Positions 1 through 64,000 of a stretch of 64,000 nucleotides of DNA are shown here, in pieces (the first letter of the stretch is position 1; each line of letters begins with the position of its first letter). Origin of the DNA: an uncultured Lachnospiraceae bacterium (GTDB taxonomy: Bacteria > Bacillota > Clostridia > Lachnospirales > Lachnospiraceae); assembly GCA_947384285.1 (NCBI GenBank), contig CANDGI010000003.1:79745-143744 (forward strand), written 5' to 3'. Position numbers and translations under genes: made by a program. Below the pieces are notes generated by a model that ran no database searches, was not told the DNA's origin, and worked only from the letters and a program-made list of their open reading frames with translations.

Positions 1-328
1 AGCCTGTAATCAAAATAGGCAGAGAATGCCCCGGATACAATAATGCCGCCTTTGTCAATTGCAGCACCTGTTTTAGGCTGGAGTTACATCCAATCATGGC
101 ATAAAAGCATGAGCCTTCCTGTTCTTTTATCAAAGAATAATACACTGGCCTTCCGGCGGTTTTCTTTATCCTGCGCTCTTTTACCAATTCATTTAAAATT
201 CTGCTTAAGTTGGAACGCTGCATATTTAAAGCTTTGGAAAGTTCCTGTGTAGTAAAACAAAGGTCTTCAGAGTGTGATAACACTTGATTCTGCATATATT
301 CCAAAACAACATCCTTGCTTAGCTTCAC
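1..328 (-). CDS. LevR-type sigma-54-interacting regulator, N-terminal part (cut by window edge)
   Basis: Reading the minus strand from a GTG at 326-328 gives an open frame to the window edge, about 109 residues. AGGAGG at 335-340 sits six bases upstream, which fixes the start. Residues 1-65 look like a winged helix-turn-helix (ELSKALNMQRSNLSRILNEL). A stretch beginning near residue 75 (SLKQVLQLTKAALLYPG) then matches the opening of the AAA+ domain of LevR/LicR-like PTS operon regulators, just before their Walker A loop. It is the last gene of the PTS operon, 34 bases after the amidohydrolase. Such proteins normally carry PRD and PTS EIIA/EIIB-like domains that sense transport; these would lie outside the window. 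Seen: the HTH and the AAA start. Inferred: control of this operon. Confidence 0.8.
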   Translation of the reverse strand, partial: MKLSKDVVLEYMQNQVLSHSEDLCFTTQELSKALNMQRSNLSRILNELVKERRIKKTAGRPVYYSLIKEQEGSCFYAMIGCNSSLKQVLQLTKAALLYPGHSLPILITG

Positions 329-362
329 ACTATTCCTCCTCTGGCTTATTTTCTTTATGATA

Positions 363-1937
363 TCACTTTTTATAAATGATTAGATCCTCTACGATTGTTT
401 CCCGTACTTGAATATGTTCTAATTCTTCTTTTTTTACGAGGAACGGATCCTTTTCTAAGATTACAAAATTGGCTTTTTTACCTGTTTCTATGCTTCCTTT
501 TTCCGCTTCTTCCTGATACTGATATGCAGCATATATGGTGACAGCCTTTAAGGCTTCCATAACACTCACTTTTTGATTTTCTGCCAGCGAAACGCCGTTT
601 CTCGTAATACGGTTAACTGCACAGCTGATTGTTTTCATAACGTCCGGAGCCAATACCGGCGTATCCTGATGGAATGTGTAACGAATACCAGCACGCACGG
701 CGTCTTTTACCGGAGAAATTCTGGAACCTCTGCCTCCGCCTAAGTTTGCCAGGTGAATATCTCCCCAATAATAGGTGTGGGCTGCGAAAAAACTTGGGAT
801 CATCTCTATCTCCTTCATTTTCACAAGCTCTTCATTCCTCACAAGCTGTGCATGGATCATGACAGGACGATAAGAGTTCTCCCATGCATGATCCTGCATT
901 ACTTTATGAAATTGTGCAACATATTGTTCTCCTGCTGCATCTCCATTGCAGTGAGCTAACAATTGTGCATGGTCCTGCAATGCTTCTTCGATAAGCTCAT
1001 ATACATGTTCATCGCTGTGAATGGGATATCCTTTTTCCTGCGAACCTTCATATGGTTCTTTTAACCATGCCGTTTTCCCCTGGGGAGAGCCGTCCAGAAA
1101 AATTTTATATCCCCCCAAACGGAAACGGTTATGATAGGCATAATCCTCTTTATTCTCCTGGTACAATTTGCGGCTGTTCTCTAAATCCACATAGCCGACA
1201 ACATCTATTTTAAACAGCCCTTCCCGGGCAAACATTTTCAGCAGAGGATATAAACCTTCTACCACCATGCCGTCCTGTATGGTGGTAATGCCATAGCGCG
1301 CATATAAATCCTGGGCAAGCAGAACATTCTTTTTCATCGTTTCCAGGTCAAAAGAAGAAATCGATTTCTGAAAATTGATAAACGCATTCTCTTCCAGATA
1401 GCCGTTCAATTCACCTGTATCTTCAAATCTTCCATACCGGCCGCCTTGGGGATTTTGCACATTCTTCGCTATGTTTTGTTTTTCAAGGCCGCAGGTATTC
1501 ACAACTCCCATATGATTCGAAACATGTACAATTAAAATCGGATGATCGTTTCCTATCCGATCCAGTATCTCTCGATTGGGATGTTCTTTTTCCTCCAAAA
1601 AGTTATGATCGTAATTAACTCCTGTAACCCATTTCCCTTTAGGAATTTCTCTCGACTGGATAAACTGACCCATAATCTCCACAATTTCATCAAAGTTCTC
1701 CGCATTGGATAAGTCGCACTGCCCGAAAGAATTGGCGCACCCTGTAAAATGCGAATGCCCGTCAATAAAACCTGGAAGCATAGTACACCCTCCTAAGTCA
1801 TGCAGTTCCCCTGCCCAGTTGGCTGGCTTGGTTTCATAGACTTCCGCGATTCTTCCATCTTCCACTGCCACCGCTTCCGCTTTCGGCATTTTCTCATCCA
1901 TGGTGTAAATCGTTCCGTTGCAATATAATTTTTTCAT
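363..1937 (-). CDS. YtcJ-like amidohydrolase (amidohydrolase 3 family)
   Basis: A 524-residue metal-dependent hydrolase of the YtcJ type. The metal-binding H-x-H is visible as GFIDGHSHF (H61 and H63). Later metal or active-site segments are LLAHCNGDAA, PVMIHAQLV and FHQDTPV, followed by the usual C-terminal KKANFVILEKDPF return to the beta-sandwich. No signal peptide is present, so it is cytosolic. GAGGTG lies about seven bases upstream of the ATG, and the gene follows the YitT gene by 14 bases, so it is part of the PTS operon. The family acts on amides, carbamates and cyclic imides; the substrate cannot be read from sequence. Its place beside sugar phosphate hydrolases suggests it acts on an acylated or N-substituted moiety of the imported compound, which is inference. 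Confidence 0.88.
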   Translation of the reverse strand: MKKLYCNGTIYTMDEKMPKAEAVAVEDGRIAEVYETKPANWAGELHDLGGCTMLPGFIDGHSHFTGCANSFGQCDLSNAENFDEIVEIMGQFIQSREIPKGKWVTGVNYDHNFLEEKEHPNREILDRIGNDHPILIVHVSNHMGVVNTCGLEKQNIAKNVQNPQGGRYGRFEDTGELNGYLEENAFINFQKSISSFDLETMKKNVLLAQDLYARYGITTIQDGMVVEGLYPLLKMFAREGLFKIDVVGYVDLENSRKLYQENKEDYAYHNRFRLGGYKIFLDGSPQGKTAWLKEPYEGSQEKGYPIHSDEHVYELIEEALQDHAQLLAHCNGDAAGEQYVAQFHKVMQDHAWENSYRPVMIHAQLVRNEELVKMKEIEMIPSFFAAHTYYWGDIHLANLGGGRGSRISPVKDAVRAGIRYTFHQDTPVLAPDVMKTISCAVNRITRNGVSLAENQKVSVMEALKAVTIYAAYQYQEEAEKGSIETGKKANFVILEKDPFLVKKEELEHIQVRETIVEDLIIYKK

Positions 1938-1951
1938 TGGGCTTCACCTCA

Positions 1952-2800
1952 TTATAATCTTACTTCAAAATTACCTAATACCTGATCCTGTTCTGTCACA
2001 ATCACAAAAGCGTCCGGATCCTTCTGTTTCAGACTTTCCTGTAAAATCCGCACTTCATATTTCGACAAAACACTGTAAAAAACATAGGTATTGCTCTCTG
2101 TATAGCCGCCTGTTCCTTTCCAGTATGTCACCCCTCTGTTAAGTTCATGCAAAATCATCTCACATACCGCCTTATTTTTTGAAAAAATAAGTACACTGGT
2201 GTTGATATGCTGCAGGTGTGTCTTATCAATGGAAAAGGAATACACCATGGAATAGAAAATCGAATACAGCGCCACCGGAAGTTCAAACAAAACTGCACAC
2301 ATAGCATAAATGATCGCATTGACAATCAGCGTAAATCTTCCGACACTGAAATCCTTGCTTTTTTTGGTAAAATACAGCCCCAATATATCCAGGCCACCTC
2401 CGGAGCCTCCGGCTTTTAATGTAATTCCAACACCTGCCCCTGCCAAAATCCCGCCTATCAGACAGGATACTGCGTATTCTCCTAAAATCGGCTCCGCAGG
2501 AATCGGAAGATAGGTAAAGATTATCGTCTGGGTAACCAGACTAAACAGTGTTTTTAAAAACAGTGAGCGGCCAAAAGAGAAAAAGGCCAGCAGCAACAGC
2601 GGTATATTTAGCAGAAAATTTAAAATACCCGCAATATCAAATCCTACATCCAAGTCCAGCAACGTTCGAATAATCTGTGAAATGCCAACCGTACCTCCAT
2701 TATACAGTCCGGCTGGCACGATAAACCAGTTTAACCCTGCACAGAACAAAAAGGAGCCTGCCAGAATGGTCAGGTAACTTTTTATTTGTTCATTTTTCAT
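1952..2800 (-). CDS. YitT family membrane protein (DUF161 plus DUF2179)
   Basis: A 282-residue protein with five or so hydrophobic segments in the first 200 residues (for example SYLTILAGSFLFCAGLNWF and GGILAGAGVGITLKAGG), followed by a soluble C-terminal domain of the DUF2179 type (residues 205-282, VTYWKGTGGYTESNTYVFY). The glycine-rich KAGGSGGGLDILGLY loop is typical of YitT proteins. Molecular function is unknown for the family; some members are linked to transport. It begins two bases after the GH1 stop codon with no clear ribosome binding site, so it is probably translationally coupled. Placement within a PTS operon is seen; a role in exporting or importing a by-product would be guesswork. 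Confidence 0.9.
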   Translation of the reverse strand: MKNEQIKSYLTILAGSFLFCAGLNWFIVPAGLYNGGTVGISQIIRTLLDLDVGFDIAGILNFLLNIPLLLLAFFSFGRSLFLKTLFSLVTQTIIFTYLPIPAEPILGEYAVSCLIGGILAGAGVGITLKAGGSGGGLDILGLYFTKKSKDFSVGRFTLIVNAIIYAMCAVLFELPVALYSIFYSMVYSFSIDKTHLQHINTSVLIFSKNKAVCEMILHELNRGVTYWKGTGGYTESNTYVFYSVLSKYEVRILQESLKQKDPDAFVIVTEQDQVLGNFEVRL

Positions 2801-2802
2801 AA

Positions 2803-4281
<1,479 letters not shown>

Positions 4282-5466
4282 CTATTTTTCTAAAAATTCA
4301 ACCAAATCCCCGTCATATACAAGCTCCATCATCTGGTATTCCTCTTCATCCAAATGACCGATGCGGTTTCTTGTGCCATCGTTTACGATAGGAATTTTTA
4401 CAATCTGAATTTCGCCGGCATAATGTTTATAGTTATCGTTCACAACTACAACATCCCCTGTTTCAAACATTTCTTTATCATATGGACGGGGTGCCAGAAC
4501 TTCATCTGGCTTACTGTATTTAAAACGGGAAATTCTTGTACGCCAAATCCATTCCGAGCTGTCACCCATTTCCAGATGAGGGAAGAAATCAAACAATACT
4601 TCTTTTTCTTTTTCTGTGGCTTCCGGATCTAAGGTTACACGCAGCTTCTTGATGGGTTTATCTAAGCTGATCACTCCATGTTCCACTAACATCTTTAATG
4701 TAGGATCCATTTCCCCTGACATCTTTTCATTTTCTTTTAATACTTCCTGCAGCTTCTTAAATTCTTCTTCGCTTGCGAAGGCATTTCCAATCAAAATATC
4801 ATCTACGTCTCCTGTTGCCAGCATCATTCTCGCCTGTAAATCAATTGGCAGCATGCGCAGCTTTTCTACGGTTGGAAGGCCGCATACTGCATCCCACACG
4901 CCATGTGTATTTTCTGCCGTAGAAGAAATAAAAGCGCCAATTCTTAAATCCCTTGACAATGCTTTCAGTTCTTTATTTTTTGCGACGAATTTATTCCATT
5001 TCATTGCCGTATATCTCTGCGGATAGAAATTATGGCATACTAAGAAATTTTTTGTATCGATTCCGCAATCCATCAGACCTTTTACGATTTCCGAGGTGTT
5101 ATTGAATTCAATGGTAATGCCGTGGGTATTGCGCACTAATTCTGCGTCGCTCTCCGGTCCAAAACTTAAATCCATACGCAGAATATCAACATCGATGCTT
5201 TTGAATACACTTAAATCATCTGGTGCCGCGCCCATTTTTTCAAAACACATTGGATTTACATCCAAAGACACCTTCATGTTATTTTTATGTGCCGCAACGA
5301 TGAGTTTTCTAAAATATTCCAAAACTTCTTCTTTTGTGCCCTCCACTGAAAACATACTGGAGAATACTCTGGACACGCCATAGCGTCCTGCCAGTTCAAA
5401 ATATGCTTCAATTTCTTCCAGCGGTTTTAAATCCGGATATACGGAAATTCCTAATTCATGTTTCAT
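4282..5466 (-). CDS. MupG/DUF871 family protein, probable 6-phospho-glycosidase-like hydrolase
   Basis: A 394-residue TIM-barrel protein of the DUF871 (MupG) family. Staphylococcus aureus MupG is a 6-phospho-N-acetylmuramidase that splits PTS-imported MurNAc-6P-GlcNAc, so a phosphoglycosidase role is plausible here. Barrel strands are visible (GISVYPDL, VSLDVNPMCF, DILRMDLSFG, ITIEFNNTS, LVCHNFYPQ), as is the small C-terminal beta domain from about residue 270 (KKLRVTLDPEATE, GDVVVVNDNY). AAAGGAG about nine bases before the ATG at 5464-5466 decides the start over an upstream in-frame codon at 5493. An 89-base gap with a hairpin separates it from the EIIC gene. Whether the real substrate is muropeptide-derived is not shown by sequence. 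Confidence 0.88.
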   Translation of the reverse strand: MKHELGISVYPDLKPLEEIEAYFELAGRYGVSRVFSSMFSVEGTKEEVLEYFRKLIVAAHKNNMKVSLDVNPMCFEKMGAAPDDLSVFKSIDVDILRMDLSFGPESDAELVRNTHGITIEFNNTSEIVKGLMDCGIDTKNFLVCHNFYPQRYTAMKWNKFVAKNKELKALSRDLRIGAFISSTAENTHGVWDAVCGLPTVEKLRMLPIDLQARMMLATGDVDDILIGNAFASEEEFKKLQEVLKENEKMSGEMDPTLKMLVEHGVISLDKPIKKLRVTLDPEATEKEKEVLFDFFPHLEMGDSSEWIWRTRISRFKYSKPDEVLAPRPYDKEMFETGDVVVVNDNYKHYAGEIQIVKIPIVNDGTRNRIGHLDEEEYQMMELVYDGDLVEFLEK

Positions 5467-5511
5467 ATGTTTGTTCTCCTTTGTTATATACAAAAAGTTT
5501 TCATTTTACCT

Positions 5512-5549
5512 GATAGTCCCTTTTACACCCATAGGTAAAAGAGACTATC
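5512..5549 (-). promoter_or_regulatory. Intercistronic hairpin between EIIC and the MupG-like gene
   Basis: GATAGTCCCTTTTAC at 5512-5526 pairs with GTAAAAGAGACTATC at 5535-5549: 15 bp with one mismatch and an eight-base loop. No U-tract follows on the minus strand, so it is more likely an mRNA processing or stability element, or a weak attenuator, than a full terminator. It would separate expression of the transporter genes from the hydrolase genes. Confidence 0.6.
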
Positions 5550-5555
5550 CATTTT

Positions 5556-6881
5556 TTATTTTCCTTTTGCCGCTGATTCAGCTTCTTCTTCTGCTTTTTC
5601 TTTCTCAAGGCATTGCTTTTCATAAATTTTGAAGAATGGGTAATAGACTAAATACACAACCGGGAACATCAAAAGTACGAATACAATATTGCGCCAATCC
5701 AGCGAAGTCATGAAGTTTGCAATACCTACCGGAAGTGTAGTCATAATTAAGATCTGCGGCAACGCTATCAGATGAAATGTATATGCGAAATACATAAATC
5801 CCATAACTACCAAAGAGTTCAATGCAAATGGAATGAGCAGAATCGGGTTATACATAATCGGGAAACCAAAAATTGCAGGTTCGTTGATGTTGAATAAGCC
5901 CGGAACAAACGAAGCTTTCGCAACTGCGCTAATCTGTTTCGATTTGCTCTTTAATCCCATAATACATAAAGGCAGCGTATTGCCGGAACCTCCCAGCACA
6001 CTTATACTTCCATATAAGAAGATCGGGTTAAATACCAATGGCTGTCCTGCTGCCGCTAATTCTGCATTTGTCGCATATGCGGCGATATAGATCGGCATAA
6101 TGGCAGTGAAAACAACGCTCCCGCCATGAATACCGAAGAACCAGCTCAAGCTGAATACAATAATAATTACGATCATTCCAAGCGGAGACACCAGATAAGA
6201 CAATGGTGTTGCGATAGCTGTTGTAATCATTGTACCAAGTGTCAGCGCACCGCCTGAGAATTGAGAAATCAGCTGTGCCAGACCATACCAGACTAAAATG
6301 TTAATACCTGATGGAATAATCGAGTTAAAGCTGTTCAAAATACCTTCAGGAACAACATCCGGCATGCGGATCTGCCACTTATGATCAATCGCAAACTTTG
6401 TAATACGCACGGAAATTAAACCGATAAGGATTGCGACGAAAATTCCGTTTGCGCCTAAAGAACCGACATTTAAAGCACGAATTGACTGTCCTGTTTCAGT
6501 CGTTGTAGAAATGATCGGTGAACATACCAGGATAAAGCATACCATAGATGTAAACCCGGACTGGATTAACGCTTTTAAGCCAAGACGTTTCGCATACGTA
6601 TAGGCCAATGTAAAGGACATAAACAATCCCAACAAGCCCATTGTAAGTTCATATGGCATGTACAGTATGTCATACAACGTATCCCCGGATTTCCATCCGA
6701 ATGCCAGGCCGCCGATAGCGCAGATAATCTGAACAACGGCACCGATCATGATAAGCCCCATTGTTCCTCCCATACCCTGGCTAATTGTTCCGAACACAGG
6801 ACTTTGAGATAATTTCATACTAACTTCCTGAATTTTTTTCATAAATCCGCTATTCGCGAATTGTTCTAACTTGCTGTTCAC
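5556..6881 (-). CDS. PTS lactose/cellobiose-type EIIC permease
   Basis: A 441-residue membrane permease with about ten hydrophobic segments, the EIIC channel of a cellobiose/lactose-family phosphotransferase system. The substrate-site segment FNINEPAIFGFPIMYNP and the loop GGSGNTLPLCIM are diagnostic of the Lac/Cel EIIC family. The start is a GTG at 6879-6881, with AGGAGG nine bases upstream. It lies between the EIIB gene and the MupG-like gene. The acidic and lysine-rich C-terminal tail is cytoplasmic. The family carries beta-linked disaccharides (cellobiose, chitobiose, lactose and relatives) and phosphorylates them at C6 during import. The neighbouring phospho-glycosidases agree, but do not identify the sugar. 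Confidence 0.94.
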   Translation of the reverse strand: MNSKLEQFANSGFMKKIQEVSMKLSQSPVFGTISQGMGGTMGLIMIGAVVQIICAIGGLAFGWKSGDTLYDILYMPYELTMGLLGLFMSFTLAYTYAKRLGLKALIQSGFTSMVCFILVCSPIISTTTETGQSIRALNVGSLGANGIFVAILIGLISVRITKFAIDHKWQIRMPDVVPEGILNSFNSIIPSGINILVWYGLAQLISQFSGGALTLGTMITTAIATPLSYLVSPLGMIVIIIVFSLSWFFGIHGGSVVFTAIMPIYIAAYATNAELAAAGQPLVFNPIFLYGSISVLGGSGNTLPLCIMGLKSKSKQISAVAKASFVPGLFNINEPAIFGFPIMYNPILLIPFALNSLVVMGFMYFAYTFHLIALPQILIMTTLPVGIANFMTSLDWRNIVFVLLMFPVVYLVYYPFFKIYEKQCLEKEKAEEEAESAAKGK

Positions 6882-6904
6882 TTCCTCTTTCCTCCTGTGA
6901 CAAA

Positions 6905-7213
6905 TTATTTCCCCGTAAGCTCATGGGCTAATGCCATAATCTTATCTGCATTGCCAACTGCATAATCCAATGAAGGAATCGCCGCTGCAGGGATAGATAA
7001 TATTCCCTTTAATTCATCTAAACGATAAGATACCTGAGGACCAATTAAGACACAGTCATAATCTTTTTGATATGCATCAACGTTGCCTGTAATATCACCT
7101 ATCGGAACTGCGTTGATTGTCAATTCTTCTCCAGCGCCTGCACAATACTTTTCCATTTTTTTCATTAAAATACTTGTTGATAAACCTGCGCCGCATGCCA
7201 ATAAAATCTTCAT
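6905..7213 (-). CDS. PTS lactose/cellobiose-type EIIB
   Basis: A 102-residue cytosolic EIIB domain that passes phosphate from EIIA to the sugar. The phosphocysteine is C7 in MKILLACGAGLSTSIL, the classical EIIB loop. A longer frame runs upstream to 7270, but GGGAGG about seven bases before the ATG at 7211-7213 and the family length both support this start. It lies 19 bases after the EIIA gene and 23 bases before EIIC, so A, B and C are separate polypeptides in the order A-B-C. Confidence 0.95.
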   Translation of the reverse strand: MKILLACGAGLSTSILMKKMEKYCAGAGEELTINAVPIGDITGNVDAYQKDYDCVLIGPQVSYRLDELKGILSIPAAAIPSLDYAVGNADKIMALAHELTGK

Positions 7214-7232
7214 TCTTTTTTCCTCCCTATGT

Positions 7233-7541
7233 TTACTTTTTAAATTCTTTATACATCTGAACCATTTCACCTATTAGTTCCTGCGCTAACATACTTGTCA
7301 TTAAATGGTCTTGTGAATGAACCAATAAAACATTGATTTCTGGTTTTTCACCGTTTGCCTCCGCAACAAGCAGTTCCGTCTGAGCATTATGCGCCTCAAT
7401 GGCAGCTTCTTTGCTTTCCTGCATCAGACGGTCAGCTTCTTCAAAATTCAATTTCTTTGCTGCCTGTAATGCTTGGAACGCCATTGTCCTTGCGTCGCCT
7501 GAATGAGCAATTAGATTCATTGCAATTACTTCTGTATCCAT
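7233..7541 (-). CDS. PTS lactose/cellobiose-type EIIA
   Basis: A 102-residue all-helical EIIA protein, first gene of the operon. The phospho-accepting histidine is H75 and the conserved metal-binding aspartate is D78 in LLVHSQDHLMT. The early MNLIAHSGDARTMA helix is also typical of the family, which forms trimers. The AGGAGG-like GGAGGG precedes the ATG. Only a sigma-A-type promoter is seen upstream, no obvious -12/-24 element, although the last gene of the operon encodes a sigma-54-type regulator. Confidence 0.95.
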   Translation of the reverse strand: MDTEVIAMNLIAHSGDARTMAFQALQAAKKLNFEEADRLMQESKEAAIEAHNAQTELLVAEANGEKPEINVLLVHSQDHLMTSMLAQELIGEMVQMYKEFKK

Positions 7542-7576
7542 GTTTTCCCTCCTTGTGTGTTTTACTTTGTATCCTC

Positions 7577-7604
7577 ATTATAGTAACAACAGTCACAAAT
7601 ACAA
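7577..7604 (-). promoter_or_regulatory. Probable sigma-A promoter of the PTS operon
   Basis: On the minus strand TTGTAT (7599-7604) and a perfect TATAAT (7577-7582) are 16 bases apart, about 36 bases before the EIIA start codon. The -10 is consensus and the -35 moderate. No TGGCA-N-TTGCA pair is seen in the 200 bases upstream. Confidence 0.6.
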
Positions 7605-7994
7605 AACTGGTTTTTTTGTAAAAATTGCTGAATTTTATACACTAAATATAGAAAACATACATAAATCGTATATTTTTATACATAGAGCCTATATTCTTCT
7701 GTGTGTTTTGCCTGTTTTTTTTATTTTATCATAAAACATATCTGTATATTCTGCCATAAATTTTATACAGAAGAATAAAAAAAGATACACAATATTTCTA
7801 TCTATTTCCAATCTACAGATAAAGGCATCGCTTCGAAAATACTTCAGCAGCCTCTGCCCCTCTTTTTCTTTCACCAGCAATTCCTCTGCCCTGCTGATGC
7901 CATCCGCCTGGTATGCTTGTCCCATGCAACCATTGCGGGGCTTGGCGTTCTGATTGAAAAATCCAAGTTATATTTGGACAGTTCCTGACATAAA

Positions 7995-8095
7995 AAGGGC
8001 TGCCGGAAAATGGCAATTTTCCACAAGATATAACTATGAATCGTCGAGTTTCATAATCATATCTTGTGTACAAACTTCATTTTCCGGCAGCCCTT
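7995..8095. repeat. Family A hairpin repeat, copy 1 (nested palindrome)
   Basis: An almost complete 101-base fold. The outer arms are AAGGGCTGCCGGAAAATG (7995-8012) and its exact complement at 8078-8095. The inner arms are CACAAGATAT (8022-8031) and ATATCTTGTG (8059-8068), with TATGAA/TTCATA at the tip. A shorter, diverged relative lies at 58532-58597 and shares the CCGGAAAATG arm. It sits in a 746-base gap (7542-8287) without a convincing gene; the short frames crossing it are judged products of the repeat. Confidence 0.8.
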
Positions 8096-8131
8096 CGATG
8101 ATGCTTCTGGACTGGCAGGTTTTTTGTCTTT

Positions 8132-8209
8132 GGATGCGGACGGAACTACCGGATTGCCCTTTGACACACAAACCAAGCAAAGGGTCATCCTGCCTTGTCT
8201 TCCGTATCC
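8132..8209. repeat. Family B repeat, paired inverted copies
   Basis: The left arm 8132-8163 (GGATGCGGACGGAA then a diverged core and CCCTTTG) and the right arm 8178-8209 (CAAAGGGTCATCCTGCC then TTCCGTATCC) are inverted copies of a 32-base unit around a 14-base centre. The same unit recurs at 22890-22982 as a pair and singly at 29530-29567 and 43350-43387. It may also act as a terminator beyond fthC. Confidence 0.75.
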
Positions 8210-8287
8210 CATATATAAAAACTCCGCTGTAATGCTAGAACCTCTCTTTCTGCTGTTATTCCATCCTTAGAAACTTTGCTTCCATCA

Positions 8288-8338
8288 CTATGCCATCCAT
8301 AGAAATCCCTCCTCTGTGGCTATGCCATCCATAGAAAT
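8288..8338. repeat. Direct repeat over the fthC stop codon
   Basis: The 19-base word CTATGCCATCCATAGAAAT occurs at 8288-8306 and 8320-8338, a period of 32 bases. Because 32 is not a multiple of three, the second copy is read in a different frame (SMDGIA versus FLWMA) and supplies the stop codon. Confidence 0.9.
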
Positions 8339-8842
8339 ATCATGCACTTCCGTTTCCAGTTCTTTCACAAGCTGAATGGCGTAAGCCGTTCCTATTTTCA
8401 TGTATTGGGGATGTCTGGCAAGATAGCGGTCATAATATCCGCCGCCGTAGCCAATCCTGTTCCCCTTAGCATCAAAGCCCAGGCCTGGCACAAATACCAG
8501 GGCATTTTGCCCTGCCAGCAGTTTTCCTCCTACAGGCTCCATAACATGAAAGCTCCCCTCCTGAAAGTCTTCCAGGGAAGCAATTTCATAAAATTCCATG
8601 TTTTTTCCTTCCACCCTTGGAAATGCCGCCTTTTTTCCTGCATCAAGCGCTTTCTGGGCCAGAGGCAGAAGATTTACTTCTTTTCCCAGGGGATAATAAA
8701 AACAGAGCGTTTCCGCTTGCAGAAATATGGTCTGCCTGCTTATTTTTTGGCAGATTTCTTCTGATAATTTCTGCGCCTGTTTACAGGTAAGGCTCTCCCT
8801 CTCCTGCTTTTGCCTGATCCTAATCTGCTTCTTTGTTTCCAT
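8288..8842 (-). CDS. fthC: 5-formyltetrahydrofolate cyclo-ligase
   Basis: A 184-residue enzyme that converts 5-formyl-THF to 5,10-methenyl-THF using ATP, recycling a folate dead end. The substrate loop RIGYGGGYYDRYLA near residue 135 and the basic N-terminus KKQIRIRQKQERE, which includes the ATP-binding lysine/arginine pair, are family hallmarks. The ATG at 8840-8842 gives the normal family N-terminus; an alternative in-frame ATG at 8872 would add ten residues. Either way it overlaps the end of the UPF0291 gene (stop at 8820). The C-terminus FLWMA comes from a short direct repeat that places a new stop codon, so the last residues differ from typical family ends. Confidence 0.93.
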   Translation of the reverse strand: METKKQIRIRQKQERESLTCKQAQKLSEEICQKISRQTIFLQAETLCFYYPLGKEVNLLPLAQKALDAGKKAAFPRVEGKNMEFYEIASLEDFQEGSFHVMEPVGGKLLAGQNALVFVPGLGFDAKGNRIGYGGGYYDRYLARHPQYMKIGTAYAIQLVKELETEVHDISMDGIATEEGFLWMA

Positions 8843-9041
8843 ATTTTTCACCCAGGTTTTCTGTGGTTCCATCTGGGTTTACCACGTCAATATTGTCAAG
8901 CTGCGCCCGAAGGTTTCTTCTGATATTTGCAATATACTCTTTCCGCAGAAGATCCTGTTCCTTCTTTTCGGCTTCTGTCAGCCCTTCGGCTTTTGATTTT
9001 CTGGCAAGTACATTGATTCTGTCTATTTTACTCTGTTCCAT
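8820..9041 (-). CDS. UPF0291/DUF896 family protein (YnzC-like)
   Basis: A 73-residue basic, helical protein of the UPF0291 family. The pattern KIDRINVLARKSKAEGLTEAEKKEQDLLRKEY is spread over residues 4-36 and is characteristic. GGAGG is five bases before the ATG at 9039-9041, so the slightly longer frame from a TTG is not needed. Bacillus YnzC belongs to the same family and its gene is SOS-associated there; the molecular function is unknown. The 3' end overlaps fthC by 23 bases, suggesting coupled translation. Confidence 0.9.
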   Translation of the reverse strand: MEQSKIDRINVLARKSKAEGLTEAEKKEQDLLRKEYIANIRRNLRAQLDNIDVVNPDGTTENLGEKYGNKEAD

Positions 9042-9284
9042 AATTTCCTCCAATCTTCTATATTGTGTGAATATTTTATGATTATTTTCCTTTCATAAAA
9101 ACATTTTGTTTCTATTTGCTAAATTTTATAAAAGAGACAATAAACTGCCTCCCCCATCTAATCACCTCTCAATTCATCTTTTAAATCTTTTGCCATCTAT
9201 AAACTGCAAATAGTCATCGCTCGTCCCAGAAAGTACTTAAATCAAAGAGAAGGTATATTTCAACCTTTTCATATCATGCAGCTC

Positions 9285-10145
9285 CTATTCCATGCTCTTC
9301 TCAATAAAATCCGCAATATAAAAGTCTTCATTCCGATGTTCCTTAAATAAAGTCCCTCGAAATTCCCCTTCGAAAATCTGATGGAGAATACCCACATCCT
9401 CTCCATTGGCAATCACCATATCTGCCCCGGAACAGGTGGCAATCATTGCCGCCGTCAGCTTCGTCGCCATCCCCCCGGTGCCCACATCGCTTCCCGTGGT
9501 TGCTTTTGCCATGGAAAGAATCCCTTCGTCCAGCTGCTCTACCACCGGAATCAGCTCTGCATCAGGATTCCTGTGGGGGTCATCCGTAAACAGGCCGTCA
9601 ATATCCGACAAAAGAATCAGCAAATCTGCTCCCACCAGAGAAGCCACCAACGCAGAAAGGGTGTCATTGTCCCCAAACTGCATCTCATAAGTGGAAATCG
9701 TGTCATTCTCATTGACAACCGGAATAATGCCCAGACGAAACAGCTCCTCAAAGGTATTCTGCGCATTTTTCCGGGAAACATTATCCTTCATGGTTCCCTT
9801 GGTCATAAGAATCTGGCCCGCTGTCTGGTGGTATTCCGAAAACAATTTCTGATAGGTCATCATCAGCCTTGCCTGCCCCACAGCCGCACATGCCTGCTTG
9901 GTGGAAATATGATCCGGCCGTTCCGTCAGTCCAATCACCTTCCGCCCTACGGCTATGGCGCCGGAGCTTACCAGACACACATCAATTCCCCGGTTTCGGA
10001 TATCGCAAAGCTCCCGCACCAAACGTTCCACTTTCCCAAGATTGAGCCTTCCTGTGGCTGCATGGTGCAAAGATGCCGAACCGATTTTCACAACCACTCT
10101 CTTTTTCTTTCCAAAATATTCTTTTGCTTCCATGATTTTCTCCAT
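9285..10145 (-). CDS. proB: Glutamate 5-kinase
   Basis: A 286-residue kinase for the first step of proline synthesis (glutamate to glutamyl-5-phosphate). Amino acid kinase motifs are present: VVVKIGSASL near the start, LVSSGAIAVG, and FGDNDTLSALVASLVGADLLI in nucleotide and glutamate binding. The protein ends after the kinase domain and lacks the C-terminal PUA domain of the roughly 370-residue E. coli enzyme, as in many Firmicutes. Two starts are possible, 10145 (AGGAG four bases away) and 10133 (GGAG six bases away). The partner proA is not next to it; downstream is a 240-base AT-rich gap with nothing recognisable. Confidence 0.94.
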   Translation of the reverse strand: MEKIMEAKEYFGKKKRVVVKIGSASLHHAATGRLNLGKVERLVRELCDIRNRGIDVCLVSSGAIAVGRKVIGLTERPDHISTKQACAAVGQARLMMTYQKLFSEYHQTAGQILMTKGTMKDNVSRKNAQNTFEELFRLGIIPVVNENDTISTYEMQFGDNDTLSALVASLVGADLLILLSDIDGLFTDDPHRNPDAELIPVVEQLDEGILSMAKATTGSDVGTGGMATKLTAAMIATCSGADMVIANGEDVGILHQIFEGEFRGTLFKEHRNEDFYIADFIEKSME

Positions 10146-10159
10146 TCATCTCCTGCACT

Positions 10160-11500
10160 TTATTGATTCTGCCACTCATCCGCCGTCTTTGCACTGGGGT
10201 AAATCTGATCCATCCGCTGGTCTGGAAATTCTGCGTCCACCCAGGACTCCATCTGATTTTTTGGCGGAATTCCCTGAGCCCGTTCCCCGCAGCGCACCAA
10301 AGCTGCTGTGGAGATGACGATATCCCACACCATAAACACCAGGAACATCCAAGTCAATGCCTTTCCCAGCTTTTTGGGTATTTTCTCAATCCAGCCAGAC
10401 ATCAAAGGATAGAGCCGCTTCATCCACACCCAGGCTGCAATTCCCCAGAAAAAACAATACAAAAGGTTGATGCGGCCGCCCAGATTAAAAGGAATATCAC
10501 TGTAATCCCAAAATACAGTTCCAAATGCCAATTCTGTAAATACACTGCAGATATATTCATAAGCTCCGCCTAGCAAGGTTCCTGCCGCAAATATATGGCT
10601 GTCCTCCTGATTCCGGTAACGGTAAAGTACAATCGTAGCTCCGGCAACGCCGATTCCCCATACCAGGCTGAAGGTTCCATAGACCAAGCTGCTTCTGCTC
10701 ATCCACCAGCCCATGGTAAAACGGCAGAAAACCATCTCCACCAACGCTCCTAAAAAAGATCCCAGGAAAAAAATCCAGACAATTTTGTGGAAGCTGCACC
10801 CATAGGCAAACACCGTTTTCTGGCGTATTAACTCCTGCTTTTCCTCCTCTGTTTCTGCCTTTTTCTTCTCCAAACCGGGAAATGCCCGGCTCATACGCCT
10901 GTCCACAAGGCCTACAATGGCCGCCTGCAAGGAATGGGAAGCCTGGTTCAGCCCTTGTGCAATCTCACACATGGCCTGGTTTTGGTTTTTGATTTTCAGC
11001 AGGGCTCCCACCGTCATAATAACATCCACCGCCAAAACCACGCAAAGCACTGCCAAGACAACCATGCCAGGCAGATATGGTATCTTTTCCAGCACTGCCA
11101 GCAGCATAGGATTGATGAATTTTATCACAAGAATTCCTAACGCGCCCCAAATCACAGCTGCCGTAAGGCAGATATAGCCGCCGGCCTGGAACCTTTTGCC
11201 AGAATAATCCCAAAGCCTGATATGGAATGTTTTTTCCATGATTAATCCTGTCAGTAGTTCCGTAACTGTGCCTACAATCATGCATCCCAAAAACAGGTAG
11301 AACCATTCTCCCCTCAAAGAATCCATAAAAATCAGCATGAATAGGGTGGAAATTCCGTATACCGGACAAAGCATCCCGTTTAAAAGCCCTCTGTTTACAA
11401 ATTTTCTCCGGCCGGCTGCCGCATAGACCACTTCCAGGCACCAGCCAAGGAAGCTGTAAAGAAAGAACAGGGATATTAATTCAAAACCTGTATCTATCAT
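10160..11500 (-). CDS. Duplicated ABC_trans_CmpB-type membrane protein (putative ABC transporter permease)
   Basis: A 446-residue membrane protein made of two related halves. The first half contains LFFLYSFLGWCLEVVYAA and GLLNGMLCPVYGISTL; the second repeats the pattern with WIFFLGSFLGALVEMVFCR and SSLVYGTFSLVWGIGV. Each half has about four or five membrane segments, with a charged cytoplasmic linker near residues 190-225. GAGGAAA six bases before the ATG at 11498-11500 decides the start. The family is annotated as putative ABC permease, but no ATPase gene lies nearby and no substrate is known. It lies 14 bases upstream of proB and is probably cotranscribed with it. Confidence 0.85.
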   Translation of the reverse strand: MIDTGFELISLFFLYSFLGWCLEVVYAAAGRRKFVNRGLLNGMLCPVYGISTLFMLIFMDSLRGEWFYLFLGCMIVGTVTELLTGLIMEKTFHIRLWDYSGKRFQAGGYICLTAAVIWGALGILVIKFINPMLLAVLEKIPYLPGMVVLAVLCVVLAVDVIMTVGALLKIKNQNQAMCEIAQGLNQASHSLQAAIVGLVDRRMSRAFPGLEKKKAETEEEKQELIRQKTVFAYGCSFHKIVWIFFLGSFLGALVEMVFCRFTMGWWMSRSSLVYGTFSLVWGIGVAGATIVLYRYRNQEDSHIFAAGTLLGGAYEYICSVFTELAFGTVFWDYSDIPFNLGGRINLLYCFFWGIAAWVWMKRLYPLMSGWIEKIPKKLGKALTWMFLVFMVWDIVISTAALVRCGERAQGIPPKNQMESWVDAEFPDQRMDQIYPSAKTADEWQNQ

Positions 11501-11567
11501 AAGCGTTTCCTCTTTCTGTATCATTAAAAATATGTTTCCTGTGTATCAAAATATGAAAGTTGCGTGT

Positions 11568-11637
11568 TAGGCGCTTACAAACAATTTCTTGCGCAAATTG
11601 GCAAAATTTTTGTCGTACGCCTTTCTGGTTTATCCAG
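11568..11637. repeat. Family D 70-bp dispersed repeat, copy 1
   Basis: A 70-base block from TAGGCGCTTAC to GGTTTATCCAG, with core ACAATTTCTTGCGCAAA. It matches 17984-18053 at about 85% identity in the same orientation. It ends two bases before the MATE stop codon. Confidence 0.85.
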
Positions 11638-11638
11638 G

Positions 11639-13039
11639 TTAGGAAGCTGTGTCGACAATGTTTTGCAGCCAGATTCCTTTTTTTACCAGGACATATCCTA
11701 GAATGCATTTCAGGGTTTCAATCAGCTGGCAGCTTAGATACACTAATACAATGGGCAGCGCTGTAAAGTTTGCCAGGACAAAGGCGAGGGGGATGTCTGC
11801 AATCCACACATATACGCTGTCAAATAGTACTGTAATCCAGGTTTTTCCGCCGGAGCGGAGGGTAAAATAGCACCCATGCATAAATGCATACAAAGGCATG
11901 CATCCGGCGGCTATCAGGATAAACCTTGCAGCCAGGGACTGCACCTCCCCGGAAGTGTTGTAAATCAAGGGGAAGAATGGTGAAATCAATGCCAGCAGGC
12001 TTCCAAACACCAGGCAGGTGGAAACGGTAAAAAACAATAGCTTCCGGTCCGTGTCCTTTGCTTCCTCCATTTTCCCTGCTCCTAATAACTGCCCTACGAT
12101 AATGGAAATAGCGCCTCCGGTAGAGATAAATACCACATTGAACAGATTTGACACCGTACTGGAAATATTCAGCGCTGCCACCACCGACAATCCCCGGACC
12201 GAATAGCATTGCAGCAAAAAGGCCTGTCCCGTGGACCATGCAATTTCGTTCAGCATGATAGGGATTCCCTTCTGGATAATATTGGCCGTCAATTCCCTGG
12301 GTATCTTAAGGCTTCGGAAGGCTCCTTGGATAAAAGGATGCTCCTGCCTGTGCCTGTAGGTCCAGCATATGAGCACGGCGCATTCCACCACCCTGGCAAT
12401 ATCTGTGGCAATGGCAGCCCCTACTGCTCCCAGAACCGGCAAACCGAATCTGCCGAAAATCAGCAGATAATTGCCGATAAGGTTAACAAAAACTGCAATA
12501 ATCCCCGCCTTCATGGGTAAAATGGTTTCCCCTGTCTCACGCAGGGTGCTTGCATAAGCCTGGGAAATGGCATAGGGCACGATGCCCAGTATCATCACCG
12601 CCAGGTATTCCTTTCCATATGCCAGGGTTTTTGCAATATCGCCGCTCTGGGCGCCCTCATGGAGGTACAGCATAATCAATTCCTCTCCTGCCGCCACAAA
12701 CAAGATGATTGCAGCCGCTGCCGTCAGCATGCAGACGATGAATTTAAAACGGAAGGTATTGCGCACGCCTTCCTGGCTTCCCTTTCCATAATACTGGGCA
12801 GTAAAAATCCCGGCGCTGGAAACGCCGCCGAAAATGCAGATATTAAATACCGTCATAAACTGGTTGACGATGGCGACGCCGCTCATCTGCTCCGTTCCCA
12901 CCTGCCCTACCATAATATTGTCCAAAAGGCTTACAAAATTGGTAATGCCGTTTTGGATAATAACAGGCACCACAATCATCAGAACCATCCGGTAAAATGC
13001 TTTATCTCCTATGTACTTCTTCCAAAAATTCTGTCCCAT
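11639..13039 (-). CDS. MATE family efflux transporter
   Basis: A 466-residue, 12-segment transporter of the MATE family, expected to export organic cations or drugs in exchange for Na+ or H+. The N-terminal half contains VPVIIQNGITNFVSLLDNIM and GQVGTEQMSGVAIVNQ, the usual first-helix signature. The second half repeats the fold (KGIPIMLNEIAWSTGQAF). The frame is open upstream to a GTG at 13093, but AGGAAGG six bases before the ATG at 13037-13039 gives the best start. The substrate is unknown. The stop codon abuts repeat family D. Confidence 0.93.
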   Translation of the reverse strand: MGQNFWKKYIGDKAFYRMVLMIVVPVIIQNGITNFVSLLDNIMVGQVGTEQMSGVAIVNQFMTVFNICIFGGVSSAGIFTAQYYGKGSQEGVRNTFRFKFIVCMLTAAAAIILFVAAGEELIMLYLHEGAQSGDIAKTLAYGKEYLAVMILGIVPYAISQAYASTLRETGETILPMKAGIIAVFVNLIGNYLLIFGRFGLPVLGAVGAAIATDIARVVECAVLICWTYRHRQEHPFIQGAFRSLKIPRELTANIIQKGIPIMLNEIAWSTGQAFLLQCYSVRGLSVVAALNISSTVSNLFNVVFISTGGAISIIVGQLLGAGKMEEAKDTDRKLLFFTVSTCLVFGSLLALISPFFPLIYNTSGEVQSLAARFILIAAGCMPLYAFMHGCYFTLRSGGKTWITVLFDSVYVWIADIPLAFVLANFTALPIVLVYLSCQLIETLKCILGYVLVKKGIWLQNIVDTAS

Positions 13040-13218
13040 ACCATTCCTTCCTGCTTGGCTCATATAGTCCAAACCAATCAACCATATGTTCACTTTCCTG
13101 AATTTCCATCTTTTTTACAGTATGATTGTAAGTCTAACACAAACAGCCGTTTGTGACAATATAATTATAAAAAAATGGCATAAATTTCCGTGGCCTGCAT
13201 CGGTGCATGACCAAGAAA

Positions 13219-13344
13219 TCAAGGCATTTCAATAATTCTTCCAAAAATAAGCGTCTGGAATCCCATTCCTGGAACTCCAGACGCTATATGCTTTCCGGCT
13301 TTTGCCGCTTCCTCAATGGTTGCAATAACCCCTTGTTTCTGCAT
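13219..13344 (-). pseudogene. Possible remnant of a GGGtGRT gene 3' end
   Basis: A 41-codon frame contains VIATIEEAAKAGKHIASG. Its TIEEAAKAGK resembles the C-terminus SIEEAAKAGKF of the GGGtGRT protein that ends 300 bases upstream in the direction of transcription, and the DNA is also similar over about 30 bases. The rest does not match. It is most simply a decayed partial copy. Only a weak ribosome binding site (GGAAACG) precedes the ATG, and a stop codon lies seven codons upstream. Confidence 0.35.
13250..13285 (-). terminator. Candidate terminator within the 13040-13644 gap
   Basis: AGCGTCTGGA (13250-13259) pairs with TCCAGACGCT (13276-13285); on the minus strand TTATTTTTGG follows. It could end transcripts coming from the GGGtGRT operon. 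Confidence 0.5.
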
Positions 13345-13370
13345 CGTTTCCAAGCCATTTGAGCGCTACG

Positions 13371-13413
13371 TGAGGGTTATTCGTGAGGGTTGTATGAGGG
13401 GCTCTTGAGGGTT
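13371..13413. repeat. Four TGAGGG(T/G) iterations
   Basis: TGAGGGTT starts at 13371, 13384 and 13406, with TGAGGGGC at 13395, giving spacings of 13, 11 and 11 bases, about one helical turn each. The gap 13040-13644 holds no convincing intact gene. Confidence 0.6.
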
Positions 13414-13565
13414 ACAGACTCAGCTTTATTTAATGCACGAATCTCTAAATCCCCAGAATCCGCACAAATCCAGGCTTTTTCATATTTCCTGTGGTTGGTG
13501 CGCAAGATATATCTCTATCGTTCCCGCCCATAGTGTTCACAGCAAAACATATTGATATTGTATAT

Positions 13566-13601
13566 CAAAACGCCATAATTCAAATGAACTATGGCGTTTT
13601 G
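13566..13601 (-). terminator. Terminator-like palindrome downstream of the GGGtGRT gene
   Basis: CAAAACGCCATA (13566-13577) and TATGGCGTTTTG (13590-13601) form a 12-bp stem; TTCA/TGAA inside extends it. It lies 43 bases after the GGGtGRT stop codon and ends in TTTTG on the minus strand. Confidence 0.7.
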
Positions 13602-13644
13602 TCTGTCTTTATCTGTTGCTTTTGCTATTTTTAACGCAATCTAA

Positions 13645-14655
13645 TCAAAATTTGCCTGCTTTAGCAGCTTCCTCAATGGAAACGGCAACTGCAACCGTAG
13701 CGCCTACCATTGGGTTATTGCCCATTCCGATTAATCCCATCATTTCTACATGGGCTGGCACGGAGGAAGAACCTGCAAACTGTGCGTCAGAGTGCATACG
13801 TCCCATGGTGTCTGTCATGCCATAGGAAGCCGGGCCTGCTGCCATGTTATCCGGATGAAGGGTACGTCCAGTACCGCCGCCGGATGCAACGGAGAAATAC
13901 TTCTTGCCCTGCTCGTTGCATTCTTTCTTATATGTACCTGCTACCGGATGCTGGAAACGTGTAGGATTGGTGGAATTGCCTGTGATGGATACGCCGACAT
14001 TTTCATGATGCATAATGGCAACGCCTTCCTGTACGTCGTCTGCGCCATAGCATTTTACCGTCGCGCGGAGCCCGTCAGAATATGGTTTTTCATAGACAAC
14101 GTTTAATTTTGCTTCTTTATAGTCATACTCTGTCTCAACGAAGGTAAACCCATTGATACGGGAAATAATCTGGGCAGCGTCTTTTCCAAGGCCGTTTAAG
14201 ATAACGCGCAGAGGTTTCTGGCGGACCTTGTTTGCCTTCTCAGCGATGCCGATTGCGCCTTCTGCTGCTGCAAAGGATTCATGCCCTGCCAGGAAGCAGA
14301 AGCATTCTGTCTCTTCTTCCAGTAACATTTTGCCAAGATTTCCATGTCCAAGGCCAACTTTTCTGTGGTCTGCAACGGATCCTGGAATACAAAAAGCCTG
14401 AAGGCCTTCTCCGATTGCAGCTGCTGCGTCTGCTGCTCTCTTTGCGCCTTTTTTGATTGCGATTGCTGCGCCTACGGTATATGCCCAGCAAGCATTCTCA
14501 AAACAAATCGGCTGGATTTTCTTTACCTGCTCGTAAACGTCAAGCCCAGCGTCTTTTGTGATTTTTTCAGCCTCCTCTACGGAGCTGATTCCATAACTAT
14601 TTAAAACAGAATTGATCTGGTCAATTCTTCTTTCATATGATTCAAATAAAGCCAT
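13645..14655 (-). CDS. GGGtGRT protein
   Basis: A 336-residue protein of the GGGtGRT family, named for its glycine-rich signature, here SVASGGGTGRTLHPDN at residues 256-270. No transmembrane segment or known cofactor motif is evident. Cysteines occur at 51, 56, 89, 118 and 120. The family is typically found beside NifU-like genes in anaerobes, and its biochemical role is not established. AGGAGG nine bases before the ATG at 14653-14655 sets the start; the longer upstream frame lacks support. It follows the NifU-like gene by 174 bases. A link to Fe-S cluster or redox metabolism is inferred from the partner and from a Rex-like operator upstream of the pair. Confidence 0.93.
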   Translation of the reverse strand: MALFESYERRIDQINSVLNSYGISSVEEAEKITKDAGLDVYEQVKKIQPICFENACWAYTVGAAIAIKKGAKRAADAAAAIGEGLQAFCIPGSVADHRKVGLGHGNLGKMLLEEETECFCFLAGHESFAAAEGAIGIAEKANKVRQKPLRVILNGLGKDAAQIISRINGFTFVETEYDYKEAKLNVVYEKPYSDGLRATVKCYGADDVQEGVAIMHHENVGVSITGNSTNPTRFQHPVAGTYKKECNEQGKKYFSVASGGGTGRTLHPDNMAAGPASYGMTDTMGRMHSDAQFAGSSSVPAHVEMMGLIGMGNNPMVGATVAVAVSIEEAAKAGKF

Positions 14656-14829
14656 TTGAAATGTCCTCCTATCTTTTTGAACAATGGTTCTTACCTTACG
14701 TAAACTTCCATCTTGCGCAGCCTTCCCTTTTCCAAGCCAGTGCACACATATCATGCAAAACGCCTAAGACATTCCACCCTGTGCGCCCTGCCCTTCTTCG
14801 GGCCGCATGGCTGGCTTACCTGCTTTTGG

Positions 14830-15522
14830 CTATTCTACGCGCGGATCAATAATCTTAGCTGCATCTGCTACACGGCCATACTGTCCTTTTGCCTTCTCCC
14901 AAGCAGTGTTAGGATCATCGCCTTTTTTGATAAAGTCAGTCATTTTTCCAAGGCTTACGAACTGATATCCGATAACTTCATTGTCTTTATCCAAAGCAAT
15001 ACCGGTTACATAACCTTCTGCCATTTCCAGATAACGAACACCTTTTTCCTTTGTTGCATACATGGTACCAACCTGAGAACGAAGCCCTTTTCCTAAGTCT
15101 TCCAGACCAGCGCCTACTGCCAGTCCATCATCGGAAAATGCACTCTGGGTACGTCCGTATACAATCTGTAAAAACAGCTCCCTCATAGCCGTATTGATTG
15201 CATCACAGACAAGGTCTGTATTCAATGCTTCCAGAATTGTCTTACCCTGCAGGATCTCTGCTGCCATAGCTGCAGAATGGGTCATGCCGGAACATCCAAT
15301 GGTCTCCACCAAAGCTTCCTCAATCACGCCGTTTTTTACATTCAGTGAGAGCTTACATGCGCCCTGCTGGGGAGCACACCAGCCGATACCATGTGTAAAA
15401 CCAGAAATATCTTCAATTTTCTTGGAATGCACCCATTTTCCTTCTTCTGGAATTGGAGCTGGTTCATGTTTTGCGCCCTTAGCTACCGGACACATGTTTT
15501 CAACTTCCTTCGTGTAAATCAT
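14830..15522 (-). CDS. NifU-like iron-sulfur scaffold-related protein
   Basis: A 230-residue protein related to the NifU/IscU scaffold. The scaffold-like part contains GWCAPQQGACKLSLNV (C49 and C56) and ETIGCSGMTHSAAMAAEIL (C77), which resembles the NifU loop GCxSxxxS followed by a helix. A fourth cysteine, C11, lies in the N-terminal segment. The C-terminal half (YLEMAEGYVTGIALDKDNE) is not part of canonical NifU. AAGGAG seven bases before the ATG at 15520-15522 sets the start. It is the first gene of the two-gene unit with GGGtGRT. Scaffold function is likely from homology, but direct cluster assembly by this subfamily is inference. Confidence 0.88.
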   Translation of the reverse strand: MIYTKEVENMCPVAKGAKHEPAPIPEEGKWVHSKKIEDISGFTHGIGWCAPQQGACKLSLNVKNGVIEEALVETIGCSGMTHSAAMAAEILQGKTILEALNTDLVCDAINTAMRELFLQIVYGRTQSAFSDDGLAVGAGLEDLGKGLRSQVGTMYATKEKGVRYLEMAEGYVTGIALDKDNEVIGYQFVSLGKMTDFIKKGDDPNTAWEKAKGQYGRVADAAKIIDPRVE

Positions 15523-15549
15523 TTTAAGACTCCTTTCAATGTATACATT

Positions 15550-15586
15550 TTTTAACCATGTTAAAACATTGTTATGCATTTAACAT
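15550..15586 (-). promoter_or_regulatory. Rex-like operator and second palindrome upstream of the NifU-like gene
   Basis: TTGTTATGCATTTAACAT at 15569-15586 matches the clostridial Rex motif TTGTTAA-N4-TTAACAA at 12 of 14 fixed positions. A second palindrome, TTTTAAC-cat-GTTAAAA, lies at 15550-15566. Both are 28-64 bases upstream of the start codon, where repressor binding would block transcription. Rex responds to the NADH/NAD+ ratio. Confidence 0.6.
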
Positions 15587-15678
15587 TCTTATATCATATT
15601 TAACCATATTTTTCATCATTCGTCCAGTGTTTTCCAGAGAATTTTTACGTTAATCTAAAGTTTCAGGTGAACCTCTAT

Positions 15679-17265
15679 TTAATCCAGAACCTCCATTTTG
15701 GCAAAGGAAACGGAGGCTGCCGCCGCTCCGGCAAAAGTTAAAAGCCCCATCACAACAATCATCATAAAAAATCCCGCTTCCACGGAAACAAGGATTCCGG
15801 ACACAATAGCGGCAACCATCCCGATAACAATCGCAATCCCCTGGAACAGCACTTTCACAAGGGTCCGCCCGGTATTCCCAAGGATATTTCCAATCAATGC
15901 GTCCGCCAGCATTCCGTAATACAGCCGGTTGGCCTGCAGGCAGACATACAAAAGCACTGTAAGCACCGTGAGCGCCGGGCCGATTCCAAACACAGCTGCG
16001 CCTGGAAGCGTAATTAAAATCCCGTCCACAACAGCCCGGATATGTTCAATCTTTGTGGCATACCACACTTTTTTCAGAGGAGTGTCCGGTATCAGGTAGG
16101 TATATGGATTTTCCAGCTCCTTGGACCATTTGGTGGCATATCCGCTGAAAATAAATACCATGTAGCTTGCCACGCCTGGGATAATAAAAACCTTAGCAGG
16201 GCCTAATTCGCTTACCGCATGGTTAAAGTACCCAACCGCCCCAATCAGCACCCCTATCCCAAAACACAGCAAAGTATTCCAGCCAAAAATAAAGGTTGGG
16301 TTCTTTTTATACTCCAGCATCTGCCTGAAATAAATTGCCTTCGCATAAAAACCTTTGTATTCCACAGATGCCCGCTTAAATTTCCGGTGCTTTTCCAGCC
16401 AGGGCACAGAGGCAACTCCCTTTTTCTGCTTCATCCGCCGCTCCTGGTATTCGTCTGCAAATTTCATGGCATCTTCATAATAGGCGCCTGTGCATTCCAT
16501 CCGCCAGGCGGCAAGAAACATCAGCACGGTAGATACAAGATACAAAACCGTGCCTGTGATATTTACGGCGTCAGGCCCGAGAAAAATCAATCTGGTTGCA
16601 GCCACATTCCACCCCACCACCGGAACCATCTGGATCACCGGCATGGCAAAGAACTCCTGCAGCAGCCCGAAAGACGGCTCCCTGGTAATCATAAGAAATA
16701 CTGCAATCCCTATCACAGCCGCGATAAACAGATACATAGCAAGTACCAGGCCTTTGAAAAATTTCTCTGGCAGCTTTTCATTGCCGTAACAGAAAATAAT
16801 GGCGGAAGCCTCCAAAATGCTTTCAAATACCACAAAAAACAGAAAGTACAAAAACGTCTGCAAGAGGCTGGCATCAAACCACAGCACGCCGGCTGCCCCA
16901 ATCACTATTCCAATCAAGATATTCATTGCAAAGGATTTTACCCCGGCGAACATCAATACCAGCTTAGGGCTTACCGGGGAAGAAAATACAAAATGCACTT
17001 CACTGGGGCGGAACAAAAGCCCTTTTCGTTTGGCATAGCTAATCAGGTTTGCCGGAATCAGCCAAAAGATCAGCATGGAAAGAATCGTTACCAAATTTTT
17101 CGAAGAGTTAAACTCCCCCTCCTGTATCATCATGTGGAAACTGTTGTAAATCATCACAACATACAGCGAAATGAAAATTACCATCAGATAAGTTACGGGA
17201 CGCTTCAACGCTTTTTTTATCCTGTTTATAATTGTTCTTTGGTACAGATATACGAAACCTTTCAT
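15679..17265 (-). CDS. ABC transporter permease (ABC-exporter type)
   Basis: A 528-residue membrane protein with about 12 hydrophobic segments, starting YLMVIFISLYVVMIYNSFHMM, and a charged cytoplasmic linker around residues 250-290 (EYQERRMKQKK). It fits the putative ABC exporter permease family found in Firmicutes. Its ATG overlaps the ATPase stop codon by four bases, so the two are coupled and form one exporter. No substrate clue is visible; a gene encoding a peptide or antibiotic precursor was not found nearby. Confidence 0.85.
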   Translation of the reverse strand: MKGFVYLYQRTIINRIKKALKRPVTYLMVIFISLYVVMIYNSFHMMIQEGEFNSSKNLVTILSMLIFWLIPANLISYAKRKGLLFRPSEVHFVFSSPVSPKLVLMFAGVKSFAMNILIGIVIGAAGVLWFDASLLQTFLYFLFFVVFESILEASAIIFCYGNEKLPEKFFKGLVLAMYLFIAAVIGIAVFLMITREPSFGLLQEFFAMPVIQMVPVVGWNVAATRLIFLGPDAVNITGTVLYLVSTVLMFLAAWRMECTGAYYEDAMKFADEYQERRMKQKKGVASVPWLEKHRKFKRASVEYKGFYAKAIYFRQMLEYKKNPTFIFGWNTLLCFGIGVLIGAVGYFNHAVSELGPAKVFIIPGVASYMVFIFSGYATKWSKELENPYTYLIPDTPLKKVWYATKIEHIRAVVDGILITLPGAAVFGIGPALTVLTVLLYVCLQANRLYYGMLADALIGNILGNTGRTLVKVLFQGIAIVIGMVAAIVSGILVSVEAGFFMMIVVMGLLTFAGAAAASVSFAKMEVLD

Positions 17266-17963
17266 TCTGATTCACCGCCTCCCGTAATCTGGAAGAACAG
17301 TTCTTCGATATCCGCATCTTTTGCCTGTTCCCTGGTAAATGTACCTACGATTTTCCCCCGTTCCATAATGAACATGACATCCCACAATTCTTTGACCATT
17401 TCCAGCATATGGGTGCTGATTAACACGGTTGCCCCTTGTTCCTTAAGCTCCAGTACAACCTCCTTCAATTCCTTAATGGCTGCCGGATCCAAGCCCACCA
17501 TAGGCTCATCCAGCAAAATCACCTTGGGCAGAATAGCAAGGGCGCAGCAGATGCTCACCTTCTGCATCATGCCTTTGGACAATTCATTTCCTAACTTTTC
17601 CTGTTTATCCTCCAATTCAAACCGAACCAGAAGCTTCTCAATCTCTTGGTCGGAAATGGAGGAATGGTAGGCACGCCGCACATATTCAATATGCTCCCGG
17701 ACCGTTAAGGCATCAAACATTGCTGGAATTTCCGGCACGTAGGCAAATATCCGCTTCGCCTCCAATGTCCTTGCCGGCATCCGCTCAATGCCCACGCCGC
17801 CCTGACAGCGCAAAAGCCCTGCGATGCATTTAATAATCGTAGATTTTCCGGCTCCGTTTGGCCCTAATAAAATTCCTACCTGTCCTCCAGGCACCGTAAA
17901 GCTTACATGGTCAACCGCCAAATGCTTGCCGTATTTTTTTGTTAAATCTTGAATTTCCAACAT
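17262..17963 (-). CDS. ABC transporter ATP-binding protein
   Basis: A 233-residue ATPase. Walker A is LLGPNGAGKST, the signature is LSKGMMQKVS, Walker B is VILLDEPMVGLDP and the switch histidine is in LISTHMLEM. The LSKGM signature is common in the export-type ABC-2 family. It is first in an operon with the 528-residue permease. Upstream lie a family D repeat and a strong terminator, so it has its own promoter, which was not resolved. Confidence 0.95.
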   Translation of the reverse strand: MLEIQDLTKKYGKHLAVDHVSFTVPGGQVGILLGPNGAGKSTIIKCIAGLLRCQGGVGIERMPARTLEAKRIFAYVPEIPAMFDALTVREHIEYVRRAYHSSISDQEIEKLLVRFELEDKQEKLGNELSKGMMQKVSICCALAILPKVILLDEPMVGLDPAAIKELKEVVLELKEQGATVLISTHMLEMVKELWDVMFIMERGKIVGTFTREQAKDADIEELFFQITGGGESE

Positions 17964-17983
17964 AACCCTCTCTCCTTTTTTCT

Positions 17984-18053
17984 TAGGCTCTTACGAACAA
18001 TTTCTTGCGCAAAATGGCAGAATTTTTGTATGGCGCGTTCCTGGTTTATCCAG
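17984..18053. repeat. Family D 70-bp dispersed repeat, copy 2
   Basis: This 70-base block shares ACAATTTCTTGCGCAAA and CTGGTTTATCCAG with 11568-11637 in the same orientation. It sits 21 bases upstream of the ABC ATPase start codon, so it may carry part of the promoter or leader. Confidence 0.85.
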
Positions 18054-18075
18054 ATGAGGCCATTCGCCCTTCCTC

Positions 18076-18137
18076 AAAAAAAGCCATATGCTTTATTGTA
18101 TTATTCATTTAATACAATAAAGCATATGGCTTTTTTT
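18076..18137. terminator. Strong bidirectional terminator
   Basis: A perfect 21-bp stem (18083-18103 with 18110-18130, arms beginning GCCATATGCTTTATTG) has a six-base loop and is flanked by A7 and T7. It terminates the beta-helix gene on the minus strand. Confidence 0.95.
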
Positions 18138-18142
18138 GTCAA

Positions 18143-18811
18143 CTAAATATGTTTTTCTACCAAATCATTTTTCTTTTTGTAAATGGAATTTGCCGGCACA
18201 ACGCCCCGTACCATGGAAAGAGGATAAATATTGCTGTTTCTGCCTACCACGGTTCCTGGATTCAGCACGCTGTTGCAGCCAACCTCCACTTCATCCCCTA
18301 ACATGGCTCCGAATTTCTTTAACCCGGTGGCAATCTCTTCCCCTTCTCCCTTTACCACCACCAATGTCTTATCTGACTTCACATTGGAGGTGATGGAGCC
18401 CGCACCCATATGAGCCTTATAACCTAAGATGGCGTCTCCTACGTAATTGTAATGGGGCACCTGAACCTTATTGAACAATACTACATTTTTCAGTTCGGTG
18501 GAATTGCCTGCCACTGCACCTTTTCCTACAATGGCATTTCCCCGGATAAATGCGCAATGGCGGATTTCTGCTTCCTCATCGACGATTAAGGGGCCGTTCA
18601 GGCAGGCTGTGGGGGCAACCTTTGCATTCTTGGCGATCCAGATGTTTTCTCCCCGCTGTTCAAATTTTTCTTTGTCCAAGGTTTTTCCAAGTTCGCAGAT
18701 AAATCTGCTGATTTTGGGCAGCGCTTCCCAGGGGTAAGTCAGGCCTTGGAAAAGGTCTGCTGCTATGGTTTCTGATAAATTGTACAGGTTGGTGATTTTA
18801 CATGTTTCCAT
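18143..18811 (-). CDS. Left-handed beta-helix transferase (GlmU C-domain-like)
   Basis: A 222-residue protein built mainly of hexapeptide repeats (IWIAKNAKVAPTACLNG, PLIVDEEAEIRHCAFI, NAIVGKGAVAG, GAMLGDEVEVGCNSVLNPG), as in the acyltransferase half of GlmU-type UDP-GlcNAc pyrophosphorylases. The first 60 residues are helical and the pyrophosphorylase domain is missing, so it is a stand-alone family member usually annotated as GlmU-like. GAGG lies eight bases before the ATG. It follows topB by 63 bases and ends at a strong terminator. Transferase activity is likely; acyl donor and acceptor are unknown. Confidence 0.85.
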   Translation of the reverse strand: METCKITNLYNLSETIAADLFQGLTYPWEALPKISRFICELGKTLDKEKFEQRGENIWIAKNAKVAPTACLNGPLIVDEEAEIRHCAFIRGNAIVGKGAVAGNSTELKNVVLFNKVQVPHYNYVGDAILGYKAHMGAGSITSNVKSDKTLVVVKGEGEEIATGLKKFGAMLGDEVEVGCNSVLNPGTVVGRNSNIYPLSMVRGVVPANSIYKKKNDLVEKHI

Positions 18812-18855
18812 TTGATTTTCCTCTTTTCTTTTACTATGAATCTAAGACTACAGCG

Positions 18856-18888
18856 TAACCTGCTAAGTAACCTGCTAAGTGACCTGCT
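18856..18888. repeat. 12-bp tandem repeat over the topB stop codon
   Basis: TAACCTGCTAAG occurs at 18856-18867 and 18868-18879, followed by the diverged TGACCTGCT at 18880-18888. On the minus strand each unit reads Gln-Val-Thr-stop, so the topB stop codon is itself repeated. Confidence 0.9.
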
Positions 18889-21145
18889 TTTTTTCTGGCG
18901 TTTTCCTGGATGCTTTGTCTTTTGCGGAGGGGGGCGAAGGTTTATTCGCCGATGGCTTCGAAGACTTATAATATGTGGAAGCATATTGGAAATGCCCTCG
19001 CAGTGCGTATTGGTTATTTAATCCTAGTACGCCGCTGGTGCGGCTCCTTACAAAATGCTCTAATTTATCCATGTATTCCTTGGGGGTAATGCTTCCTTCT
19101 GCTACATAGGTCAGCCCTTTTTCCCAGCTTGCAGTTAATTCAGGATTTAACAAGGAGCGGATGGATGCATTTACCACGTCGTATATCATTTCACCTAATA
19201 AAGTCGGTGTGATGGCCTGGGTTTTCTTGTTCAGGGCAAGGTATTTGTTATTGACCAGCTTTTTCAAAATTTCTGCCCTGGTGGCGCTGGTGCCAATTCC
19301 GCTTCCTTTGATTTGGGCGCGGAGTTCTTCATCCTCAATCAGCTGCCCGGCATTCTCCATGGCAAGTATCATGGAGCCGGAATTATAGCGTTTGGGAGGG
19401 GAGGTTTCCCCCTCCTTGATATTTAATGCTTCCACTGGAAGTTTCATTCCTTTTTTTAACCTGGAAAGAAGCTCCAGAAGCTTTCCGTCGCAGGAATTCT
19501 CTTCTGTTCCAGACTGTTCCTTCCCTTCTGGCTTTTCCCTGTCTTTCTTTTTCTGGAAGGAATACTCCATAACCTTAAGATAGCCCGGGTCTGCCAGAAC
19601 CTTGAATGCAAAAAAGAATTTTTCTTTCCTGGCAGAGCTTCCCTCCTTCTGCCCTTCCAAAGAAGCGTCCTTTTGGGGCTGTTCCCTAGAAACCGGCTCC
19701 ATAGCCGTGACCAGGCTGATTTTCTGGTAGACAGCCGGTGGAAAGAATATTCCAAGAAACCGTCGGACAATGGCTTCATAAACATTCAACGCCGTCCCAT
19801 TCAGGCTGCGGATGGCGGAAAAACCCTGGCCCGTAGGGATAATGGCATAATGGTCTGTAATCTGCTTATCATTCACATACCGGGTCTTTGCAATCTTTTT
19901 ATAACTTCCTGTTTCCAAAATCTCCTCGGAAAATTCCCGGACGGAAGGTATGTTCTTAAGGCCGCTGATATTCTTATGGATTTCCTTTGCTACCGCCGAC
20001 GACAGAACCCTGGCGTCCGTCCTGGGATAAGTCACCAGCTTTTTCTCATACAATTCCTGCACCACCTGCAAGGTCTCATCCGGGCTGATTTTAAAAAATC
20101 TGGAGCAGTCATTCTGAAGCTCTGCCAGATTGTACAATAAAGGAGGGTTCTTATTTTCTTTTTTCTTCTCTATAGAAAATACGGCTGCTTCTCCTTTGCC
20201 GGTTTCCAAAGCATCCCCTCCGGCAGTCCCCGTGGCCATCCTATTATGGATGTGGGAGACTTCCATAGCAGATTCCCCGGTTCCATGGCTTCCCTTCTTC
20301 GGATTGAAAATTAAATCTTTTATTAATCTTTCTGCATCTTCCCGGCTTTTGAAGCCATTTTCTTTATAGAGTTTGGGGGACTGGTAGTAGGCGGATCCTT
20401 CCACAGCCCTCCACTCTCCTTCGATGGAATTTCCCTGGATATCCACCGTGCTTACCACCCGGTAAAAAGGGGTTTTTACAAATTCCCGGATCTCCCGCTC
20501 CCGACGGACCACCATGCCCTGCACACAGGTCATGACCCGTCCTACGCTGACCACGGTATACTTGGTATTCAAAAAGCTTGAGATGGCATTCCCATATTTT
20601 AAGGTAAGCAGGCGAGAAAAATTAATGCCCATTAAATAATCTTCTTTTGCCCGTAAATAGGCGGATTCACAGAGATTATCATATTCTGACAAATCCTTGG
20701 CTTCCCGGATTCCCCTTAAGATTTCCTCCTCTGTCTGAGAATCAATCCACACCCTCCGGCGGTTTTTCCCCCTGACCTTTGCCTGGCGTTCCACCAGCCG
20801 GTAGATATACTCCCCTTCCCTTCCAGAGTCCGTACATACATAAATGGTATCCACATCTGTCCGGTTCAACAATCCTGCCACGATCTCATACTGCTTTTTC
20901 ACGCCTGGGATTACCTCATACTTGAAATCCTCCGGGAGAAACGGAAGGGTGGCAAGGCTCCATTTCTTATATTTTTCATCATAGGCTTCCGGGTAACTCA
21001 TGGTGACCAGATGCCCTACACACCAGGTAACTATGGCTTCCCCTGATTCCATATAGCCGTCATGATTTTTTAATTCCAGTTTTAATGCTTTGGCAAATTC
21101 CCGTGCTACACTGGGTTTTTCTGCTATATATAAAGCTTTCGCCAT
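18875..21145 (-). CDS. topB: DNA topoisomerase III-type type IA topoisomerase
   Basis: A 756-residue type IA topoisomerase. The N-terminal MAKALYIAEKPSVARE begins the Toprim domain. Its acidic loop is VCTDSGREGEYIYR (residues 103-116), where most enzymes read DxDREGE. The catalytic tyrosine is Y373 in LVTYPRTDARV. Low-complexity polar insertions lie at about residues 283-335 and 505-560, making it longer than E. coli TopB. The Lys/Ser-rich C-terminus has no zinc fingers. AGGATG precedes the ATG. The start and the stop codon each lie in a tandem repeat. It follows the ATPase gene by 137 bases. Decatenation and plasmid or transposon maintenance are family roles. Confidence 0.94.
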   Translation of the reverse strand: MAKALYIAEKPSVAREFAKALKLELKNHDGYMESGEAIVTWCVGHLVTMSYPEAYDEKYKKWSLATLPFLPEDFKYEVIPGVKKQYEIVAGLLNRTDVDTIYVCTDSGREGEYIYRLVERQAKVRGKNRRRVWIDSQTEEEILRGIREAKDLSEYDNLCESAYLRAKEDYLMGINFSRLLTLKYGNAISSFLNTKYTVVSVGRVMTCVQGMVVRREREIREFVKTPFYRVVSTVDIQGNSIEGEWRAVEGSAYYQSPKLYKENGFKSREDAERLIKDLIFNPKKGSHGTGESAMEVSHIHNRMATGTAGGDALETGKGEAAVFSIEKKKENKNPPLLYNLAELQNDCSRFFKISPDETLQVVQELYEKKLVTYPRTDARVLSSAVAKEIHKNISGLKNIPSVREFSEEILETGSYKKIAKTRYVNDKQITDHYAIIPTGQGFSAIRSLNGTALNVYEAIVRRFLGIFFPPAVYQKISLVTAMEPVSREQPQKDASLEGQKEGSSARKEKFFFAFKVLADPGYLKVMEYSFQKKKDREKPEGKEQSGTEENSCDGKLLELLSRLKKGMKLPVEALNIKEGETSPPKRYNSGSMILAMENAGQLIEDEELRAQIKGSGIGTSATRAEILKKLVNNKYLALNKKTQAITPTLLGEMIYDVVNASIRSLLNPELTASWEKGLTYVAEGSITPKEYMDKLEHFVRSRTSGVLGLNNQYALRGHFQYASTYYKSSKPSANKPSPPSAKDKASRKTPEKKQVT

Positions 21146-21287
21146 AAATCTACATCCTGCCTTCTATTATAAAGCTTTCACCATAAACTTGCATCCTGTT
21201 TCTATTATGAAAGCTTTCATAATAAATTTGCATCCTGTTTCTATTATGAAAGCCTTCATCATAAATTCATTCTGCTTTCTATCTATT
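21132..21287. repeat. 39-bp tandem repeat built from the topB translation start
   Basis: The word AAAGCTTTC (last copy AAAGCCTTC) starts at 21132, 21171, 21210 and 21249, an exact 39-base period over four units. The first unit is the genuine topB start. Each extra unit repeats the ribosome binding site and ATG-xxx-AAA-GCT. Joined, the upstream units make a 31-codon frame (21167-21262, minus) with the internal repeat MKAFIIETGCKF, ending 18 bases before the topB ATG. Confidence 0.92.
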
Positions 21288-22656
21288 TGCTCATATCCAC
21301 CAACAGGATACGCGGGTCTTTTTCTACTGCTTTTACCAGTCTCGCTTCAAAGGACTTAGCAGAAAACAGATAGTAATAATTCGCTGTAATCCTGGCCTGC
21401 TCCATGCTCTCAAAAAGCTGCTGGCACATCTCGAAAGTCATTTCCGGCTCCGACCAGTTGCAAAGGCAAATGATGTTTTCCCTCACACTGTTTTGGGCAA
21501 TAATATCGATATGGCCTTTTTTCCCAATCCAGGTGCCCATCTTATGAATGCGCAGCGGCAGTTTTCCTACCATATCCTGCAATTTCAGATATTCCATGCA
21601 CACATTTACAAAATACCGTTTCAGATAGGCTTCCATCTCTTTTTCGATATGCTTTTCATAAAACTCTTCCGGCTCCATCTGCTGAAGGTCTGACAAATAG
21701 GGATATACAAACTTAAACCAGAAATTAATAAATGTATCTTTTATCTGATACAGGCCTTTCTGGGCATTCTGCCAGCCGCCCGTTTCAAAAGAATAGACTT
21801 TCTCCACAACATCAAACTCCATAAGGTTTTTCAGATAAACGCTGATTTTCGCCCTGGAAAACCCCGTTGCCTGGTAAATGTCATTCAGCTTGTGCTTTCC
21901 AGATGCCAGAACCTCCAGAAGGGTGTTGTATACAGAAAGCTCCCGTAACTGGCTTCGGATGATTTCTTCTGCCTTCCTATGTAAAAAACCGTTTTTTGAA
22001 AGAATCAGGCTGCAGATATTGCCACGGATATCCCGTCCATCCTCCCATGCCTTCATATATTCCGGCACGCCGCCAATCACTCCGTATGTCTCCATGCTCT
22101 CCCTGACACTGTACTTTGGAAAGCTCCGCACCAAATCCAAGAACCTTAATTCACTGATTTTCACAATGCCATCCACTTTTTTCATGGCATTCCCCAGCAT
22201 CCCAGGAAGCTCCTGCTCTATCCAGGGAATCGAAGAGCTGCACAAAAGAATCATCACCGGGCCTGGATACAGCTTCTTGGCCTTTAATTTCAAGATACTG
22301 TCCATGAACTGGCTGTCCTTTTTTACAATATTTTGAAATTCATCAATGACAAACACCAGCTTGCTTCCATCCTTGCTTTTCATCCGCTTGAAATAGACAT
22401 CATAAGCTTCCTCGGAAACCGCAGTATGAGAATGCTCTTCAATTTCTCTCTTCATCCGCTGTTTCTGGGCATAGGGGGAAATTTCCGGCGCATAATAATA
22501 AAAATATTTTTTATCCCTGCAAAAATCCCGTATCAGCTCCCTGCCGCCATTCTCTTTTCTCCCATACAACACAAAAAGCTGATTCCCCTCCTGATGGTAC
22601 ATCTCATCCAACTGCTGTAATTCCTCTTTTCTTCCAATCATAACCGCATCCCTCAT
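21283..22656 (-). CDS. AAA-type ATPase with DUF234-like C-terminus and degenerate P-loop
   Basis: A 457-residue protein of the archaeal-ATPase family found widely in gut Firmicutes. Residues 9-230 are the ATPase fold with a good Walker B (LVFVIDEFQNIV), but the Walker A position reads LYGRKENGGRELI instead of GRxxxGKT, so the catalytic lysine and threonine are missing. A winged-helix segment follows (DIYQATGFSRAKISVYLKNL). The C-terminal DUF234-like domain is NFWFKFVYPYLS onward. Starts at 22656 (GGGAGG, four bases) or 22641 (GAGGGA, about seven bases) are both possible. Some relatives of the family are linked to defence or plasmid functions. No such partner is seen here. Confidence 0.85.
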   Translation of the reverse strand: MRDAVMIGRKEELQQLDEMYHQEGNQLFVLYGRKENGGRELIRDFCRDKKYFYYYAPEISPYAQKQRMKREIEEHSHTAVSEEAYDVYFKRMKSKDGSKLVFVIDEFQNIVKKDSQFMDSILKLKAKKLYPGPVMILLCSSSIPWIEQELPGMLGNAMKKVDGIVKISELRFLDLVRSFPKYSVRESMETYGVIGGVPEYMKAWEDGRDIRGNICSLILSKNGFLHRKAEEIIRSQLRELSVYNTLLEVLASGKHKLNDIYQATGFSRAKISVYLKNLMEFDVVEKVYSFETGGWQNAQKGLYQIKDTFINFWFKFVYPYLSDLQQMEPEEFYEKHIEKEMEAYLKRYFVNVCMEYLKLQDMVGKLPLRIHKMGTWIGKKGHIDIIAQNSVRENIICLCNWSEPEMTFEMCQQLFESMEQARITANYYYLFSAKSFEARLVKAVEKDPRILLVDMSK

Positions 22657-22889
22657 CCGGCCTCCCGTACATTTTTTCCTACCGCTCTTCATCCGCTGTA
22701 GATTTCCACTTTCGTATCATATCACGATTTAACTTTTTTTACAATACTTTTTCCTTTTTCCACTTCAATCGTGCAAAAAAAGCTGCCAGAACGCCAGCAC
22801 ATCCCGCCATATATTCCATCCACATTTCGATACACAGGGGAAGTTTCCCAACATCCTCACATTTCCAGACAATAAACCAGTGAACCATC

Positions 22890-22982
22890 CATATTCTGAT
22901 ACACAGGAAAGGCAGGATGACCCTTTGGAACGCTGCCCAGCCTGCGTGCCAAAGAGCCATCCTGCCTTTCCGTTTGTACCCC
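22890..22982. repeat. Family B repeat, paired inverted copies
   Basis: The left arm 22890-22928 (CATATTCTGATACACAGG, then AAAGGCAGGATGACCCTTTG) and the right arm 22949-22982 (CCAAAGAGCCATCCTGCC, then TTTCCGTTTGTACC) face each other across 20 bases and can form a long hairpin. The gap 22657-23031 holds this element and a further GATACACAGG half-copy near 22820. The element may also terminate hydA transcripts, because none of the usual signals follows hydA. Confidence 0.8.
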
Positions 22983-23031
22983 AATTATGAAAAGTTCACT
23001 TTGTTACTAGAACGGACACTTATCGAAATTC

Positions 23032-24771
23032 CTACTCATTTTTAGATGGCATATCCCATCCCAAATGATCTGTATGCAGCAGCTCATGTGCCTTATGGGA
23101 CAGGGGCTTCTCCAAATACTGGCTGTACAAAGCCCGTACCGAAGGATTCTCATGGGAGAACCGAAGAGGATTCTTCCTATCTAACTGATAAAGCTTGCTC
23201 CCTCGTTCCCCTGCCATTTCACGTCCTTCCGTGATTGGCTGTCCGCCGCCGCCTGCGCAGCCACCTGGACAGGCCATAACCTCCACAAAATCATATTCCG
23301 CTTCCCCGGAATTGATTCTATCCATCAATTTCCTTGTATTGCCAAGGCCATGCACCACTGCCGCACGGATTGGAATTCCTGCAATCTCTGTTTCCACTTC
23401 CTTGACGCCGTCAAGCCCCCGTACCATCTTAAATGCATCTGGTTTGGGATTCTCTTTCTCCAAGGTATAATATGCCGTCCGAAGCGCCGCCTCCATCACG
23501 CCGCCTGTGGCGCCGAAGATAACGGCTGCACCTGAGCCAGTGCCCAGCGGAGAGTCAAATTCTTCTTCCTCCAAGTTCTCCGGGCAGATCAATTCAGACC
23601 TTAACAGCCGGTCAAACTCTCTGGTGGTAAGAACCACGTCCACATCCTTCCCTGCGCCTGCGTCATTAATATTGGGCAGTTCACATTCCGCTTTTTTGGC
23701 GGTACAGGGCATAATGGATACGCAGAAAATCCTTTCCGGATCCACGTCAAGCACTTTCTCCGCAAAATAGGTTTTTGCAACGGCTCCAAACATCTGCTGG
23801 GGTGATTTTGCTGTGGACAGCTGTTTTGTCATATCCGGGTACTGCGACTTCATAAACCGCACCCACCCCGGGCAGCAGGAGGTAAACATGGGCCACTGAT
23901 ATTCGTCATGATGGGTCATGCGCTCCAAAAACTCCGTTGCTTCTTCCATAATGGTCAAATCTGCGCTGAAATTCGTATCAAAAACATAATCCATGCCTAA
24001 TGCACGGGCTGCCGCCGCCATGCGCTTTTCTGTTGCCATCTTCTCTGGAAGGCCAAGGCCTTCGCCCCATGCGGCGCGCACTGCCGGAGCAATCTGTACC
24101 ACCACAATCTTTTCCGGGTCATTGACCGCATCCATGACCTTGCGGACATCATCTCGTTCCCGAAGGGCTCCGGTAGGGCAATGGGTGATGCACTGTCCGC
24201 ATAAGGCACAGTCTGACTCTGTAATCTTACGCATTTTGGATACACCGACGCTGGTGCGCTTGCCGGTGTTTACAATATCCCAGATTCCCAAGGATTGTAT
24301 CTTATCGCAAATCTGCACGCACCGCATGCATTTGATGCATTTGCTGGCATTGCGGATCAAGGGAAATCCTAAGTCCCAGCTTCTCTTCTCAAAATCCTGT
24401 TCAAAGGGCACATCGTTGATGTTCATATCCTCACAGATTTTCTGCAGTGCGCAGCTTCCGTTCCGCTGGCAGGCTGCACAGCGGAAATCATGCTGGGAAA
24501 GGATAATCTGCAGATTCATCCTTCGGGCATAATGAGCCTTCAGGCTGCTTGTATACACCACCATGCCTTCCTCTACCTTGGTGTTGCAGGATGCCACAAG
24601 GGCTTCCTTGCCTTCTATCTCCACGCAGCAGATCCGGCAGGCGCCGATTTCATTTAATTCTTTTAAGAAGCAGAGGGTTGGGATTTTCACCCCGGCTGTC
24701 TTGGCAGCCTGCAGAATTGTGGTTCCTTCCGGCACCTGCACGTTTTTGTGATCAATTGTCAAATTTACCAT
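23032..24771 (-). CDS. hydA: [FeFe] hydrogenase catalytic subunit, group A
   Basis: A 579-residue cytosolic [FeFe] hydrogenase. The N-terminal 2Fe-2S domain uses C34, C45, C48 and C62. A His-ligated cluster uses H94, C98, C101 and C107. Two 4Fe-4S sets are C145/148/151/155 and C188/191/194/198. H-cluster motifs follow: FTSCCPGW (C299/C300, the proton-relay cysteine), MPCTAKKAE (C356) and MACPGGCAGGGG (C501/C505). All key residues are present. The ATG at 24769-24771 overlaps the previous stop codon by seven bases, so translation is coupled to the flavoprotein gene. With that neighbour it probably couples NAD(P)H and another donor to H2. Confidence 0.95.
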   Translation of the reverse strand: MVNLTIDHKNVQVPEGTTILQAAKTAGVKIPTLCFLKELNEIGACRICCVEIEGKEALVASCNTKVEEGMVVYTSSLKAHYARRMNLQIILSQHDFRCAACQRNGSCALQKICEDMNINDVPFEQDFEKRSWDLGFPLIRNASKCIKCMRCVQICDKIQSLGIWDIVNTGKRTSVGVSKMRKITESDCALCGQCITHCPTGALRERDDVRKVMDAVNDPEKIVVVQIAPAVRAAWGEGLGLPEKMATEKRMAAAARALGMDYVFDTNFSADLTIMEEATEFLERMTHHDEYQWPMFTSCCPGWVRFMKSQYPDMTKQLSTAKSPQQMFGAVAKTYFAEKVLDVDPERIFCVSIMPCTAKKAECELPNINDAGAGKDVDVVLTTREFDRLLRSELICPENLEEEEFDSPLGTGSGAAVIFGATGGVMEAALRTAYYTLEKENPKPDAFKMVRGLDGVKEVETEIAGIPIRAAVVHGLGNTRKLMDRINSGEAEYDFVEVMACPGGCAGGGGQPITEGREMAGERGSKLYQLDRKNPLRFSHENPSVRALYSQYLEKPLSHKAHELLHTDHLGWDMPSKNE

Positions 24772-26597
24772 TTTTCCTGTCTGCCTCCTCTCAGTACACT
24801 GCATCCATGGCGGTCACACCGCAGGCAGCGGCTTGCTTCCTGATATGCTTCCTCGTCGCTCATGGTATACTCAATGCCTTCAAAATTATCTTTGCGGGCC
24901 CAGGATTCTTTTTCTCCTAAGTTTACACGGCCGCATGGAATCTTATCATTCAAAAGGGGTTCCGGTATCTCCACATCAACGGAAATCCCATGGTGGCATC
25001 CAAAGAATTCATCAATATTTGCCGCTGCCACCTTTCCAGCCGCAATGGCTTTGATTACGGTAGCCGGGCCGGAAACGCAGTCTCCGCCTGCATACATGCC
25101 TACCCGGTTTAACGCGCCGGACGCATCCGCCTGGAGCCTTTGGCGCTTTACGGAAATCCCTGCCTGGGCAAATGGCTCTGACACAATTTCCTGCCCAACC
25201 GCCATTAGAATAATATCGCATTCCAGCCGTTCTTCCGGCTTATCTGCTTTTCTGGGGGAAGGCCGCCCGCCCCTTACCTGGCCGATAATCTGGGGCTGTA
25301 CCCACAGCGCGCTTGCGTTGCCTGCTTCATCCTTCTCAATCCTCAAAGGCGCCTTTAACGTCAAAAGCTCAATGCCTTCTGCAATGGCTCCCTCTACCTC
25401 TGCCGGCAGTGCCGTCATATCCTCCTTCCGCCTGCGGTATACAATGCTGACGGTCTTTGCATTGGAACGGATTGCCGTTCTGGCGCAATCCATTGCCACG
25501 TTGCCGCCGCCTACCACAATCACTCTTTTTCCTGTAAAATCAGGGTACTTGTCGTCCCCGATCTCACGCAGCATCTCTACCGCTGAGATAACATTTCCGC
25601 TGTCCTCTCCTTCTAAGTCCAGCCGTTTCTCTGCGTGGGCGCCGATGGCAATGTAGACTGCATCGTATGTATCGTTGATTTCTTTTAATTCCTCTGTGCC
25701 AACGCCTGCATTTAACTTGACCTCCACGCCAGTGGAAAGAATTGCATCAATGTCTTCCTTCAGCCTTTCCCTGGGGAAACGGTAATTGGGAATGCCGTAG
25801 CGGAGCATACCGCCAAGCTGTGCCTTTTCCTCGAATACGGTTGTCTGATGTCCCATCAGCTGGAGGAAATATGCCGCAGTCAGGCCGGAAGGCCCTCCGC
25901 CGACAATTGCAACCTTCCTTCCGGTAGGCTCTGCACAGGAGGGAACCGGAACCTTGCTGGCATTGGCTTTGTCCATCACATAATGTTTAATGCCCCGGAT
26001 ATTGATGGAATCATCAATCATGTTCCTGCGGCATCTGCTCTCACAGGGATGCTCACAAATCAATGCACATGCGGTGGGGAATGGATTGTCTTTGCGGATC
26101 AAGCGTACTGCATCCTCACATCTGCCTTCCCCAGCCAGCGCCACATACCCTGGAATATCCACATTTGCCGGACAGAGGGTGACACACGGAATGGGCTGTT
26201 CAAAGGTTCCGGTACACTGATGCTCCTTCACGTGGGAAATATAGTCTTCCTTGAACCCTTCCAGCCCTGCCAGCACCATGCGGGCAGATTCGAAACCGAT
26301 GGCACAGTCCGCAGAATTCTTAATATTCGTCGCCGTATGTTCAATCAAATCAAGGGTTTCCATGATTGCCGTGTTATCCAGAACACTTTCCAGAAGTTCT
26401 TCTAATATTCCAAGTCCGATACGGCATGGAACACATTTTCCGCAAGTCTGCGCATGACAGACTTTTAAAAATGCAAGCTGCATGTCAACTGGGCAGACTC
26501 CGGGCGGATTTGCGATAATTCGCTGGGTAAATTCCTTCATCAGCGTTTCTGTGGTGGAATTTACTTTGTCCGTAGAAATTACTGATAACCTGCTCAT
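24765..26597 (-). CDS. NuoF-type Fe-S domain fused to GltD-like NAD(P)/FAD oxidoreductase
   Basis: A 610-residue fusion. Residues 35-115 resemble the C-terminal 4Fe-4S domain of NuoF/HydB (HAQTCGKCVPCRIG, with C52, C55, C58 and C98) but lack the FMN/NADH domain that normally precedes it. From residue 138 it is a GltD/NfnB-like flavoprotein: Fe-S cysteines at C138, C142, C181, C185 and C189, an FAD site VAIVGGGPSGLTAAY, an NAD(P) site VIVVGGGNVAMDCARTA and MYAGGDCVSG. A cysteine-rich end (SRCLRCDRHGC) follows. It heads the hydrogenase operon. It is probably the NAD(P)H-side subunit of the hydrogenase; group A2 hydrogenases have been described as linked to glutamate-synthase-like partners, which would fit. 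Bifurcation is inference. Confidence 0.9.
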   Translation of the reverse strand: MSRLSVISTDKVNSTTETLMKEFTQRIIANPPGVCPVDMQLAFLKVCHAQTCGKCVPCRIGLGILEELLESVLDNTAIMETLDLIEHTATNIKNSADCAIGFESARMVLAGLEGFKEDYISHVKEHQCTGTFEQPIPCVTLCPANVDIPGYVALAGEGRCEDAVRLIRKDNPFPTACALICEHPCESRCRRNMIDDSINIRGIKHYVMDKANASKVPVPSCAEPTGRKVAIVGGGPSGLTAAYFLQLMGHQTTVFEEKAQLGGMLRYGIPNYRFPRERLKEDIDAILSTGVEVKLNAGVGTEELKEINDTYDAVYIAIGAHAEKRLDLEGEDSGNVISAVEMLREIGDDKYPDFTGKRVIVVGGGNVAMDCARTAIRSNAKTVSIVYRRRKEDMTALPAEVEGAIAEGIELLTLKAPLRIEKDEAGNASALWVQPQIIGQVRGGRPSPRKADKPEERLECDIILMAVGQEIVSEPFAQAGISVKRQRLQADASGALNRVGMYAGGDCVSGPATVIKAIAAGKVAAANIDEFFGCHHGISVDVEIPEPLLNDKIPCGRVNLGEKESWARKDNFEGIEYTMSDEEAYQEASRCLRCDRHGCSVLRGGRQEKW

Positions 26598-26626
26598 ATT
26601 TTTTCTCCCTAATCATTTTTTGTAGA

Positions 26627-26658
26627 GAATGACAAAAATTTATCATTTTTTGTCATTC
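26627..26658 (-). promoter_or_regulatory. Palindrome in the leader of the hydrogenase operon
   Basis: GAATGACAAAAA (26627-26638) and TTTTTGTCATTC (26647-26658) are perfect 12-base arms with an eight-base spacer. It lies just after the predicted transcription start and 30 bases before the start codon, so it could be an operator or an mRNA hairpin. It does not match the Rex motif. Confidence 0.6.
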
Positions 26659-26667
26659 CCGTTATCT

Positions 26668-26696
26668 ATCTTAACCGAAAAAAACTAAGAATGCAA
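26668..26696 (-). promoter_or_regulatory. Probable promoter of the hydrogenase operon
   Basis: On the minus strand TTGCAT (26691-26696) and TAAGAT (26668-26673) are spaced by exactly 17 bases, with four of six consensus bases each. Confidence 0.5.
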
Positions 26697-26730
26697 GAAT
26701 CGTTAATCTTTTCACAGCAGCCTGACATTA

Positions 26731-26770
26731 ATACTGCCCCGGCCTTCTTATCCAAAGGCCGGGGCAGTAT
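26731..26770. terminator. Terminator-like hairpin downstream of asd
   Basis: ATACTGCCCCGGCCTT (26731-26746) pairs perfectly with 26755-26770 across an eight-base loop. It is 129 bases beyond the asd stop codon. No U-run follows on the minus strand; TTTTAAATTTT follows on the plus strand. The 26598-26898 gap otherwise contains the hydrogenase promoter. Confidence 0.65.
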
Positions 26771-26898
26771 CAGTTTTAAATTTTCTAATATCCCACTGCT
26801 TGCCGGGGTTTCGCGCGTGTCTGAAAAATCATTCCTGTCATCTGCACCCCCGCTTTACGTGATATTTATATCAACTTTATTTGGTATCTTTACCAGCT

Positions 26899-27984
26899 TT
26901 ATTTGGCAGAAATATACCCTTGGGCTTTTAACAGCTCTGCACACAGGATTGCTCCCCCTGCAGCGCCTCTTACGGTATTGTGGGATAAGCCCACAAACTT
27001 CCAGTCGTATACGGCATCCTCCCTCAGCCGTCCTACGCTGATTCCCATGCCATTTTCATAATCTACATCTGCCGTTACCTGGGGGCGGTTCTCCTCCTCC
27101 AGATATTGGATAAAGTGTTTCGGGGCGCTTGGCAGATTCAATTCCTGGGGCGCACCGCTGAAATTCCTTAATTTTTCAATCAACTGTTCCTTGGTTGGTT
27201 TCTTTTTGAATTTCACAAATACTGCCGCGGTATGGCCGTTTAATACCGGCACACGGATACACTGGCAGGTAATCACCGGGCTGGATGCAGGGGCAATTAC
27301 GCCGTCTTTGATTTCTCCCCAGATACGGAGGGGCTCTTTTTCAGATTTTTCTTCTTCTCCTCCGATAAAGGGAATGATATTCCCTTCCATTTCCGGCCAG
27401 TCCTGGAAGGTTTTCCCAGCGCCGGAAATTGCCTGGTAGGTGGTGGCTGCTACCTCGTAAGGCTCAAATTCCTTCCATGCCGTCAGAGCAGGGGCATAGG
27501 ACTGGATGGAGCAATTGGGCTTTACTGCCACGAATCCCCGTTCTGTTCCCAGACGTTTTTTCTGGGAATCGATGACTTTCATATGCTCCGGGTTGATTTC
27601 CGGCACGACCATGGGCACATCCGGCGTCCATCTGTGGGCGCTGTTATTGGAAACCACCGGGGTTTCCGTTTTGGCATAGGCTTCCTCTATTGCCTTTATC
27701 TCTTCTTTGGACATATCCACTGCGCTGAACACAAAATCCACTTGGGAAGCCACTGCTTCCACCTCGTTCACATTCATAACTACAAGATCCTTCACAGCTT
27801 CTGGCATAGGCGTATCCATTTTCCAGCGGCCGCCTACGGCATCCTCATATCTCTTACCTGCAGAACGGGGGCTTGCAGCAATCGTTGTCACCTCAAACCA
27901 TGGGTGGTTCTCCAGCAATGCGATAAAACGCTGCCCTACCATTCCTGTTCCGCCAAGCACTCCTGCTTTTAATTTCTGGCTCAT
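26899..27984 (-). CDS. asd: Aspartate-semialdehyde dehydrogenase (archaeal/fungal-type)
   Basis: A 361-residue enzyme making aspartate semialdehyde, the branch point to lysine, threonine and methionine. The NADP site is GVLGGTGMVGQRF, the catalytic cysteine is in VAVKPNCSIQSYA (about residue 154) and the substrate-side histidine is in RVPVLNGHTAAVF. The overall pattern fits the long archaeal/fungal class rather than the E. coli class. It follows argH by 15 bases and is probably cotranscribed. A terminator-like hairpin lies downstream. Confidence 0.95.
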   Translation of the reverse strand: MSQKLKAGVLGGTGMVGQRFIALLENHPWFEVTTIAASPRSAGKRYEDAVGGRWKMDTPMPEAVKDLVVMNVNEVEAVASQVDFVFSAVDMSKEEIKAIEEAYAKTETPVVSNNSAHRWTPDVPMVVPEINPEHMKVIDSQKKRLGTERGFVAVKPNCSIQSYAPALTAWKEFEPYEVAATTYQAISGAGKTFQDWPEMEGNIIPFIGGEEEKSEKEPLRIWGEIKDGVIAPASSPVITCQCIRVPVLNGHTAAVFVKFKKKPTKEQLIEKLRNFSGAPQELNLPSAPKHFIQYLEEENRPQVTADVDYENGMGISVGRLREDAVYDWKFVGLSHNTVRGAAGGAILCAELLKAQGYISAK

Positions 27985-27999
27985 TATATATTCTCCTTT

Positions 28000-29421
28000 C
28001 TATTTCATCAATTCCTGTTCCCAGTCCTGCAATGATGTTTTCCAATCCTTGCTCAAATATTCCTTTTCCAGTTCAATCACTTTCTTCATAGCCTCCTGCC
28101 CAGGAGCCCCCAGGGTAAGCCGCTTTTCCACGCAGGCCTTCAGGGAAACCGCATCAAAGATATCTTCTTCAAATACCGGGCTGATCTGTTTCAGTTCTTC
28201 TAAAGACAAATCGTCAATGGCAGCCTTCTTCTCAATACAGTAAAGAACCAGCTGCCCCACAATTCCATGGGCATCCCGGAAAGGCACGCCGTGGTTTACC
28301 AGATAGTCCGCTGCATCTGTGGCATTGGTAAACCCATGCTTCGCGCTGGCTTCCATCCGTTCTTTTTTAAACTTCATGGTAGAAAGCATTCCTGCAAACA
28401 ATGCCAGGCAGCCCTTCCCCGTATCTATGGCATCAAAGGTGAATTCCTTATCCTCCTGCATGTCCTTATTATAGGCAAGAGGAAGCCCTTTCATGGTTGT
28501 AAGCAGAGAAATCAGCGCCCCATAGACGCGCCCTGTTTTTCCCCGGACAAGCTCTGCGATATCAGGATTCTTCTTCTGGGGCATAATGCTGCTGCCTGTG
28601 CTGTATGCATCATCAATCTCCACAAACTGGTATTCATTGCTGTTCCAGATAATGATTTCCTCTGAAAACCGGCTCAGATGCATCATGACAGTAGACAATG
28701 CAGATAAAAATTCAATCAGGTAATCCCGGTCGGACACCCCATCCATGCTGTTTAAGGCAGGCCCGTCAAAGCCCAGCTGCCTTGCGGTGTCATATCGGTC
28801 CAAATCATACGTAGTCCCAGCCAGGGCTCCGCTGCCAAGGGGGCAGAAATTCATCCTATGGTAAATATCCTCCATTCTCTGGCGGTCTCTTTTAAACATT
28901 TCAAAATAAGCGCCCATGTGGTGGGCCAGCGTGACCGGCTGTGCCTTTTGCAGATGAGTAAACCCTGGCATATAGGTATCTACGTTGTTTTCCATGATTA
29001 TTAAAATTTCATTTAATAATTTTTCCAGCAGTTCATCTGTCTTAAGCACCTCCTGCCTGGTAAAAAGCCGCATATCCAGCGCAACCTGGTCGTTCCTGCT
29101 TCTCCCGGTATGCAATTTCTTCCCGGTATCTCCCAGACGGTCAATCAGCGTTGCCTCTACAAAGCTGTGGATGTCCTCATACTCCTGGGAAATTTCAAGG
29201 GTTCCCTCCTCTACCTCCTGCAAGATATCCTTGATCGCCTTTACGATCTCCTGTGCCTCTTCCTGGGTCAAAATTCCCTGTTTCCCCAGCATTTTCACAT
29301 GGGCAATGCTGCCTTGCATATCCTGTTTGTAGAATTTTTTGTCAAATGATATGGACGCATTAAAATCATAGACCAGCTGGTCTGTTTCCTTGGTAAAACG
29401 TCCGCCCCATAATTGTGCCAT
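28000..29421 (-). CDS. argH: Argininosuccinate lyase
   Basis: A 473-residue lyase, last step of arginine synthesis (argininosuccinate to arginine plus fumarate). The fumarase-superfamily signature GSSIMPQKKNPD (about residue 279) contains the catalytic serine loop, and HTGRSRNDQVALDMRLF and TPGFTHLQKAQPV-like segments (YMPGFTHLQKAQPVT) are also present. The protein is full length. No argG lies nearby; asd follows directly. The ribosome binding site upstream of ATG is AGAGGGAAAA-like. Confidence 0.96.
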   Translation of the reverse strand: MAQLWGGRFTKETDQLVYDFNASISFDKKFYKQDMQGSIAHVKMLGKQGILTQEEAQEIVKAIKDILQEVEEGTLEISQEYEDIHSFVEATLIDRLGDTGKKLHTGRSRNDQVALDMRLFTRQEVLKTDELLEKLLNEILIIMENNVDTYMPGFTHLQKAQPVTLAHHMGAYFEMFKRDRQRMEDIYHRMNFCPLGSGALAGTTYDLDRYDTARQLGFDGPALNSMDGVSDRDYLIEFLSALSTVMMHLSRFSEEIIIWNSNEYQFVEIDDAYSTGSSIMPQKKNPDIAELVRGKTGRVYGALISLLTTMKGLPLAYNKDMQEDKEFTFDAIDTGKGCLALFAGMLSTMKFKKERMEASAKHGFTNATDAADYLVNHGVPFRDAHGIVGQLVLYCIEKKAAIDDLSLEELKQISPVFEEDIFDAVSLKACVEKRLTLGAPGQEAMKKVIELEKEYLSKDWKTSLQDWEQELMK

Positions 29422-29497
29422 ATAATTTTCCCTCTTTCTCTATTTGTTCCTGTATTCTTATATCTGCAGCCAAATGCCCCATCGTCAGATTTCCATT

Positions 29498-30229
29498 TCA
29501 AACACGTTCTAGCGCTGCAGCGAACGTTTCATATTTGGATACGGACGGAAAGGCAGGATGCCCCTTGCCCTGGGAGGCCAGTCTGCCCTGCCGCTCCCGC
29601 ATAGAAAAGATGCATCCGCAGTAATCCTGCCGATACATCCCGTATTCCCTGGAAAGCTCCACAGACCGCTTGTATCCATCCCGCTTCTTAAAATCAGACA
29701 TAAGGTAGGATACGCCATATTCCTCTGCCAGCCGTTCCCCGATTTCATTAAGCTTTTTTGCATTTTTCAAAGGGCTGATGGATAAGGTGGTGGTAAAATA
29801 ATCCATCCCCAGCTCCCTGGCATGCTCTGCTGCCTCCCTCAGACGCAGTTCATAACATTGAAAACAGCGTTCCCCGCCTTCCGGCAGCTCTTCCATTCCA
29901 TGAGCCATCTGGTAAAATTTATCTTTCTCATAGTTTCCTTCCAGAAATTCTATTTTATGGCAGATGTTTCCTTTCCCTGCCTTAAGCATGTCCAGCTGGA
30001 AAAGCTGGATAAAATGCTTCTGTTCCTCTACACGTTTCAAATACTCTTCCTCTGGGTATATATTGGGATTGTAGTAGAATACGGTAATCTGAAAATATTG
30101 GGACAGATATTCTAACACATAACTGCTGCAGGGAGCACAGCAGCTATGCAAAAACAATCTGGGAACATATTGCTGTTTTTTGTGGTTTTCGATAATCTTA
30201 TCTAATTCTTTCTGATAGTTCCGCTCCAT
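29498..30229 (-). CDS. queH: Epoxyqueuosine reductase QueH with repeat-derived C-terminal tail
   Basis: A 243-residue QueH (DUF208) enzyme, which reduces epoxyqueuosine to queuosine in tRNA. Key cysteines are visible: LHSCCAPCSS (double Cys and CxxC), GERCFQCYELRL and DYCGCIFS. Family members usually end shortly after the CGC motif. Here about 34 extra residues follow (MRERQGRLASQGKG, then HPAFPSVSKYETF), and their DNA carries a family B intergenic repeat. The ATG at 30227-30229 with AAGGTG five bases upstream is preferred over a far longer open frame to 30391. It follows a small membrane protein gene by 83 bases. Confidence 0.93.
   Translation of the reverse strand: MERNYQKELDKIIENHKKQQYVPRLFLHSCCAPCSSYVLEYLSQYFQITVFYYNPNIYPEEEYLKRVEEQKHFIQLFQLDMLKAGKGNICHKIEFLEGNYEKDKFYQMAHGMEELPEGGERCFQCYELRLREAAEHARELGMDYFTTTLSISPLKNAKKLNEIGERLAEEYGVSYLMSDFKKRDGYKRSVELSREYGMYRQDYCGCIFSMRERQGRLASQGKGHPAFPSVSKYETFAAALERV
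29521..29567. repeat. Family B repeat, single copy inside the queH 3' end
   Basis: CGAACGTTTCATATTTGGAT, followed by ACGGACGGAAAGGCAGGATG and CCCCTTG, matches 43341-43387 and the arms at 8132-8209 and 22890-22982. It lies within the coding sequence of queH. Confidence 0.85.
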
Positions 30230-30312
30230 AATAACACCTTGCTCTTTGGAATTTTTATTTTCCATATTAGCACATTGGCTGTTGGAAGGCAACAGATTTT
30301 TAGATAAGCAGG

Positions 30313-30660
30313 TTACAACTGCTTGAATGAAATTTTTATGGTTTCCTGCAATTCTTCCAATGGCAGCGGATTCCATTCTATCTGCTTCCACACATCCTTT
30401 GCCTTATATTGATGGAAGGAAATCTGTTTCTGGTCGCAATATACAAAAACCGCAAAAATCAAGCATGCAATTATGGTGCGTATGCCAAGGCTGGAATATC
30501 CGGCCTCCCCTTCCTGCGAATTGTCAACGGATGCCAAGCCTTTCCGGAATGCTGTTCTTCCTGTCTTTCCTCTATCAGCTTCCTCTGGATAAAAGGACGC
30601 GCGGATTTGGTCTACATACGCCCTGCGCTCCGCAGCCGTCTCTTCCATTTGCTTTGTCAT
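30313..30660 (-). CDS. Small hypothetical single-pass membrane protein
   Basis: A 115-residue protein not recognised by family. The first 60 residues are polar and charged (MTKQMEETAAERRAYVDQIR). Residues 61-77 form one hydrophobic segment (IRTIIACLIFAVFVYCD), then a polar tail with two tryptophans and acidic residues. GGGGAG five bases before the ATG is a good ribosome binding site, which supports a real gene. It lies just upstream of queH. Topology is probably N-terminus inside. No function is assigned. Confidence 0.65.
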   Translation of the reverse strand: MTKQMEETAAERRAYVDQIRASFYPEEADRGKTGRTAFRKGLASVDNSQEGEAGYSSLGIRTIIACLIFAVFVYCDQKQISFHQYKAKDVWKQIEWNPLPLEELQETIKISFKQL

Positions 30661-30776
30661 GGCGTCTCCCCAAAATTTTTCTTACTACAGTTTACGATTC
30701 TGTTGTCTGAAAAATACATGCTTTCTCTCTAAAATCCAGGTATCTTCTGAAAAATTCCGTTCTCTCACGTTTTCCC

Positions 30777-30934
30777 AGAGCATGTTTGACAATTGCTTTC
30801 TCCTAGATGTACGTCACAGTTTGTTGGACACCGAAGGCGCCCTGTGGGGATATTTGTGCCAAATGAAGGGCGCATAGCGGGCTATGTAACCTGAATTCAT
30901 GCAGATTGGGGGAATGAATTTTCAAACATGCTCT
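30777..30934. mobile_element. MITE-like element with terminal inverted repeats
   Basis: AGAGCATGTTTGA (30777-30789) and TCAAACATGCTCT (30922-30934) are perfect 13-base inverted ends of a 158-base, non-coding block; similarity continues inward for about 26 bases. Internal hairpins include GGCGCCCT with AGGGCGC and CATAGC-ggg-CTATG. There is no clear target-site duplication. It fills most of the 30661-30973 gap. It could instead be a structured RNA gene. Confidence 0.55.
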
Positions 30935-30973
30935 CTCTCACACAGTAAGCGCCTCTGAAAAGCAGGAAGAGAA

Positions 30974-32254
30974 TTACCGCTGGTTTAATTCCTCCACAAT
31001 ATCCTCCCAGGTCACTCCCTTTTCCACCATAAGCACCATCACATGGTACAGAAAATCAGAGATTTCATACTTAATCTCCTCTTTTTCCGGGTTCTTGGAT
31101 GCAATGACAATCTCTGTAGCCTCTTCCCCTATTTTTTTCAGGATTTTGTCAATCCCTTTTTCAAACAGGTAGTTGGTGTAAGAGCCTTCCTTGGGATTGG
31201 CCTTGCGGTCTTTAATCACATCATATACATCCTCAAAAACCCTCATGGGATTCTTAGTGGTAAACTCCTTTTTCACCAATTCCTGGAAAAAACAGCTTGT
31301 ATTTCCAGTATGGCAGGCAGCCCCTACCTGGGAAACCTTAGCTAAGAGCGTATCCTTGTCGCAGTCGATGGTCAAAGATTTTACATACTGGTAATGGCCG
31401 GAGGTTTCCCCCTTAATCCAAAGCTCTTTCCTGCTTCTGCTGTAATACGTCATTTTCCCCAGGGATAAGGTGGTTTGGAATGCCTCTTCATTCATATAGG
31501 CCAACATTAAAACCTCTGCTGTCTGGTAATCCTGGACAATGACAGGAAGCATCCCTTCAGCATTCAGCTTAAACTCTGACCACTCCATGGAAGACTCGAA
31601 TTTCTTTGTCTCGATCCCTTCTGCGGCAAGAACCTGTTTCAGCTCTGTCACATAAGTATCCGGGTCGCTGATGTAAGGACCCCCGATTCCTGTTACCTGC
31701 TCTTTTTTCAGGATTTCCACCCAGCGATCCTTGTCATACCCTTCAATAATCACGCTGAAGGGATGGTCGGTAATGTCCTCCAGGGACTCAATAATCCCTT
31801 CATTCAACACCACCAGCTTGTGTATATTTTCGATTACTTCCTTCTTATGCTTAAAAATTAAATCTACATTTTCCATGGAAATCAATAGCTTTTCCCGGCC
31901 AAACCGCTTGGCTCCCTCTTCTGCAAGGGCAATGGTTTCGTGTTTTCCGCTGTCCAGGATAACCCCTCTGCATCCAGCATAAAGAAGCTTCTTAATATCT
32001 TCCAGGCGGTTTACATTCCCTGCGCCGTAAATAGGAATCTCCATCACCCGGCTCAGCTCCTTGATGGTATGCAGATTTGTCTCATGTTCTTCGTCCGTAT
32101 CCGATAAATCAAAAATATAAAGCTTATCCACTCCGCTGTCATTGTAGATTTTAGCCAGTTCCTTCAAATCTCCGGCCCTGGTAAGATCATTCTTTCCTTT
32201 TACCGCCATACCATCTTTCAGGTAAATTGTGGCAATCAGGTTCTTATGTTCCAT
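30974..32254 (-). CDS. hisIE: HisA/HisF-like barrel fused to HisIE
   Basis: A 426-residue trifunctional-looking fusion. Residues 1-220 form a HisA/HisF-like barrel. HisI (phosphoribosyl-AMP cyclohydrolase) spans about 225-330, with [18 protein letters not shown] and [21 protein letters not shown]. HisE (phosphoribosyl-ATP diphosphatase) spans about 335-426, with [19 protein letters not shown]. In the barrel, the HisF pattern CLDVKDGRVVKG is replaced by [11 protein letters not shown], so the first catalytic Asp is Tyr, and the second Asp region reads LLISMENV. The barrel therefore looks inactive. It ends the his operon, eight bases after hisB, with AGGTG upstream. hisA, hisF and hisH are not in this window. 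Confidence 0.93.
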
Positions 32255-32262
32255 ATTATCAC

Positions 32263-32856
32263 CTATAAACTACCTTTCGTTGACATAACATCTTTGATTC
32301 TTGGGTCCTTCCCAGTGGCTTCATCCAACGCCCTTCCAAAAGCCTTAAACAGCCCTTCGATCATATGATGGTTGTTTGTGCCGGATAAGATTTTCATATG
32401 AAGGTTCATTCCCGCGCTGTAGGAAATGGCATAGAAAAATTCCCTTACCATCTCAGTATCCATATACCCCACCCGTTCTGTGGTAAACTCCCCTTCAAAA
32501 GAAAAATACGGCCGTCCGCTTAAATCAATGGCGCAAAGAGCCAGGGTCTCATCCATGGGCAGAATACAGCTTCCATAGCGCCGGATTCCCTTTTTATCCC
32601 TCAATGCAATGCGGATGGCGTTTCCAAGGACGATCCCAGTGTCCTCAATGGTATGGTGGGTATCTACAATCAAATCCCCCGTCACCTGGACTTTCAAATC
32701 AAAAAAACCGTGGCGGGCAAACCCATCCAGCATATGGTCAAAAAAACCAATTCCTGTATTTAACTGGGTTGTGCCGCTGCCATCTAAGTTCAATGTCAGG
32801 CTCACATCTGTTTCCTTTGTCTTCCGGCGCTGCTTGGCGCTTCTCTCTGCTGGCAT
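32263..32856 (-). CDS. hisB: Imidazoleglycerol-phosphate dehydratase
   Basis: A 197-residue monofunctional HisB that dehydrates imidazole-glycerol phosphate. The manganese-binding histidine motifs are present as [27 protein letters not shown] and [26 protein letters not shown] six bases before the ATG at 32854-32856 sets the start; an upstream extension to 32970 overlaps hisD and is unlikely. It lies between hisD (103 bases) and hisIE (8 bases). Confidence 0.96.
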
Positions 32857-32959
32857 TGTTCTCTCCTCTTTTCTGCTTTCTATTTTCACAAATATAGGTT
32901 TCTGCGATACATTTTTCCGCCGATTGGAAAACTGCACCCTCTTGTCATTGCAAGAAAAT

Positions 32960-34252
32960 TTATCCTTCAAACCTTACTTTAATAGAATTTGCGTGCGCCG
33001 TCAACTGTTCTGAGGAAGCAAATTGTACAATATCTTTATAAATCGGCTCTAAAGCCTCCCTGGAGTAGGAGATAATGCTGGATTTTTTTATAAAATCGTC
33101 TACCCCTAAGGGTGAGAAAAACTTTGCTGTCCCGTTGGTGGGAAGCACATGGTTCGGCCCTGCAAAATAATCTCCCAAAGGCTCGCTGGAATATTCCCCT
33201 AAGAAAACAGCCCCGGCATTTTTAATTTTCATCATGACCTCAAAGGGATCTGCCGTCAGGATTTCCAGGTGCTCCGAAGCAATTTCATTGGCAGCCTCTA
33301 TGGCCTTCTCCATATTTTCTGCAACCAGGATATATCCGTAATTTTCCAAAGATTTCTCAATAATTTCTTTTCTGGAAAGGGATCTGGTGAATTTATCCAC
33401 CTCCGCAGAGACCTTCTCTGCCAGGGCTTCACTGTCCGTAATTAAAATAGCGCTTGCCAGCTCGTCATGCTCTGCCTGGGACAGCAAATCCGCCGCCGCA
33501 TACCTGGGATTGGCTGTTTCATCTGCAAGAACCAGGATTTCACTAGGGCCGGCAATGGAGTCAATGCTGACATGCCCAAACACAGCCTTTTTGGCAAGTG
33601 CCACATAAATATTTCCAGGGCCTACGATTTTATCCACTTTGGGAATGCTTTCCGTGCCAAAGGCCAAAGCTGCCACCGCCTGGGCGCCTCCTGCCTTATA
33701 TATTTCATCCACTCCCGCCAAATCCGCCGCTGCCAGGGTAGCGGGATTTACTTTGCCTTCCCGGCTGCAAGGCGTTGCCATCACAATCTTTTCCACTCCA
33801 GCCACCTTCGCCGGAACCACATTCATAAGGACGGAAGAGGGATAAGCAGCCTTGCCCCCTGGCACATAGACCCCCACCCGGGCCAGCGCGGTTACCTTCT
33901 GTCCCAGCAGAACGCCATCGGGCCTGCTGTCAAACCAGCTATACTGCTTTTGCTTCTCGTGGTATGCCCGGATATTTTCCAAGGACTTTTTCATAACCTC
34001 AACCAGCTTATCATCAGTCTTTTGGTATGCCTCCTGAATTTCCTCCCTGGTAACAAGAATATTTTCTTTGGAAATTTCTGCCCCGTCAAACTGCTTTGTA
34101 TAGGAAAATACGGCTTCATCCCCCATTTCCCGTACCTTTTCAATAATCTCATTGACGCAGGCCTCATACTCTTTATAGCTGTTGGGGCTTCGCTTCAATA
34201 AATCCTTTTGAAGGTCTCTCCTTGTTTCTTCCGTCAGTTTTCGTATCCTCAT
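32960..34252 (-). CDS. hisD: Histidinol dehydrogenase
   Basis: A 430-residue zinc enzyme that oxidises histidinol to histidine in two NAD-dependent steps. Zinc and substrate residues are recognisable in DLLSQAEHDELASA (Gln and His), GDYFAGPNHVLPT (Asp) and EQLTAHANSIKVR (His). NAD contacts lie in GPGNIYVALAKKAVFG. AAGGAGGG five bases upstream gives a strong start. It follows hisG by 95 bases. Confidence 0.97.
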   Translation of the reverse strand: MRIRKLTEETRRDLQKDLLKRSPNSYKEYEACVNEIIEKVREMGDEAVFSYTKQFDGAEISKENILVTREEIQEAYQKTDDKLVEVMKKSLENIRAYHEKQKQYSWFDSRPDGVLLGQKVTALARVGVYVPGGKAAYPSSVLMNVVPAKVAGVEKIVMATPCSREGKVNPATLAAADLAGVDEIYKAGGAQAVAALAFGTESIPKVDKIVGPGNIYVALAKKAVFGHVSIDSIAGPSEILVLADETANPRYAAADLLSQAEHDELASAILITDSEALAEKVSAEVDKFTRSLSRKEIIEKSLENYGYILVAENMEKAIEAANEIASEHLEILTADPFEVMMKIKNAGAVFLGEYSSEPLGDYFAGPNHVLPTNGTAKFFSPLGVDDFIKKSSIISYSREALEPIYKDIVQFASSEQLTAHANSIKVRFEG

Positions 34253-34347
34253 AAGTCCCTCCTTGCTTTCTTATTCACTGCATTCAGCAAATTATCCAGC
34301 GCAGTGCTCTTTATCTGAAATATAATCTTCATTTAATTGAAGGATTT

Positions 34348-34992
34348 TTACAATATTCCTTTTAAATCCTGTATTAATTTTGTAATTCTCTCATTTTCCA
34401 TTTTCATGCTCACCTGATTGACCACCATCCTTGCTGAGAGGGGGCAGACCTCCTCCAATACGTGGAGCCCATTTTCCTTTAGCGTGGAGCCTGTCTCCAC
34501 AATATCCACAATCACCTCGGACAGCCCTACAATGGGGGCAAGTTCAATGGATCCATTCAATTTAATAATCTCCACGGTCTGATGCTTCTTATTATAGAAA
34601 TAATTTTTGGCAATCCTGGGATATTTGGTAGCAACACGGATTAACTCATGATGCTTGAGCAGCTCCTCTGCCTCTTTCGGCCCGCACACGCACATCCGGC
34701 ATCTGCCGAATCCCAAATCCAGCACCTCATAGATATTCCTGGCCTCTTCTAAAATGGTATCCTTTCCAACCACCCCGATATCCGCAGCCCCATACTCCAC
34801 ATAAGTGGGCACATCAGGCCCTTTGGCAAGGAAAAACCTTAATTTTAATTCCTCATTCACAAAAATCAGTTTCCTGGTGGTCCTATCCTTCATTTCCTGA
34901 CAGGTAATCCCTATTTTTTCAAAAGCCTCTAACGTCTGTTTCGCCAGCCTTCCTTTTCCAAGTGCAAATGTTAAATATCTCATATCCTCCAT
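34348..34992 (-). CDS. hisG: ATP phosphoribosyltransferase, short form
   Basis: A 214-residue HisG of the short class, first step of histidine synthesis. The N-terminal [14 protein letters not shown] and the PRPP loop [18 protein letters not shown] are family motifs. The regulatory ACT-like domain of long HisG is absent, so the enzyme needs HisZ, whose gene is 18 bases upstream. Start at MEDMRYL or at MRYL is undecided; the first has a better spaced purine-rich sequence. Confidence 0.96.
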
Positions 34993-35010
34993 GGTATGTA
35001 CCCGCCTTTT

Positions 35011-36198
35011 CTATTTTAAAAACCGCACGTCTGTCATATGCATGCGCAGGGCATATGACTGGTATTCTTCCTGTGATCTGCCCTCTTCCCAAGCAGCCAG
35101 CGATACAAAATTCCCTTGGCCTCTTTGAAGCTCTGCTTCCCGTATGGCGTCCTCCTGCTTTTCCCTCTGGTATACGATTAAAATCCCATTGTCATTTACG
35201 GGAATTTTAATTTTCTGCCGGGACAATGCGGCCATAAGCTGGTCAATCACTACTGCAAATCCAATGGAAGGCGCATCCTTTCCAAAATAATTCAGCAGCT
35301 GGTCATAACGGCCGCCCTTGACAATCGGTTCCCCGCTCCCAAAGGTATAACCTGCAAATATGATACCCGTATAATAGTGATAACTGCTTAGCATGCCAAG
35401 CTCAATGGAAATATATTTTTCCACTCCGTAACATTTCAGCACGCCGGCTAATTCTTCCAGCCGTTCCAATGCATGTAAAATCACAGGGAAGCCAGAGGAC
35501 AACTCCTTGGCTCTTAGAATCATCTCCTGGGACATGCAGATATTCCCTAACATGGCGAATAATTCTTTTAATTCTTTTGATAAATGCAAAGAATCCAGCA
35601 GTTCTTCCACGCCAAAAAAATTCTTATTGAAAATCAGCTCCATCAATTCCTGTTCTGTTTCTTCCTGCAAATCGGCAGCGCTTACAAGTCCTCGGAAGAA
35701 ATCTACATGCCCAACGCCAATCTGGAATTCCTTCAATCCCGCCACCTTCAAGGCATTTACCACGAGGGCAAGGATTTCCGCATCTGCCGCCACGGAATTA
35801 TCCCCAATCAATTCCGCCCCAAGCTGCGTGCTTTCCTTTAACCTTCCCTGGTAACTGCTGTTATTGATAAAGGTATTGCCCATGTAGCAAAGACGCACCG
35901 GAAAGGTTTCGTCCCCGTAATATTTTGCCGCGCATCTGGCAATGGAGGGGGTAATATCCGGCCGCAATACCAATGTATTTCCTTCCCGGTCAAAAAATTT
36001 GTATAGGTCTTTGGAAGGGGTTGTTCCAATCTCCCTGCTGAAAATATCAAAGAATTCAAAAGTCGGGGTCTCAATTCCATGATATCCGTATGTTTTCAAT
36101 AAATGATGCAGGTTTTCCTGCAAAATTGATTTCCGTGCACATTCTCTATTGTAAATATCCCGGACACCTTCCGGCGTATGTATTAATTTCTGCTTCAT
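35011..36198 (-). CDS. hisZ: ATP phosphoribosyltransferase regulatory subunit HisZ
   Basis: A 395-residue HisRS-like protein that activates short HisG and mediates histidine feedback. Class II synthetase motifs 1 and 2 are recognisable (GIETPTFEFFDIF, VLRPDITPSIAR), as is GEPIVKGGRYDQLLNYF, but the C-terminal anticodon domain is missing, as expected for HisZ. AAAGGA precedes the ATG at 36196-36198. The open frame extends to 36327 only because the leader repeat stays open. First gene of the his operon. Confidence 0.95.
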   Translation of the reverse strand: MKQKLIHTPEGVRDIYNRECARKSILQENLHHLLKTYGYHGIETPTFEFFDIFSREIGTTPSKDLYKFFDREGNTLVLRPDITPSIARCAAKYYGDETFPVRLCYMGNTFINNSSYQGRLKESTQLGAELIGDNSVAADAEILALVVNALKVAGLKEFQIGVGHVDFFRGLVSAADLQEETEQELMELIFNKNFFGVEELLDSLHLSKELKELFAMLGNICMSQEMILRAKELSSGFPVILHALERLEELAGVLKCYGVEKYISIELGMLSSYHYYTGIIFAGYTFGSGEPIVKGGRYDQLLNYFGKDAPSIGFAVVIDQLMAALSRQKIKIPVNDNGILIVYQREKQEDAIREAELQRGQGNFVSLAAWEEGRSQEEYQSYALRMHMTDVRFLK

Positions 36199-36214
36199 AG
36201 CTGTTCCTTTCTGC

Positions 36215-36313
36215 CTGCATTTTTCCGCTGCCTGCCATCCAGAGGGCAGGAAATATTTCCAGATTATACGCTGATTTCTGCATTTTTCCGCTGTCTGCCA
36301 TCCGGCGGACTGG
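36215..36313 (-). repeat. Repeated leader segment of the his operon
   Basis: CTGCATTTTTCCGCTG plus (C/T)CTGCCATCC occurs at 36215 and 36278 (period 63, one mismatch in 25). Each copy leads into a hairpin, CCTGCC/GGCAGG and TGCCA/TGGCA. No T-box or known riboswitch core is seen. The leader is about 160 bases long. Confidence 0.7.
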
Positions 36314-36366
36314 CATGATTTGGGCATATCTGGTACTTTAGTATGCTACTATATTAAAACATTCCC

Positions 36367-36395
36367 ATTATATAAGAAACGCTTTTTTTTGTCAA
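36367..36395 (-). promoter_or_regulatory. Consensus promoter of the his operon
   Basis: Perfect TTGACA (36390-36395) and perfect TATAAT (36367-36372) are 17 bases apart. The -35 overlaps the stop codon of recU (36392-36394). Confidence 0.9.
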
Positions 36396-36925
36396 CCGCG
36401 TTTTTCCAAATCCTGCTGTAAGGCATCCAGATAAGGAACCAGTATGCCGCCTTTGGAAGTAATAAAATATTCCCGCTCCAATTCCTCGTACCGGAAGCTT
36501 TTCCTTCCCCCATCCTCTGCCCGGTTCCAGAATTCCATCAGCTTCCCGTGGCGCAGATAATAAAATTCATTCCTGTGGGAATAAAAAACCACCAAAAAGG
36601 AAATGCCCCTCTGCTGCTCAAACTGCTCCATGAAACGAATCTGATGGGGATGGATATTCTGCAGGGGAAAGGTGTCTGTGCGGCATTCCTTTGCGTCAAA
36701 GCACACCGGGATTCCCTGCACTGCACCGATATAATCCACGGTGCTTTTCTGGTCAAAATAGGCCAGGGTAATGTGGCGGCTGTCCTTATCGATCCGGACC
36801 GGCGTAATGGGCGTTGGAACCTTCTGGATTAATGCAAGCCCATGCTCTGCATATTTTTCATTGGTAAGATTGATAAATTCTTCCAGCGTGGAACCTCTTA
36901 AGCCCCTGGAATTCCATGTTGCCAT
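36392..36925 (-). CDS. recU: Holliday junction resolvase RecU
   Basis: A 177-residue RecU resolvase of recombination and segregation. NSRGLRGSTLEEFINLTNE at the N-terminus and the catalytic core PVCFDAKECRTDTFPL are characteristic. AAGGA seven bases before the ATG at 36923-36925 sets the start; the open frame to 36997 adds a lysine-rich peptide without support. In Bacillus recU is beside ponA; here it lies between a pseudouridine synthase gene and the his promoter. Confidence 0.93.
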   Translation of the reverse strand: MATWNSRGLRGSTLEEFINLTNEKYAEHGLALIQKVPTPITPVRIDKDSRHITLAYFDQKSTVDYIGAVQGIPVCFDAKECRTDTFPLQNIHPHQIRFMEQFEQQRGISFLVVFYSHRNEFYYLRHGKLMEFWNRAEDGGRKSFRYEELEREYFITSKGGILVPYLDALQQDLEKRG

Positions 36926-37010
36926 ATTTTTTCCTTTCTTTTTTCCCTTGGAAATGAAAACTTCCACAATCAGCGGATGATCCCTGCAGCCCTCCAAGAG
37001 GCGGACAAGG

Positions 37011-38063
37011 CTACGGGGATTGTGTAAGCTGCCCTTGGCATTTTCCCAGATGCCGGACCACCCTTTGGAATGTGCCGTTCAACGGCGCATGCAGCACCCT
37101 GCCGTCTGGGAATTCTATCCTGGAAGCATGCAGCAGCTGGGCGTGTACGCCAAGCTCCCTGGAAAACCATGCGTTTACCTGCTTGTTTCCATATTTCGCA
37201 TCTCCAACAACGGGATAGCCTATCGCTGCTAAATGAGCACGTATCTGGTGGGAACGCCCGGTAACCAGGCGAACCTTAAGCAAGGTAAAGCCCCCTTGCT
37301 GCCCTGCCTTAAAATGCTCAATGGGAACGTATTCTGTTTCAATATACTTACCGGCTTCCATAGCAGGGATGTCCATGCGGCTCACCAAACGGCAGCCTGT
37401 GCATGATGGATGTTTATCCGGCATTTCCTGGTCTGCCACAGTTACCCGGTTATGTTCCTCGTCCTTCCTAAGCCAGGCTTTCATCCGTTTGGGTTCTGAT
37501 ACCTTGCCTTTTACCAGGCAGCAATAATATTTCTTCACAGAACGGTTTTTTAACTGCTCCGCCATTTCCTGCAGGCCTTTCAGGCTTTTCCCTGCAATCA
37601 AAAGCCCTGATGTATTCCGGTCCAGCCGGTTGCACACCGAAGGCCGGAAGGTGCGAAGCTGGGATTCTGTAATTTTATTCTGCTTCAACAGGTAGCCAAT
37701 CATATATTCGTTGGCGGAAATATCTCCTGAATCCGCCTTTTGAGAAAGCATGCCCGCCGGTTTATTTATAACAAGAATGTCTTCGTCCTCATAAATAATA
37801 TCCAGGCGGGCATAGGGATATTTCTGGGAAGCCTGCACCGGGGCGCCCGCAAATTTTGCAAAGGTCTCCTCTGAAAAAAACAGCTTCACTTCATCCCCCT
37901 GCTTCAATTTTTCAGATCCATCCGCCTTTTTTCCATTCAATGTAATATTTTTCTTCCGAAGCATTTTGTAGATAAAGCTTCCTGGCGCCTTTTCCAGCAG
38001 CTTTTTCAAATATTTGTCAAAACGCTGTCCCATTTCATTGTTTCCGATTTGAAAGCTTTGCAT
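37011..38063 (-). CDS. RluA-family pseudouridine synthase with S4 domain
   Basis: A 350-residue RluA-type pseudouridine synthase acting on rRNA. Residues 12-75 form an S4 RNA-binding domain (RFDKYLKKLLEKAPGSFIYK). The catalytic motif is VCNRLDRNTSGLLI, with the catalytic Asp; Asn replaces the more common His, as in some Firmicutes subfamilies. The end contains LVTGRSHQIRAHLA. GGAGG upstream of ATG is strong. The first 29 bases overlap the end of the YgiQ gene. The target uridine is unknown. Confidence 0.92.
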   Translation of the reverse strand: MQSFQIGNNEMGQRFDKYLKKLLEKAPGSFIYKMLRKKNITLNGKKADGSEKLKQGDEVKLFFSEETFAKFAGAPVQASQKYPYARLDIIYEDEDILVINKPAGMLSQKADSGDISANEYMIGYLLKQNKITESQLRTFRPSVCNRLDRNTSGLLIAGKSLKGLQEMAEQLKNRSVKKYYCCLVKGKVSEPKRMKAWLRKDEEHNRVTVADQEMPDKHPSCTGCRLVSRMDIPAMEAGKYIETEYVPIEHFKAGQQGGFTLLKVRLVTGRSHQIRAHLAAIGYPVVGDAKYGNKQVNAWFSRELGVHAQLLHASRIEFPDGRVLHAPLNGTFQRVVRHLGKCQGQLTQSP

Positions 38064-39879
38064 GATTTCCTCCTGTTCCTTTTTTCCGGGGTTTTATCAA
38101 GCATTTTTTGTCAAAACCAATCAGGTCCCGCCGCCCGGCTTTGATCAGCGCTTCTTTTACCAGCTCATAATTTTTCGGATCCCGGTACTGTATCAATGCC
38201 CGCTGCATCGCCTTTTCATGGGGATTGCGGGCCACATACACAGGCTGCATCGTCCGGGGATCCACTCCAGTATAATACATGCAGGTAGAAATCGTGGAGG
38301 GGGTGGGATAAAAATCCTGCACCTGTTCCGGCATACACCCCAAATCCCGCAAAAACTCTGCCAGCTTTACCGCCTCCTGCAAGGCAGAGCCTGGATGGGA
38401 GGACATAAGGTAAGGAACCAGATACTGTTTCCTGCCCAATTTCTTGTTCATGGCTTCATATTCCCGGACAAACCGATGGTAAACGGCCGCCTTTGGTTTT
38501 CCCATACAGGCTAACACCTGGTCTGAAATGTGCTCCGGCGCTACCTTCAGCTGTCCGCTCACATGGTACTGGCATAATTCCTTTAGGAATGTGCGGCTGG
38601 AATCTGCCAGCAGATAATCAAACCGGATGCCAGAGCGGATAAAGACTTTCTTTACTCCTGGAAGCTTGCGGAGTTTTTGAAGCAGCGACAGGTAATCCTT
38701 GTGATCCGCTTTTAGATGCCTGCATGGTTCCGGGAACAAGCATTGTCTGTGGATACAGACACCTTTGGCAAGCTGTTTTTCACAGGCTGGAAAACGAAAA
38801 TTTGCCGTAGGACCTCCTACATCATGGATATAGCCTTTGAATTCCTTGTCATTGATCAGGATTTTGGCTTCCTCCACCATAGACCCATGGCTCCTGGACT
38901 GGACAATCCTTCCCTGATGAAAGGTTAAGGCACAAAAATTGCAGCCTCCAAAACAGCCCCGGCTGCTGGTGAGGCTGAATTTTACCTCCGAAATGGCTGG
39001 CACGCCGCCGGATGCTTCATAGGAAGGATGGTATGAGCGCATGTAGGGCAGGGCATAAATATCATCCATTTCCTGCTGGCTTAAAGGCTTTGCCGGGGGA
39101 TTCTGTACCACAAAAACCTGGTTTGGGTATTCCTCCGCCAGGCGTTTTCCCGAAAAAGGGTCTGTGTTGCAATATTGCAGGTAAAAGCTTCTGGCGTAGC
39201 TTGCCTTATCTTTTTTTACCGTTTCAAAGTCCGGCAGGAACACCGCATCATAGATATCCTCTTTCTTCCGGGTCCGGTATACGGTTCCGTCCACAAAGGT
39301 AATATCCTCCGCTGCAAGGCCGCTGTCCAAGGCTTCTGCAAGGGCAAGGATGCTATGTTCCCCCATGCCGTACATTAATATATCTGCGCCGCTGTCCAGC
39401 AAAATGGAGCGTTTTATTTTATTGCTCCAGTAATCATAATGGGCAAGCCGCCGCAGGCTGGCCTCCACCCCTCCAAGCAAGATGGGTGTTTTCTTATATG
39501 TCTGGCGAATCAGGTTTCCGTAAACGATGGCTGCATAATCCGGCCGTTTTCCCATAACGCCCCCTGGCGTAAAGGCATCCTTTTCCCGCTTCCGCTTGGA
39601 AACGCTGTAATGATTTACCATGGAATCCATATTTCCGCCGCTTATTAGGAATGCAAGCCTTGGTTCCCCGTAAATGGCAATGCTGCTCTTCTCTTTCCAA
39701 TCCGGCTGGGAAATGATGCCTACCGTATATCCGTGGGCTTCCAGCAAACGGCTGATAATGGCATGTCCAAAGGAGGGATGATCCACATAGGCATCCCCGA
39801 TCACATACACAAAATCAAACTGTACAATTCCCCGTCTTTCCATATCTGCCCTGCAAATAGGCAAAAAATCATGTTCCAT
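38035..39879 (-). CDS. YgiQ family radical SAM protein
   Basis: A 614-residue radical SAM enzyme of the YgiQ family. The cluster motif is SSRGCFGGCNFCALTFHQGR (about residue 300). A C-terminal segment follows with the family pattern PEHISDQVLACMGKP and PGSALQEAVKLAEFL. The ATG at 39877-39879 has GGAG eight bases upstream and is preferred over one at 39897. Reaction unknown. It overlaps the RluA-type gene by 29 bases and follows a HAD gene by 14. Confidence 0.93.
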   Translation of the reverse strand: MEHDFLPICRADMERRGIVQFDFVYVIGDAYVDHPSFGHAIISRLLEAHGYTVGIISQPDWKEKSSIAIYGEPRLAFLISGGNMDSMVNHYSVSKRKREKDAFTPGGVMGKRPDYAAIVYGNLIRQTYKKTPILLGGVEASLRRLAHYDYWSNKIKRSILLDSGADILMYGMGEHSILALAEALDSGLAAEDITFVDGTVYRTRKKEDIYDAVFLPDFETVKKDKASYARSFYLQYCNTDPFSGKRLAEEYPNQVFVVQNPPAKPLSQQEMDDIYALPYMRSYHPSYEASGGVPAISEVKFSLTSSRGCFGGCNFCALTFHQGRIVQSRSHGSMVEEAKILINDKEFKGYIHDVGGPTANFRFPACEKQLAKGVCIHRQCLFPEPCRHLKADHKDYLSLLQKLRKLPGVKKVFIRSGIRFDYLLADSSRTFLKELCQYHVSGQLKVAPEHISDQVLACMGKPKAAVYHRFVREYEAMNKKLGRKQYLVPYLMSSHPGSALQEAVKLAEFLRDLGCMPEQVQDFYPTPSTISTCMYYTGVDPRTMQPVYVARNPHEKAMQRALIQYRDPKNYELVKEALIKAGRRDLIGFDKKCLIKPRKKGTGGNHAKLSNRKQ

Positions 39880-39893
39880 ATGCTGCACTCCTG

Positions 39894-40586
39894 TCATGCC
39901 GATCCTGCCATTTGACAGGCCCTGCCATCCTCATTCTTGAAATCGAAAACTTCATAATAATCTGTAATATAGTAATCTGCCAGCTCCTGCTTCTCTTGCC
40001 GCTGGGCAGATGAAAATTCATCTTCCACTGCACATACCTTCATGCCCGCATTTTTCCCTGCCAGGATTCCCATTGGGACATCTTCAAACACCAGGCAGTG
40101 GCAAGGCTGTGCCTTCAGGCGGCTGGCTGCCTGAAGATAAACATCCGGCGCGGGTTTTCCCCTCTTTACCTCACAGGCTGTCACAATTTCCTGAATGTAA
40201 TCTTCAAAGTGAAGGGACTTTGCCACTGCATCCACCAGCTCCCTGGAATTGCTGGTGGCAATGCCTATGGAGATATTCTGGTGTTTACAATATTTTAAAA
40301 ATTCTTCTGCGCCTGGTTTGAAATTTACCTCATATGTATATTTTTCAACTGCCATCCGGTTCCAGATTTCTTTTAATTCCTCTACGCTCTCGGAAAGATG
40401 GAATAATTTTTTCGTATACACCGCAGTTTCTGTAAAGCTCATCCCCTCAATATCCCTCTGGTAGGTTTCTGGCAATGCCAATCCTCTCTGCTCCAGGAAT
40501 TCCACATCGATATCGTGCCACAGCCACATGGAATCCACCAGCGTTCCGTCTAAGTCAAAAATTACGGATTGTATCTCTTTTAACAT
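39894..40586 (-). CDS. HAD-superfamily phosphatase/phosphoglucomutase-like
   Basis: A 230-residue HAD enzyme with all four motifs: DLDGTLVDS (catalytic Asp pair), ATSNS, the lysine in KRGKPAPDVY and FEDVPMG. The cap (residues 18-85) is helical, as in beta-phosphoglucomutase and small sugar phosphatases. Specificity is not readable. The acidic and polar tail (FDFKNEDGRACQMAG) is longer than usual. It lies between degV and ygiQ, with a hairpin upstream. Confidence 0.88.
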   Translation of the reverse strand: MLKEIQSVIFDLDGTLVDSMWLWHDIDVEFLEQRGLALPETYQRDIEGMSFTETAVYTKKLFHLSESVEELKEIWNRMAVEKYTYEVNFKPGAEEFLKYCKHQNISIGIATSNSRELVDAVAKSLHFEDYIQEIVTACEVKRGKPAPDVYLQAASRLKAQPCHCLVFEDVPMGILAGKNAGMKVCAVEDEFSSAQRQEKQELADYYITDYYEVFDFKNEDGRACQMAGSA

Positions 40587-40613
40587 TTTTTATCCCTTCT
40601 AAACATAATATAT

Positions 40614-40648
40614 AGAAGAGCTGCCGGCACCTTCTGCCGGCCTCTTCT
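40614..40648 (-). terminator. Probable terminator after degV
   Basis: GAAGAG-CT-GCCGGC (40615-40628) pairs with GCCGGC-CTCTT (40636-40646) around a seven-base loop. The tail CTATATATT on the minus strand is AU-rich but not a pure U-run. Confidence 0.6.
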
Positions 40649-40687
40649 TAATTTATTCTTGCATGTAATATTCTAATCCATCTCCCG

Positions 40688-41566
40688 CTATTTTCTCCTA
40701 GGCCTGCAGGAACAGCCAATCCCAAGGCCGCCCTGGCCGATATGGCAGGATACGCCCATGGACAAATCATCGCACAAAAGCTCCATGCCTGGAAAAGCCT
40801 CCTGTATCTCTTTCTTCCATTCCTCTGTAACCTCCCTGGAAGAGCTGGAAGCGGCCAGAAGATAGACTTCCCCCTTTTCCTGCCATTCCTGGAAGGTAGT
40901 TTCCAGGTCATGCTTCATCGCCTCAAGCATAGCCTTTCTTGCCTTGGAGGAGCCATGGCATTTCTTATAGGTATCCAGCGTACCCACATCAAATTTCAGC
41001 ACAGGCTTAATATTTAAAACCGTTCCCAATGCAGCTGCTGCCGGGGAAATCCGTCCGCCCCGTTTCAAATGCTCCAGGGTTTCCACCCCCACATAGATAA
41101 CCATTTTATCCCGGGACTCTTCCAGGATTTCTTTGATTTCCTGTGCAGCATAGCCCTCCTCAGCCAATTCCAGCGCATCTAAGACAGAGCGGTGAAGGGC
41201 TGTGGACACCCTGCCGTTATCTACCACAAATACCCTTCCCTGGAAAGGCTCCTCCTGCGCCATCGCCAGCGCAGCAGCACAGGAGCCGCTTAATCCGCTG
41301 CTAATGGGAATGTAGACAATCTGTTCATACTTTTCCAGCCCTTCCTCCCACAATTTCATCACATCCGCCGGGGAGGGCTGGGAAGTGGCAACCTTGCTGC
41401 CAGAATCTAATCTTTGGAAAAATTCTTCCCGGGACAAATTTACATCTTCATAGTAACACTCTTCATCAAAATAAAAGGGCATCGGCAGTACCATAATGCC
41501 AAGCTCCTTTGCCATTTCCTGTGTAATTCCGCTGTGGCTGTCCGTGATTACTCCAATTTTCTTCAT
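40688..41566 (-). CDS. DegV family fatty-acid-binding protein
   Basis: A 292-residue DegV protein. The family binds fatty acids, and some members (FakB) present them to a kinase. Seen: VITDSHSGIT at the start, ATSQPSPADV, PISSGLSGSCA, VVDNGRVS and a C-terminal end (GVSCHIGQGGLGIGCSC). AAGGAGG precedes the ATG at 41564-41566. The tail is unusually cysteine-rich. Which fatty acid it binds and whether it works with a FakA kinase are unknown; no fakA lies in the window. Confidence 0.92.
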   Translation of the reverse strand: MKKIGVITDSHSGITQEMAKELGIMVLPMPFYFDEECYYEDVNLSREEFFQRLDSGSKVATSQPSPADVMKLWEEGLEKYEQIVYIPISSGLSGSCAAALAMAQEEPFQGRVFVVDNGRVSTALHRSVLDALELAEEGYAAQEIKEILEESRDKMVIYVGVETLEHLKRGGRISPAAAALGTVLNIKPVLKFDVGTLDTYKKCHGSSKARKAMLEAMKHDLETTFQEWQEKGEVYLLAASSSSREVTEEWKKEIQEAFPGMELLCDDLSMGVSCHIGQGGLGIGCSCRPRRK

Positions 41567-41610
41567 CGCTTCCTCCTTAATTTTCAAGCATCCTGCACTT
41601 GCTGCTTTTA

Positions 41611-41716
41611 TCCTTAGTGCATAGTTTTTTATCTCTTATCCTTTATAACACCATTGTTCGCAAAATGAGCGATAATTTTTCTCCTTAGTGCATAGTTTTT
41701 TATCTCTTATCCTTTT
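41611..41716. repeat. 71-bp-period direct repeat between rsuA-like gene and degV
   Basis: TCCTTAGTGCATAGTTTTTT, followed by ATCTCTTATCCTTT, occurs at 41611-41644 and again from 41682, a period of 71. On the minus strand the copies read as purine-rich AAGGAT/AAGGAG pieces upstream of degV. Confidence 0.9.
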
Positions 41717-41727
41717 ATTCCGCTTCT

Positions 41728-42441
41728 TTACTGTCCAGTAATTTTCTGCAATTCCTCCTCCGTCAAAGCCCTGTATTCTCCAGGCTTTAACGACTCATCC
41801 AGCATGAGGCCGCCCATGGAAATCCGTTTTAGGTATAAAACCTCTGTTCCAACTGCCTGGAACATCCGCTTCACTTGATGGAACTTTCCCTCTGTAATGG
41901 TAAGTTCCGCCTGGGAGCCTTCCGTTTCTGCTGACAAAATCTCCAGCTTGGCTGGAAGGGTAAGCTCCTTCTCTCCTATATCGACGCCTTTGGCAAATTT
42001 TTGTACCTCCGCCTCTGTGAGCCTGCCGGAAACCTTGGCAAAATAAGTTTTTGGCACATGTTTTCCAGGGGCAAGCAGATTATGAGCCAGCGCTCCATCA
42101 TCCGTAACCAAAAGAAATCCTTCTGTGTCAAGGTCAAGCCTTCCCACCGGAAACAAGCCCTTTTGCCTGTTTTCTGGAAAATAATCAAGAACCGTCTTAT
42201 GCTGTGCATCCCTTACAGCGCTTACACAGCCTTTGGGCTTATGAAAAAGAAAATACTCATGCTTTTGATAAACAATATCTTTTCCCTGGAAAGATATGAT
42301 GTCCTCTTCCCCTACCTTCTGCTTCGGCCCCTCTGGTAAAACGCCGTTGACCAACACCTGTTTTTTGCGTATGTACTGTTTTACCTGGCTTCGGGTTCCG
42401 ATTCCCATATCTGCAAGAAATTTATCCAGCCTTATCTGCAT
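41728..42441 (-). CDS. rsuA: RsuA-family pseudouridine synthase
   Basis: A 237-residue enzyme with an N-terminal S4 domain (MQIRLDKFLADMGIGTRSQV) and the RsuA catalytic motif VGRLDLDTEGFLL (about residue 100). The C-terminal KFHQVKRMFQAVG is also typical. The family modifies uridine 516 of 16S rRNA in E. coli; here the site is assumed. It follows an M23 peptidase gene by 13 bases and precedes degV. Confidence 0.9.
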   Translation of the reverse strand: MQIRLDKFLADMGIGTRSQVKQYIRKKQVLVNGVLPEGPKQKVGEEDIISFQGKDIVYQKHEYFLFHKPKGCVSAVRDAQHKTVLDYFPENRQKGLFPVGRLDLDTEGFLLVTDDGALAHNLLAPGKHVPKTYFAKVSGRLTEAEVQKFAKGVDIGEKELTLPAKLEILSAETEGSQAELTITEGKFHQVKRMFQAVGTEVLYLKRISMGGLMLDESLKPGEYRALTEEELQKITGQ

Positions 42442-42454
42442 GTCGCTTCCTCCA

Positions 42455-43294
42455 TTAAGAAAACTGATAGTTAAGCCTTTTTTTCTCCAGCCATTTCAAC
42501 GCCCAGTAAGGATTCACGCTAAGTTCCTTTCCTGCCTCGTCATTAATGTAGATGCCAAGATGAAGATGAACGGCGAACTTCCCTACCGTTCCTTCTTCCT
42601 CCCCATAGCCGCTGTCGCCCATAAAGCCTAAAAGCTCCCCGGCTTTAATTTCATCCCCCTCTTGAAACTCCCTTGCATAATCATAGAGATGGGCATAATA
42701 AAAATAGCCGCCGCCTGGCGCGCGTATCCCGATACGGTAACCTCCCAGCTTTAACCAGCCTACCTTTTCCACCACCCCATCTGTGATGCTGACCACCGGA
42801 TAATGACCCCTCTCATTGAAGAAAGCCATAAGATCGGTTCCCTCATGCCCCCGGTTCCCACCGAAGCTGCGGTCAAACATCCAGGAGTTTTCGAAAGAAA
42901 TATCCAGGGAGCTATCTTTCCTGGAAAAGGGAATCGGAAAATATTCCAAATCCTCCCAAATTGCCTGTTCTGACTTTGCCAGCTCCCTGGTTTTCGGAGC
43001 CTGGTATTCGTACAGCAGTTCCAGGTAATCTTCCAGTTCATGCTGTTTATCTGATTCAGTAACAAGGTATCCCAGAAGGTAATCGTACCTGGAATACTCT
43101 GATTCCTTCTCATATCCGCAAAAAGCCTCATACAATTCTGCTGGGACTTCCTGCTGGCGCAGGAGTTCTGTGGTATCTTCCTTCACCAAAAGCTGGCTTA
43201 TCTTTGCTGTCTGCTGTATATGGCTGGTAAGGGTGGTGATGAAGCAGAGCAGTGCCGTAAGAATTAATATCCATATCCATAGATGCTTTTTCAT
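42455..43294 (-). CDS. M23 family peptidase, membrane-anchored
   Basis: A 279-residue protein with an N-terminal membrane anchor (LWIWILILTALLCFITTLT, residues 5-23) and a C-terminal lysostaphin-like M23 domain. Zinc ligands are seen as GHEGTDLMAF (H-x3-D) and AVHLHLGIY (HxH). It is probably secreted or membrane-bound and cuts peptidoglycan cross-bridges. The helical stretch between anchor and domain (residues 30-110) may be a coiled linker. It lies between the rsuA gene and the repeat-containing gap after pepD. Confidence 0.9.
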   Translation of the reverse strand: MKKHLWIWILILTALLCFITTLTSHIQQTAKISQLLVKEDTTELLRQQEVPAELYEAFCGYEKESEYSRYDYLLGYLVTESDKQHELEDYLELLYEYQAPKTRELAKSEQAIWEDLEYFPIPFSRKDSSLDISFENSWMFDRSFGGNRGHEGTDLMAFFNERGHYPVVSITDGVVEKVGWLKLGGYRIGIRAPGGGYFYYAHLYDYAREFQEGDEIKAGELLGFMGDSGYGEEEGTVGKFAVHLHLGIYINDEAGKELSVNPYWALKWLEKKRLNYQFS

Positions 43295-43340
43295 AGGCTT
43301 CCTTTATGAAATTATTTTTTTGCATGCTCTAATAGTATGG

Positions 43341-43387
43341 CGAACGATTCCTATTGGATGCAGACGGAAAGGCAGGATGGCCCTTTG
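43341..43387. repeat. Family B repeat, single copy
   Basis: CGAACGATTCCTATTGGATG, followed by CAGACGGAAAGGCAGGATGG and CCCTTTG, lies between the M23 gene and pepD and is closest to 29521-29567. CTGTGTATCGAATATG follows directly. Confidence 0.85.
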
Positions 43388-43418
43388 CTGTGTATCGAAT
43401 ATGCATTGTCCGCTGTAT

Positions 43419-43536
43419 GCTAGTTGGAGCGTTTTAGGAATTCTAGAAGTAATTTCCTTACTTTTCTCCTGTGTATCGAAATATGCTATGCTAGTTGGAG
43501 CGTTTTAGGAATTCTAGAAGCAATTTCCATACTTTT
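43419..43536. repeat. Duplicated 3' end of pepD
   Basis: GCTAGTTGGAGCGTTTTAGG, followed by AATTCTAGAAG, occurs at 43419 and 43490, period 71, about 47 bases with two or three mismatches. The second copy encodes the last codons of pepD; the first is downstream and non-coding. CTGTGTATCGAA is duplicated as well, at 43389 and 43469. Confidence 0.9.
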
Positions 43537-44942
43537 TGTGTGGAGGAAATGCTTAGGCGTTCCTGGGGGGTGTGGATGTCATAATTATCGGGGCCGAAGG
43601 AGATGCAGTCTAAGCCTTCTAGTTTCCCGGAAAAAATGCCGCATTCCAGTCCGGCGTGGATTGCCTGCAGTTTTGGAGGTTCCTGGAACAAGTCTTCATA
43701 TGTTTCTGCCATCAATTTCCGCATGGGGGATACTGCCTGGTATTCCCAGGCTGGGTAATCGCCGTGTGTTTCTACTTCTCCGCCTAAGAATTCTGTAATA
43801 AATGCCAGGCGTTCCGTTAAGTCATATTTTCTGCTGGTGACGCTGCTCCGCACGGAGAAGCATAATTGGAATGCATCGTCTTCCAGCGTCATGATTCCTG
43901 GATTTAGGGAGGTTTCTACCAGTCCTTCGATTTCCGTGCTCATGTGCTGTACGCCCCAGGGCATGCTGCAGAGCATAAACAGGATTTTTGTTAGGGAGGT
44001 TTCATTTACTGCCTTTGCATTCCGGCGCTCTGTTTTTTTGCAGGAGATTTGGATTTCGGAATCAGAAGCCTGGTACTCATGTTTTAATGTTTCATTCAGG
44101 CTGGCAATTTTTTCCTGTAATTTGCGAGGGTCTGTTTCCGGGGGCAAAAGGATGGCTGCCGCTGCTTCTCTTGGGATGGCATTGTCTTTTAAGCCGCCTG
44201 AAATGTCTGCCAGCGCAAAGGGGATTTCCTGGCGGACTGCATACAATACCCTGCCAAGAAGCATAATGGCGTTTCCCCGCTCCTTGGAAATCTCGCTGCC
44301 GGAATGACCGCCTTTCAGGCCTGCTGCCTGGATTTCGTAAGCAATTCCCTCTGCTTCTACCCGGGAAACAGGGATTCTGCAGTCTGCCCGGAGCCCTCCG
44401 GCACAGCTTGTAAGGAAAATCCCTTCCTCATCTGAATCAATGTTTAAAAGCTTCCTGCCTTTCAGCATGGAAAGGTCAATGGATTCTGCGCCTAACAGGC
44501 CGATTTCTTCATCCACGGTCAGCACAACCTCCAGGGGCGGATGGGGCAGGGCATCATCCTCCAAAATTGCCAGTGCATAGGCAAGGGCAATTCCGTCATC
44601 TCCGCCAAGGGTGGTTCCTTCTGCCTTTAGAAAATCACCGTCGATATACAGATTCAGCCCATCTTTTTCAAAATCAATCTCTACGCCATTTTCCTTTTCA
44701 CATACCATATCCATGTGTCCCTGGATAATCACAGGTTCCGCTGTCTCGTAGCCTTTGGAACCATCTTTAAAAATAATCACATTGTTGCTCTCGTCCTGCA
44801 TCCATTTCAAATGATGTTCTTTTGCAAAAGACACACAGTAATCGCTGATGGCCTTTGTATTCCCGGAACCATGGGGAATCCTGCAGATATCTTCAAAATA
44901 TGCAAATACTCTTTTTGGCTCCAACTGTTCACAAACTCTCAT
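43491..44942 (-). CDS. pepD: Aminoacyl-histidine dipeptidase (M20)
   Basis: A 483-residue M20 metallopeptidase that splits Xaa-His dipeptides. The zinc ligands lie in VIIQGHMDMVCE (His, Asp) and TLGGDDGIALAYA (Asp), with catalytic Glu in LTVDEEIGLLGAE. A lid domain spans about residues 200-390. Unusually, its last 14 or so codons are duplicated directly downstream. The gene is divergent from ylbJ across a 50-base gap. No signal peptide, so cytosolic. Confidence 0.93.
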   Translation of the reverse strand: MRVCEQLEPKRVFAYFEDICRIPHGSGNTKAISDYCVSFAKEHHLKWMQDESNNVIIFKDGSKGYETAEPVIIQGHMDMVCEKENGVEIDFEKDGLNLYIDGDFLKAEGTTLGGDDGIALAYALAILEDDALPHPPLEVVLTVDEEIGLLGAESIDLSMLKGRKLLNIDSDEEGIFLTSCAGGLRADCRIPVSRVEAEGIAYEIQAAGLKGGHSGSEISKERGNAIMLLGRVLYAVRQEIPFALADISGGLKDNAIPREAAAAILLPPETDPRKLQEKIASLNETLKHEYQASDSEIQISCKKTERRNAKAVNETSLTKILFMLCSMPWGVQHMSTEIEGLVETSLNPGIMTLEDDAFQLCFSVRSSVTSRKYDLTERLAFITEFLGGEVETHGDYPAWEYQAVSPMRKLMAETYEDLFQEPPKLQAIHAGLECGIFSGKLEGLDCISFGPDNYDIHTPQERLSISSTQKVWKLLLEFLKRSN

Positions 44943-44992
44943 AATGGCCTCCTATTCTGGTATATTTATTTTATTGATTCATAAAATAAACT

Positions 44993-45916
44993 ATGAAAAA
45001 AATTATGTATTTTATTATTTTAACTGGATTTTTACTTTATATTTTAATATTTCCAGAAGAATCCGTCCATGCTGCCGCCTTGGGCCTGAATCTCTGGTAT
45101 GAAAAAATGCTGCCGACATTGCTGCCATTTTCCATCCTCTCCTACATATTGATTCAATCCGGCATCCTGGATGGATTCACCAAAGTGCTCCACCATCTGG
45201 TAAAACATATCTTTCCAGTCAGCAGCGCTGGCATTTATCCCCTGGCTGCCGGCCTGCTGTTCGGATTTCCCATGGGCAGCAAAATTACGGCGGATCTGGT
45301 AAATGCAGGAAAAATGTCACAGGAGGAAGGCAGACGCCTGTTTTGCGTCTGCAACAATATCAGCCCTATGTTCATCGGAAGCTTTATCCTGGGCGACTGC
45401 CTGCACAGGCCTGATTTAAAACTTCCAACTTATTTGATTTTGTACACTCCTCCCCTTATTTTGTATATGCTTCAGAACAGCCGCCGTTTTCCTGCACCGG
45501 AAATGGACACTCTTTCTCCAAAATTGAAAAAAACGACATCCATGAGCTTTCAAATCATAGATGCCGGCATTATGAACGGATTTGAGACATTAGCAAAACT
45601 GGGAGGGTACATTATTCTTTTTGCTATTTTCGCACAGATGACCATGCTGCTCCCCATTTCAAATCCCACTTTGAAATGCATACTCATCGGATTTACAGAA
45701 ATCACCAACGGTATTTCCTATACCGCCAGCCAGCAGATGGATTTCCAAACCACATATCCGCTGCTCATGGCATATACCGCCTTCGGAGGCCTCTCTGGAT
45801 TCGCCCAGACCGCTTCCATGGTCAAGGAAAGCAGATTTTCCATGGTTCCATATTTCCTGACAAAGCTGTTCCAAACAGCTTGTGCGTTTCTCCTTGCGCA
45901 TTATCTGGTCCGATAA
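44993..45916 (+). CDS. ylbJ: YlbJ-like sporulation membrane protein
   Basis: A 307-residue membrane protein with a Gate/nucleoside-recognition-like fold of eight or so segments. It begins MKKIMYFIILTGFLLYILIF and contains PTLLPFSILSYILIQSG and AAGLLFGFPMGSKITADLV, as in YlbJ, a protein needed for spore cortex formation in Bacillus. No good ribosome binding site is seen before the ATG. It is the only plus-strand gene between 1 and 56277 and faces the coiled-coil gene. In Bacillus ylbJ lies next to coaD and rsmD on the same strand; here coaD and rsmD are adjacent but opposite. Confidence 0.88.
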   Translation: MKKIMYFIILTGFLLYILIFPEESVHAAALGLNLWYEKMLPTLLPFSILSYILIQSGILDGFTKVLHHLVKHIFPVSSAGIYPLAAGLLFGFPMGSKITADLVNAGKMSQEEGRRLFCVCNNISPMFIGSFILGDCLHRPDLKLPTYLILYTPPLILYMLQNSRRFPAPEMDTLSPKLKKTTSMSFQIIDAGIMNGFETLAKLGGYIILFAIFAQMTMLLPISNPTLKCILIGFTEITNGISYTASQQMDFQTTYPLLMAYTAFGGLSGFAQTASMVKESRFSMVPYFLTKLFQTACAFLLAHYLVR

Positions 45917-45950
45917 ACAACCTACAATCCCTGCGCTGCCTTCTGCCAGG

Positions 45951-46565
45951 TTATATTTCTGTCACCTGAAGCTTCTGAGGGGCAGCGCCCGTCTCCCGTC
46001 TTGCCGGATCATCCTCCAAATCCTCCCCCTCTGGCGACAGCTCCACACGGTTGGCATTGACCACATCATAACAGCCCTGCAGGGAGCTGAGGAGATTCTC
46101 TGTCCGGGCTTTGGTGGTCTCCATGGCATGTCCGATAATATCCTCAAGGCTTTTCAACACATTATCTGTATACTGGATGGCTCCCATGCGGATATTATTT
46201 GCGTCATTGGTGGCGTTGTCCAGAATCTCCTGAGCCTGGTTGGTAGCAATCAATACCACCTCATTTGCCTGGGCATATGCCTGCTGCATAATCTGGTGCT
46301 CGCTGACCAGCTCCGTAGTCTGTACCTCTGCCTGGGCAATGATAGCGTCCGCCCTGGCCTGGGCATCCGCTAAAATTGCTTCCTTGTTGCTAATCATTTT
46401 CTGGTAACGCTTAATCTCGTCCGGGGTCTTGCGCCTAAGCTCTGACAGTAAATCTTCCAGCTCATCTTTATTTACCATAATCATTGTATTGGAAAGAGGC
46501 TTGTATTTACAGCTTTCAATATAATCTTCTATTTCATCAATAATCTGCTCAATCCTGCTATTCAT
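45951..46565 (-). CDS. Coiled-coil (V-ATPase subunit H/DivIVA-like) protein
   Basis: A 204-residue protein with long amphipathic helices and no globular domain recognised. A central alanine/glutamine-rich coiled coil (residues 60-150) contains ADAIIAQAEVQTTELVSEHQ and EVVLIATNQAQEILDNATND. The C-terminal 50 residues are acidic and disordered. Clostridial relatives are annotated as ATPase subunit or DivIVA-like, which is uninformative. Its position after coaD suggests it may be a cell-division or sporulation scaffold, but this is guesswork. Confidence 0.7.
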   Translation of the reverse strand: MNSRIEQIIDEIEDYIESCKYKPLSNTMIMVNKDELEDLLSELRRKTPDEIKRYQKMISNKEAILADAQARADAIIAQAEVQTTELVSEHQIMQQAYAQANEVVLIATNQAQEILDNATNDANNIRMGAIQYTDNVLKSLEDIIGHAMETTKARTENLLSSLQGCYDVVNANRVELSPEGEDLEDDPARRETGAAPQKLQVTEI

Positions 46566-46585
46566 ATATGTAACGCTCCTTATTT

Positions 46586-47062
46586 TCAGCTATATTTTGC
46601 ATAAATCCTATCTATAAGCTGCTCCGGCACAAAATGGGAAATATCCCCGCCATAAGAAGCAACCTCTTTGACAATCGTTGAGCTTAAATAGGCATATTCC
46701 AAGCTGGTGGTCAAAAACATCGTGTCGATATCCGAATTGATAATCCGGTTTGTCTGGGCAATCTGGAGTTCATATTCAAAATCCGTCACCGCCCGAAGCC
46801 CCCTGACAACAATGGAGGCATCCACTTCTTTGGCATAGTCAATCAAAAGCCCGTCAAAAGAAGTGATTCTGATATTGGGAATATGGCATGTAATCTCTTC
46901 TAACATACTAACACGTTCTTTTACAGAAAACAACGGATTTTTTGCACTATTAATCAAAATTGCCACTACCAGCTCATCCACAATCTTTGCAGAACGCTCA
47001 ATCATGTCAATGTGTCCAAAGGTTACCGGGTCAAAACTGCCCGGATAAATTGCTCTTCTCAT
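46586..47062 (-). CDS. coaD: Phosphopantetheine adenylyltransferase
   Basis: A 158-residue enzyme for the fourth step of CoA synthesis. [21 protein letters not shown] carries the T/HxGH nucleotidyl motif, and later [16 protein letters not shown] contains the adenylyltransferase K/R site. GGAGG six bases before the ATG at 47060-47062 sets the start; the longer frame to 47161 overlaps rsmD. Directly follows rsmD, as in Bacillus. Confidence 0.96.
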
Positions 47063-47078
47063 CTGGTACCTCCATTGC

Positions 47079-47633
47079 CTATTTCGTAAACCGAAAGAAT
47101 ACATGTTTATTTGTTTTATAGGCCTTTTCCCTTGTAATGGTAAATCCCAATTCCTCTGCATAAAGGAAATCTGTAGAAAGAGACGCCTCCGCTACAACCA
47201 AGGAATCCTCTGCCAGCAAGGATGATTCTGATAATGCTTTCAGCACTTCCTGTTCCAGCCCTTTTCCATAAGGAGGATCCATAAATACGATATCAAAAGG
47301 CTCCATTCCTCCCATCCGTCTTATGGCCAAGACGGCATCCTGCACAAAAAGCGTGCAGGAATCGGTAAATTTTGTAAACTGTATATTTGCCTCAATGCAG
47401 GCTGCCGCTTTTTTGCTGTTTTCCACAAATACGGCAGCCTTTGCGCCCCGGCTGACCGCCTCCAGCCCAATCTGCCCGCTTCCAGCAAACAAATCCAAGA
47501 ACCTGCAGCCTGGTATTTCAGGATGCAGTATATTAAAAAGCGTCTCCTTAATCCGGTCTGTGGTGGGCCTGCTTTCCATGCCAGGCGCTGTCTTTAATGG
47601 AAGGCTTCTGGCGCTTCCCGCTATAATCCTCAT
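47079..47633 (-). CDS. rsmD: 16S rRNA (guanine(966)-N2)-methyltransferase
   Basis: A 184-residue Rossmann methyltransferase. The SAM loop is [17 protein letters not shown] and the catalytic motif is [17 protein letters not shown] is the ribosome binding site. The sequence from the preceding cinA stop to this ATG is repeated in 42-bp units. Confidence 0.95.
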
Positions 47634-47748
47634 CCTTTCACCTCATCTAAAATTATCTTTCCTGATAATCTTCATCCCTTCGTCTCTTCTAAAATTATCT
47701 TTCCTGATAATCCTCATCCCTTCGTCTCTTCTAAAATTATCTTCCGCA
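47623..47748. repeat. 42-bp tandem repeat joining the cinA end and rsmD start
   Basis: TCTAAAATTATC units begin at 47646, 47688 and 47730, an exact 42-base period. Each unit carries the end of cinA (GAAGAGACGAAGGGATGA on the minus strand) followed by ATGAGGATTAT, the rsmD start. The middle copies form a 24-codon frame (47643-47717) overlapping the cinA stop. Confidence 0.92.
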
Positions 47749-48961
47749 GGAATGTCAATGCATTTGCCACCGAATATTCCCTGATTTTGCTGCGGCTGCC
47801 GCTGTAGAGCCTTTTCTCGGTAAATACCTTGCCTTTGCAGTAACATCCCACATACACAAGGCCTACCGGCTTCTCCTTTGTGCCGCCTTCTGGCCCGGCA
47901 ATTCCAGTAACCGATACGCACAAATCCGCTCCGGCTGCCTTCGCTCCGCCTTCTGCCATCTCCGCTGCTGTCTGGGAGCTGACTGCCCCGTAAGCTTCCA
48001 GGGTTTCATGGGAGACGCCCAGCAGTTTTTCCTTTGCTTCGTTGGAATAGGTGATATAGCCTTCCTTAAAATAATCTGAGATTCCAGGCACATTCACCAG
48101 CCTTCCAGCCAAAAGCCCTCCAGTGCAGGACTCTGCCGTGGTAACGGTAAGTTTCCTTTCCTTTAAAAGCTCTGCTGCAGCCATCTCCAGGGTTACCTCA
48201 GGGTCGTCCGTATACACATGGTTACCAAACCGCTGCCTTAACTCTTCCTCCACCGGCTCAATCATGGCCAAGGCTTTCTTTTCATTCTCCGCTTTGGCCG
48301 TAATGCGCAGATGCACTTCCCCGGTTTTGGCATAGGGAGCCACCGTAGGATTCTTCTGCGCGCTCAGCAAATCAAGAATCTTTGTCTCAGCAGCGCTTTC
48401 TCCAATTCCGCACAGCTTCACCATTCTAGAACAAATCATTTCCGGCTGCAAATCCCGAAGATAGGGATAGACCTGCTCTTCAAACATAGGAACCAGTTCA
48501 TTCGGCGGCCCAGGAAGGAGAATCATGCGGGTGTCCCCGTCCTCCATGATTATTCCTGGCGCAGTGCCGTTGGAATTGTAGAGAACCGTGCTGCCCTCCG
48601 GCACCAGAGACTGTTTCCAATTGTTCTCGGTAATGGTGCGGCCTAATTTTGCCAGGCAGTCCTTAATTTCCTTCTTTGCCCTTTCGTCCTCCACAAGCTT
48701 CCTGCCCATAACCTCCGCCGCGGTTTCTTTGGTCAAATCGTCCTGGGTAGGCCCAAGGCCTCCGGAAAGGATAATCACATCGGAGCGTTCCTTTGCCGTG
48801 CGCAGCAAATGCTCTAACCTTCCGGCATTATCCCCTACCACGCTCTGATAGTACATAGACAATCCCAGCATGGCGCATTTTTCAGAAATAAACGCTGCGT
48901 TGGTGTTTACAATATTTCCCAAAAGCAGCTCCGTACCTACACAAATCAACTCTACTGTCAT
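47714..48961 (-). CDS. cinA: Competence/damage-inducible protein CinA
   Basis: A 415-residue CinA. The N-terminal MoaB/MogA-like domain (residues 1-170) has GTELLLGNIVNTNAAF and LSGGLGPTQDDLT, linked to NMN/ADP-ribose pyrophosphatase activity. The C-terminal domain (about 255-415) is the NMN amidohydrolase-like part, AESCTGGLLAGRLVNVPG. It is 13 bases after pgsA. Its last codons are copied in the 42-bp repeats. Confidence 0.95.
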   Translation of the reverse strand: MTVELICVGTELLLGNIVNTNAAFISEKCAMLGLSMYYQSVVGDNAGRLEHLLRTAKERSDVIILSGGLGPTQDDLTKETAAEVMGRKLVEDERAKKEIKDCLAKLGRTITENNWKQSLVPEGSTVLYNSNGTAPGIIMEDGDTRMILLPGPPNELVPMFEEQVYPYLRDLQPEMICSRMVKLCGIGESAAETKILDLLSAQKNPTVAPYAKTGEVHLRITAKAENEKKALAMIEPVEEELRQRFGNHVYTDDPEVTLEMAAAELLKERKLTVTTAESCTGGLLAGRLVNVPGISDYFKEGYITYSNEAKEKLLGVSHETLEAYGAVSSQTAAEMAEGGAKAAGADLCVSVTGIAGPEGGTKEKPVGLVYVGCYCKGKVFTEKRLYSGSRSKIREYSVANALTFLRKIILEETKG

Positions 48962-48974
48962 GATCCATCATCCT

Positions 48975-49517
48975 TTATTTTTGTTCTTTCAATACATCCT
49001 TATTTTTCACAATATAATCCGCCAAGGATACCAGTGTCAGTATCAGCGCAATATATGTAACAATGACTGCGCAGATCTGATACATTTCATTGTCATAATT
49101 CAGAATCAGCATGACTATCATAATCATCTGGAAGGTTGTCTTAAATTTCCCCCAATAGCTTGCCGCAATTACAATCCCATTGTCGGAAGCCACCAGCCGA
49201 AAGCCGCTGATAATAAATTCACGGCTGATGATAATAATGGAAATCCAGGCAGCCAGCCTTCCCTGGGCTGTCAGGCAGATTAATGCAGATGCTACTAGCA
49301 GTTTATCAGCTAAGGGATCCATAAATTTCCCGAAATTTGTCACCAAATTATACTTTCTTGCAATTTTTCCATCCAAAAGGTCTGTGAGGCTGGCAATGAT
49401 AAAAAGAACCACGGAGGCATACATCCCCACATTTCCAAGGCCTGGAACCAGCATGCAGATTACAAAGGGCACAATCAAAATCATTCTTAAAATCGTTAAC
49501 TTGTTTGGTAAATTCAT
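48975..49517 (-). CDS. pgsA: CDP-diacylglycerol--glycerol-3-phosphate 3-phosphatidyltransferase
   Basis: A 180-residue membrane enzyme making phosphatidylglycerol phosphate. The CDP-alcohol phosphotransferase motif DLLDGKIARKYNLVTNFGK then FMDPLADKLL (D-x2-DG-x2-AR-x8-G-x3-D-x3-D) is complete, with four or so membrane segments. Its start overlaps rimO by four bases. Confidence 0.95.
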   Translation of the reverse strand: MNLPNKLTILRMILIVPFVICMLVPGLGNVGMYASVVLFIIASLTDLLDGKIARKYNLVTNFGKFMDPLADKLLVASALICLTAQGRLAAWISIIIISREFIISGFRLVASDNGIVIAASYWGKFKTTFQMIMIVMLILNYDNEMYQICAVIVTYIALILTLVSLADYIVKNKDVLKEQK

Positions 49518-50839
49518 ACTATCATCTCTCCTATCAAATCATATTCATACGCTCCAGTTACTTTTACTTTCACAAAATCCCCTGTCATCAATGTTTCTTC
49601 TGTATTTACAAAAATATACCCATCGATTTCCGGCGCATCCCGGTAAGTTCTTCCCACATATGCATTGCCGCCGGCTACCTTGCCTTCAATCATAACCCAC
49701 AGCTCTCTCCCCTTCATCTCCTCGTTCTTATCGAAAATGATTTCCTCCTGCAGCTCCATGATTTCTTCCTGCCAGACAGATTTCTGGTATTCCTCAATCT
49801 GGCCTTCAAATTCCGCTGCCGGCGTTCCCTCCTCTGGGGAATAGGTAAATGCCCCCAGACGGTCAAACTCCATCTCGTTGAGAAAATACATCAATTCTTC
49901 ATGCATTTCCTGGGTTTCTCCTGGAAAACCGCAAATTAATGTGGTGCGCAGCGTAAGGTCCGGCAGTTCCTTTTTCAGGCGCCTAAGCTTCTCCATCAAT
50001 TCTTCTTTTGTGGTGCGCCGTCCCATCCGCCTTAAAATCTCATTGTTAATATGCTGAATGGGTATATCAAGATAATGGCACACCTTCTTGTTTTTCTGCA
50101 TAGACCAAATCAGCCCATCATATATTTCCTCTGGATAACAGTACATAATGCGTATCCACTGGATGCCAGGAATTTTTTCCAGCTCATCCAGCAGCTTGTG
50201 GAGAGATTTCTCCCCATACAAATCCACCCCATAGAGAGTCGTTTCCTGCGCCACCAGAATCAGTTCTTTGACCCCCTGGCTGGCAAGCTCCCCAGCCTGC
50301 GCCAGCAGCTCCTCCATTGGCACACTCCGGTATCTCCCCCGGATATGGGGGATTATGCAGTAGGTGCAGTTTTTATTGCAGCCTTCGGCAATCTTCAGAT
50401 GGGCATAATGCCCGCCTGTGGTCAGGGAACGCTTGGCGGTAAGGTCTGGCAGCCCTTCCAGGGGATTGTAACGCTCATAGCTTTTCCCTGCCATCACTTC
50501 TTCTAACGCCGCTGCAATTTCCTGATAGGAATTCGTGCCAAGGACAGCATCTACCTGGGGAATCTCCTTGATAATCTCATTCCGGTACCGTTCCCCCAGG
50601 CATCCGGTTACAATCAAGGCCTTGCAGCTTCCCGCATCCTTGTAATCCGCCATCTCCAAAATCGCATTGATGCTTTCTTCCTTTGCATCATTGATAAAAC
50701 AACAGCTATTGATGATAATAGCTTCCGCTTCCTGTTCTTCATTGGTAAACGTGTGCCCGGCTTCCCGAAGGGTTCCTATCATAAATTCCGTATCCACCAG
50801 ATTCTTATCACATCCCAGTGAAACAAATAAAATGTTCAT
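49514..50839 (-). CDS. rimO: Ribosomal protein S12 methylthiotransferase
   Basis: A 441-residue radical SAM methylthiotransferase. The N-terminal UPF0004 domain has SLGCDKNLVDTE and further cluster cysteines; the radical SAM motif is EGCNKNCTYCIIPHIRGRY (about residue 148). A C-terminal TRAM domain begins near residue 375. GGAG five bases before the ATG at 50837-50839 sets the start. The domain set fits RimO rather than MiaB. Confidence 0.94.
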   Translation of the reverse strand: MNILFVSLGCDKNLVDTEFMIGTLREAGHTFTNEEQEAEAIIINSCCFINDAKEESINAILEMADYKDAGSCKALIVTGCLGERYRNEIIKEIPQVDAVLGTNSYQEIAAALEEVMAGKSYERYNPLEGLPDLTAKRSLTTGGHYAHLKIAEGCNKNCTYCIIPHIRGRYRSVPMEELLAQAGELASQGVKELILVAQETTLYGVDLYGEKSLHKLLDELEKIPGIQWIRIMYCYPEEIYDGLIWSMQKNKKVCHYLDIPIQHINNEILRRMGRRTTKEELMEKLRRLKKELPDLTLRTTLICGFPGETQEMHEELMYFLNEMEFDRLGAFTYSPEEGTPAAEFEGQIEEYQKSVWQEEIMELQEEIIFDKNEEMKGRELWVMIEGKVAGGNAYVGRTYRDAPEIDGYIFVNTEETLMTGDFVKVKVTGAYEYDLIGEMIV

Positions 50840-50928
50840 GCATTCTCCTCTATTGCTGTATGCAAAGATTACCACATTGCTTTGCTGCCTGCAAAACAAT
50901 GTGGTAAATATTCACATACCAAGCTTTT

Positions 50929-51264
50929 TCAGATTTCAGTATCTTCCTTCAAGTCCTCTTGTGTAGTTTCTTCCGAAATTTCTTCTGAAATCTCTTCCAA
51001 AATTTCCTCTGAAATTTCTTCTGGAGCCTCTTCTTCTCCTACGATTTTCACCTTGCTGCTGTACAATTCTTCCACTGCAATGGAAAAAGGCTTTTTATTC
51101 GAGGTATTATCAATCAAAGGCTCCTCGCCTCCAATAATCTGCCTTGCCCTTTTTGCCGTTGCAAGCACAATAGAGTACCGGCTGTTTACCACCGGCTCCT
51201 CGCCAATTTCCACATCGCTGTTTACCACCTTCATTAAATCTGTATAAGACGGATGAAGCATCAT
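50929..51264 (-). CDS. rpoZ: RNA polymerase omega subunit with acidic repeat tail
   Basis: A 111-residue omega subunit. The core (residues 1-75) has HPSYTDLMKVVNS, NSRYSIVLATAKRARQI and KPFSIAVEELYSSKV. The remaining residues form a Glu-rich tail of EEIS-like units (EEISEEILEEISEEISEETT) encoded by a 12-base repeat, so the C-terminus is much more acidic than in most relatives. AAGGAG ten bases before the ATG gives the start at 51264 or 51261. Follows gmk. Confidence 0.92.
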   Translation of the reverse strand: MMLHPSYTDLMKVVNSDVEIGEEPVVNSRYSIVLATAKRARQIIGGEEPLIDNTSNKKPFSIAVEELYSSKVKIVGEEEAPEEISEEILEEISEEISEETTQEDLKEDTEI

Positions 51265-51269
51265 AATTA

Positions 51270-51908
51270 TCATTCTCCTTTCGCAAAGCATTGCAGTTCT
51301 GCTTTGATTGTCTCAATAAATGTATGGTTCCTCGCCACACGGTCATGTTCATTCTGTATCATCGTGTGCACCTTCTGCACAGCTTCCTCCAAATCGCCAT
51401 TCACCACAAGATAATCGTAATCCTCCACGCCCTGGGCTTCCTGCCATGCACGGCTTAAACGGGAATCGATTACGCTTTCCTCCTCTGTGCCCCTTCCAGC
51501 CAGCCGGCGCTTGAGTTCTTTGGCGCTGGGAGGCGTTACAAACAGCAGCAAAGTGTCTGGATGGGCTTTTTTTACTTTCAGCGCGCCCTGAATCTCTATT
51601 TCGAGAATCACATCTTTCCCCGTCTCTAACTGCTGCTGCACATAGCTTTTCGGCGTTCCGTAATAGTGATCGACGTACTGCGCATATTCCAGCAGCGCGC
51701 CGCTTTCTATCATATCCTTAAATTCTTTTTCTGACAAGAAGAAATATTCTTTCCCATGGACTTCTCCCGGCCTTGGGCTCCTGGTAGTAGCCGAAATGCT
51801 CAAGGCGTAGGTGTCTGGATATTCCTTCATCAGCTGGTTCATAATGGTTCCTTTTCCAGCGCCGGAAAAACCTGATACCACAATCAAAATACCCTTTTTT
51901 TTATTCAT
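51270..51908 (-). CDS. gmk: Guanylate kinase
   Basis: A 212-residue kinase, GMP to GDP. The P-loop is VVSGFSGAGKGT and the GMP-binding region contains SATTRSPRPGEVHGKEYFF. AAGGA nine bases before the ATG at 51906-51908 fits. It lies between yicC and rpoZ, a conserved order in Firmicutes, but the remA gene usual between yicC and gmk is absent. Confidence 0.96.
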   Translation of the reverse strand: MNKKKGILIVVSGFSGAGKGTIMNQLMKEYPDTYALSISATTRSPRPGEVHGKEYFFLSEKEFKDMIESGALLEYAQYVDHYYGTPKSYVQQQLETGKDVILEIEIQGALKVKKAHPDTLLLFVTPPSAKELKRRLAGRGTEEESVIDSRLSRAWQEAQGVEDYDYLVVNGDLEEAVQKVHTMIQNEHDRVARNHTFIETIKAELQCFAKGE

Positions 51909-51943
51909 TGCTCTTATTCCTTTGCAAAAGGCCCGCCGCCTTT

Positions 51944-52822
51944 TCACTCAATATTCTGAATCTGCTCCCGTACTTTTTCAATATCTGTCTTCAGGTTGAT
52001 GGCGATATCGGAAACAGCCAGGTCATTTGCCTTTGAGAGAACCGTATTGGCTTCCCGGTTCATCTCCTGTGCAATAAAGTCCAGCTTCCTTCCTACGCTT
52101 CCGCCCTTAGACAGGGTTTCCCTTGTACTGCTGATATGGCTCTTTAAGCGGACGGTCTCTTCATCCGTACAGATTCTGTCAGCAAAAATGGTAACCTCTG
52201 TGACAATTCTGTTTTCATCTATCTGAGCATCAGGCAGGAGTTCCTTTACCTTATCTGTCAATTTCTGGCGGTACTCATCCAAAATCTCAGGGGAACGCTG
52301 TTCAATCTGTTCCACATACCTGGACATCTGCTCCAGCTTTCCAAGCAAATCCTTCTTTAACTGCTGGCCTTCCTGAAGACGTGTCTCGACAAATTGCTCT
52401 GCCGCCCCTGTTACTGCCTGCTCCAAAAGCTTCCAAACCTCTTCCTGGTTCACGGTCTGCGCTTCCATCGTCAAAACTTCTGGATATTTGGAAAGCTCAC
52501 TGGCGCTTAATTCCCCTGGCAGGGAAAAGGCATCCGCCATCTGGCGTATATATTTTACGTACTCTGCTGCCAAATCCTCATTGTATTTTAATATAATCTG
52601 ATTCTCCGTACAATCTTCATACGTAATGTAGGCATCTACTTTTCCTCTTTGAACATAATTTTTTAGAAGATTGCGGATATTGTTTTCAAAAAAATTCAGT
52701 TTCTTAGGCATCTTAATGGCCAAATCAAGATACCGGTGATTTACCGACTTTATCTCCACCGTAACCCTGTGGACCGAATCTGCAATTTCACAGCGTCCAA
52801 AGCCGGTCATGCTTTTTATCAT
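51944..52822 (-). CDS. yicC: YicC family protein (endoribonuclease-like)
   Basis: A 292-residue YicC protein: MIKSMTGFGRCE at the N-terminus, then SVNHRYLDLAIKMPK, and at the C-terminus KLDFIAQEMNREANTVLSKAND. The family is linked to RNA turnover in E. coli. It is 54 bases downstream of carB and 35 upstream of gmk. Confidence 0.93.
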   Translation of the reverse strand: MIKSMTGFGRCEIADSVHRVTVEIKSVNHRYLDLAIKMPKKLNFFENNIRNLLKNYVQRGKVDAYITYEDCTENQIILKYNEDLAAEYVKYIRQMADAFSLPGELSASELSKYPEVLTMEAQTVNQEEVWKLLEQAVTGAAEQFVETRLQEGQQLKKDLLGKLEQMSRYVEQIEQRSPEILDEYRQKLTDKVKELLPDAQIDENRIVTEVTIFADRICTDEETVRLKSHISSTRETLSKGGSVGRKLDFIAQEMNREANTVLSKANDLAVSDIAINLKTDIEKVREQIQNIE

Positions 52823-52876
52823 AAGAACCTCCTATATGCATAGATAGTTGTATTATAAAGCAATTTCCAGAATTAG

Positions 52877-55800
52877 TCAATTCTTAAGTTTTTCAAGCGC
52901 CCCATGCAGGTTCTGGAGAGACTGAACCTGGCTGCTTCCATGCTTTTTCAGGGAAAGAATGCCGCTTACCGTGGCTTTTGCCGCTGCCATGGTGGTCATA
53001 TACGGTACTTTTTTCTTGATTGCAGCCTTCCTAAGATAGCTGTCATCCTCTTTCCGTTCCTGGCCGATGGGCGTATTGATAATCAAATCAATCTTTCCAT
53101 TTGTAATCAAATCCAGCATGTTCGGCCTTCCCTCCTTGAGCTTGTGCACCATATCCGCTTCAATTCCGGCCTCCCGGATTAATTTGCAGGTATTTTTGGA
53201 GGCGATAATATGAAATCCCGCTTCTGCAAATTTCTTTGCAATTTCCACTACCTCCGGCTTATCCCGGTTGCTGACAGAAATCAGCACCGTTCCCTCTAAC
53301 GGAAGCTTCATGCCTGTTGCCTCCTGGGCTTTGAAAAATGCTTCCCCGTAGGATTCCGACAGCCCCAATACTTCTCCGGTAGAGCGCATCTCCGGCCCTA
53401 ATACCGGATCTACCTCCTGGAACATGTTGAAAGGAAATACCGATTCTTTTACCCCGTAATAGGGGATTTCCCGTTCCATCAATTCTGGTATCGGGGAAGG
53501 ATTTCCAGTCAGCTCTGCGGTCACAACTTCGATTGCCAAAGGCACCATGCGGATATTGCATACCTTGGAAACCAACGGCACGGTACGGGATGCCCTGGGA
53601 TTTGCCTCCAGCACAAAGACTTTCCCTTTTTCAATGGCATACTGCATATTCATCAGGCCTTTTACATGCATCTCCTCTGCAATCCTCCTGGTATATTCCT
53701 TGATGGCTGCCACATTTTCTTTGGAAATATGCCTGGAAGGAATGATGCAGGCGGAATCCCCGGAATGCACCCCTGCCAGTTCAATGTGTTCCATTACTGC
53801 CGGGACAAAGGCATGGGTTCCATCGCTGATGGCGTCGGCCTCGCATTCCGTTGCATGTCCCAGGAAGCGGTCGATTAAAATCGGCCGGTCCGGGGTAACG
53901 CCTACGGCTGCATTCATGTATTCTTCCATATGTTCTGCATCATACACCACTTCCATGCCCCGTCCGCCCAGGACATAGGAGGGCCGCACCATCACCGGGT
54001 AACCGATTTTTTCTGCGATTTCCAAAGCTTCCTCTACATCCACAGCCATCCCGGATTCAGGCATGGGAATCTTAAGCTTCTCCATCATGGCGCGGAACAA
54101 ATCACGGTCTTCTGCCAAATCAATGACCGATGGCGCTGTCCCTAAAATTTTCACCCCGTTCTTCTCCAAATCCGCTGCCAGGTTCAAAGGCGTCTGTCCG
54201 CCGAACTGGGCAATAACTCCTACCGGTTTTTCTTTTTTATAAATGCTTAACACGTCTTCTAAGGTCAGCGGCTCAAAATAAAGCTTATCAGAAGTATCAT
54301 AATCGGTGGAAACCGTCTCAGGGTTGCAGTTTACGATAATCGTTTCAAAGCCCAGCTTCTTCAATGCCAAGGATGCATGGACGCAGCAATAGTCAAATTC
54401 GATGCCCTGGCCGATACGGTTTGGCCCGCCGCCTAAAATCATAATCTTGGGCTTTCCTTCTGCCACAGGATTCTTATCCTTGGCATTGTAGGTGGAATAA
54501 TAATAAGCGTTATCCTTGGTTCCGCTGACATGCACTCCTTCCCATGCTTCCTCTAAGCCTATGGCAATCCGCCTTTCCCGGATTTCTTCTTCTGGTATTT
54601 CTAAAATCTGGCTTAAATATTTATCAGAAAAGCCGTTTTTCTTAGCCTTTATCAAGTCTTCATCCAAGGGAAGCTGCCACTTTCCTACCATAAGGCCTTC
54701 TTCTTCCCTCACAAGCTCCTGCATCTGCTCTAGGAAATAATGCTTTATTTTTGTGATTTCATGAATTTCTTCCGGGGACGCCCCTTTCCGCAATGCTTCA
54801 TAAATGATAAAATACCGCTCGCTGGAAGGGGTAATCAAAAGCTTCAGCAATTCTTCCTTTGATTTTTTATGAAAGTCTTTCGCAAATCCCAAGCCGTAAC
54901 GCCCTGTCTCCAGGCTTCGGATGGCTTTCTGGAAAGCCTCTTTAAAGGTTTTCCCAATGCTCATGACTTCGCCTACCGCCCGCATCTGGGTGCCCAGCTT
55001 GTCCTCCACCCCTTTGAACTTTTCAAATGCCCACCGGGCAAATTTAATCACTACATAATCTCCGTCTGGAACATATTGATCCAATGTTCCATATTTTCCG
55101 CAGGGAATTTCAGATAAGGACAATCCCGTGGCCAGCATTGCGGACACCAATGCAATGGGGAATCCTGTGGCCTTGGATGCCAGCGCAGAGGAACGGGAAG
55201 TCCTGGGGTTGATTTCAATGACAATGTCCCGGTCTGTTTTGGGATCGTGAGCCCACTGTACGTTGGTGCCGCCGATCACCTGGATGGATTCTACGATTTT
55301 GTAGGACTTCTCCTGCAGCCTCTTCTGCACTTCTTCTGATATGGTAAGCATAGGGGCAGAACAGAAGGAATCCCCGGTATGCACGCCCAGGGGATCAATA
55401 TTTTCAATAAAGCATACGGTAATCATATTGTTGTCTGCATCCCGTACAACCTCTAATTCCAGCTCTTCCCATCCTAAAATGGATTCTTCCACCAATACCT
55501 GCCCCACCAGGCTGGCCTGGAGCCCTCTTGTACAGACAGTTTTCAGTTCTTCTACATTATATACCAGGCCTCCCCCTGCGCCGCCCATGGTATAGGCTGG
55601 CCGAAGAACCACCGGATATCCCAGTTTATCTGCAATTTCCATGGCTTCTTCTACGGAATAAGCCACTTCGCTTCTTGCCATCTCAATCCCTAAGCTGTCC
55701 ATGGTCCGCTTGAATTCAATCCGGTCTTCCCCCCGCTCAATGGCGTCTACCTGGACACCGATGACTTTTACATTATATTTTTCCAGCACCCCTGCTTTTG

Positions 55801-56107
55801 CAAGTTCTGAGCATAAATTAAGACCCGACTGCCCGCCAAGGTTTGGCAGCAATGCATCTGGCCTTTCTTTTGCAATAATCTGTTCCATTCTCTCTGCATT
55901 CAGAGGTTCAATATAAGTAACATCGGCAGTCTCCGGATCTGTCATAATGGTAGCAGGATTGGAGTTTACCAATACAATTTCATAACCTAAGCTTCTAAGC
56001 GCCTTACATGCCTGTGTGCCGGAATAATCAAATTCACATGCCTGTCCAATCACGATAGGGCCGGAACCAATAATCAACACTTTATGGATATCTTTTCTCT
56101 GAGACAT
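52877..56107 (-). CDS. carB: Carbamoyl phosphate synthase large subunit
   Basis: A 1076-residue synthetase with two tandem ATP-grasp halves (residues 1-400 and 545-930). The first has LIIGSGPIVIGQACEFDYSG and the second MILGGGPNRIGQGIEFDYCC. The oligomerisation domain lies between and a C-terminal MGS-like allosteric domain runs from about 935. The small-subunit gene carA is not adjacent. A TTGCGG-17-TATAAT promoter lies upstream. Confidence 0.97.
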   Translation of the reverse strand: MSQRKDIHKVLIIGSGPIVIGQACEFDYSGTQACKALRSLGYEIVLVNSNPATIMTDPETADVTYIEPLNAERMEQIIAKERPDALLPNLGGQSGLNLCSELAKAGVLEKYNVKVIGVQVDAIERGEDRIEFKRTMDSLGIEMARSEVAYSVEEAMEIADKLGYPVVLRPAYTMGGAGGGLVYNVEELKTVCTRGLQASLVGQVLVEESILGWEELELEVVRDADNNMITVCFIENIDPLGVHTGDSFCSAPMLTISEEVQKRLQEKSYKIVESIQVIGGTNVQWAHDPKTDRDIVIEINPRTSRSSALASKATGFPIALVSAMLATGLSLSEIPCGKYGTLDQYVPDGDYVVIKFARWAFEKFKGVEDKLGTQMRAVGEVMSIGKTFKEAFQKAIRSLETGRYGLGFAKDFHKKSKEELLKLLITPSSERYFIIYEALRKGASPEEIHEITKIKHYFLEQMQELVREEEGLMVGKWQLPLDEDLIKAKKNGFSDKYLSQILEIPEEEIRERRIAIGLEEAWEGVHVSGTKDNAYYYSTYNAKDKNPVAEGKPKIMILGGGPNRIGQGIEFDYCCVHASLALKKLGFETIIVNCNPETVSTDYDTSDKLYFEPLTLEDVLSIYKKEKPVGVIAQFGGQTPLNLAADLEKNGVKILGTAPSVIDLAEDRDLFRAMMEKLKIPMPESGMAVDVEEALEIAEKIGYPVMVRPSYVLGGRGMEVVYDAEHMEEYMNAAVGVTPDRPILIDRFLGHATECEADAISDGTHAFVPAVMEHIELAGVHSGDSACIIPSRHISKENVAAIKEYTRRIAEEMHVKGLMNMQYAIEKGKVFVLEANPRASRTVPLVSKVCNIRMVPLAIEVVTAELTGNPSPIPELMEREIPYYGVKESVFPFNMFQEVDPVLGPEMRSTGEVLGLSESYGEAFFKAQEATGMKLPLEGTVLISVSNRDKPEVVEIAKKFAEAGFHIIASKNTCKLIREAGIEADMVHKLKEGRPNMLDLITNGKIDLIINTPIGQERKEDDSYLRKAAIKKKVPYMTTMAAAKATVSGILSLKKHGSSQVQSLQNLHGALEKLKN

Positions 56108-56166
56108 TCTCGTTCCTCCTGTCTAGTGGTAACTGCTTTTATGATGGTATCTTTTCTCAATGGATT

Positions 56167-56195
56167 ATTATACAGGAAAATCAATCAAGCCGCAA
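56167..56195 (-). promoter_or_regulatory. Probable carB promoter
   Basis: On the minus strand TTGCGG (56190-56195) and perfect TATAAT (56167-56172) are 17 bases apart, 60 bases before the carB start. No PyrR-binding or attenuator structure was recognised. Confidence 0.6.
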
Positions 56196-56277
56196 TAGGC
56201 TCTTGACTTTTTCCGAAAAACCCTTTATTGTCTTATTTATATAGTACAGTAATACATAAGTGGAACGAGGTGATTGA

Positions 56278-56682
56278 ATGCCATGGAATTTGAATTCTGA
56301 CCGGCCTATTTTTATCCAGATTATCGAAAAAATACAAGTGGATATCATATCCGGACTTTACATGCCTGGGGATAAGCTGCCTTCCGTCCGGGAACTTGCC
56401 CAGGAAGCGTCTGTGAATCCCAACACAATGCAAAAAGCGCTTTCAGAGCTGGAACGGACAGGGCTTGTCTACGCGCAAAGAACCAGCGGACGCTTTATTA
56501 CGGAGGACACTACCATGATTGACGAATTAAAATCGAAACTTGCAAAGGAAATCGTTACAGAGTTTTTGGAGAATATGCAAAAACTCGGATTCCAAAAGGA
56601 AGAGACCATCTCTCTTCTGGAAAAAACCCTTGCCACAGAAAAATCCACAAAAGGAGAAGCAGATAATGATACTGGAATGTAA
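56278..56682 (+). CDS. GntR-family (YtrA-type) regulator
   Basis: A 134-residue repressor. Residues 1-70 are the GntR winged helix (KIQVDIISGLYMPGDKLPSV then RELAQEASVNPNTMQKALSE), with a short helical tail instead of a ligand domain, as in YtrA. It is the first gene of an operon with an ABC pair and overlaps the ATPase by 17 bases, so it probably represses the exporter until a cell-envelope signal. GAGGTG lies before the ATG. Confidence 0.93.
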   Translation: MPWNLNSDRPIFIQIIEKIQVDIISGLYMPGDKLPSVRELAQEASVNPNTMQKALSELERTGLVYAQRTSGRFITEDTTMIDELKSKLAKEIVTEFLENMQKLGFQKEETISLLEKTLATEKSTKGEADNDTGM

Positions 56683-57358
56683 AGACCTTACCAAAACTTA
56701 TCATGGATTTCCGGCTCTTTCGGATATCAGCCTTCAAATTGACGAGGGACATATTATCGGGCTCCTTGGCCCCAACGGAAGCGGAAAAACTACCTTGATA
56801 AAATTAATTGCTGGGCTTTTATCCCCTTCTTCTGGAACAATTTCCATAGAGGGCAATCCTGTGGGGCCAGCCAGCAAAAGCCTGATTTCCTATCTTCCAG
56901 ATCATTTTTATCTGGACGGCCACAGAAAAGTAAAGGACATCATTGGCTTTTTTCACGATTTTTACAGGGATTTTGAACCCCTGCGGGCTTATGATATGTT
57001 AGGGAAATTAAACATAGACCCAAACCAGAAATTAAAAACTTTTTCTAAGGGAACGAAAGAAAAGGTGCATTTAATCCTGGCAATGAGCCGGCGGGCAAAA
57101 TTATATCTTTTAGACGAGCCTATTGCGGGGGTAGACCCGGCAGCCAGGGATTATATTCTGCAGACCATTCTTTCAAACTATGATGAGAATGCCTCTATCC
57201 TGATTTCTACTCATTTAATCTCAGATATTGAAAACATCCTGGATCAGGTGGTCTTCCTTCATAAAGGCAGGATACATACCCATGCCTGTGTGGATGAGCT
57301 TCGCCAGGAAACCCATAAATCTATAGACGATTTATTCCGGGAGGTGTTTAAATGTTAA
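56666..57358 (+). CDS. ABC transporter ATP-binding protein (YtrB-like)
   Basis: A 230-residue ATPase: Walker A LLGPNGSGKTTLI, signature FSKGTKEKVHLILAM, Walker B LYLLDEPIAGVDP, switch ISTHLISD. The ATG at 56666-56668, with AAAGGAG nine bases upstream, is preferred over the longer upstream frame inside the GntR gene. It overlaps both neighbours. Confidence 0.95.
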   Translation: MILECKDLTKTYHGFPALSDISLQIDEGHIIGLLGPNGSGKTTLIKLIAGLLSPSSGTISIEGNPVGPASKSLISYLPDHFYLDGHRKVKDIIGFFHDFYRDFEPLRAYDMLGKLNIDPNQKLKTFSKGTKEKVHLILAMSRRAKLYLLDEPIAGVDPAARDYILQTILSNYDENASILISTHLISDIENILDQVVFLHKGRIHTHACVDELRQETHKSIDDLFREVFKC

Positions 57359-58200
57359 GGAAATTATTGAAATACGAATGGCGCGCCACCTGCAAAGTCA
57401 TGGTTATCATGGATTCTGCCTTAATCCTGCTTACGCTGGCTGGCTGCTGTATCTTACATACCGATATTTTTAACCATACCGATGCCGTTCCCATGGCTGT
57501 TCTCATGGTGACGCTTTATGCCCTCTCCCTGACAGCCCTTGGCATCGCCACGCTATTTTACCTTTATTTTCGGTTTTACCGGAATCTGTTTACCCAGGAA
57601 GGCTACTTGATGCATACCCTGCCGGTCACGCCTTTGCAGCTGCTTCACTCTAAATTAATCGTGGGATATATTTGGACTTTGCTGAATGCATCCCTTATTA
57701 TGGTTTCCATCCTCTGCCTGGCTTTTGTTGCCGGTTACCATTTTGCAGTAACCCATGGCATGGACGGTATCTGGGACAGAATGATAAAGGAACTCGCCCT
57801 GGAATCCCCTGCTGCTGAAAACGGGATAAACGCTTTCTATAAAATATTCGGCTATACGCCTCTGGAATTTTTCCGGCAGCTTATATGGCTGCAGCTGATT
57901 GGAAGTTTTGTTTCCCTGCTCACCGGATACGTCAGCATTCTTTTGGGGCAATTGATAGAAAAATATAAGCTTATGGCGTCCGTTGGGTTTTACATTGCCC
58001 TTTATATCATAAACCAAATTTTCTGCTCTATCCTGATGCTTGTGCCAGGCCTGCAGATTTTGGTGCAGGATACTGGTAACTTTCTATATTCCTATTACAG
58101 GGATATGATGGGATATGCAATTCTCAGCCAGTTTCTGGTGGGGATTGTGTTTTATATTGCTGCGGTGTTCCTGATGCGGCGGCGGGTGAATTTGGATTAG
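57352..58200 (+). CDS. ABC-2-type membrane permease
   Basis: A 282-residue permease with six hydrophobic segments (for example SALILLTLAGCCILHT, LTALGIATLFYLYFRF, LLNASLIMVSILCLAFVAGY). It overlaps the ATPase by seven bases. With GntR and ATPase it resembles the Bacillus Ytr system, which responds to lipid II antibiotics, but the substrate is unproven. Confidence 0.85.
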   Translation: MLRKLLKYEWRATCKVMVIMDSALILLTLAGCCILHTDIFNHTDAVPMAVLMVTLYALSLTALGIATLFYLYFRFYRNLFTQEGYLMHTLPVTPLQLLHSKLIVGYIWTLLNASLIMVSILCLAFVAGYHFAVTHGMDGIWDRMIKELALESPAAENGINAFYKIFGYTPLEFFRQLIWLQLIGSFVSLLTGYVSILLGQLIEKYKLMASVGFYIALYIINQIFCSILMLVPGLQILVQDTGNFLYSYYRDMMGYAILSQFLVGIVFYIAAVFLMRRRVNLD

Positions 58201-58420
58201 GATTCTTATAAAATTGACCGAACGAAGAACAATCTTAGCGCGGTTAGTTAATTATTTGTGACGAAAAAACACAAAGCCTTTGAGTATCCGCTGAAAAAGC
58301 TACATGTACAAAAAAACGGCTGGAAGAAAGAATGCTATTCTTTACATTCAAACAGCATTTTGAACAATAAATTGCATTGTAACGCACAACAAGATTATTC
58401 TTGGCTTTTTGGCAGCTCCT

Positions 58421-58476
58421 AATTATCACTCAAGTGGACATATCCCTTACAGGATAAATCCACTTGAGTGATAATT
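58421..58476. terminator. Hairpin downstream of the GntR/ABC operon
   Basis: AATTATCACTCAAGTGGA (58421-58438) pairs perfectly with 58459-58476 across 20 bases, inside which TATCC/GGATA can also pair. It is AT-rich, 220 bases after the permease stop, with no clean U-run. The first part of the gap 58201-58420 holds nothing I recognise. Confidence 0.5.
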
Positions 58477-58531
58477 TACTAATATTTTCTTAATTTTATA
58501 TATCTATATTTCTCCAGATTATCCCTATAAA

Positions 58532-58597
58532 GAGATTACCGGAAAATGAAAATTATCCACAGTAATTATGAATTACCCGCCATTTTCCGGCAGTCTC
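58532..58597. repeat. Family A hairpin repeat, copy 2
   Basis: GAGATTACCGGAAAATG (58532-58548) and CATTTTCCGGCAGTCTC (58581-58597) pair at 15 of 17 positions. The CCGGAAAATG arm is shared with 7995-8095, as is a nearby ATCCAC/TTCCAC word. A 21-codon minus-strand frame (58553-58618), with AAGGTG six bases before its ATG, crosses it. Confidence 0.75.
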
Positions 58598-58666
58598 ATT
58601 TTTTATGCCGTTTTCCATCAAAAACACCTTGAAATTTTTATTTTACCACATCCATTTTCCCTCTTC

Positions 58667-58708
58667 CATATGATATCACGCAAAAATAAATTTGCATAAT
58701 ATCATATG
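58667..58708. repeat. 42-base palindrome downstream of the XRE gene
   Basis: CATATGATAT (58667-58676) and ATATCATATG (58699-58708) are perfect arms; GCAAA/TTTGC pairs inside (58680-58684 and 58691-58695). It could be an operator for the nearby regulator. Confidence 0.6.
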
Positions 58709-58710
58709 TT

Positions 58711-58752
58711 AAAAAACACCTCCCCCTGCTATACTGTTTTTCAGAGGGGAGG
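58711..58752 (-). terminator. Rho-independent terminator of the XRE regulator gene
   Basis: On the minus strand CCTCCCCTCTG (58742-58752) pairs with CAGGGGGAGG (58719-58728) and is followed by TGTTTTTT. Stem of about ten GC-rich pairs, 43 bases after the stop codon. Confidence 0.85.
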
Positions 58753-58794
58753 AGTTCTAAACGAGGACATGAAAACTCAACGGGACATCCCTTG

Positions 58795-59721
58795 CTATAC
58801 CAATATGCCATAGTGTTTCCCGGCATATGTTTTCACTTTTTCAGCATGTTCTTGCTGATTGACTGCCTGAAATACGGCAATGGTCTGTATAAAAATCTTT
58901 TCAGACATATCATAATGCCCTAACTCTGCCAACACACAGGCTTTATTGCAAAGAAGCATGGGAAATGTATGCAGCTTGCCATACTTGATACAATACTCAA
59001 TCCCTGTCTGGCAGAGGGAAAGCGCGTCTTTATACATTCCCTCCTGTCCAAGCCAGGAAGATAAATTCTGCAGAATCTTAGGATATTTCAGAAACATTTC
59101 GTCACTGCCTGGAATATGTGCTTCCATATATTCTTTTAGCCCAAAAAGCAATTGTATCCCATCCATCACCCTTCCAAGCTTATGGTACGTGCAGCCAATA
59201 TGATTCAAAATCACAATCTCGTGATAGGTCAGAAGCCTGGCCTTGATATGGATTCCGTCAAAATCCGGCATCGTCATATGTATGGTATGCAACAGCTCCT
59301 CTAAGACCCACTCTGCCCCTCTTCCTTTCTTCTCCTGAATTAATATCTCTGCAAAGGCCAAATACTGCTCTTCCATCTTCCCAAAGGATGCCCTGCCGGA
59401 ATTTCTTTTCCTTTTCTTTTCCATACATCCGGCAAAATACTCTGCCTGCTCAAAATCCCCGTCCCCCAGGCTTTTGGCCAATTGCTGCTCCAGCTGATAC
59501 CGCTCCCGTTCCTCCTGGTTGAGATATACATGGTAAATCCTGTCAACCGCTCCCAAGCGCTGCAGCAGCCCTTCCAGTATCTTTTTTCCTGGAACCTGCA
59601 AACCGTTTTCAATTCTGGATAAGGTAGAAACTGCACAAATCCCATAGCTTAATTCCTCCTGGGAATATTTCTGCCGCTCCCTTGCATCCCTAATCAACTC
59701 TCCAATGGTATAATACGCCAT
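58795..59721 (-). CDS. XRE-family HTH regulator with TPR-like helical domain
   Basis: A 308-residue regulator. Residues 5-65 are an XRE helix-turn-helix (IGELIRDARERQKYSQEELS, then STLSRIENGLQVPG). The remainder is all-helical with TPR-like repeats (NHIGCTYHKLGRVMDGIQLL, SSWLGQEGMYKDALSLCQ, CNKACVLAELGHYDMSEKIF). This layout resembles RRNPP regulators (PlcR, Rgg, AimR kin), which bind short peptides. A small coding frame with a ribosome binding site lies downstream, but no signal peptide is visible in it. Peptide sensing is inference. Confidence 0.85.
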   Translation of the reverse strand: MAYYTIGELIRDARERQKYSQEELSYGICAVSTLSRIENGLQVPGKKILEGLLQRLGAVDRIYHVYLNQEERERYQLEQQLAKSLGDGDFEQAEYFAGCMEKKRKRNSGRASFGKMEEQYLAFAEILIQEKKGRGAEWVLEELLHTIHMTMPDFDGIHIKARLLTYHEIVILNHIGCTYHKLGRVMDGIQLLFGLKEYMEAHIPGSDEMFLKYPKILQNLSSWLGQEGMYKDALSLCQTGIEYCIKYGKLHTFPMLLCNKACVLAELGHYDMSEKIFIQTIAVFQAVNQQEHAEKVKTYAGKHYGILV

Positions 59722-59809
59722 GGCATGATATACTCCTTTCCTCCATCTTAGGAATTATCATACCCAGTCTGCTTCCCTTTGTCAATGAGGGCCGGATTTT
59801 TTACAGATT

Positions 59810-61063
59810 TCATATATTGTTATCTTTCTCTATATATTCCAGTTCCAGCTCCTCTGCCAAATGCTCGCCACTCATACAATGCAGGCCAGAAACACCCTCA
59901 TCCAGGCAAATCACAAAAGATTTCCTGTAAATCCCTTCCGGTACCTGCTCCAGGCGAAGGCTGCCGCCATGCATGGCAATCACTTTATGTGCAATGCTCA
60001 ACCCCAGACCGCTGCCGCCTTTACTCCTGCGGGATTCGTCTCCTGATACAAAAGGATCAAAAATATATTTCGCCGTTTCCTCCGGTATTGCTTCCCCGTT
60101 ATCGCAGACCCGGATGGTTACTCTGCCATCCTCCTGCTCTCCCTTTATCAAAACCTTTGTTCCCGGTTTATTGTGCCGGATTGCATTGTTTAATAGGTTA
60201 GAAACTACCCGCTGGAACTGCAGCCTGTCTATCTGCATCCACAGTTCTCCTTCTGGAATCTCCGGCAGAACCTCCATTTCCTTCCTTTCAAAATCCATAT
60301 ACAGGCTGGCAGCGCTTTCCCTCAATAACTCCCAAATATTCTCCCTGGTCTTTTTCAGCTGATATCCTTCACTGTCCAGTTTCACATATTCAAACAAAAG
60401 ATTGATAAGCCCGCTCATCTGCATGGTTTTATTATATATTGTTTCCAGATATTCCTGTCCTGGGATATCCTTATTTTCTAACAATGCCCTTGCATAGCCA
60501 GCTACTGTGGTCATAGGCGTCTTTAAGTCATGAGCCACATCAGACAAAAGAAGGTTCCTCCTCCTATCGTATTCTTCCCGCTGTTTCAACTCCTGCTCTT
60601 CCAGCTGCCGCACATGCGCCTCTACCATCTGGCCAAACACAAGGGCGGCAATCACATAGGGAAGTATCATTGTGACCACGATGAGAAGCGTTAGGACAGC
60701 CGTCCCCATCAGGTAAATCTGCGTTTCCCGCTGGGACATTCGGCTGGTCTGCGCCGAAATGTAATCTGTGAACCTGCTCCCCGCAAACTTCTCTGCCAGC
60801 CCCTGCAGCCCAATTCCTGCAATATAGGGAAATCGGCTGCTGACTCCCCACACTGCCAGATAAACCATGCTGCGGAACAAAAGCCCTAATGTCTGCTCGC
60901 TTTCCCATTCCGCCATAAAAAAATTGATATGGAATACCTGTTCCAGCCAGGGATAGAATACGGCACGGTAAAAAATATTCAGCAGGCTCTCGCTTAGTGA
61001 TACCAATACCAGGATTAGCAAAAACCTGCGGATAACAAACCATTTCCACGTTGTGTGTTTCAT
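59810..61063 (-). CDS. Sensor histidine kinase
   Basis: A 417-residue kinase. Two membrane segments (FLLILVLVSLSESLLNIFY and VLTLLIVVTMILPYVIAALV) flank an extracytoplasmic domain of about 90 residues. The H-box is SDVAHDLKTPMTTVAGYAR, the N-box RVVSNLLNNAIRHNKPG and the G-boxes GLGLSIAHKV. All are intact. It follows the response regulator by three bases. Confidence 0.94.
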   Translation of the reverse strand: MKHTTWKWFVIRRFLLILVLVSLSESLLNIFYRAVFYPWLEQVFHINFFMAEWESEQTLGLLFRSMVYLAVWGVSSRFPYIAGIGLQGLAEKFAGSRFTDYISAQTSRMSQRETQIYLMGTAVLTLLIVVTMILPYVIAALVFGQMVEAHVRQLEEQELKQREEYDRRRNLLLSDVAHDLKTPMTTVAGYARALLENKDIPGQEYLETIYNKTMQMSGLINLLFEYVKLDSEGYQLKKTRENIWELLRESAASLYMDFERKEMEVLPEIPEGELWMQIDRLQFQRVVSNLLNNAIRHNKPGTKVLIKGEQEDGRVTIRVCDNGEAIPEETAKYIFDPFVSGDESRRSKGGSGLGLSIAHKVIAMHGGSLRLEQVPEGIYRKSFVICLDEGVSGLHCMSGEHLAEELELEYIEKDNNI

Positions 61064-61066
61064 CTC

Positions 61067-61750
61067 TTATCTCTCCATGCGGTAACCAAGGCCCCGTATG
61101 GTTTTGATATAAGCGCTGTTGTCCTCAGACAATTTCGCCCTCAGGCGGCTGATGCATACCATAATATTATTGTCTGCAATGGCGTATTCCTCACCCCACA
61201 CGTTTTCATAGACCTGCTGTTTTGTATATACTCTTCCCGGATTTTCCATAAAGAGCCTTAGAAGCTTGTATTCCACGGAGGTTAGATCAATGGGCTGCCC
61301 TCCCTTATAGACCAGGCAGGATTCCGTGTCAAGGCACAAGTCCTTAACTTTAAGCTGCTTTAGCTCCTGGCTTTTTGCGCCCAGGGAATAAAATCTTCGG
61401 ATATTCGAATTAATTCTTGCCATCGCCTCCATAGGATTAAAAGGCTTTGCCAGATAATCATCCGCGCCAAGATCCAGCCCCAGGATTTTGTCAGCGTCCT
61501 GATTTTTCGCAGAAAGTATCATCACCGGTATATTACTGCCCTCCCGTATCTTTTTCAAAACCTTATAGCCATCCGCCTTTGGCATCATAATGTCCAAAAG
61601 AGCCATGTCAACCTCTTCCTGTTCCAGGATAGAGAGAGCTTCACACCCATCCTCCGCCTCCAGGACATGGTATCCATCTTTCTCCAGATACAGGCACAAA
61701 AGCTCCCGGATTTCCTTTTCATCATCTGCAATCAAAATTGTATATGCCAT
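61067..61750 (-). CDS. OmpR-type response regulator
   Basis: A 227-residue regulator. The receiver has DDEKE, phospho-acceptor Asp in MALLDIMMPKADGYKVL (about D52) and Lys in ILSAKNQD. The C-terminal winged helix contains DLTSVEYKLLRLFMENPGRV and RGLGYRME. GGAGAGAGG precedes ATG. With the kinase it forms one signalling pair; target genes are unknown. Confidence 0.95.
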   Translation of the reverse strand: MAYTILIADDEKEIRELLCLYLEKDGYHVLEAEDGCEALSILEQEEVDMALLDIMMPKADGYKVLKKIREGSNIPVMILSAKNQDADKILGLDLGADDYLAKPFNPMEAMARINSNIRRFYSLGAKSQELKQLKVKDLCLDTESCLVYKGGQPIDLTSVEYKLLRLFMENPGRVYTKQQVYENVWGEEYAIADNNIMVCISRLRAKLSEDNSAYIKTIRGLGYRMER

Positions 61751-61851
61751 GAGCCCTCTCTCCTTTTTTCAATGAAATGCCCCTTTCCTCTGGCGGCAAA
61801 TCGTCAGAAGCCATTTCAAATAATGCTTCACATCAGCCTTCCTCCTGGCTT

Positions 61852-62616
61852 TTAAAAACCAGGCGTTTTTTGTAAATGCTGCTCCTTCAGCGTCTGATAA
61901 AGCGCAGCATCTGTCTGGCTCACATATGGGTTTAAGTAAAAAATACCAAGTATCCCTAATGTCAGCCCGTTTAAAATATACCATCCAAAAAAAGACAAGT
62001 TTAAGACAAAGGCTCTCCACTTATTTCCATACATCATAGCTTTGCTTAAGGCCAGCGCTTCCTCTGTTCCCATTTCAGGATGTTCCCCTAAAATATAAGG
62101 CACCAGCATATATTCATAGCTTTTCACAATCCCTGGAACCACCAAAAGCAACGTCCATAAGAAAATGTAAAGCCTTTGGAAAAACATTGCTTTCACGCAA
62201 TTCTTATAGCCATGGTCAAAGGCAAAGCAAAGCTCCTTAACCTGGGCCTGTTCGGTCATATTTTTGGTAAAAAACCGGGAAATTCCCACCTCCAATGGCT
62301 GGAATACCAGGATTTTCATAGGCAGCACCACCAAAAGCAAAACCAGAAACACAACAGCTATAATAATAATCACCACCATCAGGAACACAAGCACCCCATC
62401 TTCAATGATTATATCAGGAAGCTCATAATCCTCTTCCCTCCCACTTTCTTCCGTTGTATCTGAATTCAATGCTTCCCAGGTAAACTTAGCCCCGCCGCCA
62501 AAGGCTCCTCCGCCGCCGCACAACAGCATAAGCGTCAATGCTGCCAAGACAGCCTTCCAGCGGTTCATGCGGACCCGCTGTTTGGCAGCCTCCTTCAATT
62601 CTTTTCTTGACCACAT
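61852..62616 (-). CDS. DUF975 family membrane protein
   Basis: A 254-residue membrane protein with five or six hydrophobic segments. The N-terminal SRKELKEAAKQRVRMNRWKA and the later ALSKAMMYGNKWRAFVLNLSF and YLNPYVSQTDAALYQ are DUF975 hallmarks. AAGGAGG seven bases before the ATG at 62614-62616 sets the start. An acidic, Ser/Thr-rich loop (residues 45-72) faces outside or inside. Function unknown; it is upstream of the response regulator and may be in its operon. Confidence 0.85.
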   Translation of the reverse strand: MWSRKELKEAAKQRVRMNRWKAVLAALTLMLLCGGGGAFGGGAKFTWEALNSDTTEESGREEDYELPDIIIEDGVLVFLMVVIIIIAVVFLVLLLVVLPMKILVFQPLEVGISRFFTKNMTEQAQVKELCFAFDHGYKNCVKAMFFQRLYIFLWTLLLVVPGIVKSYEYMLVPYILGEHPEMGTEEALALSKAMMYGNKWRAFVLNLSFFGWYILNGLTLGILGIFYLNPYVSQTDAALYQTLKEQHLQKTPGF

Positions 62617-62788
62617 CCTATGTCCTCCTTCCTCATCTTTCCCTTTGATACATTGTATCATATGCCAGCATCCTTAACAGAAAAATTCCTTTTTCTTACA
62701 ATAACCTTACAAAACACCTTGCTTGTTTCGCCAGCTGGCATTATTAATTAGGAAACCATTGCAGAACCTGGAGTTCTTTTTATGAGGA

Positions 62789-63808
62789 TCAAGAAAGTGG
62801 ATTTGCAGTCTCAAATATTAAATCATAATTTATTTTCTTATAAAACATCTGTTCCAGTGAATCTTCCCTGGATTCCTGGCTGCCAAGTATCCACATGGTT
62901 TTGGCAATCACCGCTTCCAGCGTCATGTCGTAGGATTCTAAAAATCTGCACTCTTTCTTAATCTTATTCCCTACCTCATAGACGGTCATATCGCTGCCCT
63001 CATGCGCCACCTGGGTCGCAAGGACAATGATTTTTTCTGGATAAGCCTCCCGGAGCTCATAAAAAATGTCGGAAACAGAAGCCGGAATTCCGCCTACCCC
63101 AAAGCTTTCCACAATAATCCCATCGTACTGCTCAAATAAAAACCGCAGGCCCTTGGGGGAAATTCCCGGAATCAGCTTCAACAGGAATATGTTATCATTC
63201 ATTTCTTCATAAAAGGTAACCGGCTCCTTGTAAGGCGCAGCAGGAATATACCGCATAATCCGCATGTCCTGGATCATGGCAAGAAACGGAAAATCTATGC
63301 TGTCAAAGGCATTGTAGCTCTTGGAGCGGATTTTCTTTGCCCGGGTGCCTGCAATTACTTTTCCCCCAAACACAATCATAACCCCCTGGGATTTCTCATC
63401 CGCAGCATAGCAGAAGCTGTCCAAAAGATTGGTTTTCGCATCTGTGATTTCCAGGTCAATGGACTTTTGTGCTCCGGTAATCACGATGGGCTTTGGGGAA
63501 TTCTGCACCATGTAGGACAAAGCCGCTGCCGTATAAGCCATGGTATCCGTCCCATGGGCAATGACAAATCCATCATACTCCTCATAATTCTCCCGGATGG
63601 CCCGCACCATCATCTTCCAGTGCTTTGGCTCCATATTGGTGCTGTCAATATTACAAAGCTGCACGGCAGAAGGATTGCAGATTTGATACACATCTGGAAT
63701 ATGCGATAGGATTTCTTCTGCGCGAATCAGAGGCGCAAGCCCATGCACTGATTTTTGGGATGCAATCGTCCCTCCAGTAGCAATCAGTAAAATTTTCTTT
63801 TTCATCAT
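62789..63808 (-). CDS. ansA: L-asparaginase, type I-like
   Basis: A 339-residue asparaginase. The first catalytic threonine is in LIATGGTIASQ, the second in VIAHGTDTMAYTAAAL. No signal peptide, so cytosolic. AAAGGG eight bases before the ATG at 63806-63808 sets the start; an ATG at 63841 exists but is preceded by repeats of ATGATAAAAG. It converts asparagine to aspartate and ammonia. Confidence 0.94.
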   Translation of the reverse strand: MMKKKILLIATGGTIASQKSVHGLAPLIRAEEILSHIPDVYQICNPSAVQLCNIDSTNMEPKHWKMMVRAIRENYEEYDGFVIAHGTDTMAYTAAALSYMVQNSPKPIVITGAQKSIDLEITDAKTNLLDSFCYAADEKSQGVMIVFGGKVIAGTRAKKIRSKSYNAFDSIDFPFLAMIQDMRIMRYIPAAPYKEPVTFYEEMNDNIFLLKLIPGISPKGLRFLFEQYDGIIVESFGVGGIPASVSDIFYELREAYPEKIIVLATQVAHEGSDMTVYEVGNKIKKECRFLESYDMTLEAVIAKTMWILGSQESREDSLEQMFYKKINYDLIFETANPLS

Positions 63809-63870
63809 GTGATACGCCCTTTCCACTTTTCTTTTTATCATCTTTTATCATCTCTTTTATCATCATAGTA

Positions 63871-64000
63871 CCCCCCATCATGCTCAGCCTGCCGTCCGGC
63901 GGGCCGCATGGCCATCCATGCTGTGAAAGCTTCAGCTTTCATTGCACCCCCCATCATGCTCAGCCTGCCGTCCGGCGGGCCGCATGGCCATCCATGCTGT
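63871..64000. repeat. 54-bp perfect direct repeat with 76-bp period, at the window end
   Basis: A 54-base block beginning CCCCCCATCATGCTCAGCC occurs at 63871-63924 and 63947-64000. Between them is a small hairpin, GAAAGCTTCAGCTTTC. It carries a CTGCCGTCCGGCGGGC word similar to the his leader's CTGCCATCCGGCGGAC. More copies may follow beyond the window. Confidence 0.9.

Follow-up and report, generated by a model that had tools for sequence, protein, structure and literature searches.

The window, by which we mean the whole 64,000-nucleotide stretch that was analyzed, lies within contig C3 of a draft genome of 3.23 Mb, which comprises 74 contigs and is 83% complete. Judged by pepD, the closest named relatives belong to the Lachnospiraceae. 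The gene names given in the original prediction are mostly upheld (cyclo-ligase, topoisomerase III-like, HisZ, DegV, RsuA-like, PepD-like dipeptidase, RsmD, CinA, RpoZ, and asparaginase), with TopB and some other window proteins scoring below curated cut-offs; a recU-like gene precedes hisZ. A search of the window for tRNA genes returned none, and the sole Rfam match is a minus-strand GA-cis RNA (RF02987) at 61769 to 61849 (38.2 bits, where the gathering score is 34.7), which is unrelated to the repeats. The repeats themselves are as follows:

8288..8338 (-): local duplication at the end of fthC (5-formyltetrahydrofolate cyclo-ligase), over the stop codon; period 32, with 19 nt matching exactly
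18855..18888 (-): local tandem repeat with a 12-bp unit, at the topB stop
21124..21282 (-): 39-bp tandem array of about four units at the topB start, repeating the ribosome-binding site and first codons of topB itself
36215..36321 (-): 63-bp repeat, either in the hisZ leader or in an N-terminal extension; homology begins at a later ATG
41606..41715 (-): local repeat in the gap between the rsuA-like and degV-like genes; 39 nt, 97% identity, period 71
43416..43536 (-): local duplication at the pepD 3' end, spanning the stop; 50 nt, 96% identity, period 71
47623..47743 (-): three 42-bp units at the cinA-rsmD junction, comprising the cinA end, a Shine-Dalgarno-like stretch, and the rsmD ATG
50957..51034 (-): 12/24-bp in-frame repeat in rpoZ, encoding the acidic tail of RpoZ
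63863..64000 (+): two units of a dispersed element with two hairpins, located upstream of the asparaginase gene; period 76, unit 2 cut by the contig end

All eight repeats named in the original prediction are present with the periods it gave and are above chance; at a score of 18 the window yields nine clusters, and eight dinucleotide shuffles of it yield none. Repeat copies within the window are 82 to 97% identical, and several of the local repeats are direct repeats with a nonmatching spacer, the match being shorter than the period. The description of each repeat as a copy of its local boundary holds, as judged by sequence, for the topB start, the cinA-rsmD junction, the pepD and fthC ends, and the topB stop, but not for the 76-bp unit; the rsuA-degV repeat lies in the gap, and the hisZ repeat in the leader. 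The units had also been described as unrelated in sequence, and this fails for the 76-bp unit upstream of the asparaginase gene, which has 47 BLAST matches in its own genome (the window's own included) and at least 93 with a covariance model. None of the local units recurs elsewhere in the 460.8 kb of the genome that was searched, save for one 39-nt match and matches inside one repeat-rich gene. Seven of the eight named repeats, together with that in rpoZ, are local minisatellite-like tandem duplications with periods of 12 to 71 bp.

The sequence searched beyond the window amounts to 396.8 kb of the same genome, of which contigs C1 and C2 (280 kb) were chosen blind to repeats, save for being long contigs, and the remaining contigs were picked for carrying the 76-bp element; gene calls come from our own simple codon-usage caller, and one genome (G037, mostly masked N) was left out of the comparisons. 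The original prediction held that repeats fall at starts or stops rather than inside genes, and as a genome-wide rule this does not survive: in C1 and C2, 25 of 36 clusters lie inside genes, compared with 25.8 under uniform placement. These 25 clusters fall in 15 distinct genes and, because several share one gene, they are not independent counts. Among the 11 clusters outside genes, five reach a gene edge, where a share of 0.55 would be expected. Placement relative to gene edges outside the window thus reveals no boundary enrichment in C1 and C2, and the suggestion that translation initiation regions are targeted by some process finds no footing in these same figures. The window itself behaves differently, with two of seven clusters inside genes against 5.6 expected (P = 0.004), although the window is what prompted the finding. 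The hisZ-leader cluster, counted here as in-gene, probably reflects a miscalled start, and moving it outside would sharpen the window bias.

Across the host genome and 12 relatives, every one of the 68 periods found inside genes is divisible by three, compared with 12 of the 31 outside genes; one later in-gene call, in G047, has a period of 17 and lies near a called start. The proposal that slippage is tolerated only between genes comes close: repeats of any length are kept there, but genes also retain them if the period is divisible by three. The uniform in-gene share and the multiples-of-three periods inside genes together point to undirected duplication filtered by frame. Against this, a plain one-third frame filter combined with uniform placement would put 16.6 clusters inside genes in C1 and C2, significantly fewer than the 25 seen (P = 0.004). 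One called gene of 3195 nt (C2, ~70.5 to 72.5 kb; L117) contains six separate tandem arrays, every one with a period that is a multiple of three. Two further ideas about the local duplications were dropped. Hairpin-driven duplication gains no support from mean folding z-scores of -0.27 outside genes and -0.12 inside, and an apparent upper period limit of 84 bp (460.8 kb, lags to 199) gave way to periods of 243 in C2 and C1 when lags to 299 were allowed; such a limit could also be caused by the draft assembly.

Comparison with relatives indicates how the individual junctions vary. The rsuA-degV and hisZ-leader repeats are each missing in all four aligned relatives, and the pepD-end repeat is missing in two of four (L001 and L003), the other two (L002 and L016) having by eye what are apparently older copies of the same tail. 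At cinA-rsmD, four of eight aligned relatives lack the insert and three have other inserts, and the cinA end of L006 (Petralouisia muris, an isolate genome) has a 71-bp duplication of its own. Both cinA-rsmD breakpoints lie, by eye, in similar short sequences, which fits slippage in this one case. At the topB start, one of 13 relatives (L289) has its own array, with a 42-bp unit 11 nt from the start; at the topB end, among 14 topB loci, L289 has a 110-bp repeat and L292 a 33-bp array. A 17-kb locus from a further relative (L020) carries four tandem arrays of 31 to 38 bp, each across the stop codon of a conserved gene; several of the units in these arrays are GGAA-rich. Because the topB ends and the cinA-rsmD junction have been duplicated independently in several species, these permissive hot spots are real. 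We read core-gene ends as sites where duplications survive, and there may still be a mild boundary preference.

The repeat upstream of the asparaginase gene belongs to an element that is dispersed and palindromic, with hairpins backed by covariation. Each unit is ~77 bp with two hairpins, the first of which has an inner and an outer stem, as defined by an alignment of 34 units; seven of 41 distinct units were excluded from it (six because a neighbour from the same array was already included, and one because of a deletion), and matches scoring under 25 were excluded from the unit tally. In this alignment 93.5% of cells are paired, and double-sided changes occur in 18 cells, compared with 5.8 ± 2.2 in shuffles and two to seven in slid versions. 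Five pairs have a double change, but 29 of the 500 shuffles and two of the six slid versions have as many, and unconstrained RNAalifold picked hairpin 2 together with a smaller alternative to hairpin 1. Element arrays mostly begin near AGTAAACYC and finish at CATAGTAA. With regard to MITEs, which have terminal inverted repeats and target-site duplications, both ends of the arrays carry AGTAA in the same orientation, and a possible target-site duplication is present at one array (L083), with none evident by eye elsewhere. Units are more alike within arrays than between them, both in the host genome (92.4% identity over 18 pairs within, 81.9% over 360 pairs between) and in G047 (95.8% and 90.7%). 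The contig and the window both end inside unit 2 of the asparaginase-upstream pair (63953 to 64000), and contigs C13, C22, and C47 also begin in the element.

The element has proliferated in certain species within the genus. In addition to the host genome, the covariance model finds at least 156 matches in G047, at least 58 in G022, and 12 in G015, high counts that may be underestimates given that 150 candidates were scored per genome; eleven further genomes have up to seven matches each, and 14 of the 29 genomes of the genus have none. Spread driven by a REP-associated (RAYT) transposase was considered and rejected: the Y1_Tnp search gave a fragment below the cut-off in the host genome (83% complete) and nothing in G022, which has 58 copies, although G047 does have Y1_Tnp matches.

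Copies of the element are also found in genes of the window, two of them internal and one at a gene end:

20207..20270 (+): element copy inside topB, antisense to the gene; nhmmer score 39.3
37351..37407 (-): truncated element copy in an RluA-family pseudouridine synthase gene; nhmmer score 51.9
39894..39959 (+): weaker element copy at the 3' end of a HAD-family phosphatase gene; nhmmer score 26.6

The topB copy sits in an in-frame insertion of ~35 residues that 11 of 13 orthologues do not have, and in the RluA-family gene the element forms part of a 22-residue in-frame insertion missing in all six relatives, such that a palindromic repeat lies in frame in both of these protein genes. The C-terminus of the HAD-family phosphatase is variable among relatives. 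The TopB loop (18875 to 21145, residues ~280 to 318) is variable in the genus, and the loci L279 and L280 carry different insertions there.

Several known systems bear comparison with one or the other type of repeat. Mycobacterial MIRUs constitute one dispersed family of short tandem units that lie at gene junctions and carry stop and start signals. The cinA-rsmD units are similar in being short, in tandem, at a gene junction, and in carrying such signals; however, the local units here are mutually unrelated and essentially single-copy in 460.8 kb, rather than a single family at many junctions. They are closer to bacterial minisatellites and VNTRs, being adjacent copies of local sequence. A satellite survey describes unique satellites in some bacteria, with in-gene periods that are multiples of three (PMC6749651), and the local repeats are likewise head-to-tail local copies, unique to their sites, with in-gene periods in multiples of three. 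They differ from minisatellites and VNTRs in being denser than in the sampled relatives, and many are two-copy and diverged. Short segments that vary within species are also on record, with 35 to 55% of microdiversity loci in genes and the frame undisturbed (PMC2884548).

The 76-bp element recalls REPs and BIMEs in being dispersed, palindromic, often in tandem, and mostly intergenic; REPs, too, are described inside coding regions (PMC3733652). It has a longer unit and two hairpins, its host group lies outside the phyla named in the text consulted (PMC3733652), and, unlike REPs accompanied by RAYTs, it occurs without a full Y1 transposase in two of its three richest hosts. The Rickettsia palindromic elements (RPEs), as reviewed elsewhere (PMC2229807), likewise occur both in intergenic DNA and as in-frame insertions in conserved genes. 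They are likened here by description, and they differ in length (105 to 146 bp, compared with ~77 bp), in the tandem arrays formed by the element, and in an unrelated host. Of the species surveyed, the available part of the satellite survey gives dispersed families of noncoding long repeats only for Leptospira interrogans and Methanocella conradii (PMC6749651). These resemble the element as genome-wide noncoding tandem repeats with units over 30 nt; also compared by description, the element occurs in another host, with hairpin covariation and in-gene copies. Overall, the genome is rich in minisatellites and carries an REP/RPE-like element, of which no description was found in the literature searched.

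We think it likely that the repeats of the window mix two unrelated things, local minisatellite-like duplication filtered by reading frame and a dispersed two-hairpin element. Local duplications would arise irrespective of where genes lie, with slipped or misaligned replication as the most likely route, and would persist where no gene is broken: whatever their length if they fall between genes or over stops, starts, and leaders, but inside genes only in multiples of three, as is observed. Gene ends may look favoured in the window because a duplication there would leave one intact end copy, and because its core genes would rarely tolerate internal repeats. The 76-bp repeat is a copy of the dispersed element, which forms tandems and also enters genes in frame. 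A boundary-duplicating system is then replaced by a testable account, in which tandem duplication passes through a reading-frame filter. As to the element, a more far-reaching reading, which we offer tentatively and hold to be somewhat less probable than its opposite, is that it may be a mobile satellite not described before: a 77-bp element with two hairpins that would have spread throughout the genome in three of the 29 species sampled, form arrays after landing, and enter core genes in frame, for which RAYT would be dispensable, and which resides in genomes where core-gene ends are recurrently duplicated. It would add to the two species with dispersed noncoding long-repeat satellites in the available part of the survey (PMC6749651), and could supply core proteins such as TopB with new segments.

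A dedicated process that duplicates translation start and stop regions, with copy number tuning expression, would explain the window bias described above and the recurrence of arrays in other species at topB ends, the cinA end, and the L020 stops. Nonetheless, we regard it as very unlikely, given the unbiased placement in C1 and C2 both inside genes and at gene edges, the plentiful in-frame repeats inside genes, and the absence of any common sequence among the local units. That the repeats are artefacts of a draft assembly is exceedingly improbable; although the draft is in 74 contigs and the element stands at the start or end of several of these, the window's included, the copies are not identical, they keep the reading frame inside genes, and the same type of repeat is present in the isolate genome of P. 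muris.

Loss of a repair or exonuclease function in this lineage, with tandem duplications building up faster than in relatives, is a further alternative that we consider unlikely. It draws on the density of repeats in the host genome, which has 43 clusters in 344 kb compared with 56 in 1200 kb in 12 relatives, and 16 compared with 15 outside genes, and on the lack of an SbcD match above the family cut-off in the host genome (G000), where gene absences are weak evidence because the genome is 83% complete. However, mutS1 has a match above the cut-off in the host, as in 37 of 41 genomes, and recJ is matched in nine of nine genomes, eight of them above the cut-off. SbcD, moreover, is above the cut-off in the repeat-rich G016, G022, G042, and G043 but not in the repeat-poor G003 and G021. 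The repair-gene searches thus leave loss of MutS, RecJ, or SbcD unsupported as the cause. Among the same-genus genomes searched, SbcD falls below the family cut-off in G000, G003, G013, and G021, and above it in the others. Repeat density forms a continuous range, with 9 clusters per 100 kb in G016 and G022 and six clusters in 31 kb in the genome that contains L020, and it varies within genomes, G014 having zero clusters in one 100-kb stretch and 4.9 per 100 kb in another. An Escherichia coli K-12 control gave five clusters in 100 kb with periods of 101 to 182, and two of these five are tandem tRNA genes.
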